64,000 bases of DNA from Diadema setosum (taxonomy: Eukaryota > Echinodermata > Echinoidea > Diadematoida > Diadematidae). Every line of letters starts with the position of its first letter. Position 1 is the first letter of the stretch. The DNA lies in assembly GCF_964275005.1 (NCBI RefSeq), contig NC_092702.1, forward strand, positions 2,221,001 through 2,285,000, read 5' to 3'. The notes under the pieces were generated by a model. The model saw only the letters and a program-made list of their open reading frames with translations. It did not search any database and was not told the origin of the DNA. Below, one piece after another: positions 1 to 64,000 of the stretch. A program made the position numbers and the translations under genes.

Positions 1-2330
1 CCCCCCTCCGACGGTAAGAACTTTTTTGCATTTGGATGTTGTAAATGGTGCAATTTGATGCATGTTTTTGCGCGTTTTATCGACGTGAAACAGTCCCACT
101 TGTTTATGGTAGCAGTTTATTTTGATGTAGATTATTATTGAACAATTTGCCTATAAAAGGGTATAATTTAGATACACTTCTTGTATTAATTCTTTTCAAT
201 GAATATCATGAACGCGACTGAACCCGAGCGAGCGGAGCGAGCGAGGGGGGAGGGGAGGGTGTGGGATGGGGGTGTCCCCCCTCCCACGATAAGAACTTTT
301 TGCATTTTGATGTTGCAAATGGTGCAATTTGATGCATGTTTTTGCGCGTTTTATCGACGTGAAACAGTCCCACTTGTTTAAGATAGCAGTATATTTTAGT
401 GTAGATTATTATTGAACAATTTGCCTATAAAATGGTATAATTCAAATATTCTTTTCACTGAATATCATGAACGCGACTGAACCCGAGCGAGCGGAGGGAG
501 CGAGGGGGTAGGGGAGGGTGTGGGAGGGGGGTTTCCCCCCTCCCACGGTGAGAACTTTTTACATTTTGATTTTGCAAATGGTGCAATTTGATGCATGTAT
601 TTGCGTGTTTTAACGACGTGAAACAGTCCCACTTGTTTAAGATTGCAGTATATTTTAGAGTAGATTATCATTGAACAATTTGCCTATAAAATGGTATAAT
701 TCCAATACACTTCTTGTTTTAATTCTTTTCACTGAATATCATGAACGCGACTGAACCCGAGCGAGCGGAGCGAGCGAGGGGGTAGGGGAGGGTGTGGGAG
801 GGGGGTTTCCCCCCTCCCACGGTGAGAACTTTTTACATTTTGATTTTGCAAATGGTGCAATTTGATGCATGTTTTAACGACGTGAAACAGTCCCACTTGT
901 TTAAGATTGCAGTATATTTTATATCATGAACGCGACTGAACCCGAGCGAGCGGAGCGAGCGAGGGGGAGGGGAGGGTGTGGGAGGGGGGTGTCCCCCCTC
1001 CCACGATAAGAACTTTTTGCATTTTGATGTTGCAAATGGTGCAATTTGATGCATGTTTTTGCGCATTTTATTGACGTGAAACAGTCCCTCTTGTTTAAGG
1101 TAGCAGTATATTTTAGTGTAGATTATTATTGAACAATTTGCCTATAAAATGGTATAATTCAAATACACTTCTTGTATTAATTCTTTTCACTGAATATCAT
1201 GAACGCGACTGAACCCGAGCGAGCGGAGCGAGCGGAGCGAGCGAGGGGGTAGGGGAGGGTGAGAGGGGAACCCCCCTCCCACGGTGAGAACTTTTTACAT
1301 TTTGATTTTGCAAATGGTGCAATTTGATGCATGTATTTGCGTGTTTTAACGACGTGAAATAGTCCCACTTGTTTAAGATTGCAGTATATTTTAGTGTAGA
1401 TTATTATTGAACAATATGCCTATAAAATGGTATAATTCCAATACACTTCTTGTATTAATTCTTTTCACTGAATATCATGAACGCGACTGAACCCGAGCGA
1501 GCGGAGCGAGCGAGGGGGGTAGGGGAGGGTGTGGGAGGGGGGTTTCCCCCCTCCCACGGTGAGAAGTTTTTAGATTTTGGTTTTGCAAATGGTGCAATTT
1601 GATGCATGTTTTTGCGTGTTTTAACGACGTGAAACAGTCCCACTTGTTTTAGATTGCAGTATATTTTAGTGTAGATTATTATTGAACAATTTGCCTATAA
1701 AATGGTATAATTCCAATACACTTCTTGTATTAATTCTTTTCACTGAATATCATGAACGCGACTGAACCCGAGCGAGCGGAGCCAACGAGGGGGGAGGGGA
1801 GGGTGTGGGAGGGGGGTGTCCCCCCTCCCACGGTAAGAACTTTTTGCATTTTGATTTTGCAAATGGTGCAATTTGATGCATGTTTTTGCGCGTTTTATCG
1901 ACGTGAAACAGTCCCACTTGTTTAAGGTAGCAGTATATTTTAGTGTAGATTATTATTGAACAATTTGCCTATAAAATGGTATAATTTAGATACACTTCTT
2001 GTATTAATTCTTTTCACTGTATATCACGAACTCGACTGAACCCGAGCGAGCGGAGCGAGCGAGGGGGTAGGGGAGGGTGTGGGAGGGGGTGTCCCCCCTC
2101 CTACGGTGAGAACTTTTTGCATTTTGATGTTGCAAATGGTGCAGTTTGATGCATGTTTTTGCGTGTTTTAACGAGTTGAAACAGTCCCACTTGTTTAAGG
2201 TTGCCGTATATTTTATTGTAGATTATTATTGAACAATTTGCCTATAAAACAGTATAATTCAAACACACTAGTCTTCTTGTATTAATTCTTATACACTGAA
2301 TATCATGAACGCTGTCTGTTCAGCAATCAA
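1..2330. repeat. ~275-bp tandem satellite array (about 8.5 units)
   Basis: The phrase AACGCGACTGAACCCGAGCG recurs near 211, 470, 743, 925, 1201, 1477, 1753 and 2028, so the period is about 275 bp, with one short unit of about 182 bp (743-925). Each unit holds a GCGAGCGGAGCGAGCGAG block, a run of G-tracts, a 12-bp perfect G/C hairpin, a TTTTTGCATTTTGAT stretch, and a CCTATAAAATGG box. The array enters the window mid-unit, so its left end is outside. Short ORFs inside are by-products of the repeat and not genes. Confidence 0.95.
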
Positions 2331-3197
2331 ACAGAAAAAGCATGCACACGAGGGTGTAGATAGGGGCATATCCCCTCCCACACGAAGGTGATTTTGCGTT
2401 TTCAGACCTGAAATTCAGCGATCTGGTGCAAATTTTTGGTGCAACACTTTTTCATCGAAGTGTTAAAATCACGGAATTTAGCTCTTATTCCGAATGTGCA
2501 CCATCTGTGCGTATGTATAAAGTCTAGTGAGGTAGAACTTAGGGGAAGGGGGATTCCCCCTCCCGCTCGCGGAGCTTTTGCATTTTTAGAATTGAAATAA
2601 AGCGATCTTGGTATAGCCACAGTCTACTTCTTTGCATGGCGGGGGGGGGGGGGGGGGGACAGGAAGAAGGCGTTGGCGAGTGTTATCTCCACTCTTCCCT
2701 TCCGATGGAGCTTGTATCTTTTTAAGGCTGAAATTGAGATATCTCGTATACGCATAATAAGCATATTTGATGGAATCAACATTTGGGTAATCAAAAAAAA
2801 AAATGATGGGGGGGGGGGGCTGAGGGAGGAAAGGGTCGATTAAAAGGGGAAATTCCCCTTATACATGAGGGAACCTTCAGTTTTCGGAATATTAGTGAAA
2901 AGTCTTGTGCACTCAGAATTATTCAGAATTTTTTTTAATCTAAAAAGTGTACTTAGCTAGGGAAAGCGGGAAAGAGGGGGAGGGTTTGGGAGGGGGTATC
3001 CCCCTCCCAAGCACGAGAGATTTTGCATATTTTGAATTGAAATTCAACGATCTGGTGCACACTTTGAGTGAAATATTCAAAAAAATATATCTTATTTGAT
3101 GAAAGGTTGCAAAGGAGACCCGCTTCATGTGCATGCATACAGTATACACGCATTTTTTTTTTCCGCCTCCCAACTCCTCGGTCCAAATCTTAGGGGG
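2331..3197. repeat. Diverged single modules related to the 275-bp array
   Basis: At about 2352-2430, 2535-2615, 2690-2750, 2820-2900 and 2960-3065 there are degraded copies of one module. It is a G-rich tract, a short G/C hairpin of the form GGGGATTCCCC, then TTTTGCATTTT, an ATTGAAATTCA-like stretch and GATCTGGTGCA. The same module lies at 7262-7370 and 11895-11960. It matches the core of the 275-bp unit, so this block looks like the decayed edge of the same repeat system. Confidence 0.75.
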
Positions 3198-3237
3198 GGC
3201 GACCGCCCCCATCGCCCCCCCCCTGGCTACGCCAGTG
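3198..3237. mobile_element. Right-hand terminus of a hAT-like element (left end outside window)
   Basis: The modules end in a C-rich run followed by CCTGGCTACGCCAGTG. Read from the other strand this is CACTGGCGTAGCCAGG followed by a G-run, the kind of terminus many non-autonomous hAT-like elements have. The 8 bases after it are CCCGGAAC (3238-3245), the candidate target duplication. The matching left end is not in the window, so the call rests on one terminus only. Confidence 0.55.
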
Positions 3238-3245
3238 CCCGGAAC

Positions 3246-3475
3246 TTGGCCGTGTTAGGCGACTACGTTATACATTCTTATATACCACTACGACTACCTC
3301 TGGATAGACAACCTTAAAGAAAATACCGAATACAATGCCAATCCCTGGAAGGGACAGGCGACTACAGTACGAATACATTACGACTACTTTACGACTATGA
3401 CTACATCTGAATAGATGTAAATTCTTGGCTGTGACAGACGACTACATTACGACTACAGTACGACCACGACTACGT
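3246..3475. repeat. Short imperfect tandem repeat (~80-100 bp, 3 copies)
   Basis: Three copies begin near 3257, 3355 and 3437 with GGCGACTAC or GACGACTAC. Each carries TACGACTAC subrepeats and ends near a TCTGAATA or TCTGGATA phrase. No coding potential is seen. Confidence 0.7.
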
Positions 3476-3639
3476 CTGAATATACAGTTATAAAGAGTAT
3501 ACCAAATTGCAGTATGCAAAGTCGTCTTCGCTGCGATATTTGTCATCATAGCAACAAACTTTCATGCTCAAAGCTGATTGGTTATTTCATGGCTGATGCT
3601 GTTGTAATTGCAATTACCGAAACTTACAACAATTGGAAA

Positions 3640-3870
3640 GTTAGGCGCACTTTTAACGGAATGGAGCCAACAACTCAGAAGCAATCGGCTTATTTGTATA
3701 ATACAAAATCTCACAAAACAGACCCAGTCAATTCAAATCCTGTTCCACTATCCGAACTCAAAGTGTATCCACTTCCTGCAAATATCATTAATGCGGAAAT
3801 ATTACAATAAGCAACCCATCTTTCGTGGAATTGGGGATATTTTAGAGGCCATCCGCTTGACTAACAATGA
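3640..3870 (+). repeat. Unclassified repeat, copy A (pair with 5408-5645)
   Basis: This segment aligns over its length with 5408-5645. Both run TGGAAAG(T/C)TAG, then GAATGGA or AAATGGA, CAACAACTC or CACAACTC, ATACAAAA, TATCCACT and a CCNNTTGACTA end. Identity looks roughly 65-70 percent by eye. A 98-codon ORF crosses copy A but not copy B, so it is unlikely to be a gene. The repeat class is unknown. Confidence 0.55.
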
Positions 3871-3880
3871 CACACAGTGA

Positions 3881-4238
3881 ACTCTGCTGCGAAAAAAAAA
3901 AAAACCCAAAAAACCTACGATACAAATAATGCACAGTTGACATTGGGTGAGAGGGTATATTTACAAAGACGCAACATGCACTAGGCGCAACCACATTTGA
4001 AGCTTGAAGTTTGAGGTTTATCAACACAATCATCCCACCTGCCCACGGGTGCGAAGTTCGGTACTATGATAGGCCTATACATAGCGTACATGCGTATTGC
4101 TCTATACTACACTTCATTATAATTATTGTCCTGCAGGGTTGGTCTATTCAGTTGCACAAAAGTCCTTCCCAAAGGCGCCCTGCAATATTAGATGTTGTTT
4201 AATCATAACTTTATTCAAGTTCAAGGCAGTGTGAAAAT

Positions 4239-4293
<55 letters not shown>

Positions 4294-5400
4294 ATTCATT
4301 TATATTTATCAGGGCTCCACACTAACTTTTATTTTTGGTGGCCCAAAGGCAAACATCTGACCTTTTTGGGTGGCCCGATCAGGGAAAAAAAAAAAACAGG
4401 TCTACCATTTCATTCAAAACGAATGGAAGGTTAGAACACGTACATGAGATACAAAAAAAAAAAAAACCCAACAACAACTAAACTAATGAAGTTTACAATA
4501 ACTTCAACACAAAATACATAATTATTTACCACATCACACACAAACTGTCATATATTAATCAATCAATCAAATATCAATAATATCACTGCGTTACAATGAC
4601 AGCAGTGGTATAATTATCTTCCGCAATATCAGTATAATAATTCTCATTAAAATAATAATGATGAAATAATACAAACATAATATGTTTATAATCCTTATCA
4701 TCATCATCGTCGTCATCTTATCTCATCTTCACTTCCTTAAATTTTCATTTGCCGCTATGCCTCATAATCACCCCCCCCCCCACGACCACCAATAATAATC
4801 AACACCCATCTATACATCATGGAAATACATAATGGAAATGCATGGTGCATTATGTACATACACAAATTAAGTATATACAACTGGAGAGTGAGTCAAACAT
4901 GCTGATACAAAGTCAGAATATCAAATAGTTGAAACGGGAAAAAAAAAATCGGCATAATCATATTCAACAAAGAAAGAGGGGGAAAACACACACACAAAAA
5001 GAGAGATAAGCCCATCTGCATTCATTGAAAGTGAGGTTATCTATCGGTGCTTCCAGATAATTATGTTTTTTAGGTCTACACTGTAAATTCCTGAGAATGC
5101 ATTGCTTTTTCACCAACATCACGAACTTTGATTTGCCTCCTAAAAAGTCTATGAACAATGATATCACCTTGTAGAACTTTGTATTTTAATAAAAACGACT
5201 ATTTGAGTTTGTTGGTGCTGATGAGCAATCGGATATCTGCCATTGGATAACACGCAGTGAAGTTATGTTGTTGTTGTTGTTGTTGTTGTTTTCTTTTTTC
5301 AACGCTTCTGATTGGTTACATTCATAAACCCATATCATAATACAATAAGTGTCCTATCGAAACATGTCCTAATTGAGTATACCTATACTTTAATCAGCGC
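3881..5400. other. Intergenic, no gene seen; (TA)n at 4242-4286
   Basis: AT-rich DNA with a 45-bp TA microsatellite at 4242-4286, A- and C-homopolymers, and a TTG run near 5267-5290. The phrase AGGGCTCCACACTAACTTTT at 4310 resembles the edge of a dispersed repeat, but no second edge is found. No convincing coding region. Confidence 0.7.
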
Positions 5401-5407
5401 TTTGGAA

Positions 5408-5645
5408 AGCTAGTCGCCCTATTTACGAAATGGACCCCACAACTCCGAGGCAAGTTAATACAAAAGCTCGCAAAGATTGAAAGATACCCATGAGGTAATC
5501 TATTTCAACACCAACTGAACTCCAATTATATCCACTCCCTCACTCCCTGAAATGTCACTAAGGAAATAATCATTACAACGAACAAACTATGCTACCAGAT
5601 TTGGTGATCTTATAAGAAGCAATCCATTTGACTATTAAAGTTGGT
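5408..5645 (+). repeat. Unclassified repeat, copy B (pair with 3640-3870)
   Basis: Diverged same-strand copy of 3640-3870, about 1.77 kb downstream. Shared anchors include AAATGGACCCCACAACTC, AATACAAAAGCTC and TATATCCACTCCCT. It may be a local duplication or two members of a dispersed family. Confidence 0.5.
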
Positions 5646-5649
5646 CATT

Positions 5650-6540
5650 GTACTCATGATGCTTATGAAAATTTTAAACAGTACAACACAGGAGTTTTCA
5701 CGGGATGAGAAATGCAGTTATAAATAATGATCTCTACTTGTGGGCACCCAATGGCATAATTACTGAAATATGAATTCATGCTCCTGTAATGTGAAATTTT
5801 AAACAAAACAAGGAAATGTCATATTTTGACAAGCAGTGTAAAGAAAATGCGGACCTATCTAACGTCATGTCTGAAGTGAGGCAACTTTAAGTTCTACGGC
5901 AAAGTAACCTCTGGTAATTATCTAAATTGTATTAATTAGTACAATATAGGCTCTTTTCACGATCTACCCACCTACTTTCCGATCCCAGTCTTTAACGTTA
6001 TACACAATTACTCTTCAGTGTATGATTCCATACCGTGTCTTTGTGAATATATTGAGCGAGTGAGTAAAAAACAGAATGACCTGCAATAATCTTCACATGG
6101 ATTCACATGTTATATGGAGGAGAGAGTTAATCGATAGACAACGCTGCGACTAGAATACTAATAGATTGTCTTTCCATATGACATTAAAAGACTCTTATAT
6201 AGTATCAAAGGACAGATGAAAGTAAATCAAGTAAAAGTCTGAGTGCATTTCTTTCTGAGGGACTATATAGAATGCATGTATTATACGCAAACTATTTAAT
6301 GCAATATTATTAACAGAGTAACCTAATATATCAATTTTTTTTTTACATACTATAACATACTGCCAAATCAATCGATTCGGCTTTGAAACATCTATTGGAA
6401 TCGTTTGTCTGCAGGGAAGACAGAATGATCTAGAAATAAAAGAAAGGCTGCTGAACAAGGAGCTTCGTATGAGAAAAAAAATGCACCGTTCTTGTTGGGA
6501 CGTAATGTACTTGCATGGTGTGATTGTATAAAGGAAAGGT
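5650..6540. other. 3' flank of the TRIM-like gene, no other gene seen
   Basis: This lies downstream of the TRIM-like stop codon on the minus strand and would hold its 3' UTR. ORFs here reading minus-strand SLLREMTT repeats are the shifted frame of the acidic-tail repeat at 6541-6720 and are not a gene. Confidence 0.6.
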
Positions 6541-6914
6541 TTAAGAGGTAGGAGACCCATCGTCATCTTCCTCAGTAGACCCATCGTCATCTTTCGAAGA
6601 AGACTCGTCGTCATCTCCCTCAGAAGACTCGTCGTCATTTCCCTCAGAAGACTCGTCGTCATCTCCCTCAGAAGACTCGTCGTCATCTCCCTCAGAAGAC
6701 TCGTCGTCACCTTTCTCAGAGAAAACATAAACCTCTCGGGGTGCGCACAGGATTAGGCAGGTTGGATCTGGAGCAGACAGAATGATTGATTCGTCTTCAC
6801 CGACTTCCATCTCCAGATCGGAAGCAATCTCTTCACAGTACGAGAAGAAATCGGAATCGTATTTCTTGATTGTGACGGAACCTTTACTGCGAAGGTCGGC
6901 GATGAAACAGTGTC
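6541..6914 (-). pseudogene. TRIM-like gene, 3' part: last propeller-like segment and acidic tail
   Basis: On the minus strand this reads GHCFIADLRSKGSVTIKKYD, later LILCAPREVYVFSEKG, then an acidic tail of five GDDDESSE-type repeats ending GSPTS and TAA at 6541-6543. It has no start of its own. It continues the reading frame that breaks off at 12628: joining the two host pieces across one copy of the 8-bp CCGGGAAG duplication gives an unbroken LDREGHCF. The 5.7-kb element at 6923-12627 therefore cut this gene. The tail is a run of a 24-bp repeat, which tends to vary in copy number. I infer that this was the C-terminal substrate-binding half of a RING-type ubiquitin ligase. A separate small acidic protein is the less likely alternative, because the frame runs upstream into the insertion. 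Confidence 0.75.
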
Positions 6915-6922
6915 CTTCCCGG
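6915..6922. repeat. Target-site duplication, left copy (CTTCCCGG)
   Basis: Perfect 8-bp match to 12628-12635, directly abutting the terminal CAACGGCGTAAATCC of the element. The sequence is part of the interrupted TRIM-like coding region. Confidence 0.92.
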
Positions 6923-7387
6923 CAACGGCGTAAATCCGTACTGAGGAGTGGGGGGGGGGGGGATGGTCACCATCACCACGATTACAAGCCCATAACCGGA
7001 CCGGCGCAGCCTTTGGGGGGGGGGGGGGGGAAGCTTGGTGCCCCCCCCCCCCCCACACACACACACGCACACACTTTACAGGGATCGGATGTCCCACTCT
7101 TTTGCATGAAATATAAAGTGGGAGAAAAGCGGCAGCAAAAATATGAAGACTTTTTATTCTTGTTGCTTTTTTTTTGCTTGTCAGATGACTTTTGGCGGAA
7201 AATCAGACCTTAAAAGTATGAAAACATTTTTTTTTTTTAAATACCAGTGAGAGGGAGCGGAACGACCGAACGGGGGGAGGGTATGGGGGGGGGGGTATCC
7301 CTCTTCCACACGTGGAAGATTTTGCATTTTTAGACCTGAAATTCAGCGATCTGGTGCACACTTTTGGTGAATTTTTTTTTTCTTTTC

Positions 7388-7782
7388 TTAAAGGGACTGT
7401 ACAGTACTGGTTGAGGTAGGGATTCATGTTTTGAACATTCCCAAGTGAGATAATGAAAAGCCTCTTATGAAATATGCAAGAGCATGTAATTTTAAGAAGG
7501 ATTCAACGTTTATTTGATGAAAATTGGTTTTCAAATGGCTGAGATACAAAAAAAAAAAAGTGCTAGTAATAAAAGGCGACATGCCCCAACTTTATTAGTA
7601 TCTCTTTGTTTCACTTTGTTTTTGGATATCTCAGCCATTTCAAAACCGATTTTCATCGAATAAACTTTTGATACCCCTTAGAACTGCATGCTCTTTGACA
7701 TCTCATAGAGTGGTTTCTGAATATCTCACAAAACGTTAAAAGCTAAATCTTCACCTCGACCACAACTGTACACACCCTTTAA
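7388..7782. mobile_element. Foldback MITE with TTAA ends, family A (395 bp), inside element 1
   Basis: Both edges are TTAA. The left edge reads TTAAAGGGACTGTACAGT. The right edge, on the other strand, reads TTAAAGGGTGTGTACAGT and continues TGTGGTCGAGGT, against TACTGGTTGAGGT on the left. The arms pair over most of the element (for example TGAAAATTGGTTTTCAAATGG against CCATTTCAAAACCGATTTTCA). It is absent from element 2, so it inserted after the two copies parted or element 2 lost this part. The TTAA target fits the piggyBac or Kolobok superfamilies. Confidence 0.85.
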
Positions 7783-8029
7783 AAAAAACAATAAGAAAAT
7801 TAAATATTCACAATATATTATTGAATGACTAAATCGAGGTATTTCAGCTCTTGCTCCACCTGTGCGACAACACTGTGAAGGCCTACTAAATAATGGGGCC
7901 TATCACCGGCGTAGACAGGATTTGATCTTAGGAGGAGCGGTTATGTGAGGGAGCGAAGCAAGCGAGGGGGGGGGGGAGGGTATGGTAGGGGAATTTCCCC
8001 CTCCCACGGTGAAATCTTTTTGCATTGAA

Positions 8030-11000
8030 AATTTTGACATTTTACAGTCCCCAAACTGTCGTTTGTAATTGTAACTATATTCTTCGCTTTGGAAATTAAG
8101 GGGGCGGGGGCGCACCGGGCGAAAACTGCTGGCAATTACTGGCAGCACCATCAGGAGAATGGCATAGCGATTAAATGCGAGCGAGCGAAGCGAGCGAGCT
8201 TGAAAATTTTAATATTTTACAGTCCCCAAACTGCCGTTTGTAGCTATATTTTTCGCTTTGGAAATTAAGGGGGGGGGGGGCGCACCGGGCGAAAACTGAT
8301 GGCAATTACTGGCAGCAACATCAGAAGAATGGAATAATGATTAAATGAGAGCGAGCGAAGCGAGCGAGCTTAAAAATGTTGATATTTTACAGTCCCAAAA
8401 CTGCCGATTGAAGCTATATTTTTCGCTTTGGAAACTAAGGGGGCGCACCGGGCGAAAACTGCTGGCAATTACTGGCAGCAACATCAGGAGAATGGAATAA
8501 TGATTAAATGCGAGCGAGCGAAAGAGAGCGAGCTAGAAAATTTTGACATTTTACAGTCCCAAAACTGCCGTTTGTAGCTATATTTTTCGCTTTGGAAATT
8601 ACGGGGGGTGCACCGGGCGAAAACTGCTGGCAATTACTGGCAGCAACATCAGGAGAATGGAATAATGATTAAATGTGAGCGAGCGAAGAGAGCGAGCTTG
8701 AAAATTTTGACATTTTACAGTCCCAAAACTGCCGTTTGTAGCTCTAGTTTTCGCTTTGGAAATTAAGGGGGCGCATCGGGCGAAAACTGCTGGCAATTAC
8801 TGGCAGCAACATCAGGAGAATGGAATAATGATTAAATGCGAGCGAGCGAAGCGAGCGAGTTTGAAAATTTTGACATTTTACAGTCCAAAAACTGCCGTTT
8901 GTAGCTATATTTTTCGCTTTGGAAATTACGGGGGGCGCACCGGGCGAAAACTGCTGGCAATTACTGGCAGCAACATCAGGAAAATGGAATAATGATTAAA
9001 TGTGAGCGAGCGAAGAGAGCGAGCTAGAAAATTTTGACATTTTACAGTCCCAAAACTGCCGTTTGTAGCTATAGTTTTCGCTTTGGAAACTAAGGGGGCG
9101 CACCGGGCGAAAACTGCTGGCAATTACTGGCAGCAACATCAGGAGAATGGAATGATGATTAAATGCGAGCGAGCGAAAGAGAGCGAGCTAGAAAATTTTG
9201 ACATTATTACAGTCCCCAAACTGCCGTTTGTAGCTATATTTTTCGCTTTGGAAATTAAGGGGGGGGGGGGCGCACCGGGCTAAAACTGCTGGCAATTACT
9301 GGCAGCAACATCAGGAGAATGGAATAATGATTAAATGCGAGCGAGCGAAAGAGAGCGAGCTAGAAAATTTTGACATTTTACAGTCCCAAAACTGCCGTTT
9401 GTAGCTATATTTTTCGCTCTGGAAATTACGGGGGGCGCACCGGGCGAAAACTGCTGGCAATTACTGGCAGCAACATCAGGAAAATGGAATAATGATTAAA
9501 TGTGAGCGAGCGAAGAGAGCGAGCTAGAAAATTTTGACATTTTACAGTCCCAAAACTGCCGTTTGTAGCTCTAGTTTTCGCTTTGGAAATTAAGGGGGCG
9601 CATTGGGCGAAAACTGCTGGCAATTACTGGCAGCAACATCAGGAGAATGGAATAATGATTAAATGCGAGCGAGCGAAGCGAGCGAGTTTGAAAATTTTGA
9701 CATTTTACAGTCCAAAAACTGCCGTTTGTAGCTATATTTTTCGCTTTGGAAATTAAGGGGGGCGCACCGGGCGAAAACTGCTGGCAATTACTGGCAGCAA
9801 CATCAGAAGAATGGAATGATTAAATGCGAGCGAGCGAAGAGAGCGAGCTTGAAAATTTTGACATCATTTTTACAATCCCCAAACTGCCGTTTGTAGCTAT
9901 ATTTTTCGCTATGGAAATTAAGGGGGCGCATCGGGCGAAAACTGCTGGCAATTACTGGCAGCAACCTCAGGAAAATGGAATAATGATTAAATGCGAGCGA
10001 GCGAAAGAGAGCGAGCTAGAAAATTTTGACATTTTACAGTCCCAAAACTGCCGTTTGTAGCTATATTTTTCGCTCTGGAAATTACGGGGGGCGCACCGGG
10101 CGAAAACTGCTGGCAATTACTGGCAGCAACATCAGGAAAATGGAATAATGATTAAATGTGAGCGAGCGAAGAGAGCGAGCTTGAAAATTTTGACATTTTA
10201 CAGTCCCAAAACTGCCGTTTGTAGCTCTAGTTTTCGCTTTGGAAATTAAGGGGGCGCATCGGGCGAAAACTGCTGGCAATTACTGGCAGCAACATCAGAA
10301 GAATGGAATGATTAAATGCGAGCGAGCGAAGAGAGCGAGCTTGAAAATTTTGACATCATTTTTACAATCCCCAAACTGCCGTTTGTAGCTATATTTTTCG
10401 CTATGGAAATTAAGGGGGCGCATCGGGCGAAAACTGCTGGCAATTACTGGCAGCAACCTCAGGAAAATGGAATAATGATTAAATGCGAGCGAGCGAAAGA
10501 GAGCGAGCTAGAAAATTTTGACATTATTACAGTCCCCAAACTGCCGTTTGTAGCTATATTTTTCGCTTTGGAAATTAAGGGGGGGGGGGGGCGCACCGGG
10601 CTAAAACTGCTGGCAATTACTGGCAGCAACATCAGGAGAATGGAATAATGATTAAATGCGAGCGAGCGAAAGAGAGCGAGCTAGAAAATTTTGACATTTT
10701 ACAGTCCCAAAACTGCCGTTTGTAGCTATATTTTTCGCTTTGGAAATTACGGGGGGTGCACCGGGCGAAAACTGCTGGCAATTACTGGCAGCAACATCAG
10801 GAGAATGGAATAATGATTAAATGCGAGGGAGCGAAGAGAGCGAGCTAGAAAATTTTGACATTTTACAGTCCCAAAACTGCCGTTTGTAGCTATATTTTTC
10901 GCTTTGGAAATTACGGGGGGCGCAACAGGCGAAAACTGCTGGCAATTACTGGCAGCAAAATCAGGAAAATGGAATAATGATTAAATGTGAGCGAGCGAAG

Positions 11001-11720
11001 AGAGCGAGCTAGAAAATTTTGACATTTTACAGTCCCAAAACTGCCGTTTGTAGCTCTAGTTTTCGCTTTGGAAATTAAGGGGGCGCATCGGGCGAAAACT
11101 GCTGGCACTTACTGGCAGCAACATCAGGAGAATGGAATAATGATTAAATGCGAGCGAGCGAAGCGAGCGAGTTTGAAAATTTTGACATTTTACAGTCCAA
11201 AAACTGCCGTTTGTAGCTATATTTTTCACTTTGGAAATTAAGGGGGGCGCACCGGGCGAAAACTGCTGGCAATTACTGGCAGCAACATCAGAAGAATGGA
11301 ATGATTAAATGCGAGCGAGCGAAGAGAGCGAGCTTGAAAATTTTGACATCATTTTTACAATCCCCAAACTGCCGTTTGTAGCTATATTTTTCTCTATGGA
11401 AATTAAGGGGGCGCATCGGGCGAAAACTGCTGGCAATTACTGGCAGCAACCTCAGGAAAATGGAATAATGATTAAATGCGAGCGAGCGAAGTGAGCGAGC
11501 TAGAAAATTTTGACATTTTACAGTCCCAAAACTGCCGTTTGTAGATAAATTTTTCGCTTTGGAAATTAAGGGGGGCGCACTGGGCGCAACTGCTGTCAGT
11601 CACTATCAGCAACATCAGGAGAATGGCATAGCGGTTAAATGCGAGCGAGCGGAGCGAGCGAGCTTGAAAATTTTGACATTTTACACTCCAAAAACTGCCG
11701 TTTGTAGCTATATTTTTCGC
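8030..11720. repeat. ~164-bp satellite array, about 22-23 units, in element 1
   Basis: The anchor ACAGTCC/ACAATCC recurs 23 times from 8044 to 11683, mostly 163-165 bp apart, with slips of 170-175 bp where a poly-G run is longer. A unit holds an ACTGCCGTTTGTAGCTATAT stretch, TTCGCTTTGGAAATTA, a G-run, GCACCGGGCGAAAACTG, the imperfect palindrome around CTGGCAATTACTGGCAG, and GCGAGCGAAGCGAGCGAG. Variant units (ACATCATTTTTACAATCC at 9872, 10364 and 11357; ACATTATTACAGTCC at 9209 and 10529) repeat as blocks, so the array grew by copying several units at a time. All small ORFs here are repeat artefacts. Confidence 0.95.
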
Positions 11721-12627
11721 CTTTGTTCGTCCCACTTTATCGGGGAACCATCCCCCCCCCCTCATCGACGCCTCTGCATATGAGGGTGCTTTTGTTAAGT
11801 GAAAGATCTGCTGCACACTCTTTGATAAATTAGGGAAATAATGCGTCAATGTCAAAAGCAATGTACAAAGTTTATCGAAAGGGATCCTGTATAGCGGAGA
11901 TTTTGCATGTTTATGATTGCAATACAACGATTTGGTGCAGAGTTCTGGCGATTTTTCGACAATTTTCCATTAAGAAAGTTCGAGAGTTGTCCTCATCTCG
12001 GGAATTGCTTGGGGGATAAATTATTTGTCTGCCTAAAACAAATGCCCCTTTGCCCCCCCCCCCCTATAGATTCGACGCCCCTGATCTTCCCTGGGTATGC
12101 CCATATCTATAGATGATAATGTATCCGGACTGAGTCATTAGTCACTGTCGTTTCTCAGGAATGATTCAGGAAATGGAGGGGGTTCAATTATGGCGATATA
12201 GTTTTTGTTATTGTTTGTTTGTTTGTTTTCGTACATATTTTGCAGATGGTCCCCAGTTACTCGCGTCATAGCATGTTTAGGCCTACATGTAGGCCTATAT
12301 TATATTGACGTTGTCAACGTCTGAGCCATACCTTACAGTGTATGTCAATGTTACTTTCTTCGCGAGCGAGCGAAGCGAGCGAGCGCTTAAGAAAATTATG
12401 TATACATTTTCCTACAAGATAGAATACTGTTCAGCTCTGTTACATGTTTGAAGGCCGGCGTACAAACGTCATGCAATATGCCAAAATTGATACAATCACA
12501 TTTCTGCTTCCTCCATTTTTTCCCCTCAAAATTCAGGGGGGATGATTGTACAGGCCATCCCCCCCTCCTCCATTTCAGGGGGGGATATATCCCCCCCCCC
12601 CCATCCCCCCCGGGATTTACGCCCATG

Positions 12628-12635
12628 CTTCCCGG
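12628..12635. repeat. Target-site duplication, right copy (CTTCCCGG)
   Basis: Perfect 8-bp match to 6915-6922, immediately after the element end GGATTTACGCCCATG. Confidence 0.92.
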
Positions 12636-14181
12636 TCAAGGGTACCGAATCGCCGAGTATCAGGTCGAAGACACGGCAAGTCTCGATCCTTGACGATCTT
12701 TTTCTCCGAGAGATCCAGATGAAGCAGTCGTAGAGTCTCCCCATCTCTCAGCAGGACCGCGGTCGTTTGTCCGCCTGGTGATTTTCCAACTCGAAGTTGA
12801 GATGGCTGGTGCTTCAGGTCAAGGGATATATATGGTGCCTAGAGGAGACCCATCTCTTGATAGTGTATCGAAGTGGCTGCGGTATAGCAGTGAAATGTTT
12901 CCATTGTGATCTATCGCCACTGAATTTGGTGTATCAGTATTGGCATCGTGCCGATTTAGTACCCTCTTGGTACGCTTATATTTGCTACGCTTATTTTTGC
13001 TTCGACTTGGCAGAGGTGCTGCATGTCCTTGGTTGTTGAGAACAATGATGGTATCTCTTGTCAAAAGGGTCATGTCTCTGATCGGCTCGTTTCCGACAGT
13101 GTGACTGAATTTTCCACTCCTCTCGTAGACTTTTCCATTTGGCTTATCGTGAAAACCGATGACTATTTTCTTATCCTCTAGTGTGATTACACTGGATGGT
13201 TTGGCCGTTTCCCTGTTCCCTTCGAGAGGAAAATGTTGCACGGGCCACTTTCTTACATACTTCATCATCCCCACACGGACAGTTAGTGGAATGCTTTCAA
13301 AAATGACATTGCTCTCGGGTTTGGTGATACATGAGTCAGTGTTCTTAGGCACGTTAGACAATGTTTCCTTGTTGCGCAAATAATCATTGCTTATGCTTTG
13401 GAACTGTTCTAATAGCTTTAGTTCATGGCCGTGATAAAGGCAAGTTTGAGCCATTTTATTTACTTCATCAATCGAACACGTTGCTTCCGTTTTTATCATA
13501 GATTCACTTTCCAGAGCAGATTCAAAATCATCTTTAATATCCTTCAATCTTTTCTTCATCACCAATTCCTCTTGATTCATTTCTTTCCTGGTCCTGGTGA
13601 AGGCCGTGCTAATCTTGCTCTCCATGTCATCGAAATATTGGTCGAGTGTTTTCTTTTGCGCTGCCTTGTCTGCCTGAAGACGTGCCACAGCAGTCTTGCC
13701 CCAGTCAAGGAGTTCATGCAAAACAGCCCTTCTCTTTGTTACAGTTTCATCAAAATGGAAACACTTCGTGTTCCTGGGGATCTCGATGATTTCTCATCCC
13801 ACATGTTGCGCAGATTGCAACCCTGCAAGATTCGCAGTGAAAGGTAGCCTTCTGTGGAGAGTCTTGGTCACAGTCTGTTCCTTGGCATGATATCATTCTC
13901 TTCCGCTCATCTTCAATTCCTCGAATTTTAGCAGCCATATTGTCAATAAAATAGCTACCTTCTAGTGTGGAGGGTTCACATTCCGTAACATCTTTACACA
14001 CTGGACATGAAAATGTGTATTCCAGGTCATCATCATAACTCGAAAACCGTCTTTTCCAAATGCATTCCTGGCAGAAGGAGTGCTAGCATGACATAAACTT
14101 GACCCTCCTGTACAGATCATTGCAAATGGCGCATTCTACTTCTTTTCGTAAAATTGTCAGAGGATCCCCCATGCCAGCCAT
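12636..14181 (-). pseudogene. TRIM-like gene, 5' part: RING, B-box, coiled coil, propeller-like region
   Basis: Minus strand, single exon, ATG at 14179-14181 (second Met at 14170-14172). The first ~55 residues form a RING: CAIC, then C-x-H, FCQEC and CPVC pairs. A B-box follows (about 13887-13755: CQGTDC, HCESC, ICATC, NH, EH), then a long coiled coil (about 13665-13370, DQYFDDMESKIS onward), then a region with repeated hydrophobic strands (VITLEDKKIVIGFHD, LLTRDTIIVLN, SVAIDHNGNIS, LLLRDGETLRLLHLDLSEKK) like a C-terminal propeller. As a family, TRIM proteins are E3 ubiquitin ligases, many acting in innate immunity. This copy is dead as it stands. A TAG lies inside the RING between C and H (14083-14085), an extra base near 13757 shifts the frame after the B-box, and a second shift lies near 12818. 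A transposon then separates the last ~120 codons (6541-6914). Some of the small lesions could be sequencing errors; the insertion cannot. Confidence 0.85.
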
Positions 14182-14655
14182 AATAAACCAGTTCACAGTT
14201 AGCACTAGTCTGTAATGACCTCTCCAACCACAGACTTTGCAAAACATGAAATGGTCTTCAAAAAGAGGCGTTCACCTGTAAATACCAATCTGCACCTGGT
14301 TCATTTATAACACAGTTGAAAATTGGACAGCCAGCTGCCAGAGCTTCGCCATTTTGTTCTTTGTAAGGAATGAAATCGATACAATAGTAGCCATGTATAC
14401 ATTGAACCATGATGCTGCTCGTTGTTGTGTTTTGTAGTCATGTCAACTTCCACCAAAAAGAATGGCGTCATGCCTTGTATTGTCTGCATGTGGCAATTAC
14501 CCTTAGCAACGGGCATCCTTCTCACAATGGGCTCATACAAGGCTCTTTCAATGTTAATTGCACGGCTTTCCACAATATTTGAATTACAGTAGAACTCAAA
14601 GTGGTTCTTACCACGAGAAAATTCGATTAGTATGGTTTAATTAGTTTTAAGCCTA
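14182..14655. other. Upstream flank of the TRIM-like gene, nothing recognised
   Basis: No clear TATA box, splice site or second gene is seen. A 90-codon minus-strand ORF at 14301-14573 has no recognisable domain and is probably chance. Confidence 0.5.
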
Positions 14656-14659
14656 TTAT

Positions 14660-14713
14660 ATGTAGTTATAAGGTTCATGCCATAGACCCGGGTTCGATTC
14701 CCGGCGGAGACCA
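14660..14713 (+). tRNA. tRNA-like 3' remnant (B box and T arm)
   Basis: CCGGG-TTCGATT-CCCGG forms a perfect 5-bp T stem with a 7-nt loop and contains the pol III B-box core GGTTCGATTCC. It is followed by CGGAGACCA and then a T-run. No matching 5' acceptor strand (GTCTCCG), A box or anticodon arm is found upstream, so this is not a working tRNA gene. It is a tRNA pseudogene or the head of a tRNA-derived SINE. Confidence 0.45.
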
Positions 14714-14771
14714 ATTTTTCAACTCTTGCACTTTTCGGGAAAGGATGGTGAGTGAGAGGAATAATGATTAT

Positions 14772-14915
14772 GTCATATCATATCATATAATATTATATTA
14801 TATTATATTATATTATATTATATTATATTATATTATATTATATTATATTATATTATATTATATTATATTATATTATATTATATTATATCATATCATATTA
14901 TATGATATGATATAA
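14772..14915. repeat. (ATATT)n pentanucleotide microsatellite
   Basis: About 25 near-perfect copies of TATTA, bordered on both sides by degenerate ATATC/ATATG units. Confidence 0.95.
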
Positions 14916-15416
14916 ACATCGAAATTGTCACACGGCTCGGTGTATTGATATATCAAAGGATATAAGGCGAATTTATCAGTCGGTGCGTGTTGAGGCGTTT
15001 AGACGGAACCTTGTGAACAAGTTGGTGTATGCAATGTCATTTATGACTTTTCCATCATGACTTAACAACAATTACAGTCCGCACGAACATCACTGCACAA
15101 AACATTGCCACCACTGCTGGGAGTATTAGAAGGATACTGCTGTATAAGCTGTTATTTTCTCGCGGGTTTAATTTTCGCGAATTTCGCGAATCTAAGTTGG
15201 ACAACGAATTCAACAACACGCGAAAATGTCACCTATACTCTAATGTAGTACATGTAGTGCGTTATGAAGGCCTCTGTGTCAATTCGCGAAAGCAGCATCT
15301 CGCGAAAATGTCTGTGACCTCGTCATTCACGAAAATATCTGTACGCGAAAATAACAGCGTATACAGAGTAGATGAATACACTGTACATCAGTCTGGTGCG
15401 TTGATTACGATGATAT
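14916..15416. other. Intergenic, TTCGCGAA-type repeats, no gene seen
   Basis: Several TTTTCGCGAA-like words occur at 15165-15350 on both strands (CTCGCGGGTTT, TTCGCGAATTTCGCGAA, GCGAAAATG), probably a decayed foldback repeat. No coding evidence. Confidence 0.5.
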
Positions 15417-15420
15417 ACTA

Positions 15421-16673
15421 GGTGTTACAAAAAACCTTTCCACTTTTGACCCTTACTAGTTCATTTTTTTTTTATTACAGAAGAGAGAAAAGAGAATTTG
15501 ATTACATATCATGACCACAGCATGTGGCTTATCCGACCCCAAACCTGCATTAGAGAAGAATTTGCTACATAACTGTGTAATTGTACTTTTTTATTTTGTT
15601 GTTCTCTATGTTTCCGTCTTTGTTGTACCCGTGCTCCCCATCTCAATCTTTAACTCGATTTTAACTGGGACCTACGCTCAACAAGCTCGCTTTAAGTAGG
15701 TTCCTTCATATTTCTCTAGCATTCATTCACATATTCCAAACTCCATAGATCGACCACAATATGTTTTATATATTTGCAATATTCTATGTATGTATCCAGC
15801 TGGATATCATGTATTTCATTTAATTTTGTTATATTTGATGTATTTTTTTCATCGAGAAATATGAAAATAAATTGAAATTGAAATTGAAAAATCAGATACC
15901 ACTGACATTGATATGAGCGGTAGCTGAATAGTGTACAATTTTGTTGGAGGTTATTAAAAGAATGAAAGCATAAATCAGTATCATTAAATTCGAGATTTAA
16001 CTTTAAGTTAAGTTTCAGATTTCGCTTTATTTTCAACGCTCTGTATAACTTGCACTTTGCACAGGTGTCAATTGGTGTGTATGGGAGTGTTTGGTTAACA
16101 CTTAGAAATTGGTCCTGAACGATGGCCAGGATTGGAATGCTCTATTACAGTCATATTCATGAGAAATTCTACTATCACTCCTACCTAAAATAAATTTTAT
16201 GCAAGCACATAAAAACATGTGCTTAGTTTAACATGTGCTTAGTTTTTTTTTTTTTCATGTGCATGCAGACGAGCAGTGCCTAGGGCGATCCATCATGAAT
16301 TATTAATAAAGCATTTATGTTCCTTAGAGCAAGGGATCAGAAACCAATCAGCAGAGTTCTGAAAAGGTGGTATTTGTGGTATTCATGTCTATTGTTGAGG
16401 GTGATTGTAAGCACACACTCACATAAACATCGGTGATTCCTGTGTAAGGTTTGATTTTATACAGAGGGTCCATATTTGACCTAAATCTGGAACTTAACTT
16501 TAAAATTAATTGTCTATTTAATGAAACTGATTCATGCTCTCATACCGGTATTCAAATCACCTCGAACAAAATTGTACACTATTCAGCCATTGCTCATATC
16601 AATGCCAGCGTTATCTGATATCTAGTTTTTGAACTATTAAGGATCAAAAGTGAGAAATGTTTTTTGTAACACC
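15421..16673. mobile_element. Foldback element flanked by TA, split by a LINE fragment
   Basis: The left end GGTGTTACAAAAAACCTTTC and the right end (other strand) GGTGTTACAAAAAACATTTC are inverted repeats, each next to TA (within ACTAG/CTAGT). The arms continue inward: GACATTGATATGAGC, GCTGAATAGTGTACAATTTT and TTAAAGTTAAGTT-type phrases at 15905-16015 pair with 16480-16620. The left arm is interrupted from about 15470 to 15888. The TA target suggests a Tc1/mariner-type MITE. No transposase is present. Confidence 0.8.
15470..15888 (+). mobile_element. LINE 3' end fragment with (AAATTG)n tail
   Basis: Absent from the opposite arm of the foldback element that surrounds it, so it is an insertion. 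It ends in AATAAATTGAAATTGAAATTG, a poly-A signal followed by a short microsatellite tail typical of CR1/L2-type LINE ends. The 62-codon ORF in it has no recognised domain. The same tail type occurs at 25613-25651. Confidence 0.55.
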
Positions 16674-17044
16674 TAGTACTTGTTGCGGCATACAGACGTG
16701 TGTTAACGAGTGGGGATATATACAAGATATGTGTGTACGTATGTGTGAGTGTCTGGCATGGGTCATGACCCTGTGTAAAGGAACGATGTGCTATCCGAAA
16801 TGCACTTGCAAAATACTTTATGCTCTTTATTCAAAACGACATTTAATTCACAAGGAATTCTATTAAAAAAAATGAAAACAGCATTCATGAAAGACTAGGC
16901 TTACTAAAATTACTCAACGTAGGGGGCCTACTTGTAGGCTGGTACATGCTTACGAATTCCTCATTAACAATTTCCGGTTGTTTGTACTGCATGAATTATA
17001 GTAAATGCTAAGAACGCTTCAAGCTGGCGACGCTGATTTTTCCC

Positions 17045-17084
<40 letters not shown>

Positions 17085-17455
17085 TGTGGTTCTTGATTAC
17101 TGCATGCACTAAAGGCTCAGCACCATGTTCCTGCCTGTGTGGTTTCATTTTTGGACAATTTATTTTTATACCTGTGATTCCATTCTAATAGCGATGTATA
17201 AATGACACAATGACAAAAGTATGTAAGGATCGCGGAATGGATCCTCTGAAAGACCAAGAAGTTTTAGTGTTAGCACCACTGAAGGGGATGTCATCACTCT
17301 TAAATATGAGTGAATCTGTTAATTCTACAGCACGTATATCCAAAGACGAATCTTCACATGATTAATGTTGTTAGATTTCAATTATTATTTATTTTAAATC
17401 TTGCAAACTGAAGACAAATCATACGACATCCTGTCGTAATTGTAAAATATGTCCT
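16674..17455. other. Intergenic, poly-T at 17048-17081, no gene seen
   Basis: Holds a 34-nt T homopolymer. A 69-codon ORF (16657-16866) begins inside the foldback end and shows no domain. Confidence 0.6.
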
Positions 17456-17614
17456 GGGGCCCGTTGCATAAAAGTTACTATTATGGTAACTTTGCCATCC
17501 AATGGTAACTACCATGGAATTCTTGATTTTGATTGGCTGTTGAGTATTTTTGCCATGGTAGTTACCATAGGATGGCAAAGTTACCATAATAGTAACTTTT
17601 ATGCAACGGGCCCC
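17456..17614. mobile_element. 159-bp near-perfect foldback MITE (GGGGCCCGTTGCATAAA ends)
   Basis: The arm GGGGCCCGTTGCATAAAAGT, continuing TACTATTATGGTAACTTTGCCATCC, is mirrored at the other end with almost no mismatch. The loop is only about 45 bp (around CTTGATTTTGATTGGCTGTT). The near-perfect pairing implies a young copy or selection by hairpin repair. No ORF of its own. Confidence 0.9.
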
Positions 17615-18924
17615 TGGTATGTTTTGAAATGTTAGTCACCTGCAATTACCAGCGTTGCATCATATAATTTGGCAGATGTACAATTATAATAATCATTATT
17701 GAGTAGGACTTGTCATGTTTCTATCTTGCCGGTCAAGGATTCAAAGACAATCATGTGAACAATTCTGGTTTCATGATGGCAGCAAACATATCGCCTAAGC
17801 AAGGAACGAAATTAAAACATAAAATAAACAAGAGCGTAAGAATATGACGTTGCATCTCTTTTATTTTCAAAGCTGTAAATCGTTTTCAATAACCAGCACA
17901 TATACGAAGGATACTAATGACAGTGGGGATGAATACGACCTTATACTTCAAATTGATATTTGATCGAGTTCGGTAAATACAATTTGTTCTCTCTCGTATC
18001 TATACTCACGCGTCGCTCTCTCTCTCTCCCTTTCTTTCTATATAGACACACTTCATTCTGTATTCTATATTCTAGTTCTGTCTTACTACATACTACATCT
18101 TTTTACTTCCTATCTCCCATTCTGTATTCAATGTTCTACTTTTCTCTCATTTCAACATCTTTATAACCTCTCGCTCAACTTCTCCAATTTACATCTCGAT
18201 CAAGTTATGCTTCCTTTCAGTAAAGACAATTATACCCCACTAAGAGAGTACAAATATCACATGTAATCATACATGCATGTATACCCTGGATATGCATACA
18301 TTTATATACACACATACATACATACATACATACGTAAGAAATAATACAATACAGATTTAATCGGTATTAGTCTCTAAAATTAAGATCGTGACAAACATGT
18401 TTTTAGAAAGCGATGTTCGTGTAATTGGATAAGCTGATATCGCCGTTTAGTCTTGATTAGAAGCACACTTTCCTGTATCGCACTGTTTGATATAAAAACG
18501 AATTCACTCATTACACACGCAGCATACTGTATCTCGAACCTGTCACAATTCATACAGGCAGCAATTCTGTAAAAAAATTGCATGGCTACTGAAAGCGGCA
18601 AACAGTACACGGTATTGAAAATACATGTAATCGCATAATTCTTTAATTCTTACTACACGTATAGCCGAATTTTGACTGGGAGAAAGCTTTCATACAGTAT
18701 TCAGGTTACTGAGAATGATGGGTCTGGAACCTCCTGAATCTATATAATACACACTATACATCTGCATGAACATGGAATATGTACAACTGCTGGCATAACG
18801 CCAAGCTATTCTTCTGTATCCTTCATTTACATTTCATGGTATATGGCAAACAGACTATCATTGTAATAGAAAGGTGCATAAAAGAGTTAAGTTTAATGGT
18901 CCAAGGATACATTCTGTTCGTCCT
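17615..18924. other. 3' flank of membrane-protein gene 1, no other gene seen
   Basis: Probable 3' UTR side of the gene that stops at 18925. The nearest AATAAA on the minus strand is at 17860-17865, about 1.06 kb downstream of the stop; a variant ATTAAA lies near 18355. A pyrimidine-rich run (18000-18180) and a TACA microsatellite (18305-18335) are the only other marks. Confidence 0.5.
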
Positions 18925-21226
18925 TTAAGATGTAGCTACCTGAGCTTCTGTTGCATTGTCGGGACAATACGCTTTATTATCAGCCTCTGGTGCGACTTTC
19001 ATCGACAAGTGAATCTTGTCTTCCAGGGGTTCCTTCTCAACAACCGAAACCGGTCTCAGGATCTGTTTGAGCAGCATGCAAGAAACGGCGACTCCAACGG
19101 CGAAGAAAAGCATGAAAAACATCATCAGGGTGATGATGCCGGCTTTCCAGTCGAGCAGCTGGACGAGAACGGAGACGACCATGAGGATGGCATAGGTGAA
19201 GACGACGCCGCAGATGTACAACGCTTCCTTAACGGGACTCGGCGGTCGGAACGATTCGTCCGCACGGTCAGCTTTGATCTTCTTTTCGATCCAGAGGAAG
19301 AACCACATCACCAACCAGGCGAACAAGACACAGAAGTACTCAATGGCGGGAATTCGTACCATTTCGTTGAGACGGATCCAATAGCGCCCTCGTCGATCGG
19401 TAAACACCCATCCGAAACAATAGATCCCCGCGGCGAGGTAGGCGATGAAGGGAAAAGCTCGAGTCCACTTTGGAACTTTGGTCCAAAGTGGGAGTCCGAA
19501 GAGCTGGGTCATGGTGAAGAGCCAGAGGAAGCCAAACATGAACATAGGGTAGAGCGTCGACCTGTTAAGAGCTGGACCGCCAGTTTGCCAGGCAACCACC
19601 GTACCGTGGATGATTACCCATGCCTCGAGGAGAAGGCGCCAGTAGCGATTCAGATGGAACTGGGTATACATTAGACTTCCCTGCAGCAGAAACATCCAGG
19701 TGTGCGTGAAACCCATGACGTGTCCAATGGTGTTTTCCATTGGATGGTGCCAGAAAGTGAAGATAGCTCCCCAGGCGAAGACATACCCGTGGTACCTCCG
19801 GATCAGTTCCTGAGGCCCCCAAGGAAGTCTCATCTTCTCGCTGATCTTACCCTGGTCATCCTTCGAAGGCCACCCAAACGCCATCCCGCGGTTGCGGTAC
19901 TCCAGCATCAAGACAAAGATTAGCAGCATGATAGCTGATCCGATGTTGCTTGGACCAGAGACATCCTGAGCCAGAGCATCGTAAGTCCAGTGGGTCTGAC
20001 CCAGATGAATCAGATGAAACACAATGTTACCGATGAAAGCGATCCAGTTGAAATTTCTCATGCGCGAAGAGTATTTTGGCTCTCCAGGCTGAGGATAAAT
20101 CAACTTCAGCTTCTGGGCGTAGTAGATGCAACCCCACATAAAGAGCTGATGGAGAACGTAGCACAGCCAGGGAACGACCCGAGTGAGAACACTCACTTCA
20201 TTTGGCTTCAGCTTCCAGTAGTACCACCTTGCACCGGCGTCGGTGCCGTACCGACCCCTGACGCCGGGTTCCTCCACGTAGGGTTCAGAGAGGAAGCGAA
20301 CGGCGGAGGTCTCGCTGGTGTTGTGAGTCCACCCCGAGTCGGCGTCCCATCGACGAACGTTGCCGATGTAGACAACGCCGAGGAGGAAGACGCCAATGAA
20401 GATGACACCAACCAACCAGACGACGACATCCCAGGGAAACACTTTGGCCTCCAGACCCTGCAAATGTGACAAAGTTATTTGATGATTGCACAGCGTTCAG
20501 CCTTGAGAGATCATGAACTGTAAAAATACGTCAAAAGATCGATGAAGAAAGAAGTAATTTGGATGTTGGCAACCGTTTGACGTTTTAGTGGCATTAATAA
20601 AATGAGGTATGGAATATTGTACACACTGTATATAATTATATTCCAATTTATGTTGTGTTTGCGCTGTACGAAACACTTGCGAATCATTTCAATGAGAATA
20701 TATGCAACATAAGTGTTCTGAGGTTCAAGAGTGTTACCGATGTCACGCATGCACTTATTATTATTTTTTTTTTCATTTTCCAAACCCGTATCGCTCGATT
20801 GTCGTAATATAAAGATAATGGCACACTTGCGTACGTCTATCCTGTTTCCCCTAGTTCGTATAAAACTTAGGTCAGAAATCAACTCAGTCTGTAGGTCTTC
20901 AAACAAACAGCCGGTACACCTGAATTTTGCTATTATAGTACTGACTGTCAGACTACAGAAGATAGAATACAGCCCAATTACTTGTCTAAAATCCGATTAC
21001 GCCAGCGTCTCTCCTCAAAATCGTTTTTATCTCTTGCTGGCTTTGTATTTTTGATGATTTGATCATAATCGGAAATGAAACTAAGACAAAGTTTCAGAGA
21101 TTTATTGTAAAAGCAGTTATCACCCTTTACAAGTAAAGTAAAGTAAGTAATGTTAACTCTTGAAAAAAAAGCTTCTCTTACCTCTTTATTCTTCTTTTCA
21201 GTGCTTTCTGCTGTAGGGACCGTCAT
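18925..21226 (-). CDS. Polytopic (~12 TM) histidine-rich membrane protein, paralogue 1
   Basis: Two coding exons on the minus strand. Exon 1 is 21226-21182 (ATG, 15 codons, MTVPTAESTEKKNKE) and ends at donor GTAAGA. Exon 2 is 20457-18925 after acceptor TTTGCAG and ends in TAA; the junction is phase 0. The protein is about 525 aa. An acceptor-like TTTCAG at 21248-21253 just before the ATG suggests a further 5' UTR exon. About 12 hydrophobic segments are visible. After TM1 comes a loop with a possible N-glycosylation site (NTS). The core holds histidines in or beside membrane segments: HLIHLGQTHWTY, WHHPMENTIGH, GFTHTW, FHLNRYWR and IIHGTVVAW. Such a set could bind a metal or haem, but that is only inference. 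I do not recognise the family. The same protein is encoded at 33058-35698. The coding exon is clearly more GC-rich than the DNA around it. Confidence 0.9.
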
Positions 21227-21250
21227 GCTTTAGTAGTTGATATATCTCTG

Positions 21251-22356
21251 AAACGAGAAGAGACAATGATGAACACTATGCATGAATGTACCACCATAAA
21301 ACTATCACGACGGAAGGACCAGGCACTAATATGTCTAGAAATCACGGAAATTCTCGTCAACCTGTCTAGACACGAATCTGCACAATCACATCATACTGAA
21401 CATTTTGTCAATCAGTAGCGGAGATGAGGCATACAGCACGTCAAGATCTGTGCAATTCAATGAATTTAATGATGCTATACGCACGTATTTTCTGTACCAG
21501 ACAATGGTGGAACTGGAAAGCACCCCTGCTGTTTTGTGAAAACCGTGTTTCAAGGCACAACAAACACTAATCGCAGTAAAGAAATACCATAATAGAGCTT
21601 GCGTGACTACTTACACCGTTTTCTAATCCCAAGGGCATCAGCCGAAATCACTTGAACTATTGTTGAAAATCGAAGAAGACTCTCAACATAATGTAGAAAA
21701 CGCAAAAACTTACTGAAGGCAACCAGGAGAGATTTTCCACGACTAGCTGTCTATTCTTGCAGATAGTATAGCAAATGTCTTGACAGTAATTTTGTTTGAA
21801 AGTGAATCCCTTGGTGTGTTGAAGGTTTTCGACTGTTGGCACGTCAATTTGCTATCTGCCCAACTCACCACACCCTTCCAAAGGAGATTAATCTATGTAG
21901 GTGATTCGCTAAACTACAGAAAATGCACATCGTGAATTTACACAAAAGACTAAAGTCGATCTCATATTGGCTCTCCCCCAAAAGGACTAAAGGCGTTAAA
22001 TACCTGTCAAGTATTCTACAAACATGTATAATTCGCGCTCGCGCACACATGCACACATTTTTTTCAACAATCTTTATTCATTAACATAATCTTTATTCAT
22101 TCACGCAACAATACACAAACACAAATGTACACGCACAAACACACGCACACACACATACACACACAAACACATGTATACACGCTATCCCAGCACAACGATA
22201 TATCTTGTCACCAAAGACAATAACCTACTTTGCCCAAGTGACACGACGAAGGACCACGTATAACACACTGCATTCCTTTAATGCGATCCAGAAGTCTGAA
22301 AAATGTGATTAAAAGTTCAAATACTAAACATATCTCTTCTTCAGAGGTGTCTTGGC

Positions 22357-22403
<47 letters not shown>

Positions 22404-23978
22404 CACTACTGGTGCCAGATTCATGGTCATTGATACAATGCACCAATCTTAGAATTTTTTCATAATACTAAGTATGATTCTAAAGTTGGTGATATATCAT
22501 ATCAAACATTTTGACTCATTTATGTTGTTAAACTGCAGAGCGCCCTCAACGAGAATACGAGGTTATTTTCAGGAACCCTCCTCTTCTTGGCATCATGAAG
22601 CCACAAACTAATCGTTAGGGATTCAAAACTAGATAATCGTGAATGATAATGCTCCAGTTTCTTTCTCCGAGAATGTTAGTCAACGTAGAATGGATTTTTT
22701 TTTCTTCCCAACCCCCTCAACCCAAAAGAAAAATTCAGGGTCTTAATAACTCTTCAAAAAGTCAGTTCACTGTATGCTTTCTCCTTTTTTTTTTCTGCCA
22801 GACCTCCGTCAGTTGTTAAGAACTACTCCTTAGAGCCAATGTTCAAGTTTACTCATATAGGAAAAAATAAATACATTTTTTTTTCAGTGATAAATTAGAG
22901 GAATTCCCATGATTATTCTTGATCAATTTTTGATATAGCCTGCCTTGATAACGTGAGCTTAAAGATTCAAGATTGTAAAAATGTTCTTGATATCTATCAA
23001 GTTATTCGTATACTCTGTCTACTAACTTATGCTAACTTTTCTATTGTTAAAATAGATGTTTAAATTAATTTCTTTTTATTCCGCTTTTTTTTTTTTTGCA
23101 AATCGTGAATACAGTTCTTCCAGATCTATTCAAACATTGCTGTCCATGTACTGAGGAATGAACTGAAAAATCACACGTTCCTACAGAGGTCGTTTACTCT
23201 CTAAACGCAGAGATTGAGCTAGGACACATTGCACAACAATAAGAATCAAGCAACTCCATGATATTAAAAAATAGTTGATATCTTCTCTGCAGTATGATAA
23301 CCAACCTTGAATAATAGTAAGCAGATGGTGATTACGTTTCAGCAATAGCATAAGGAGAAAATAATAATGAATATGACATTAATGGTAGCTATGATAATAA
23401 TATAGAGAGTGATCAGAGTTATTTTTACCAAGATATCAAATTGTTCACTTCTCCTGCAGAGCTCAAGCAGTGAAGTTCTTAACTGATTCTATTCAAGAAT
23501 GAAATTCTCATAAGTTATGAATGAGTCATGTATGAGAAGTAGATTTCTCACAAGTTACCACTTAAAAGGATACAACACCCCTTGTCAAAATAAACTAAAA
23601 AGCGACGATTTCACGCACAATGCATTTTACGACTATCCCGGCGTAGTAAACCAATTTCTCACATCTCCACAGGTGTTTTTCATCTCCCGTCGTTGTCCTT
23701 TTCTCTACTTGGGCTTTGTATTCGTTTATTGAACCCATGTGACAATCCTCAAACATTCAATCATGCCTAATTAATACATGTACTCATGCCTTCTTAATAC
23801 TCTGCAAACTCACGCAGCAATTTACTCGGTCTTCAGGCCACATGCCACAGTGGAATTATTTTGAACCTTTGCAACTTGGAACCGACGTAAGACCATAAAA
23901 AGATAAAAGATATGATAAATTGGATTTGTCATGATTTCAGCACCAGGGTAATAAACCACAAATGAATAACAATATACG
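21251..23978. other. Upstream flank of gene 1, no further coding region seen
   Basis: Should contain the promoter and 5' UTR exon of gene 1, but neither can be placed by eye. A (TG)n microsatellite lies at 22359-22401 and CA-rich sequence at 22090-22170. Small ORFs show no domains. Confidence 0.5.
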
Positions 23979-24610
23979 TTAAAGAGGCCCTGAAATCCAA
24001 ATGCATGTTGATTAGTGTTGATTTATGATACCTTAAACATCACTTTTGCGGTAAAACAAATATCTAGAAACATTTCACATATTTTTAACGATTTTTTCTT
24101 CTATTTTTCTTCATGTTACTTGGGAACGCCCACAAAAAAAAAAAAAAAATCCTTCCAAACCAATCAAAATTGATATTCTTGAAATGACCTCATCTGTCAA
24201 TCATTGCTAAAGTACTGAAATGTTTAACAAAAGACAATGGAATGCACCTTCCTCTCGACTCAGCATAACTTGCATGTTTCTGTCCTATTAATGTGACTAA
24301 CAAAAGACATGGCGAGGGAACATGCAAGTCATGCTGAGTCGAGGGGAAGGTGCATTCCAAGGTCTTTTGTGAAACATTTCAGTACTTTAGCAATGATTGA
24401 CAGATGAAGTCATCTGAAGAATATCAATATTGATTGGTTTGGAAGGATTTTTTGTGGGCGTTCCCAAGTAATCTGAAGAAAAATAGAAGAAAAAAAAATC
24501 GGTAAAAATATACGGAATGTTTCTAGATATTCGTTTCACCGCAAAGGTGATGTTGAGGGTATCATAAATCAACACAAATCAACGTGCACTTGGATTTCAG
24601 GGCCCCTTTA
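23979..24610. mobile_element. Long foldback MITE, TTAA family B (~632 bp)
   Basis: The left edge TTAAAGAGGCCCTGAAATCC pairs with the right edge, which on the other strand reads ATAAAGGGGCCCTGAAATCC. Arms of about 270 bp pair across the element (for example TTGGGAACGCCCACAAAAAA with TTTTTTGTGGGCGTTCCCAA; TCGACTCAGCATAACTTGCA with TGCAAGTCATGCTGAGTCGA), leaving a short loop near 24285. The right TTAA has drifted. Confidence 0.88.
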
Positions 24611-25440
24611 TCAAATCAGTAGGCCTACGGTGACTTCTCCTCTACGCGTTATATTTGCATGGCATGCCGAAATTATTTGATTTTACAACAATCCTCCGAT
24701 ATTACTACAAAGTGCTTAATGATCTCATTGTTCACCTTCCCTTTATACATAAAATTTATAAAATAATAATTCCCTGGGACTAGTATTTTTCTTGTTTCTC
24801 TCTCCTTGTTGTTTTTGTTTTCTTACTGATATCTGAAAAAGGCATGACGTATTATGTTATAATACATATTTTGAATGGTGAGCTTAAAGTTGACGTGTTT
24901 GCATGTACCCCGACAAACTCGATAGGCTGTGTGTCTTGTCTTGGAAGAACACTGTGCTCTCTTTTTGTATACAAATGACAATTATTGTTTATCCTGTTAT
25001 GCAATCCCTTGAATGAAGGCGGTTCATAAGGCTAATCAAAGAACCACAGTTCAAGCTTGACTTACCAGCACTAGGATGGTTGATATCAACTGTTTTATTT
25101 TGCTATTTTCTTTCAAATATTATGTTTTTATTCTGGTCAAGATTTAAAGACACTATGCTTTCAAATAAATTGACTGTCAAAATAGGCTATTTAAGTTCAA
25201 TCATGAAGGCAGTCTGTGAAAATCTTATTTTGATATGAAGATTTGAATCATATATAATGAATGAAAACAACTGCTAGATATACTGCATAAAAGTGATGGA
25301 TTGACAGACATTCGCTCAGGACCGTGTATCTTTTACATGGAATAAAGGAAAATGAGAAGTATAGATATTTTCAAAGTAACTTAATGCCAATATAAAAGAC
25401 TAGCCTGCAATGATAGTGAAAGAAGAGGATCGTTCTACTC
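24611..25440. other. Intergenic, nothing recognised
   Basis: AT-rich sequence without a plausible ORF, RNA gene or clear repeat edge. Confidence 0.5.
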
Positions 25441-25651
25441 AATTGTAAGGTATTTAATAGAGTGATTCGAAAATACATGTGTGCTCTAAGCAGTGACGGA
25501 TAAGTGCTCTTATGCTTATCGGTATCATTTATCTATTGCAAAGGCAAATGTTTGTGTTTATGATGCAATTCCTGATTTATTTTGTGTTATGCTTTGTTGG
25601 AAAAAGAAGAATGAAAATAAATGAATTGAAATTGAAATTGAAGAAATTTAC
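25441..25651 (+). mobile_element. Probable LINE 3' tail, (AAATTG)n end
   Basis: Ends GAATGAAAATAAATGAATTG and then ATTGAAATTG repeats, the same form as the tail at 15860-15888. Only the last ~200 bp are present and the left edge is uncertain. Confidence 0.4.
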
Positions 25652-25974
25652 TTCTCTATATTTACTTGGCATAATTATTTCAAACTGGTGATATTTTGTT
25701 CGGTTGTGATTTGTTTGTTTGTTTGTTTGTTTGTTTTGAGATGCCTATCGGGATATTACCTTTCTGAGCGGCAGCCAACCATTTATTTTGATTTGCACAG
25801 ATTTATCATTCGTATCTATAGATTCACCTGCAGTACCTGATATGGATTACTTTTGCGCATTATAAACATTGTTTTTTTTTCTCTGCATTATTTGAGGAAA
25901 GACTTTATTTCTGCCATTTCTGCAAATGATTTTTGGTATTTTATAACAAACTCATGCTATGAACTTCATTAACA

Positions 25975-27712
25975 GCAGGAAGCGACATATCTTATATTCG
26001 CCCTCTTCTTGAGTATGCGTCACCTCTCTGGGCACCTAACATAACCAAAGGACAGGCTAATGCCTTGGAAAGAGTTCAGAAACGCGTTTGTCGCATCATC
26101 CTAGGCAATGAGTACACCTCATATGAAAACGCTCTCAATGAATTACAAATCCCACGTTTAACGTCCCGGTATGAGCAGCTCCTCCATTCATTCGGACGTG
26201 GTCTTCTCCATTCCCCCCGCCATAGAGACTTCTTGCCACCTCCAAGGAATCAGATTTCCACACGTCAACTTCGCAATTCTCATGCCCTGAACACTCCTTT
26301 TTGCAGAACTGAACGTTATCGGAGATCCACTATTCCATCTGTTGTTCGCCTTCTTAACAAACAATAAGTTTTTTTTTTCCTATGGTATTTAGTTTGTTAT
26401 AGTTGTTGTATGTATGTTGTAGTTGAAAGACTGGTTTTTTCCTATCTTCTTTCACACATGTTTGTTGTATATACTCCCTATGTTTCTTTTTTCTTTTCAA
26501 ATTTCTTTCCCTCCTTAACCACAACACCAGTCACTGTTTTATGAAAAGGTCATCTTTGTTTATCTATAGAAGCCTTTTAGGCTTAACTTTCTTTCTCTCT
26601 TTTTTCCTTTTTTCTTTTTTTTTTTCCTACCCTTTTTATCAGACTGCATTTTAAGGCGCATTTCTCTCACTCTTCATGACTTATAAGATACATTGATATG
26701 TTGGTACATACAAGCATACAATTATGAGTATATATCACAGTGCAATTTTGAATCTATTGTGGAATCACATGTTTTTAAATTTCGTCAAAGGCAATTGTTT
26801 TATATATTTGTATGTGAAAGCTGCAAGGTTTGATGTCCCCAATTTTCTTCCACACACGTTTGCTGTTCTTTCTATTTTCATACTCTTTTCCCTTTTTAAC
26901 TACAAAACCAGTAACTGATTTATGAAGAGGTTGCTTTTGTTTGTCTAGAAGCCTTTTAGGCTTTATTCTCCCTCCCACCCTTTTTATCAGACTGCATTTT
27001 AAGGTACATTTCTTTCACTTTTTATGACGCATGATGGTATATGGATATCTTGATACATACAACTATAATTATATTACGAGGAATATGAAAGTGCAATTTT
27101 AATCTATTGTATACATGTAATCATATGATTTTATTCTGGCAATACATGTATGTGGAAAGAAATGAAGTGTAATTGTTATATAGATTCTGTTATGATATAA
27201 TATAGTAAAATATAAATGCAACATTTGATGAATTATACTATGTTAGGTGCTTTTGGTGTTTAATAATGTCATTGATTTTTTTTATTTTTTTTATATTTTG
27301 GTAATTTTAGCTCGAGGGTTGGTGAGAAGTTGTGTAATTGCTGTGTAATAACGTCTCCTCATTTTTGTACACCCCTACATATGAATTTTTGTTGTTGTTG
27401 CTTAGATTATGTTTTTTTTTTAATATTCATAATCCAGAGTTTTAAAAGAAAGTGATTGTATTGAGTAGTTTTTTTTTCTCCGTTGATGTACCAATACATG
27501 TATGTAAGTTTTTGTTGTGTTAGATTAACAGTTGTGTGATTTTTATGTATAATTTCTCAATATGTTTATTGTAAACACCTTCAAATGTTATTTGTGAAGC
27601 ACTGTGATTTTTATCTATATACACACTGTACATGTACTCTGTAAACTGAATGTATTTCAGCCTTTGGGCTGCTAATTTCAGGAACAATAAACCTTATCAA
27701 TTCAATTCAAAA
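25975..27712 (+). mobile_element. 5'-truncated LINE (CR1/L2/Rex-like): RT C-terminus and 3' UTR
   Basis: From 25978 the plus strand reads a typical non-LTR reverse transcriptase end: YIRPLLEYASPLWAP, ALERVQKRVCRIILG, YTSYENAL, LNELQIPRLTSRYEQL, RTERYRRSTIPSVVRLLNKQ, then TAA at about 26365. The catalytic FADD region and everything upstream are missing, as expected from 5' truncation during insertion. About 1.35 kb of 3' UTR follows and ends in AATAAACCTTATCAATTCAATTC, a poly-A signal with a short ATTCA tail. The 3' UTR holds a duplicated segment (26455-26745 against 26845-27090; both contain AGAAGCCTTTTAGGCTT and CCCTTTTTATCAGACTGCAT). Not mobile by itself. Confidence 0.88.
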
Positions 27713-27715
27713 AAA

Positions 27716-29031
27716 TATAGAAATGACAAACAATAACTCTGAATAAAAATGTTTGAATAAACATTGGTCGATCTTGCATCATGGGAGAACCTAACTATAT
27801 CGGAATATGCAATATGTAACGATGGAAAAATATTTAACATTCATCGCTTGAAGAAATGGCCGAACTTTGTAATAGTGAAATACAAGAGGGCTGTATGTCA
27901 ATCATACAGCAGCTGCAGGTTGAGATTCTGATGTGTAGTAAATTGCACGTGGTGCCAGTGTGTCATGAAGAAATTTGAGAAGAAGAAAACTTTGCTTTCC
28001 GCAGAACACGTTAGAATGACACGAATATTATTGTAATGAACTTCATTGGTATCAAACAATAAGGTTATTCTACAATGCCTTTGATTAGCTACAGTGCTGG
28101 TGTTAGTTTCTATTATTTTACCAGCTCCGTGGTACACACGTTTGCACATGTGCAGATTCTGTGTATACCTATGTTCTATTTCGTTAGTAGTTCAATTAAA
28201 TGCAGTCCAATATTTTATGTGTATTAAAGGATAGAGAAATCTCATGATGATATGCAACTCAGTAGACATTGTTTAGTGATAAACGGAGAAATGATTTAGT
28301 GCCAGGCTACGCTTTTCTTAACTCGAATATTTACGAGCTTTCGCCCGTTTATTTTTATTTTTTACATTTTCAATATTTTGCTAGTATTATATTAATATAA
28401 CTTCACCTTGAACATTATCTTGATATCTCTCGCTCACTATTGTCTTGATGGCATTCGATTGTAGCAAATTCACCTTCTAAAATAACGATGATTATTGGTC
28501 TCGTAAGGACAGCACTACACAATTCGCAAAACACTTAACTAAAAGTACAAAACAATTCAAACGTTTGGGTAAAATTTGTACAATGCCACTTAAAAAGATT
28601 GATATGAAATATGTATATATCACTTACCAGTAAGAATACGCCGAAGTCCTAAGAGTAAACACACTTCAATCTCCGTGTACTATGACCCAGAATGGTTATG
28701 TAAATCGGCATGTCTACCCCAAGAGAGCGATCCTCTCAACGTGAGGTGCGATCAAGTGAATCTATAAAGGTTTTCTTAGTTTTGTTATTGTAATCAGTTA
28801 GGGGAATGGGTTATTGATTGCCATTGAGAAGACGACGGAACAATGAATACCCAAGATACATCGAGCGTGTCCACCACAATGAAGGCCTCTTCATCCCTTG
28901 TTGGTATGCAGCGAAACACGTTGAGGCTCACGTGAAGCACCAGGCTTGACGTTTTCTCTCGCTCTATGAACCATTACCAGGAAAACATTTTGCTGCCTTT
29001 ACAGGTGAACCAATTGGGGAGAAATGCAAAT
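27716..29031. other. Intergenic, nothing recognised
   Basis: No supported gene. An 83-codon minus-strand ORF at 27898-28149 has no domain and no flanking signals worth reporting. Confidence 0.5.
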
Positions 29032-29041
29032 CACACACACA

Positions 29042-29135
<94 letters not shown>
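29032..29135. repeat. (CA)n-(TA)n compound microsatellite
   Basis: CA dinucleotides to about 29079, then TA dinucleotides to 29135. Confidence 0.97.
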
Positions 29136-29139
<4 letters not shown>

Positions 29140-29164
29140 TATATGTAATATGTAACTTCATATG

Positions 29165-29206
29165 TAACTTCATAATTGCAATATATATATTGCAATTATG
29201 AAGTTA
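29165..29206. repeat. 42-bp perfect palindrome
   Basis: The left half TAACTTCATAATTGCAATATA is followed with no spacer by its exact reverse complement. It lies 30 bp from the TA microsatellite and next to a second copy of ATGTAACTTCATA. Confidence 0.9.
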
Positions 29207-29795
29207 TATTAGTCTGGTAGAGAGGAAGTGAAAATAGGCCTGAAGAAAAAAACAATTCATGACAAGTTATATTGATGTGTAGCAGTCTATATGTGCTACC
29301 TCTTCTGCAATGGTCCTGATACTGGCTAGCACTCTTTCCACTATACTTTGGTACCATTCACCCAGACCATTAATTCAAACGTCTTTCATTTCTCTAGTAC
29401 CAAAGTCTTCCTTCGAAAGTGATTAAGAAATAGAAGGAAAATGTGCAATGATCATTCAGAGCTTTCACGCTGTTGCGTCAATGATGATAGTGAAGGGAAG
29501 AGAAGTATAAAAGAAGATAATTCGTGGCAATGTGACATGTAGGTCAGCTGCACTTGATATAATTTTCTTTGAACAAAATCAGCCCTGCTAAGAGAGTGGA
29601 CATACTTTTTTTTTTAAAGAACTGCTATAGGGTGTATTTACTTATATATTGTGTGTTTTGGATTTATAGTGTACACTGGGGAAACACTAGAAGGTAGATG
29701 CTTAATGTGAGCATGCTACACTGGGACCGATAGTTTGAAGTTTTCTCTGAAGGAAAAGACTAGACGTCACGGCAAGTTCAGAAGAGAATGAAAGC

Positions 29796-29877
<82 letters not shown>

Positions 29878-30434
29878 GATGAAGACAAACAAGTTGACAT
29901 AATGCATTAGAATCCAACTTCTCATTTGTAAACCAAATTTTCGACCCTTGCACGGATCTTCCTCAGGGTAACAGTGATATTCAGAAGCGGATCTAAAGGG
30001 GGGGGGGGGTGGGGGGGGGTTGCACCCCCCAAAAAAAAAAAAAATCCGGGGACCATTTTTTTTTTTATCTTATCTTTGTTTTTTTTTTAACTTGTAATTT
30101 CATTTTTTTCTATTTATGGCAATGACCTCTATACCAAAAATAGTGGTGTTTTAGATGCAAGAAAACGCCATTTTCACACACAGATTTTCAAAAATTCTCC
30201 CTACTGTGACAAAAGATCTTAATCAAACCCGTAAGATCTTTAAGATCTGTTGTCACACCATGGGCACTGATGAAGAGTGTGACTTCGCCTTTCAGTTTTT
30301 GAGAGCTATGCTCCGTTTTTAAGATCTTCAAGATCTATGATTTATTTTTTGACGGCGTTCTTCTTCTACTAATTGTTTTACTTATTATCATCAAGATGCC
30401 GAGCAGACCAATCTTCATATATATATATATATAG
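29207..30434. other. Intergenic with (TA)n-(GA)n (29797-29876) and G-rich element edge (29982-30050)
   Basis: The TA run at 29797-29840 passes into a GA run at 29841-29876. At 29982, CAGAAGCGGATCTAAAGG followed by long G-runs resembles the terminus of another hAT-like repeat, but no partner end is found. AGATCTTAAGATCT-type words recur at 30210-30345. No gene seen. Confidence 0.5.
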
Positions 30435-30850
30435 TGAATGCAGAAATATTAGTAAAACACATCAGTGAAGTTTGAGGAAAATCGGACAATCCCCTCAAAA
30501 GGTATGAGTGTTCAAGGCTTCGATACAATCGTGAATAGATAAGAAGACTACAATAATTCGTGATGTCACAGTTTGGCAATCATATAAAGAAAATATGATG
30601 AGAATTCCATCAAAGTTCACTTCTTTTAGAAAACAATATATTCCATCTACTTGTCACTGACACTATGTTATGGGTAACATTATCTCCCCTTCCTTCTAAA
30701 AGAGGTAATCCAGAAGCTCTTTCATTATGTTATGTTAGTATCATTTTGATATGTTAAATTGCTATGGTCTTCATAATTATCCAGCCATGCATGGTGGTAC
30801 TGAAACCTGTGGGTATTCAGCTAATATTTTTGCATTCTCTCAATCCACAC
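30435..30850. mobile_element. Decayed TTAA MITE, family C
   Basis: Diverged relative of 57009-57576: AATATTAGTAAAACACATCA, TGAGGAAAATCGGACAATCC, AATTCGTGATGTCACA, TATGTTATGGGTAACATTAT and GCATTCTCTCAATCC occur in the same order. The left edge is lost in a TA run. Confidence 0.7.
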
Positions 30851-31058
30851 ATTTGAATTTCATTTCCATTTAAGAAATCCTATACCTAGGACCTATATAA
30901 CCGCTGAATCCGAGCGAGTAAAAAAGGAGAAATTGTAAGTATTGAGGTGACACGTGTTCGTGTTCGAGACCTACTTGGTTGCTCGATGCGAAACACATTG
31001 TATCGTGGGATGATGAATGAAGTATACTGAAATATCACTATATCTGTACACTGTGTGT

Positions 31059-31078
31059 ACACACACACACACACACAC

Positions 31079-31148
<70 letters not shown>

Positions 31149-31263
31149 AGATATGAGAAAGGAAGAAGAAATCGGTGAGTAGTTTTGCCATCATTATTCC
31201 TCTCACTGTTCCTCCTTTCCGGAAAATGTATGTGTATTTATGTATGTATGTCTATTGTATGTA

Positions 31264-31308
<45 letters not shown>

Positions 31309-31387
31309 TCTACATTTTAAGAAAATAGGTTGGACCTTGCACCCTTTTTGGTCTGAAAGGTGGAAAGTTGAACCTATTTTTCTTAGA

Positions 31388-31442
<55 letters not shown>
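31059..31442. repeat. Cluster of (CA)n/(TA)n microsatellites with a small foldback MITE at 31311-31392
   Basis: CA then TA repeats at 31059-31145, TA at 31267-31306 and TA at 31390-31442. Between the last two is an ~82-bp foldback: TACATTTTAAGAAAATAGGT pairs with a right arm that on the other strand reads TACATTCTAAGAAAAATAGG. The small element sits directly in the TA run, as a TA-targeting MITE would. Confidence 0.8.
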
Positions 31443-31443
<1 letters not shown>

Positions 31444-33057
31444 CTGCCAAGCATTATACACGCATCAGACGAACAATTACAGGGTGTCAGAAATTGATTT
31501 AAAATGCAATACAGAATCAACAAACAGCCGTATTTCAATGACTTGTATATTTCCACTCTTTATCAATAAACTTTAAATACATTTTCACATCATTGTAGAG
31601 TACTGTTTTGGTATCAGATGCACACAATATGTGCGGTTTATTAATGTATGTTGTCATTACACAATTCATTTTTATCGACAATAAAATGTATCACAATCCT
31701 GAAAAGCACTTCAATAAAATTATCATAATTATTCATTATTGACATAATAACTTCACCATCATTTAACCATTGTCGTATGTACATCCCTTAGTAAAAATGG
31801 TAAGTGTTTGAATTACTACAAATCACTGAATTACTACAAAAATAGCAAAGTTTCTTTTCGAGGTGTAAACTAAAAATTGACCCTGGTTTGACCTGATTTC
31901 ACACAAAATATCTAAAAGTTTTTGCTGCTTATCTAGTTCAAAACATTCTCTTTTCGGGAGAGAAGTTACTTTCAAATCTAATACGAAAAAAAAAATGTGT
32001 TTCAAAAAAGAAAGTATGCATTTATCTTGGATTGTTCACGTCAAGTAAGGGAAAAAATCCTCCTGAATGAATTGCACTATTATCTTTTTTTAACTTATCT
32101 AAGTTAAACTTATACACACAAATAAAGATCCTATAGACACATATAAGATTTAACAAGGCGAATTCTTAATGGTTTTGTCGTAAGTTAAAAATTTCCCCTT
32201 TTATGCACGACCATGCCAAAGCATATACAGACGTGTGCACAAGAATAATGTATTTTTCTTACTGTTAGGAATAATTAAGGCACTACAGCAGCAGCATTCA
32301 GATGGGCACAAAAAATCAAAGCAAAACAAAAGGAATAAAATTCAATGTCCATTACAGTTGTATTTACAACTACATAGGAATCACAGTACTTTTTGGTACA
32401 TGTATGTGCAGATGTATTCATCGCAAGAGACTGAAGTTGTATTACTTCTCTGGTATCACATAATCGAACACACAACTGCAAATATCCATGGCATAGATGC
32501 ACTGTTTTCAGTAAATAGAAAGAATTGCGGCGGGTCTAAAATGTTCATGTGCCTTTTCTCCTTTATTGTTGTTTAGTATCTTGTTAGTAATGCAGATTTC
32601 TACATTACCTCTCATCACGAGTATTTTTATGCCGCATCAGATACATCTTGAAAATGAAAAAAAAAACCATCAAAATTCTTCGACATCTTTGTTTCTTAGT
32701 GGTCAACGTGTAATATAAGCACATAAACTACATCTTATAATGGGGCAATGCTGTTTTTACTCTGAGATACGTATCATCGAGGTAGATTATCATCCAAAAG
32801 AATAAAAGAAGAGATTTTCCTGATGTGTGATAGGTCACATTACTTTGCAGTCAAGAAAAGACACGATAGCATATTCATACACCACAAAAACTGTCTTGAT
32901 AAATCTGATTTTTCGACAGGTCATCGCGACAATGGCACCCTACAAAAATAGAACAAGTGGAAATGCTTTGAACACGCATAAAAGACTTCATTGTTTCACA
33001 TTGGTGTTGGTCGGACAAGTGGTCAAAGACACTCACACGTCGGTGATGTAACATAGC
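31443..33057. other. 3' flank of membrane-protein gene 2, no other gene seen
   Basis: Downstream of the stop at 33058. The first AATAAA on the minus strand is at 32562-32567, about 490 nt past the stop, and is a fair poly-A candidate. ORFs of 60-113 codons here carry no recognisable domain. Confidence 0.5.
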
Positions 33058-35235
33058 TCAAGACTTCTTTTCCGTGTCGGCCAAAAACGCGGCGTTGTCA
33101 AATTCTGGCGCCACCTTGGCACCACTATTGTTGCTTGGAATGTCACTCGTGTAATCGGCAGGTGGAATGATCTGTTTCAACAACATGCAGGTCACTGCTA
33201 CTCCGACAGTGAAGATGAGGACGAAGATGACCATGAGGGCGATCAGATCCATCTTGACGTCGAGGACCTGTACAAGGACGGCAATGACTACCATTAGAGC
33301 GTAGATGAAGACGACACCGGACACGTACAGGATCTCTTTGACAAGACTAGGAGTCTGGAACGGCTGATTAAGTTTCTCAGCTGAGATTTTCTTTTCGACC
33401 CAGAGGAAGAACCACATCACAAACCAGGCAATCAGGACGCAGAGATATTCGGTTGCTGGAATTCGAATCATCTCGTTCATGCGGATCCAGTAGCGTCCTT
33501 CCTTGTCGTAAAACACCCAGCCATACGCGCCGATCCCGGCGCCAATGTATGCGATGAATGGCAAGAAGTAGGTCCAGCGCGGCAGGAGTTTCCAAATGGG
33601 AAGACCGAAGAGTTGAGTCATGGTGAAAAGCCAGAGGAAGCCAAACATGAACATTGGGTAGAGCGCTGTGCCGTTGAGGGCTGGGCCACCGGTTTGCCAG
33701 GCAACCACCGTACCGTGGATGATTACCCATGCCTCAAGGAGAAGGCGCCAGTAGCGATTCAGGTGGACCTGTGTGTACATGAGACTTCCCTGCAGCATGA
33801 ACATCCAAGTGTGAGTGAACCCAAGGGCGTGTCCAACAGTGTTCTCCATCGGGTGGTACCAGAACGTGAAGATTGCAGCCCAGGAGAAGGCATAGCCATG
33901 GTATTTGCGAATGAGTTCCTGTGGACCCCATGGAAGCCGGACTTTGTTGCTGATTCGACCGACGTCGTCTTTCGAAGGCCACCCGAACGCCATACCTCGG
34001 TTCCTGTACTCAATCATCAAGACAAACATGAGGAGCATGATCACAGAACCCTGGGAGCTCGCCTCCGAGACGTCCTGTGCCAAGGCGTCGTACGTCCAAT
34101 GTGTCTGCCCAAGATGAAACACATGGAACACCATGTTGCCAATCAGAGGAATCCAGTTGAAGTACTTCATATTGGTCGAGTACTTCGGGTCTCCAGGAGT
34201 CGGGTAAAGATTCTTACTCCGCTGAGCGTAGTAGATACACCCCCACATGAAGAGCTGGTGTAAGACGTAGCAGATCCAGGTGATACTCCGGGTGAGTGCG
34301 GTGACTTCATCGGGCGGCAGCTGCCAGTAGTACCATCTAGCTGTGGCCCCCGACCCGTGTCTTCCTGGGACGCCGGGTTCTTCCTCGAAGGGTTCCGGAA
34401 GGAACCTTTCCTGCGAGCTTTCGCTGAGATTGTGATCATATCCGGAGTCTGCATCCCATCCCCGGTAGTCTCCGATGAAGATCATGGCAATGAGGATGCA
34501 AGTGATGAAGACAACACCGATGACCCATCCCACAACGTCCCATCTGAAGCCGGTATCTGCCGACTGAAACAACAAAGGAATATTGAGAACAAAACAGCAT
34601 CTACAGTTCTGCTACGAATGTAGAAATATATGATAAAAACCGTTTGTATCTCCTCCCATATTAGCTGAGATTTCAGTCACTATCCCTCAAGAAATTGTCA
34701 TTTGCGAATAGATAAGCGACTTGATTAACAAGTTCATTGCCGTCTCTCATGCAGTGTCTTTACAATTGAAATGGTGAAATTTAAGTCACTAAAGAGTTAC
34801 AACGATGCTTATAACATTTCTATTCTAGTTGAACCTAAGTGTTATAATGTCTATTTAAAGTTGCTCTTAAGAAATCATGAAAGAATTGTCTTCTTTAAAA
34901 TGTTGTATAGCATAAAAAAATCGGGCATTCATGTGATGTAAACAGACGTGATACTTAACACAGATTCAATGGAAAATTGGGATATAAGCAAGAAGGCAGA
35001 AGTATTATTTTCACTCACCTTCGTGAGGCTGGATGGTGTTGATAAGGAAGCAGCAGATACTCCATTACTCTTCCCCGTGCCGTTGGAATCTGTGTGTAGA
35101 TATAAAAAGTAATCGCAATATGATTATTCGTGTTATTCTTTGTATATGATTGTGTGGATGTGTATGAAAGTAATAGAAGTACTCAGAATGGGATAACTCT
35201 TGTAGACGCACGCGCGCGAGTCTGCGTGTGTGTAT

Positions 35236-35274
<39 letters not shown>

Positions 35275-35698
35275 AGAGAGAGAGAGAGAGAGAGAATTTT
35301 CTATATGCGTGCAAGTATTAGTAAAGTAACCAATCGCTAATATGACTGCCATCTTTCATTACTGACACGAGTGCATGGCCGCGAATATATAAAACAACAG
35401 TAACACAGACACGCAAATTAAAAAAGGATTGATCAACGTGTAGTAGAAAGACATTTCCTTGATGCTACAGGACGTACTTAATTTGATTTACTCAAAGCAT
35501 TTGAAAAAAACGGAAGGGAACAAAACAGTGTTCAAACGGTCGATCTGACAGAATTATGACATCATGGAAATACTCACAAATAAATTGATGAATATCAAAA
35601 ACATAAGTAAAGGCGAAATTTCCCGCCCACGTCGACTGATAATACACCCAAGACGATTCTAAACCTTCGGGTAATTTATCAACGGATGTCGTCCTCAT
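33058..35698 (-). CDS. Polytopic (~12 TM) histidine-rich membrane protein, paralogue 2
   Basis: The main exon is 34563-33058 after acceptor TTGTTTCAG, and ends in TAG-side residues DTEKKS and a stop. Upstream coding exon: 35089-35019, donor AAG|GTGAGT, phase 0 into the main exon, reading SNGTGKSNGV...SSLTK. The start is less sure. A candidate first exon at 35698-35665 (MRTTSVDKLPE plus one base) fits the phase of the acceptor at 35090 but has a weak donor (GTTTAG). With it the protein is about 536 aa. The core is strongly conserved with paralogue 1: HVFHLGQTHWTY, WYHPMENTVGH, GFTHTWMFMLQGSLMYTQ, HLNRYWRLLLEAWVIIHG. The glycosylation-type NLS after TM1 is also kept. Only the second residue of WHHPMEN differs (Y for H), so the first His of that pair is not essential. 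The function is unknown. It lies on the same strand as paralogue 1, about 12 kb upstream of it, which suggests a tandem duplication. Confidence 0.87.
35226..35296. repeat. (GT)n-(GA)n microsatellite in a likely intron of gene 2
   Basis: GT repeats to about 35272, then GA repeats to 35296, between the candidate first exon and the exon at 35089. Confidence 0.9.
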
Positions 35699-36767
35699 GA
35701 TTCTGTACCGATAACACAGGTTAAGAGCAGACGATGTGCATTCGTGATATTTTCTATCTGTTACACAATGAAGAAACAGCTAATAACAAGTTGATCTGAA
35801 CATGAACAATCTCAATTGCTCAGCTTTTGGCAGCTTTTCTGTAGACCTGTGTCACTTTCGCAGATTTACGAGAAAGGATCGATACACAGACGATTCACTG
35901 TAACCGACACACTTAACCCGCTGTTATAGGCGGAGCGAATTACAAGATAAGATACATATTAGTTGTTACATGTTGAAGTCCATAGTGTTGATACACGTGA
36001 TGATTTTTTTTTTTTTGTGTGTGTGTGTGTCATGCAAGGAATAAAACAAACAATCTACATCATGACAGGTAGAACATTAACCCGTCGCTCTCGACATGGA
36101 GTAATTCACCGCATCGGCACGTTTGGTTCCCTATAAACAATTCAATCACTGATTTACATCACATCTTGCGTGACTCTTCACAGTAAAGCAGTATGCAGGA
36201 CGTTGGACTTTGGGGCGTAATAAATCGTGTACCTCGTTCGTCATGTACCATTGCTAAATGAAACAGAGCTGCGACTGTGTATCTTGCCATGTCCATAATT
36301 CAAGTAAGGGAGAATGACCTTTGACGTTGGAGATTACTCAAGGAAGGCAATGGAGCAAACGGTGTACGTTAAATAGCAAAGAGGAATGAAGTCATTCACA
36401 TTACTTCATTGCGCACTGACCAAACGGCATCAGAACCTTCATTACTATAATCAAACGGTGTTCGGCTTTGTAGCTCATGAGACTTCTTTTACCACCGCCA
36501 TCACTGTCGTAATGATCCTACAGTCATAGTCCCCTTCTATACAGCTTGCGATACCATTTTCGCTCAACCTGATGACACTATGGATGATTTCATGTCCGGT
36601 GTTAGTGCTGGTGTTAGAAGTTAGTGTTATTTTAATGCCATTACCTGCGTTAAACCCGAACTTGAAATCATGCTATGGTGTTGAGTGTCGCGGGAGGAGG
36701 AGAGTTCCATTGTTCTTGTTGGTTACTTAATTATGTGCTTCTTTCCCATCAGCTTTGACATCGAGCA
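35699..36767. other. Upstream flank of gene 2, nothing recognised
   Basis: Would include the promoter of gene 2 if the start exon at 35665-35698 is right. No clear core promoter motif is seen. A T-run with GT repeats lies at 36007-36030. Confidence 0.45.
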
Positions 36768-37240
36768 ATGTTCGTTATTCCGATGGTTCTTTAATCCGAA
36801 AATGAAATCAGATTCTCTTTCCCGAATGTTAATTTTTCCGAAACACACAAATTCCATATACTTAATGTTCATCAATCAGAAAATGACACAGGGTTCGTTA
36901 ATCCGAACATTAAATTATTGCGTTATGCCCGAGACTCGTTAATCCGAAAATGAGTGAGTAGTTTGTTAATCCAAAGGTTTGCTAATCTGAAAATGAAATC
37001 AGAGGTTGGTTATTTCGAAGTTTCCTCTATAATCGGAATATCAAAATAAATGTTTGTTTATCTGAAAGCGAAAAAAGTGCTTACAAACGAACCTTATTTC
37101 GTTTTCGGATCAACAAACCCTCGTAATAACGGACCGCTGATTTCATTTTCGGATAAATAAATCCTTGGAATAACGAACCTTATTTCATTTTTTAAGTGAA
37201 CCTTTACTGGAATAACAAACCTTCGGAATAACAAATTGTA
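36768..37240. repeat. Foldback repeat built of TTCGTTATTCCGAA-type words
   Basis: The left half carries GTTCGTTATTCCGA, TTAATCCGAAAATGA and ATCCGAAAATGAAATCAG several times. The right half carries the reverse complements (TGATTTCATTTTCGGAT, GGAATAACGAACC). A shorter relative is at 39305-39510. The class is unknown. Confidence 0.7.
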
Positions 37241-39304
37241 AACATAACATGTATTATAGTAACCCTTTATCTTCGCAAATCCACGGGAGAAAGTTGTAGG
37301 CCCTAATACCACCAGCGAACATGCCAGCCCGACCAGCGCACAGAGGAGTCTCGAACGAAAGACCACAGTGTTCTGAAATGTTTCATTTCTTCCTAATAGA
37401 GATCGACTACGTTTTGTATTTTTTTTTTCTTCAAAGAGCTTTATCTATTTTCACAGACCTTTCCTAAAATTTGATTCACACATATATGCCCCGATATAGC
37501 TCAGTCCCCCCCCCCCCCCGCCCACATAGTACAAATTTACCTATACGTGCACACACATGTTCACAAAATGATGCACACACGCAGAACAGAGTCAATCATG
37601 TCATATCCGAGCACACAATATGATGAGTTCACATTCAATCATGCTTAAAGACGAAACTACTTCATGGAACGAAGGTTAGAAGAGTAAAGGCCACTGGTAG
37701 AGAGATGAAGTGATAGGCTTATAGACCGACAAACAATTACATTCCTTCGAACGTTCCTTTAGACATGCAAAGCTATTATTTCAAAACAATACTATTCTCT
37801 ATAGCATTATGCGGGAATGTCGGGATATTATACGCCGGATCCAGGTCATATCGCGCTGCATTTACCTGTATGCACGGGGAATCTAGAGCGTACGATACCA
37901 CTTTGCATTCCTCGCTTTTCACAGTGACGCTATAGACTTGAGGCAGGGCCACACCTCCAGTCTCCTCGGATCTTGTCTAGAAGTCAAGCCAGATCCTCGA
38001 TCAGACGTCCTCAAAATTACTTGCCAGCAAAACAATCTATTTGCACAATAAGTTTATAACCCATTCATATATTATGCAGTATCGTAGAAGTGACTCAGAC
38101 CATCGAATGCTGGTGACCATTTTCCCCTGATCAGGCGACAGTATAAATGTCCAACAATTTTAACGCTATGAACTATGATTATTTGTACGTAACAACGTGT
38201 TCTAAACGAGACTTTGTCTATTGACCGTAGATAATTATCATAAAACTATCGGGAGCGGGTTGCAGTTGTGTAGTTGTGTGATGTATAATGATACATGTAG
38301 GGCCTACATGCAGTTGCGCGTGTGGGACTTTGACATCCTCTCTCGGATCACAAAGTCTATTCTTTCTGAAACTCTCAAGGACGTGAAAAACCACATAAAT
38401 CAGCCTAAATTCGTCATTATATCAACTGCGGTTATACACAATTTCGTGCACTTTGAACAGAAATCCATAATGAGGGTGAGTGCCGTTTGTGGAACGAGCT
38501 TGAACAGGAAGTTGGCTGTTAGCATTTAACAATACTGTCAATGTGAACTTAAAATCCAGTTGAACCATCACGTTTCCCAGTGGCGTAAAAATCACAACAC
38601 GACAGGTATGTTATGCATTCACCAATGAATTATTATGGAGAGGAAACAATATGACGAGTTAAAATCAAAAACAAAAGCAACAACAGATTAACGTCATTTT
38701 CAAAGTTTTTTTATCAACAGTTTTTACAATGATATGGTATGTATATATTGGAGTTTTTCGTCACTGACGGGAAAATGAGGTGGAATAATGCCATTGTTAT
38801 TTAAACAGAAGAGAGAGGGATAATGAGGATAGATTTTAGATATTTTAGACTAAAACCAGCGTCCACCCCCCCCCCTCCCGTTTCACGGTCCTTGAAGAGG
38901 GCTCTTAGGCTTATATGCATGTTAACCCAGTTAGCGTTTTTTTTTTTTTTTTATTATCACCGCCGACCTACTGGATTACGCTTGTTTGTTTGTTTTTTAC
39001 TTCACATTATTCATTTATTGCACGTATACCTAGCTGTCCTAGAGTTGTTTTTCAGCCATTAATACTTTGTTACAAATATATAATATCACACTGAAATTAA
39101 CTGGAATGCATGACTATGACTATAGTTTTTCACAGCGGTAACGAAAGTGGAGTAGAAGTCTATTATATATTTCAATCCGAACCCAATCCATTCAGTACAC
39201 ATTTACATGCACCGCTGTGTACATCTTGCTCTTGGCGCGAGGAAAATTGGCCCAGAAATGCAAAGGATTGTAAGAGAGGATGTGTGCAGATGGAAGGTAC
39301 GGTT
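37241..39304. other. Intergenic, no supported gene
   Basis: C-runs at 37507-37520 and 38868-38876 and a T-run near 38938-38952. The 102-codon plus-strand ORF at 38221-38529 has an evenly mixed composition (WDFDILSRITKSILSETLKD) but no domain, splice context or relatives that I can see. Confidence 0.45.
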
Positions 39305-39510
39305 ACAGTTCGGTATTCCGAAGGTTCCTTATTCCGAAGGTTCGTTATTCCGATGGTTCGTTATTTCGAAGGAATTCGTTTCTCCCGAAGCGAAATCTAT
39401 AAGTTTCGTTATTCTGGAGGTTTGTTTGTACGCGTCTTTTTTTTTTCTTTTTTCCCCCTTTTTAAACAATTTTTTTTATTAACGAACATTCGGAGCAATG
39501 AACATTACTC
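39305..39510. repeat. Second TTCGTTATTCCGAA-type foldback repeat
   Basis: GGTATTCCGAAGG, CCTTATTCCGAAGG and CGTTATTCCGATGG in tandem on the left; the right side has AACGAACATTCGGAG in inverse sense. Same word set as 36768-37240. Confidence 0.65.
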
Positions 39511-40079
39511 CAAGGTGAGGAAGATTTGGTCATGGGTCTACGAAAGCACGTTATGACCTCCCAAATGTGATCTTGTGGATTTGAAAACTATATCATCAAA
39601 ACGGAAGAATAAATTATAATATTTTGAGATATACGAAATCACACGAGTTATAAACTTAGGTGAGAATGGTTTTCCTGGATTAGTTTTCTCTTTCATGCAC
39701 AGTAAATTTAGACCATGCATAGCTGCCTGTAGCTGTGCTTCTTATCAAATTCCTTGAAGCGTCATTATTCATCGTCAAGTCACAGTGACTGATCGAAATT
39801 TTTATGAAGTTTTTGTTTGATCTATACGTTTGTCTGTCCTGAAAAGAGGCCTCTGCAGATTATTATCCTAATAGAAACATGAATTATCACAACTACATAA
39901 TCATTACTTCTACATTACCAATAATCATCATTAGCATTAACGTAATAGTATCAGTTTATGTAAATTCCGTTATAGTCACACTGGTCCTTTTGCAACCCGG
40001 TTGTCGAAAACTTAATTAACTACAAAACTGTCATCTCAGAGGCTAGACTAGGCTAATTTTGATATGTCAGTCGGTTGAC
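39511..40079. other. Intergenic, nothing recognised
   Basis: AT-rich; no ORF, repeat edge or RNA feature that I can support. Confidence 0.45.
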
Positions 40080-40412
40080 AGATTGAACAGGCTCTTTTTT
40101 TTTAAGTTCCCTCCATCCTTACTATCTTGTGCTATTTCAACTCAAAGTGATTTCATGAAGATCAAAATGTTTTTATATTACGTAGATTCATATGTGTTTG
40201 TATGCAGGTGTGTATGTATTATACTTTTGTTATACAACGTACAACTGTACTATTTTTTTTTATTTCCTTCATGACATTGCACCTTCTTGTTCAAATCGTC
40301 AATTCTACTTTGCAATAATTTTGTATCATTTGGATATGTGGCCTAAATGAATGAATAGAAATGAAATGAAATGAAATGAAATGAAATGAAATGAAATGAA
40401 ATGAAATGAAAT
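40080..40412 (+). mobile_element. Probable LINE 3' end with (AAATG)n tail
   Basis: The last 55 bases (40358-40412) are a clean AAATG microsatellite preceded by CTAAATGAATGAATAG, the form of a CR1/L2-like LINE tail. The upstream ~280 bp is T-rich 3'-UTR-like sequence; its left edge is a guess. Confidence 0.4.
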
Positions 40413-41849
40413 AGATTTGGAACTGTATTGATTATATAAGGTTGTAACAGGTCGTCGTCTCTTCTGCACCTCTTAATTTTTCTCCGCATAAAATTATCTC
40501 TTTATTGATAAGTCAAAGGAGACATCGAGGGGGCCCCTATCACATGCAATGTTCTTATCTGATGTGAATACTCACATTATCTCATACTTTTGTATTTCAT
40601 AACTATAGATTTCGCAACCATCATCTTCAGGTACATATAAGGATGATCGCTGCACAATCGGTCTTTCTGGTTATCAAGTACACTCAAGGGAATAAAAATT
40701 GCGATAAAACTTTTCAAGATCATAATTCAAATATTTAGATTGTATAGCAGCTCCCTATTTGAACCCCGTGCAATAACACTTGTGCTCTTAGCCGCATGAC
40801 CCGGGGCTTTATATCAAATAATTACATCTGGGAAAGCAAACAATGAAGTTCGACGTGAGCCACTTCTATTTCAATCCTGCGTGGGATAAATGCACACTCA
40901 TACAGATACAAAAACACATCTTAACAAGAATAAATGAAGAGAACGAACTTATAGAAACGATTTCAGTGTATGACGTAACCTATGGGAAAAATGACTGCGT
41001 ATTATAGATGAGAAAAAAAAATGACTGAACAAAAGGAAATTACTATGTGCATTGTCCTCCCCCTCCCCCGACTACTGAAAAGGACAACACAAAACCATTT
41101 CATGGGAAAAATGAATAAGATTTATAGAAAGAGACACAGAGTGGTTATAAGTTATATCATGTATAGTAAATGTACTGCGCATACATAAATTATTTCTGTC
41201 TGTTTTGCTTTAGAGGGGCCGCGGAACTTATGGTTCAAGAAATGAATAAAGAAAATTGAAAAAAAAAACCGCAAGAAAATCCAGAACTTTGGAGGGCTCC
41301 TTGATGGGCGGCCTCTAGCTGTTTTGAACTTCGTGGCCATGCAAGAGCATCTTTCTGACAAAATAATCTCGGTTCTGATCACGTGCAAACTACAATTTCT
41401 ACTTAGAAGATGACAGTGTGAACGCAGCAGTGATGGTTCCTCGTTGGCTAATACAGTAACTCTCAGGAGGGAATAACAATGCATGTCATCAGCCATTGTC
41501 ATGTAATATAGTATATCAAGATAGATGCATGTATCCTATAATAGTCTTTCATTCAAACTAGTCACCAGCACACGCATGTCACAACATAGATTCTGCTCAT
41601 TCGCCTTTGCGTTGGAAGTTTAGGCCCTATTATGTGTGCTGCAAAGTTTTCTCGTCAGAAAAAAAGTGATTGTCACATGGATAACAAACATGATTATAAG
41701 AATACTATACTATGACAAAATGATTTGGTGCATCTACATCAGGAAAACTTCGTACATTCTAAACTTGTGGATACATTACACTTACAATGTTTTCTCATTC
41801 TGTTTCTGGCTTTCATGGATACACAAGACATCGACAAACTTTTTTGTAA
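40413..41849. other. Intergenic, no supported gene
   Basis: A 116-codon minus-strand ORF at 41152-41502 runs into low-complexity FFFSIFFIHF and has no recognised motif. Nothing else stands out. Confidence 0.45.
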
Positions 41850-42581
41850 AATGATACACATCTGATTTGCCATTTGCAGATGAAACAAAAACCCATAGCA
41901 TATAGTGCTTTAGAATAGTTCTAAAATGTGGGTTAGGGATAGAAACAACCACTGTAAAAATATGAATCCGTAAAATTGATGTTAAGTATTGTTAAATATA
42001 CAAAACGTGAATAATAGTTATAATAAAAATGTTTCCAGACTAAACGGTCTACAGTTACGGTTTACTGAGAAAAATACAGAAATCTCCTTATATTTTATGC
42101 TTTATCGCGAAAATTTTACATGATAGTATGTTTTGTGGCACAACAGACCTACACATATGCATTAAATGTTGTATCTTAAAATTTTTTTAAATCACCGTTC
42201 CCAAAGGTATACTGGTCTTTAAAGGTCTACCTTTGGGAGCGGTGATTTTAAAAATGTTCAAGATGTCGCATTTGATGCATATGTGTAGGTCTGTTGTGTC
42301 ACAAAACATCCTACCATATAAGATTTTTGCAATAAAGCCTAAAATATAAGGAGATATTGGTATTTTTCTCATTAAACCATAACTGTAGACGATTTAGTCT
42401 GGAACATTTTTTATTATAACTATTGCTCATATTGTGTGTATTTAACAATATTTAACATATATTATACGGATTCAAATTGTTACAGTGGTTGTTTCTATCC
42501 CCAACTCACATTTTAGAACTATTTTAAAACACTAATACTGAGTTTTTGTTTCATTATGCAAATGGTAAATTGTGCCTTTAA
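41850..42581. mobile_element. Two TTAA MITEs (family D) head to head
   Basis: The right copy is 42219-42581: TTAAAGGTCTACCTTTGGGA to GGTAAATTGTGCCTTTAA. The left copy, about 41850-42222, is its reverse complement and shares the central TTAA. Shared phrases include GATGCATATGTGTAGGTCTG and CAGTGGTTGTTTCTATCCC and their mirror images. Its left edge is degraded. The same family lies in the satellite array at 48292-48658. Confidence 0.85.
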
Positions 42582-44727
42582 TATAATCTTGGAAACATTT
42601 TGGATGCCCTTTAAGCCGTTACTCATCTTCAGCCTTGGACTCGTTTATTTTGCAATCATCAAATATTAACCAGTCTTAGCAACAGACCTAGCACGCCAGC
42701 TGTCATAAAACCTTGCCAAATTAGATTTCAATGCAGATAGCACAGCTATGCCAGCGGTCATTCGTTGACCAAGGGGAGGATTTAAGAAATGCTTCGAAAT
42801 GTCACTAAATTGTTTCTAAATTACTGAAATCTAATATATCAATAGCAGGGAATAGAGTTATCACTCTGGGTTAGGCATGATGCTGTGTCCAATTACATTG
42901 TACTTGCTCGCCACCAAAAAAAAAAAAAAAAAAAAAAAAAAGCGTGCAAGACCACGATGTCCGACTCAAAGGACGAGGAGTTACGTAATCACTCAATAGG
43001 CATACGTTTCCCTCAGGATAAAATAACAAAGCACACGGATAAGATCTAGTTGATAACAAGGCCGCAAGCATGCTTATAATACTGGGATCCCTTATGTCTC
43101 GTTTGACCGATCTGCCTAATTTATAGATCGTGGCTTCGCGACAACATGAATCTTTCGAAACGATTTTATCTTGCGATGTAACGTCATGTTGACAGCACAA
43201 GTGATATATTGATTATCTCGTAATTCTTTGGTTTCTTGTTTGTTTATTTATTCTGCATTTCACATTAAAAAGTACACAGAACAATACATGAATCATACAT
43301 AAATCAAAGAAAGGTGACAAAATGGATGGATTGCCCATTTCAGATTCGCTATTATAATGATTCTGTTCTTCCATTGGGATCCAGTCACATCATTATTTTG
43401 ACGCAACATGCAACAACATAAAGCTCCCATCAAAGTTTCGAAATCAGTTTTTGTGCTGACATAAGCAGCTTCAGTCTTTAATATCAGCTTACTCAAATAG
43501 AGAAGATTATTGTGTATAGTTATTAATCATGATAATTATACTCTATAATGAGAACAGGATCATGACTGTAGAATTTTTCTTTTTTTCATTGAGATGAAAG
43601 CTGAAAAAAAAAACCGACCAAACTAATGAAGATTGGAAAGTGGGGGAACTCGAGTCAGTCCATGCATGTTCTAATTGACTCGCATGACAAGAATAAAGTA
43701 CTAGTAAAACCGGGAGAATACATAACAAAATGTCGGCAGAACAATAATCATTATGTCCATAATACGCCACTAAAATCACCTCGTTGAATAAGGGAATACT
43801 TCCACCTCCCTGGGAGTGATAACCTGTTTCGTTACTCATTATGTTTCCACAATGATTTGATGCAAATCACATGATGTCATGTTGTCAGAGAAATAGAAGG
43901 ATTGGTTTAAAAAAAAAGTCAGTGAGACGTTCGTGAGACGTGTAATTCCCATCATAAAGATCAGACAGCACTAGGCTGCTTTACTAAACAGGTGCAACCT
44001 TCAAACGGATATTCCGAAACAGCCTATATAATCATGTGACTTTTCTTCTGGACTGAGTTTACTTCAGTTGCTTGCTAAGTTGTTAGTTGTTGTAAGTCAA
44101 AGCTGGTAATGGATTGAAATACCTTTGATTTCGACTTGCGTTGACTTCTTGTGGCCATTTTGTCCGGCGATGTGTTTTTCCTCATCCACCCTCGAATCGA
44201 CCACGCTTACAAGCTCAACAGAATTGTTATCTTTCGATGTCATCTTCGATCATCTGCTGTCATCTGCAATGAATATCCAAAAATAATATTTCCCTCTACC
44301 ACAAGCTCACAACCAGGTATAAACGGTAAACAATACGGCAGTATTTTTTTTTAAACAGATATACAGTATGTTATAGCTGCAGAGATCTGGTCCAATCGCG
44401 ATGATGACGTTATGGCGTATGGCGTTTCTCGCGAAATCTACAACATTATAGTGCATATCTATAGATGAAGAACAATTTCAATACTGCGAAAAGCGCAGTT
44501 GCCCAAACGGTGACATGGTATTGTTGTATAGGCACAAAGAAAACTGACATGAATAAAATCATATTCGTCAGTCCACTGATGATGATGAATAGCACACATA
44601 GCTTCGTGCACACACTGAACATTCAACGTGAATGTGCGCAGAACGCATCAATAGGCGAATGGGAAAAGCTCCTCTATACCTCAATGTTCAATTTATACTA
44701 CAGCTGTATCGAATAACAGAGGGAGAT
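42582..44727. other. Intergenic, poly-A at ~42916-42941, no supported gene
   Basis: ORFs of 63-109 codons carry no domains. The ~26-nt A-run could be a decayed retroposon tail but has no body that I recognise. Confidence 0.45.
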
Positions 44728-44840
44728 AGATAGATAGATAGACAGATAGATAGATGGATGGATAGACAGATAGATAGATACATACATTGTACATACATAC
44801 ATACATACATACATACATACATACATACATACATACATAG
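44728..44840. repeat. (GATA)n and (CATA)n microsatellites
   Basis: TAGA repeats from 44728 to about 44780, interrupted by GACA and GGAT variants, then CATA repeats from 44790 to 44840. Confidence 0.95.
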
Positions 44841-44938
44841 AAACATGTATAGATAGGTGAATATTGTAGATATATACAAATATATGTATATAGTTTGAGT
44901 TAAACAGTGAAGTACGACATAATCCTTGCATTATCATA

Positions 44939-45018
44939 ATGAATTCAATCAACGTAATGGCATAGCATACCGCTATAGCGGTATGCTACATGTATGCCAT
45001 TACGTTGATTGAATTCAT
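44939..45018. repeat. 80-bp double palindrome
   Basis: A perfect 26-bp inverted repeat (ATGAATTCAATCAACG at the outer edge, 44939-44964 against 44993-45018) encloses a second perfect palindrome of 22 bp (GCATACCGCTATAGCGGTATGC without its mirror spacer, 44965-44986) and the 6 bases TACATG. Confidence 0.93.
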
Positions 45019-46528
<1,510 letters not shown>

Positions 46529-46574
46529 TTAAAGGGGGATGGAGCCCAAATAATATGATGCGAATTGAGGGACT

Positions 46575-46582
46575 GTAGAAAT
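46575..46582. repeat. Target-site duplication, left copy (GTAGAAAT)
   Basis: Perfect 8-bp match to 51950-51957, abutting the element end CATGGGCGTAAATCC. Confidence 0.92.
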
Positions 46583-47449
46583 CATGGGCGTAAATCCCGG
46601 GGGGGATGGAGGGGGGGATATATCCCCCCCTGAAATGGAGGAGGGGGGGATGGCCTGTACAATCATCCCCCCCTGAATTTTGAAGAAAAAAAATGGAGGA
46701 AGCAGAAATGTGATTGTATCAATTTTGGCATATTGCATGACGTTTGTACGCCGGCCTTCAGACAGGTAACAGAGCTGAACAGTATTCTATCTTGTAGGAA
46801 ATCGAATGCATAATTTTCTCAAGCGCTCGCTCGCTTCGCTCGCTCGCGGACATGGACATACACTGTAAGGTATGGCTCAGACGTTGACAACGTCAAATAG
46901 TGTAGGCCTACATATAAACATGCTAAGACGAGAGTAACTTGGGACCATCTGCAAAATATGTACGAAAACAAACAAACAAACAATAACAAAACTATATTGC
47001 CATAATTGAACCCCCTCCATTTCCTGAATCATTCATGAGGAACGACAGTGACTGATAATTCAGTCAAGATACATCTGTGGGTATACCCAGGGAAGATCAG
47101 GGGCGTCGAAAATATCTCGGGGGGGGGGGGGGCAAAGGGCATTTGCCCCGCCCCTACGAAAGTGTTTAGGCAGGCAAATCATTTATCCCCCAAGCAATTT
47201 CCGAGATGAGGACAAATTTCGAACTTTCTTAATGGAATTATTGTCCAAATACCGCCAGAACTTTGCACCAAATCGTTGAATTGCAATCATAAACATGCAA
47301 AAGCTCCGCTATACTGGATCCCTTTCGATAAGTACACTGTTGAGATTGACGTATATTTCCCTAATTTGTCAAAGAGTGTGCAGCATATCTTTCACTTAAC
47401 AAAAGGTCCCTCATATGCAGAGGCGTCGATGGGGGGGGGGATGGTTCCC

Positions 47450-50400
47450 CCATAAAAGTGGGACAAACCAAATCGCAAAAATATAGCTAAAAACGGCGGT
47501 TTTTGGGGTGTAAAATGTCAAAATTTTAAAGCTCGCTCGCTCCGCTCTCTCGCATTTAAGCGCTAAGCCATTCCCCTGATGTTGCTACCAGTGATTGACA
47601 GCAGTTGCGCCCGGTGCGCCCCCCCCCCCCCTAATCTCCAAAGCAAAAAATATAGCTACAAATGGCAGTTTGGGGGACTGTAAGATGTCAAAATTTTTCA
47701 AGCTCGCTCGCTTCGCACACTCGCATTTAATCATTATGCCATTCTCATGATGTTGCTGCCATAAATTGCCAGCAGTTTTCCCCCGGTGCTCCCCCTTAAT
47801 TTCCAAAGCTAAAAATAAAGCTACAAACGGCAGTTTTTGGACTGTAATAAGTCAAAAATTTTGAAGCTCGCTAGCTCCGCTCGCTCGGATTTAATCATTA
47901 TGCCATTCTCCTGATGTTGCTGCCAGTAATTGCCAGCAGTTTTCACCCGGTGTGCCTCCCCTTAATTTCCAAAGCGAAAAAACACAGCTACAAACGACAT
48001 TTTCTGGGATTGCAAAATGTCAAAATTTTAAGGCTCGCTTGCTCCGCTCGCTCGCATTTAATCGCTATGGCATTCTCCTGATGTTGCTGCCAGTGATTGA
48101 CAGCAGTTGTGCCCGGTGCGTCCCTTTTAATTTCCAAAGCGAAAAATATAGCTACAAATGGCAGTTTTGGGGACTGTAAGATATCAAAATTTTCAAGCTC
48201 GCTCGCTTCGCACACTCGCATTTAATCATTATGCCATTCTCATGATGTTGCTGCCAGTAATTGCCAGCAGTTTTCGCCCGGTGCTCCCCCCTTAAAGGTC
48301 CAGTTTACCTTTGGGAGCAGTGATTTCAAAAATGTTCAAGATATCACATTTGATGCATATGTGTAGGTCTGTTGTATCACAAAACATCCTACTATATAAA
48401 ATTTTTGCAATAAAGCCTAAAATATGAGGAGATATCAGCATTTTTCTCAATAAACCATAACTGTATACGGTTTAGTCTGGAAGCATTCTTATTATAACTA
48501 TTGTTCACATTTTGTGTATTTAACAATACTTAACATCAATTATACGAATTCAAATTTTTACAGTGGTTGTTTCTATCCCTAACTCACATTTTAGAACTAT
48601 TTTAAAGCACTAATGTTGGGTTTTTGTTTCATCTGCAAATGGTAAATTATGCCTTTAATCTCCACAGCGAAAAACATAGCTATAAACGGCAGTTTTGGGA
48701 CTGTAAGACGTCAAAATTTTGAAGCTCGCTTCACTCACTCGCATTTAATCATTATGCCATTCTCCTGATGTTGCTGCCAGTTATTGCCAGCAGTTTTCGC
48801 CCGGTGCTCCCCCCCCCCTTAATTTCCAAAGCGAAAAATATAGCTACAAACGGCAGTTTTGGGACTGTAATAAGTCAAAATTTTGAAGCTCTCTCGCTTC
48901 GCTCGCTTGCATTTAATCATTATGCCATTCTCCTGATGTTGCTGCCAGTAATTGCCAGCAGTTTTCGCCCGGTGCTCCCCCTTAATTTCCAAAGCGACAA
49001 AATACAGCCACAAACGACAGTTTGGGGGACTGTAAAATGTCAAAATTTTCAAGCTCACTCGCTTCGCTCGCTCGCATTTAATCGTTATGCCATTCTCCTG
49101 ATGTTGCTGCCAGTACAAACTGCCAGCAGTTGCGCCCTGTGCGCCCCCTTAATTTCCAAAGCGAAAAAATACAGCCCAAAACGGCAGTTTTTTTTTACTG
49201 TAAAATGCCAAAATTTTCAAGCTCACTCGCTTCGCTCGCTCGCATTTAATTGTTATGCCATTCTCTTGATGTTGCTGTCAGTAATTGCCAGCAGTTTCAC
49301 CCGGTGCCCCCCCCCCCCTTAATTTCCAAAGCTAAAAATAAAGCTACAAACGGCAGTTTTGGGACTGTAATAAGTCAAAAATTTTGAAGCTCGCTTGCTC
49401 CGCTCACTCGCTCAATCATTATGCCATTCTCCTGATGTTGCTGCCAGTAATTGCCAGCAGTTTTCGCCCGGTGCTCCCCCCTTAATCTCCACAGCGAAAA
49501 ATATAGCTACAAACGGCAGTTTTGGGACTGTAAGATGTCAAAATTTTGAAGCTCGCTTCACTCACTCACATTAATATGCCATTCTCCTGATGTTGCTGCC
49601 AGTTATTGCCAGCAGTTTTCGCCCGGTGCTCCCCCCCCCCCCTTAATTTCCAAAGCGAAAAATATAGCTACAAACGGCAGTTTTGGGACTGTAATAAGTC
49701 AAAATTTTGAAGCTCGCTCGCTTCGCTCGCTCGCATTTAATCATTATGCCATTCTCCTGATGTTGCTGCCAGTAATTGCCAGCAGTTTTCGCCCGGTGCT
49801 CCCCCTTAATTTCCAAAGCGACAAAATACAGCCACAAACGACAGTTTGGGGGACTGTAAAATGTCAAAATTTTCAAGCTCACTCGCTTCGCTTGCTCGCA
49901 TTTAATCGTTATGCCATTCTCCTGATGTTGCTGCCAGTACAAACTGCCAGCAGTTGCGCCCTGTGCGCCCCCTTAATTTCCAAAGCGAAAAAATACAGCC
50001 CCAAACGGCAGTTTTTTACTGTAAAATGCCAAAATTTTCAAGCTCGCTCGCTTCGCTCGCTCGCATTTTATTGTTATGCCATTCTCCTGATGTTGCTGCC
50101 AGTAATTGCCAGCAGTTTTCGCCCGGTGCTCCCCCCTTAATCTCCACAGCGAAAAATATAGCTACAAACGGCAGTTTTGGGACTGTAAGATGTCAAAATT
50201 TTGAAGCTCGCTTCACTCACTCACATTAATATGCCATTCTCCTGATGTTGCTGCCAGTTATTGCCAGCAGTTTTCGCCCGGTGCTCCCCCCCTTAATTTC
50301 CAAAGCGAAAAATATAGCTACAAACGGCAGTTTTGGGACTGTAATAAGTCAAAATTTTGAAGCTCGCTCGCTTCGCTCGCTCGCATTTAATCATTATGCC

Positions 50401-51715
50401 ATTCTCCTGATGTTGCTGCCAGTAATTGCCAGCAGTTTTCGCCCGGTGCTCCCCCTTAATTTCCAAAGCGACAAAATACAGCCACAAACGACAGTTTGGG
50501 GGACTGTAAAATGTCAAAATTTTCAAGCTCACTCGCTTCGCTCGCTCGCATTTAATCGTTATGCCATTCTCCTGATGTTGCTGCCAGTACAAACTGCCAG
50601 CAGTTGCGCCCTGTGCGCCCCCTTAATTTCCAAAGCGAAAAAATACAGCCCCAAACGGCAGTTTTTTACTGTAAAATGCCAAAATTTTCAAGTTCGCTCG
50701 CTTCGCTCGCTCGCATTTTATTGTTATGCCATTCTCTTGATGTTGCTGTTAGTAATTGCCAGCAGTTTCACCCGGTGCCCCCCCCCTTAATTTCCAAAGC
50801 TAAAAATAAAGCTACAAATGCCAGTTTTGGGACTGTAATAAGTCAAAAATTTTGAAGCTCGCTCGCTCCGCTCACTCGCTCAATCATTATGCCATTCTCC
50901 TGATGTTGCTGCCAGTAATTGCCAGCAGTTTTCGCCCGGTGTGCCTCCCCTTAATTTCCAAAGCGAAAAAATGCAGCTACAAACGACATTGTCTGGGATT
51001 GCAAAATGTCAAAATTTTAAGGCTCGCTTGCTCCGCTTGCTCGCATTTAATCGCTATGGCATTCTCCTGATGTTGCTGCCAGTGATTGACAGCAGTTGTG
51101 CCCGGTGCGTCCCCTTTAATTTCCAAAGCGAAAAATATAACTACAAATGGCAGTTTTGGGGACTGTAAGATGTCAAAATTTTCAAGCTCGCTCGCTTCGC
51201 ACACTCGCATTTAATCATTATGCCATTCTCATGATGTTGCTGCCAGTAATTGCCACCAGTTTTCGCCCGGTGCTCCCCCTTAATTTCCAAAGCTAAAAAT
51301 AAAGCTACAAACGGCAGTTTTGGGACTGTAAAATGTCAAAATTTTCAAGCTCACTCGCTTCGCTCGCTCACATTTAATCGTTATGCCATTCTCCTGATGT
51401 TGCTGCCAGTACGAACTGCCAGCAGTTGCGCCCTGTGCGCCCCCCTTAATTTCCAAAGCGAAAAACATACAGCCCAAAACGGCAGTTTTTTTTTTTTTTT
51501 TTACTGTAAAATGTCAACATTTTCAAGCTCGCTCGCTTCGCTCGCTCGCATTTAATTGTTATGCCATTCTCTTGATGTTGCTGTCAGTAGTAATTGCCAG
51601 CAGTTTCACTCGGTGCCCCCCTTAATTTCCAAAGCGGACAAAATACAGTCACAAACTGCAGTTTTGGGACTGTAAAATGTCACAATTTTCAAGCTCGCTT
51701 GTAACAGTTTGTCAG
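47450..51715. repeat. ~164-bp satellite array in element 2 (inverse orientation)
   Basis: Same unit as 8030-11720 on the other strand: GGCAGTTTTGGGACTGTAA, AAGCTCGCTCGCTTCGCTCG, GCCATTCTCCTGATGTTGCT, TTGCCAGCAGTTTTCGCCCG. Larger blocks repeat: units with the variant CTCCACAGCGAAAAA start near 48659, 49487 and 50140, and a block containing GTGTGCCTCCCC occurs at about 47950 and 50940. One unit is interrupted by a MITE at 48292-48658. Overlapping small ORFs on both strands are artefacts. Confidence 0.95.
48292..48658. mobile_element. TTAA MITE (family D, 367 bp) inserted in a satellite unit
   Basis: Ends TTAAAGGTCCAGTTTACC and (other strand) TTAAAGGCATAATTTACC. The host unit reads GGTGCTCCCCCCTTAA on one side and TTAATCTCCACAGCG on the other, while the intact neighbour at 49470-49500 reads CCCCCCTTAATCTCCACAGC. 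So the insertion duplicated TTAA exactly. Same family as 42219-42581. Confidence 0.93.
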
Positions 51716-51949
51716 AAATATATCACTCTCCTCCCACTTTATATTTCATGCAAAAGAGTGAGACATCCGATCCCTGTAAAGTGTGTGTGTGTGTGTGTGT
51801 GTGTGTGGGGGGGGGGGGTTACCAAGCTTCTCTCACCCCCCGTCCCCCTCAAGGCTGCGCCGGTTCGGTTATGGGCTTGTAATTGTGGTGATGGTGACTA
51901 TCGCCGATCATCCCCCCCCCCCACTCCTCAGTATGGATTTACGCCTTTG

Positions 51950-51957
51950 GTAGAAAT
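51950..51957. repeat. Target-site duplication, right copy (GTAGAAAT)
   Basis: Perfect 8-bp match to 46575-46582, directly after the element end GGATTTACGCCTTTG. Confidence 0.92.
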
Positions 51958-52299
51958 ATAAGTGAAACATGGTAATGAAGTTTTAGGAATTTCAGACATT
52001 TCCAAGTTATGAATCTTAGAGTTTCGTCATGATAAGAAGACCTCAACAATTCGTGATGTCATAGTAGGACAACGATATAAAGGAAATGTATAAATTCAAC
52101 ACGTTGCCATTCTTCCAGCACACAAAGACCACTTTGCTTACCTCTTTCAGAAGGCAAGGATAATCATATTATATCGCCCTCAACTTTTCACTAACACTAC
52201 TGTGTGGAAGGAATGTGCAGGGCCTGCTTTTACCAAAACAAAAAGAAAGAAAGAAAACACTGAGAAATTATGTGGTATGATCAATTCATTTCCCTTTAA

Positions 52300-53449
52300 C
52301 TAAACTTTATCGACAGATAAACATTAATACAGAGTGGAATTATCGACTGATCTTGAATATTACCCCCTTACCTCTTCTAGAGGTTGATGGTTAACATAGT
52401 GCTTCGAAGTCAGTCGCTGTGTTAGTTCACGACTCCACATTATTTCCATTATGAGAAGTATACACAGCCCAGTCGCTGTAAGTAGCGACAGCGTATTAAC
52501 AGCGTCTGGTCGGGCTGTATATGAGAAGAATCACAGGCAACGGAGTGTAAAGATCGCGTGAGACATATTATTAATGAAATGGCTGAATGCGATATTATAA
52601 TGGAGATCATTAGGTGAAATCATCCGCCCGTGTCGTTATCCGCAGTTATTTGTTGTATATAATGTCTGTGTTATTTTGAGATGTAGACGGTATGTCTTCC
52701 ATGTACAAAACAATATTGTATCATTCACGTGAAGTGCAATCAATAGCTGTCCAGAATATCTATGCAAATACAGTTGTGCAAGGTCATATAAGTGTTCAGA
52801 TCTGACAAATTGTCTGAGGTTCCCACGGGTATGATAGAGAGAATTGAATGCTAACATTGAATGCGCGACACAATTATCAAACATTGCCTGTTCGCAATAA
52901 CCAATACATGTATATATTTGTCATAGGCCTACGTACTGATTTAGCGTTAGAAGGGTAGACATTTAATTGTTGTAAGGCTTCTTTGCTGAAATTATGTCGT
53001 AATTCTCTGTTCATATTAGAAACTTGAAGTACATCGCAGGAAAATCATGATCTTATGAGTTCCTCCTCGGGCCCGCTTTTATTCATTCTTGGCGTGATTT
53101 ACTTGAAAACTTTGTCAAACTTCATGTCCCTTCTTCTATGATTGCCGAAATTCCAACATTTTTCTTGTCACAAAAGCCCTTATATAGTGGATAGAAAACT
53201 TAAATCAGTTCAAGTATGGATTCAAGCTAACAAAATATCTCTAATTGTAAGCAAAGAATTTTTTCATTTGTTTTTAATATATCCCTTCGTCATATTTATG
53301 TATCATCTACCAACGACTTGCCAGACATTATCTACCATTACGTTTTTTGTAAAAACAAACAAACAAACAAACAAACAAACAAACATGCAACCCGATACTT
53401 ATCATACTCCGTGCACGAGACAAAAAGATTAATAAGCTCACATTCCACG

Positions 53450-53501
<52 letters not shown>

Positions 53502-56500
53502 GGTTGTTTTGTGTTTAGGGGCGTTTTCCATTCTCTTTAGAATATTTACGCGGTGTTATACTTTCACATAGTCTTTTAGCCCAGAAAATTGCATTCACCG
53601 GACCCCGGTCACTTTGGAATGATCTTTCTGAAGATATAGTTAAAAGTTCTTTATAAATATATGTTAGCTTTGAAACAAAACAAAAAATAAATTAATGCTG
53701 GTCAACTATGTTGCCTGCATGACTGGAATGCATTGACCTGTTATCTTTATCATTCCTCTTATATTGGTGTGATAATTATGTTTAGACCTATTATGAAGTG
53801 TACGTTTGCTTTGCCTCGGTTTCAAAGGCAAAGAAAAATATTTTTGCTTTCGCTTTCGTAGTCTCTTTGCGCTCGTTCTCATAATTCTAGTACGTGAACC
53901 TGACGTTAGATGTACTCGTATACTTGTCTAATTTATTTTTTTACCTAGTTCTCCTTCTCGTTCTTCATTCGACGATTACTTTTCACCCTTTGTTCTTTGC
54001 TATTTCAGCTTCTACATGTGTCCTTTAGTGTTCTTTTTGTGCCTCATCGCCATTGATGATAATGAAATACATTTATATAGTCAAAGTGCTATTCAATATT
54101 ATCTGAAGCACATTCGAAGGTACCCGGCCTTCTCTACTGAGTATAATGTACTTTGCCCTATAAACTGCTGGAAAAAGCTACGCACATATAGGGCTCACAG
54201 GGGTAAATAATTCCCCATAGAGACGTGTGTTAAAATTCAAATCCCCCCCCCCCCCAAAAAAAAAAAATCTGTTAAATAGCTGGGAGAAATGAGGTGTTTT
54301 ATTTTCTCTAACCTGGATAAGTGAGATATATTCTTTCATTATTCCAAGGCGGGTTCTTCAGCTCAAACTCTGTCCAGGGGTCCGCAAAGCCAGACTACTA
54401 GTTCTTGTCACTCAAAAAACACCTGTTTTGTGTACATGCACCCAATGAAATATAGTCCCTTCAAATTCCTTGAGAAAAGCTTTCATCTTCCAACAAAAAA
54501 GCAGTTTGTAGAGGAATTCATACTCAATATTTAGAGCTATATTCACTTTTTTGCCAAACTGCATTAATGATTTTTAATGACTTTTTTTCTTTATTTATTT
54601 TGGTATCTTTGGCACGATACATTCCATTTTATTTACAAGTGTGAACCCTATAGGGCCTATACGTACATAATTATCTCAGCATCTTCCTAGTCAATAGAGG
54701 GCGTACTATAACATAGAAGCCCAGAAACCGTTTTGAGCTCTATGGCTGTGCAAGCCCAGCGACATAGAGGGCTCGATCTGTAGAAGCCAAAATTCATCAG
54801 TAAATGAAAAGTGGATTCAGCTACTTTTGAGAAGCTGTTCATTTCATATTGCAACAACACGAAACAATTCCTTACTTCGCCCACAGATGTTTTATTTTTA
54901 CAGCGGTCGTTTATTCGTTTAACTGATATTTCTGTTCTGATATCAATGTTCCTCGAAAACTTGAGTATATGACTTCATGGCTATTTTTTAAATATCTTTC
55001 TCTTGTTTTGTTTTGTTTTTTCAGTTTGACCTAATAATGTATCATTACTTTTATTTACCCTGGATGGAGCAGTTATTAGTTGAAGGCGTTTGTCACGGGC
55101 CAATGAATGTGTAATTATGTTTTATTTAAAAATCTGCGTATTCATTTCTCTCATTTTTTTTTTCTTGGGGGGGGGGGGGGGAGGGGAAGGGGCAGGGAGT
55201 GTCAGTGCCTGAGGTTGGTGAAAGTGTAGGCCCTATAAGGCACACACACACACACACATAACAGACAGACACAGACACAGACACAAACACGCACAACTAA
55301 AATCAATGAAATGCTAGGGTTGAATCTTTGGAAAGTGATGAGTTTTCGCGTCCGTCTGTGTGTGATATAAGTAAGTATGATTGTGCGTGTTTTTTTTTCC
55401 CGTCGACAGTCTTTTTTTTTTTTTAAATTCTAAACTAAAATTATGGTATATCAGTCAATAAATTACACCATTCAATTAATGTTTCACTCTCTTTTTTGTT
55501 TATTTGTTTTGTTTTTTGTTTTTAAGAGCCAAAAGTGGGGGCAGGGGTGCTTGGGGGAGGGGCGTGCTGCAGTTCCCCACCCCATTCTGAGACTCCTTAG
55601 GCAGTTGTTATAGGCCTATCTTATACAAGAGCACTTCAAGTGGCACAGCATTCATGTCCTCACTCAAGTCATGCAAATCAATCATGAAAACAAAGTCGAA
55701 GTCAAATAAATGACTAAATAACATCATTTTCTTTTAAATAAATGCCAATGATTTGAATGTTTGGCAAAAGCTCAGTGTAATGGAACTTCATAATAAAGAG
55801 GTCGGATATAACAAAACCGTCTTAATAATAGGAATTATAACCAAGGTGGTCTCAGGCCCCAATTCGATAGAGCACAGATCCTATTCATAAATACAAAAGT
55901 AGCTCTTTTCAATGTATTTCTTTGTTTTAGTGTTCTCTGATATGAAACTTTACGTAAAAGTAATTCTAAGCGTCAAGAAAAGAGTGTTCAAATATAATGA
56001 CTTTGGCAGTATTTTGCAAATAAAACTTTATATCGACAATGTCTTGAAGGACAAACACAAGCACAGCTATGATAATGAAGGACCTTTGTATGGCGGAAGA
56101 TCGTTGCGTGTTGACCGCTGTATACTCGCCGTGTTTTTTCCTTCATTTTCTGAGCAAAATAAGATATGCATACTGATTGCAATAAGTATAAAATATAGAT
56201 AATATAAGGACCCTATTAATCATAATGATAACAGTAATAAATAATTTGTTAGCAATACTATGTCATTATGTATAATAAAATGCAATTACTATCATTCTTA
56301 TTATTTTCATCATGATATTGTTGATAAAGTGACAACAATATACTGATAATTATTTTTGGACTATACATTATCTGATTCTACCTTTTTCCTTCTCAAATTC
56401 AAATTCCATCTGGAGAGAAAACTATATCGCTCGTGTGTCTTTAGATATCGTGTACCTCTTCTATAAACACGGACATCTAGCTCGATCAAAATTGTATCTT

Positions 56501-56625
56501 CCATGAATTGCAGAGCTAGATCATCAAAACTTTATAATAATGGTTGGTTAATTGAATCGAACCACGAGGCTATAACGGGACCTCTGTTTGCATGGTCACC
56601 ATTAACAGGTATAGGTCTTACCTTT
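52300..56625. other. Intergenic with microsatellites, no supported gene
   Basis: Holds a short hairpin (GTCGCT-GTAAGT-AGCGAC, near 52473-52490), an AAAC run at 53357-53384, a TTG run at 53449-53500, a C-run/A-run at 54245-54266, a G-run near 55168-55180 and CA repeats near 55242-55258. ORFs of 60-96 codons show no domain. Confidence 0.6.
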
Positions 56626-57598
56626 TTAAGGTTCTTGTACAACTATACTTATAGACATATATTGGTCGAGGCGAGGATTAAGCTTTTAATTTTTGCGAGA
56701 TACCAAGAATATGTTACAGAGCATACCATTTTAAGAGGAATTCAAAGTTTATTAGATGAAAATTGCATTTGGAATGGCTGAAACATCCAAGAGCAAATCA
56801 AAATATAAAAGCGATTGAAACAAAAGGTGGGTCCCACCTTTTACTGAAGATTACTCTGTTTTGGGTATGCCTATCTCAGCCATTTCAAAAACAATTTTCA
56901 TCAAATAAACATTGAATTCCCTTTGGAATTACCGTGATCTGTCATATTTCATAAGAGGTTTCTCAATTTCTCACCTGAATTTCCTAGAAACCTGAAGTTA
57001 GGTCTCAATTAAAGGACAAGTTCACCTTCATTAACATAAGGATTGAGAGAATGTAGCAATATTAGTAGAACACATCATTGAAAGTTTGAGGAAAATCGGA
57101 TAATCCGTTCAAAAGTTATGAATTTTTGAAGTTTTTGTGCAGTCACCGATGGATGAGAAGACTACTGCAGTGTATGATGTCACATGCGTACACCAATATA
57201 AGGAAAATATAAAGAGAATTTCACAAAATTTCATCTTTTGAAAAAAGTACACATTCCCTTGACTCGTTACTGACATATGTTATGGGTAATATTATTCCCA
57301 TTGCCTTTAGAAAGAGGCAAGTCAAGTGCTCTTTTATTATGCGAAAAATAGTGAAAATATGTTGAATTTTCTTTACATTTTCTTTATACTGTTGTACTCA
57401 TATGACATCACCAGCCTTAGTAGTCTCCTCATCCAGTGGTTCCAACACAAAAGTTTTAAAAATTCATAACTTTTGCATCGATCGTCCAATTTTCCTCAAA
57501 CTTTCACTGATGTGTTCTACTAATATTGCTGCATTCTCTCAATCCTTATGTTAATGACGGTGAACTTGCCCTTTAACGAAAAGTATATTACCCTTTAA
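56626..57598. mobile_element. TTAA MITE, family A copy, interrupted by a family C MITE
   Basis: The left end TTAAGGTTCTTGTACAACTA and inner phrases (TTGGTCGAGGCGAGGATTAAG, AGTTTATTAGATGAAAATTG, TATCTCAGCCATTTCAAAAA) match the element at 7388-7782. The right arm reads to GTCTCAA at 57008, is broken by another MITE (57009-57576), then finishes CGAAAAGTATATTACCCTTTAA at 57598. Confidence 0.85.
57009..57576. mobile_element. TTAA foldback MITE, family C (568 bp), nested
   Basis: Ends TTAAAGGACAAGTTCACC and (other strand) TTAAAGGGCAAGTTCACC. The arms pair for over 100 bp (TCATTAACATAAGGATTGAG with CTCAATCCTTATGTTAATGA). It lies inside a family A MITE at a TTAA. Confidence 0.92.
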
Positions 57599-58872
57599 TG
57601 TAAAATCACAGTTACAAGTATGTCGTGTAAAATCTTGAGTTATGGGCATGTCTGACCACATAGGCTGATTTTGATAATTATATGGATGCTGTTGAGCAGT
57701 AGGAGCAGGGAAGTGTTTCTTCTCACCTCCCTGGAAGGAGATGATAATACCGGTAACCAACCAGCATCCCCGAATCCCTTTCCGCATAATGTGCTTCAGT
57801 TTTGTGATAAGTGTTGTTGCGTCGACATTTTCCCATATTATTTGTACGGATATTGCATAATACATGAATTGGCAAGCGTTTGGGCGGGTTCCAAACATCG
57901 TGCTTCTTTTTTTCCACCAACACTCATAACTTTGACGTTCAACCAAGGGGTGGAATATATTGAAATGAAAAATGAAATGAAATGAGATTTATTTACCAAA
58001 CAAACAAACAAACATCCTCAACAAAGTCACAACAATTAATAGTTATAGTTTGGCAAAAAAAGAACTGGCAATAGCGTGCAGGCTAGTCGAGGCCAGTCCT
58101 TTCAATGATATAGATTATAATATAGCCATATATATTATATTATATATAATTATATATTATTATATAGCCATATATTTTCTCACCAACTTATTGGAGGCCC
58201 CTACTTTTTTTTTTTTAAAGGTGGGGAAGCGATCCGAGCTAGAATCATAGAGCTGTATTACGTAATATAATGTAGAGCTCTATGGCTAGAATGCACTTTT
58301 TATTTTGAGGAGCACGTGTCCGTCCGCCGTACGCGCATCCTGGCCGCCGCACTGTTCTACCAAGGAGCTATTACACACCTTGGTAGTAGCTCCATGGTTC
58401 TACGTTATTATGTGTATGTAGCTAGCTGCTCATCGCCATCAGGCCATGCTTGCATGCATGACGCGAACGTTACCCAACCCAAGCAAGTTACCCCATTCCA
58501 GGCCCGTACGTCCAGGCACGGTACGTACATACACAACGGCAAGCTAGCTAGAGGCACGGCTTGTAAACAATCAGGTTCGTTCAGCTGCATACACCACCAG
58601 CGAGCGTTGGATCACGGGTAAACAATAATTTACTGAATTGAATCATTGTCAAGATTAATCTGCGTCATTGCTCCCACAGTGATGAGCGACTGAAGCGCAT
58701 GCACGAATGCAGATTGTTGTTGGATTAGTGTAAACGAGTGTTGTTGGTGAATCGAACGAATGTTGAGTGGCGATCAGCAACCGGCAGTGCAGTGCCTAAT
58801 GCCCTTGCCTAGGCCTGGGAAAGCATGTTGTCTCGCTCGGCCACGTGCGTGCATGCTGCGATGGGCGATATA
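57599..58872. other. Intergenic; minus-strand LINE-like tail at ~57955-58000; GC-rich tract 58300-58860
   Basis: On the minus strand, AATAAATCTCATTTCATTTC resembles a LINE poly-A signal and tail. 58300-58620 and 58780-58860 are rich in CG dinucleotides, unlike most of the window, which could mark an unmethylated promoter-like region. No start exon is recognised there. A 66-codon ORF region with ATATAT runs lies between. Confidence 0.4.
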
Positions 58873-59560
58873 GAATATTCGCTTACCGGTCATAACGTCC
58901 CCACGTCAAAACGTCCCCGAGCCAAAACGTCCTCGGGTACGACCAAAACGTCCTCGGGTACGACCAAAACGTCCCCGGGCCCAGCTGGCACCAAAACGTG
59001 TTCGGGTCAAAATGTTCTATGTCATAAATTTTTAATAAAATCTAAGTATCACTTATCAATTCATAACGGTAAATGTGAAGAAATTGTGTTATTTAGAGCA
59101 GCATTTAGGTAGCTCGCTGCTAGCTAGCTGTGCTGCCATGCGCGGTGTCTGCTCCTACAGGTATGCAACGCGAATTCGATGCAACGCAGTGATCGCCGAG
59201 CGAGTAGTTGCGATCAAGATTATTCCCATAAGTAGATAAGTGACAAGAAAAAAAAAATGGTGAGAATTCCATTTCTACTGGACTCGAATCTCACTCAGAT
59301 GCAAGTATTTAGGTTACTGGATAGGGTGAGTTTGTGCATGTTTGGAGGTCATTCGACAGGTGTGAAAGTACGGTACCTGTGTGGTACACTAGCGTCCATA
59401 TGCGCCAGAGTGTATTTTCTTCATGAATGTGTGCATTTGACCCACAGAGCGCGCGCGGACAAAAGCGGGGACGTTCTGGTACTTGACCCGGGGACGTTTT
59501 GGTTGGAACACGGCGGGGACGTTTTGACCCGGGGACGTTTTGACCGGATTCGGAATATTC
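58873..59560. mobile_element. Foldback element with AAAACGTCCCCGGG subrepeats (688 bp)
   Basis: The ends GAATATTCGCTTACCGGTCA and, from the right on the other strand, GAATATTCCGAATCCGGTCA are inverted repeats. Each is followed by several copies of a word like CAAAACGTCCCCGGGT (about six on the left at 58890-59010, four on the right at 59460-59545). The middle has a GCGCGCGG stretch and no ORF with a recognisable domain. Confidence 0.8.
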
Positions 59561-61496
59561 ACGTTGGGTTGATGTGTCAAGATGACGGATGTTGTTGCTT
59601 GTTGGCATGTGTTTACTCTTACCATAAAACTGAACCGTGCCTGTGTCGCACATCCGCTCTGACCTCTGCTCTGTCATCTAACGTTATTTTAGATTCTAAC
59701 CGTTGGGTGTGCGTTTCTATCAAGTTTTATATTCATACCTAGTACAGACAGGAAAGTGGATTGTTGCTTGTTTGATAAAAATGAGAAAGAGTGAAATAAT
59801 TTATTACCTGATATGTGGCACACTTTGTAGTGAATTGTAAATCACAGCTCATACGGGGTGACTATTTTTTATAAATAATTTTTCCACTAATAAAAATGAG
59901 AGAGGGTGAAATGATTGATTACCCTGTTTGTGGCACACTCTGTAGTTTGTAGTATTTACTGCTCATATGGGGTGACTATTTTTTTATTTTTATTTTTTTG
60001 GCATTATTTGTGTGGCAGGGGCTATTTTTCATTCATTGATAGATAGCCTGTTGCATGCTGCAGACAGGGATAATTTTTTGTTCTAAATTTACTTCTAGGC
60101 TAACCCCAGCCCAGGTGGCCGGGCACGTACACTGGGAACTGTAAGTGTATCCAGTATCTGTACGTTCTAATTAGAAATCAAAGTGAACATGTTGGGAAGG
60201 GTCCCTTGGCCAATCAGAGCGTGGCTTACATTAAATGGCGACTTGCTTGAAGAGTGGCCTTCTGCACCTGATTGCTGCAAATATGTTGGCCTAAAATGAA
60301 CGATTTCACAAAGTTTCGTGGGAAGGCTGCAAACAGGGCTATGATAGAGGGCACATGTTCAGGTTTGGATCAGATGGCATGTCAGACATGCATTCACTGC
60401 ATGCATGCAATCTGCAGTGCTGTTCCTAGCCTCTTCTTGTGCGTACTGCCTATCGCCTCATGCCGCAAACCGGAACATTCCCCTGCTGCAAAGTTGGACA
60501 CCCTGTCGCGAACGGGGACATACCGGGTTATCCCTTGATGCAAAGGGGGACACACTGACTTCACTTCCTCCGTTCGCTCTTGACCATTCAAATCACTAAA
60601 TGAGCTCATGTGTGTCCTGTTTGTTGAGTGAGTCACGTTTGTGAAATATAAATACAATGAGCTGAGTGATCATATGATTTCTTCTGATTCTTCACAGAGA
60701 GTGGAAGTTTTTCCAAGGGTGCAGTTTAAGTGCATTGCTGCAAACTGGTATAATTAGTCTAGTACACCTGAGGCCCTTTGGTAAACCCTTGATCCATTAA
60801 TCAATCATGGATTTGGGTGATCGAGTGCCAATAAAAAAAAAAAAAAATACAGCAATCTGTGTGGCTCAGTCTAAGATGCTTGAGCTAGAAATTGCCTTAC
60901 TCGAACCCTCCAAAAATTAAAAATCCTGGTTTTTCTCTCGTGCATTTAATTAGTAGTTAATGTACAATGCAGCTGCAGTGTACATTAAATTTCTGCTGAT
61001 CAACTTACGTTTGTAGGAGCTGCAGTAATGGGTCGAACAATTCAGTGCCATGGGGTAGTCCTACTGACCATACTGTGAGTCTTCTGACTGAGCTGACGGT
61101 TATTTGGATTTGGCTGACAGGACTGCACATATGGTGTTCCCTTTCACTCCTAATTGGTCTGTCAACTCCTGTTGTACATTTTACTTCATTCGGTGAGAAT
61201 ATTTCCCCCATTTTATCATTTATATCATCATAGCGAAAAAAGTGAGAATAAAGAGGGTCTCCCATCTTGAATGGAAAGATAAAGGTGAGAATCAAGACTG
61301 GTTTTGCCGAGAGTGAGCACGTGCAAGTCCTGGCCTACTGAATGGATGACATGCAGTACTCCAGATATTCACACTTCCCTAGGTATGGCTGTGTGCTGGC
61401 TGTGCCCATTACACCCACCAAGAAGAATGTTGAAGATTGGAACCAGCTGAGTGTGCAGTTCATCTTCTGCAGTTGTTTTTTGTGATCGTTTTCAGT
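59561..61496. other. Intergenic; ~115-bp tandem duplication at 59775-60000; no supported gene
   Basis: ATAAAAATGAGA...GGGGTGACTATTTTTT occurs at 59775-59886 and again at 59890-59990. The 88-codon ORF at 60272-60538 is Cys- and His-rich by chance repeats of TGCATG and has no domain spacing. An A-run at 60833-60847 may be a retroposon tail. Confidence 0.5.
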
Positions 61497-61936
61497 TATC
61501 AAAGGGGAATTCTGGGCTAGTTAAAAAGTTCGTCCCGAAAGAGAGGGTAAAATTTTGTAAGCATGACACTGACAGCGAAAACTGTATCAAAATATGATAC
61601 AGATGAGGGAAGTTGTGAGATTATGAAGTTTTGCTAATTTTTGCAGAGCAATTCACAAAAAATTGATCTTAATATGCTGATGATGTCGTCGCCTCACAAT
61701 TTTGTGAGTTAATTACAACAAATTACATGTTTAATTGTGTGCCGATGTCACCATCAGCTCACTCATTCGCATTCTCATATGGACTATTTAAGGAGTGTTG
61801 CATAAATTAGCAAAATTTCATGAATACATAACATCCCTGATTTGTATACAATTTTGATGAAATTTTCCCTGTTCTAATAGATTTTCACTCATTTCTTGTC
61901 AAACTAACTTTTCCTTGGTGTGGAATTCCCCTTTAA
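61497..61936. mobile_element. TTAA-type MITE, family E (~440 bp)
   Basis: The right end reads, on the other strand, TTAAAGGGGAATTCCACACC. The left end reads TATCAAAGGGGAATTCTGGG, with AGTTAAAAAGTTCGTC against AAAAGTTAGTTTGACAAG further in. The arms pair weakly, so this is an older copy; the left TTAA has drifted. Confidence 0.7.
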
Positions 61937-62514
61937 CAAATTGTCGAAGGATTTTACCCTATGTTGATCAATTCCTGAATCTGAACTAAAAGCCTGCAGT
62001 TTGTTATTTCATGCATGATAAAATTTGACGTAATTTGTTGAGTTGCTTCTTTTACTGTCATTTATGCCAGTGATTGATTGGTTATTAAAGAAATATTTCT
62101 GGCTGACTTGAAGGTGAATTGTAATGTAGACAGTTCAGTTGAAAGTAAACTCCATTTTTGTTCAGGTTTGTTATTTAGTTCAGTTTGTATTGGCCCCTTA
62201 GGTTTTCACAACTTCTTAGTGGACATCTAAGCTATTTCCCCATCACCATCATTCCTTTCCTATACAGATGTACTGTAAACGCAGTTCAGTTTTTGCAGTA
62301 TGTAACATTGATAACTGCATATTTCACATTATTTTTTGGCTAGCGCAAATTCTAAAACCTGTGAAAATATACACAATTTTATCTGCCCATTTTGAATGGG
62401 TTGAACCTAAGAATATGTTTTTGAGCTGCTCAGTGCAAAAAAAAGATTAATCTTGTGAAAGTATTGACGTTTTCAGTATGCATTAATTTCATATATCTCT
62501 TGTGTTCAAGTTTT
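61937..62514. other. Intergenic, nothing recognised
   Basis: AT-rich sequence with no supported feature. Confidence 0.45.
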
Positions 62515-63640
62515 TATGCCTCCGCCACGAAGTGGTGCTGGAGGCATTATGTTTTCGGGTTGTACGTCCGTCCGTCCGTCCATCCTTCCGTCCATGATCC
62601 GTAATGAATTTTGTGGACTCCCTGCCATAACTAAAAAACCTTTTGCGGTATCCTAATGAAACTTGGCATGTATGTGTATTAGGGGGTGAAGTTGTGCCTA
62701 TCAACTTTTGGGTGCACATGCTCAAGGTCAAAGGTCAAAAGGTCAAGGTCAAATACGTAAAATTTCACTATTTCCACCATATCTATGCATTGCCTGAAGA
62801 TATTTTCTTGAAACTTAGTGTATACATGTATTACCCAATTAAGATTCTATGGTGAAAGTTTGGGATCATGAGGTCAAAGGTCAAAGGTCAAAACTAGGTC
62901 AAGTAAAAATATAAAAATTTCACTTTTTTCTCCGTAGTTTGGAAATTGTTCATGGTATTTTCGTGGACTGACTGGCAGTGATTATCTAGAGAATTTAGGG
63001 TTCATGAGATCAAAGGTCAGGGGTCAAAGGTCAAGGGCAACACTTCAAAATTTTACTATTTCCCTCATATTTGTGCAATGCCAGCAGGATTATTTTTTTT
63101 CTTGGTGTATGCATGTATAACTCAATAGAGATTCTCTTGGAAGTTTCTTTTTTGTTTCTTTTTTTTTTTTTTGCCTCAAAGGTCAAAAGGTCAGAGATCA
63201 AGTGAAAGTGCTGATCTGACTTTTTCCCCCATATCTCGAAAGTGACTCAAGTTATCTTGAAACTTATTTATGCATGTTCTGCCTGACAGTGATTATCTAC
63301 AAATTTTAGGGTCAAAGGCCAGATGAAAATGGTAACAATTTACTATTCAATACAGAAATTGCACTTTTTCTCCATACCTTGAAAATTACTCAATGCATAA
63401 ACTTATGAATGGGTCAAAGTCAAGTTAAAGTCCTTAAATCCCCAAATACATGCTCTCCTATTCATCCAATTAAACCTAGGTCAAGGAAGGTGAGCATTCA
63501 ACACATTTGTGACAAACTTGTCATTTTAATATTTTGCCAATTTTGTGAAAATGTAATAACACATTGTCCACCTGTGCTATAGACCTATTAGGAGAATCAT
63601 GCATTATGGCGGAGGCATACCAGTCGCCATAGCGACATTT
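62515..63640. mobile_element. Long repeat element with TATGCCTCCGCC ends and AGGTCA repeats
   Basis: It begins TATGCCTCCGCCACGAAGTG (with its own hairpin to GGAGGCATTATG) and closes GGCGGAGGCATACC followed by AGTCGCCATAGCGACA. The inner part carries CCGTCCGTCC repeats and many AGGTCA words: 62724-62751, 62871-62902, 63010-63035 and 63177-63190. This layout is a dispersed repeat type of marine invertebrate genomes, as I recall it; the superfamily is uncertain. No ORF of note. Confidence 0.7.
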
Positions 63641-64000
63641 CTATATAGTTGTGTTATGTATTCACCAGCAAGTTGCTAGCTCTCTCTTACTTCCTTTCAT
63701 TGGTAGTTTAGGTAAATAAGCTCTTACATTTTAGTTGGCCTCCTTCAATTCTTTTACCTCTTTGGTTCTCTTTCTTAATTTGAATATGTAAATATATGCA
63801 AATTTTACCATGCATATATATGTTTATTTTTACTGAACTTTGCTGAGGGCAAGCAGCCTCAGAATAAATCAGTGCACCCTGGGACTTCAACACTCATTCT
63901 GTACTAGTGTCCAGCACTATGTAGCATCGTAGTGGTAATGAAATGTGTGTGTGTTTCATCTTCCCCTCACTTTGTGCTATAAATTGGCTCAAGATAGAAC
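63641..64000. other. Intergenic window end, nothing recognised
   Basis: No ORF, RNA or repeat edge that I can support in the last 360 bases. Confidence 0.45.

What the first reader, a model, noticed from the sequence alone, without database searches (positions are those of the whole stretch)
6923..51949. A family of hAT-type transposons that carry whole satellite arrays, with two fully delimited copies
Both copies show 15-bp inverted ends (CANNGGCGTAAATCC), perfect 8-bp target duplications (CTTCCCGG; GTAGAAAT) and 20 or more units of a ~164-bp satellite, with no transposase. Established knowledge: 8-bp TSDs with CA...TG ends mark hAT (and P) transposition; satellite-bearing mobile elements known to me in bivalves (pearl/Helentron type) lack TIRs and TSDs of this kind. 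Inference: a satellite is being spread by cut-and-paste transposition, seeding arrays at new loci.
Basis: partly seen in the sequence, partly recalled or inferred. Interest (0 to 1): 0.9.

Follow-up and report, generated by a model that had tools for sequence, protein, structure and literature searches.

The report
Satellite arrays riding several hAT transposons
In this genome, whose species we were not told, blocks of tandemly repeated "satellite" DNA appear to be scattered because they sit inside cut-and-paste jumping genes of the hAT type, and the same satellite is carried by at least three different families of them.

Summary
Both copies have the stated ends, perfect 8-bp target duplications and about 22-25 units of a 164-bp satellite. 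Genome-wide the ends occur 2,458 times (reversed-pattern control 5). Of 40 paired copies examined, 31 have a perfect 8-bp duplication and one 7/8 (cross-pair control 2 of 1,560), and 39 carry the array. One copy has a related empty site in this window. For 294 of 366 array units the closest unit lies in another copy, mostly in matching order, so arrays are inherited as blocks.

The finding goes further than reported. The same satellite sits in at least two more families with different ends and 8-bp duplications. Of 34 satellite clusters on 28.6 Mb of one chromosome, 32 lie beside ends of one of the three families. The window's other, 274-bp array lies in a fourth element of this type. An 8.6-kb element bounded by family-1 ends holds hAT transposase domains. 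Relic inner ends suggest that arrays change vehicle through nesting and outer-end capture; that step is inferred. Precedents exist in Vaccinium, oyster and Xenopus.

The parts
6923..12627 (+). Family-1 element, copy A (left end CAACGGCGTAAATCC, right end read inward CATGGGCGTAAATCC)
6915..6922 (.). Target duplication CTTCCCGG, left copy
12628..12635 (.). Target duplication CTTCCCGG, right copy
8027..11725 (+). 164-bp satellite array of copy A, 22.4 units
   Evidence: TRF; unit scan
7904..8026 (+). Relic inner left end in copy A, homologous to the left end of the 274-bp-array element (72%, E 7e-18)
11752..11776 (-). Relic inner hAT-like right end R1 (CAGAGGCGTCGATGAGGGGG read inward)
12053..12083 (-). 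Relic inner hAT-like right end R2 (CAGGGGCGTCGAATC read inward)
46583..51949 (-). Family-1 element, copy B (inverted)
46575..46582 (.). Target duplication GTAGAAAT, one copy
51950..51957 (.). Target duplication GTAGAAAT, other copy
47477..51699 (-). 164-bp satellite array of copy B (TRF 47477-48295 and 48655-51699)
47098..47132 (+). Relic inner end R2 in copy B
47418..47440 (+). Relic inner end R1 in copy B
1..3237 (+). Fourth hAT-type element, carrying the 274-bp satellite; it begins 115 bp before the window (C18:2220886), 3,352 bp in all, ends CAACGGCGTAGCCAGG / CACTGGCGTAGCCAGG
3238..3245 (.). Right target duplication CCCGGAAC of the fourth element; the left copy directly precedes the end at C18:2220886
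57247..57538 (.). Related empty site of family-1 copy L019: 278 of 292 bases match the joined flanks, with one CTGTTGTA

Best explanation
The two copies are non-autonomous hAT-type transposons that carry a 164-bp satellite array as internal cargo and move it whole by cut-and-paste transposition. Shown: matched ends, 8-bp duplications with a hAT-like target preference, an empty site, block inheritance of the array, and an element with the same ends that holds hAT transposase domains. Shown: the same satellite sits in at least two further families with different ends and 8-bp duplications, and hardly outside these vehicles in the stretch examined. Inferred: the transposase is supplied in trans by an element like the 8.6-kb one on C1. 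Array length then changes by duplication or loss of blocks of a few units. Inferred, about 0.5: arrays pass from one vehicle to another when one element inserts in or beside another and an outer pair of compatible ends mobilises both, leaving the old ends as relics inside.
For: Ends 2,458 against a control of 5. Perfect duplications 31 of 40, cross-pair control 2 of 1,560. Array in 39 of 40 copies. Empty site, 278 of 292 bases. T at duplication position 2 in 22 of 31, p 5e-6. Nearest neighbour of a unit in another copy 294 of 366, mean nearest identity 96.6% against 84.2% mean within arrays; 252 of 366 units collinear against at most 151 in 200 random matchings. 8,565-bp element C1:36265484-36274048 with family-1 ends, duplication ACCCAAAC, DUF4371 E 2.4e-19 and hAT dimerisation E 5.9e-10. 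Families 2 and 3: duplications 8/8 in 5 of 6 fetched loci, 7/8 in the other. Family-2 left ends 632, family-3 right ends 372, controls 0. 32 of 34 clusters beside vehicle ends. Relic ends inside families 1, 2 and 3.
Against: Eight of 40 pairs lack a matched duplication (one is off by a base, one is the inner part of the 8.6-kb element). The 40 were chosen for exact ends at both sides, so intact copies are favoured. Only 1 of 31 joined flanks found an empty site, in the sequence held. Nine of 33 exact family-1 ends on C1:0-28.6 Mb have no satellite word within 5 kb. Copy A's units are mostly closest to each other (20 of 22), so local amplification also occurs. The 8.6-kb element has a second left end inside and is the only close copy of its transposase, so it could be a chance composite. 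Of the 20 loci of the DUF4371 search, none has an exact family-1 end in its fetched flanks and one (L053) a two-mismatch one; the 8.6-kb element was recognised from neighbouring places. No movement was observed.
Confidence: 0.85

Rival explanations
1. The satellite spreads on its own (circular DNA, recombination) and the hAT ends were captured around arrays by insertion next to them.
For: Two of 34 clusters show no vehicle end, and in one cluster two of four words lie just beyond the right end of L011. Copy A's array looks locally amplified.
Against: Internal position shared by most copies, block inheritance, 8-bp duplications outside the whole unit, and vehicles predict 7,170 exact words (bootstrap 5,782-8,676) against 6,385 observed.
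Confidence: 0.05
2. The elements belong to another 8-bp-duplication superfamily (P or similar), not hAT.
For: 8-bp duplications and CA..TG ends are not unique to hAT (recalled). No transposase frame was seen in the array-bearing window copies.
Against: The only coding element found with these ends carries DUF4371 and the hAT dimerisation domain; the target preference fits the hAT type (the nTnnnnAn consensus is recalled). P-type transposase families were not searched.
Confidence: 0.08
3. The satellite arose independently in each vehicle, or was present in a common ancestor of the three families, without any switching of vehicle.
For: Each unit's nearest neighbour stays in its own family for 365 of 366, 28 of 28 and 6 of 6 units, so exchange is not ongoing.
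Against: Unit consensuses are nearly the same across families while non-array parts of representatives share only short matches. Family 3 holds a relic family-2 left end before its array, and family 1 a relic of the 274-bp element's left end.
Confidence: 0.25
4. The 8.6-kb element is not the autonomous partner but a host gene of hAT origin caught between two family-1 ends.
For: Single close copy, split open frames, a second inner left end.
Against: 8/8 duplication ACCCAAAC outside the outer ends, and the outer left end differs from the array-bearing copies beyond the first ~40 bp, as in a separate lineage.
Confidence: 0.3

Closest known systems
VaccSat3 in Vaccinium DNA transposons (PMC7290377; passages read)
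   Same: One satellite in tandem inside three DNA transposon families with target duplications; the authors suggest independent capture by different transposon types and possible dispersal
   Different: 3-bp and 9-bp duplications, four units drawn, plants; here 8-bp hAT-type families, arrays to ~25 units, block inheritance, and nearly all examined clusters in vehicles
Crassostrea gigas satellites in Helitrons (PMC8268682, passages; review PMC12628747, passages)
   Same: Short scattered satellite arrays inside mobile elements; the review notes the same array type across different Helitron elements
   Different: Rolling-circle elements; here inverted ends and 8-bp duplications, cut-and-paste
miDNA4 and Xstir MITEs of Xenopus, and DTC84 of Donax (reviewed in PMC12628747 and PMC9659126, passages; DTC84 details recalled, its paper is not held)
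   Same: Non-autonomous inverted-repeat elements with internal tandem arrays; miDNA4 arrays vary in copy number
   Different: miDNA4 is Tc1/mariner; one vehicle each as far as read; here three vehicles share one satellite
Merlin transposons with internal tandem repeats (PMC8101967, passages)
   Same: Cut-and-paste elements with tandem repeats inside, proposed to spread proto-satellites
   Different: Different superfamily; no array-level tracking in the passages read

Membership tests
hAT superfamily | 8-bp target site duplication | tested here: met
   31 of 40 perfect, 1 of 40 at 7/8; control 2 of 1,560; empty site
hAT superfamily | Short inverted ends beginning CA | tested here: met
   Exact ends in all 40 pairs, which were selected on them; families 2 and 3 come from six loci chosen for the satellite, not for their ends
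hAT superfamily | Target preference nTnnnnAn (consensus recalled) | tested here: met
   T at position 2 in 22 of 31 (p 5e-6); A at position 7 only 14 of 31 (p 0.07)
hAT superfamily | hAT transposase encoded between the ends of an autonomous member | tested here: met
   One 8,565-bp element with family-1 ends: DUF4371 and Dimer_Tnp_hAT, a composite with a second inner left end. No autonomous member is known here for families 2, 3 or the fourth element
hAT superfamily | Transposase cuts and inserts these ends | not testable with these tools
   Needs an excision assay
P superfamily | P-type transposase with these ends | not tested
   No P family was searched
Helentron / pearl type | No inverted ends with target duplications (recalled) | tested here: not met
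   Inverted ends and 8-bp duplications present
Classical stand-alone satellite DNA | Arrays existing mainly outside mobile elements | tested here: not met
   32 of 34 clusters on C1:0-28.6 Mb beside vehicle ends; word accounting. Unassembled heterochromatin not covered
Tc1/mariner MITE (miDNA4-like) | TA target duplication (recalled) | tested here: not met
   8-bp duplications

The most novel reading that the evidence does not exclude
A satellite born beside a hAT end has become a cargo that outlives its carriers. The unit contains a 15-bp stretch found just inside a hAT-like end within family 2 (maximum in 300 shuffles 11). It switched between hAT families by nesting and outer-end capture, so that one array lineage has been spread by at least three vehicles (about 2,400 counted ends) while old ends pile up inside as fossils. 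Vehicles may keep the array because its units hold transposase-binding or end-like sequence that helps transposition.
Probability: 0.35. Interest if true: 0.8.

Novelty: new variant of a known kind. Interest (0 to 1): 0.56.

Why it matters
How satellite arrays get dispersed through a genome is often argued from association. Here the unit-by-unit relatedness of arrays at sites with their own target duplications shows arrays being copied whole, and the same satellite in several vehicles gives a layered record of vehicle change. It turns 'transposons spread satellites' into something countable: vehicle, site, array length and unit order for each copy.

Tried and rejected
The 20 loci of the PF14291 search were checked for family-1 ends in their fetched flanks: no exact one, one with two mismatches facing away in L053; the transposase link came from the element on C1 recognised by place. 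A PDB search with the hAT dimerisation frame gave 0 matches. The N-terminal frame and two middle frames of that element gave no Pfam match above cut-off. Pfam for three window ORFs gave nothing. Comparing non-array parts of one representative per family gave only short matches, the clearest being the relic family-2 left end in family 3. A unit tree put all 34 family-2 and -3 units in a clade of 38 leaves with support 0.0, so it decides nothing. The 15-bp unit match near a family-2 inner end stands out from shuffles, but the same test on the outer left end gave 9 bases, within chance. Flanking duplications for the inner relic ends of family 1 did not match by eye. Paired CA..GGCG ends with duplications around the 20 DUF4371 loci: none. 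The copy number of the fourth element could not be counted: the search did not complete.

Full report
Check of the observation. Both copies are as described: 6923-12627 and 46583-51949, exact CANNGGCGTAAATCC ends, perfect duplications CTTCCCGG and GTAGAAAT, and a ~164-bp array of about 22-25 units. A scan of the window for CA..TG pairs with 8-bp duplications and similar ends returned these two plus one weak 7/8 pair. In the assembly that holds the window (912,680,840 bp, 102 contigs) the end pattern occurs 1,222 + 1,236 times, the reversed pattern 0 + 5.

Copies elsewhere. The listing showed 100 of these places, on C1 and C2. I took the facing pairs I recognised: 38 elements (76 of the 100 places), plus the two in the window. 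Of these 40, 31 have a perfect 8-bp duplication (two of them in GT repeats), L034 has 7/8, L016 is off by one base, L031 is the inner part of a larger element, and 6 others do not match. Cross pairs between copies reach 7/8 or more in 2 of 1,560. The selection on exact ends favours intact copies. 39 of 40 carry the array; its first unit begins 236-1,193 bp from the left end (21 of 39 at 700-760) and its last ends 770-990 bp from the right end in 30 of 39. L018 lacks it and holds an ORF that I read as reverse transcriptase. Lengths run from 1,559 to 12,602 bp, median 3,437. I tested joined flanks of the 31 copies with perfect duplications against the sequence then held. Those of L019 match window 57247-57538 at 278 of 292 bases with a single CTGTTGTA, an empty site, and three other loci also span that junction; none of the other 30 gave a spanning match. 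The duplications prefer T at position 2 (22 of 31, p 5e-6); A at position 7 is weaker (14 of 31, p 0.07).

Whole arrays move. From 39 elements I took 366 near-full units. The closest unit lies in another element for 294 of 366; mean nearest identity is 96.6%, whereas the mean within an element is 84.2% and between elements 82.7%. Matching each element to its best partner, 252 of 366 units fall in increasing order; 200 random matchings gave a mean of 138.5 and a maximum of 151. L026, L027a and L027b, each with its own duplication, share an almost identical array (99.8-99.9%). Copy A is the exception (20 of 22 nearest units in itself), so local amplification happens too, or its close relatives were not sampled. 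In five of the six arrays I looked at, nearest units inside one array often lie 4-5 or 8-9 apart, which suggests duplication of blocks of units.

Who supplies the transposase. A genome search for DUF4371 gave 20 matches. One lies inside C1:36265484-36274048, bounded by family-1 ends with duplication ACCCAAAC (GTTTGGGT on the + strand). Its open frames, in order on one strand, include DUF4371 (E 2.4e-19) and Dimer_Tnp_hAT (E 5.9e-10); that they are exons of one gene is inferred. The next two matches to the DUF4371 frame in the genome are 39% and 45% identical and carry stops. The element also has a second left end inside, followed by a short array and the shared right end, so it is a composite that, by its duplication, moved as one unit. 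That it drives the family is inferred.

More vehicles. Satellite clusters without exact family-1 ends were fetched at six places. L070, L072, L073 and L074 are family 2 (ends CAGTGGCGTACCGTGG / CAGTGGCGTAACTAC; 2,247, 2,532, 1,949 and 2,546 bp; duplications 7/8, 8/8, 8/8, 8/8). L071 and L075 are family 3 (ends CAGGCGCGCCGGAAG / CATAGGCGCCGGAAG; 1,317 and 1,513 bp; both 8/8). In L070-L073 no family-1 left or right sequence was found apart from one 45-bp match in L070 that falls inside its array. Genome counts: family-1 right ends 689 + 709, family-2 left ends 309 + 323 (both up to 3 mismatches), family-3 right ends 191 + 181 (up to 2), controls 0.

Where the satellite lies. An exact 19-base satellite word occurs 3,186 + 3,199 times; the first 100 places, C1:0-28.6 Mb, were listed. 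I made 34 clusters of them: 14 within 5 kb of a family-1 end and 9 family 2 (eight by a left end within 2.5 kb, one by fetched sequence); 9 family 3 (two by fetched sequence, seven by a listed family-3 right end within 2 kb); 2 unassigned. Ten of the family-1, four of the family-2 and two of the family-3 clusters were fetched; the others are assigned by nearness alone. Thirty-four random places gave on average 0.3, at most 3, near family-1 ends; no such control was run for families 2 and 3. In one cluster (4162499-4166720) two of the four words lie beyond the right end of L011. Conversely, 24 of 33 exact family-1 ends in that stretch, 8 of 9 family-2 left ends and 9 of 9 family-3 right ends lie beside a cluster. 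Genome-wide, vehicles predict 7,170 exact words (bootstrap 5,782-8,676; rates from 40 family-1 copies and nine places each for families 2 and 3) and 6,385 are observed, so no free pool is needed in the assembly; unassembled heterochromatin remains open.

Nested history. Family-1 copies hold inner hAT-like right ends (R2 in 37 of 40, R1 in 14 of 40, with up to three mismatches; positions). They also hold, in 30 of 40, an inner left end whose counterpart in copy A aligns with the left end of the element carrying the window's 274-bp array (72%, E 7e-18). That element starts 115 bp before the window: its duplication plus left end, CCCGGAACCANNGGCG, occurs once in the genome, exactly there (reversed-pattern control also 1, so the place, not the count, is the evidence). 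Family 3 has a relic family-2 left end before its array. Family 2 has an inner end CAGTGGCGGATCCAG read inward, followed by a 15-bp stretch that also occurs in copy A's array (maximum in 300 shuffles 11; the same test on family 2's outer left end gave 9, within chance), which hints that the unit arose beside a hAT end. Units still cluster by family (365 of 366, 28 of 28, 6 of 6), so captures were rare, not continuous.

Known and new. Satellites inside transposons are documented: Helitrons in oyster (PMC8268682), miDNA4 (PMC12628747, PMC9659126), Merlin (PMC8101967), and one satellite in three DNA transposon families in Vaccinium (PMC7290377); I read passages only. My searches (two showed 15 of 41 and 8 of 64) listed no paper whose title or abstract start shows hAT elements carrying satellite arrays like this. 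They cover open-licence papers only, and most listed papers were not opened. The new part is scale, hAT-type cut-and-paste, tracking of whole arrays, and layered vehicle change. I file it as a new variant of a known kind.

Noticed in passing
18925-20472 and 33058-34575 (- strand): Two similar long ORFs (515 and 505 aa) of a membrane-like protein, apparently a duplicated gene pair; no Pfam match.
   Followed up: partly
L061, L062, L063, L065: Four loci with DUF4371 ORFs nearly identical over ~3 kb (99.0-99.8%), which look like recently moved hAT copies of another family.
   Followed up: partly
L022 with L023, and L045 with L046: Two family-1 copies over 11 kb with long extra inserts and perfect duplications; the inserts were not identified.
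   Followed up: partly
L018: Family-1 copy that lost the array and holds a 383-aa reverse-transcriptase-like ORF (the reading is mine, not a family search).
   Followed up: no
C1:3628326-3629145 and C1:20582547: Two satellite clusters without listed ends of the three families; possibly a further vehicle or decayed copies.
   Followed up: no
L027: Two family-1 copies lie ~110 bp apart in opposite orientation with arrays 99.8% alike and separate duplications, as if from a local jump.
   Followed up: partly
6553-6720: Seven copies of a 24-bp repeat lying in an open frame just left of copy A.
   Followed up: no
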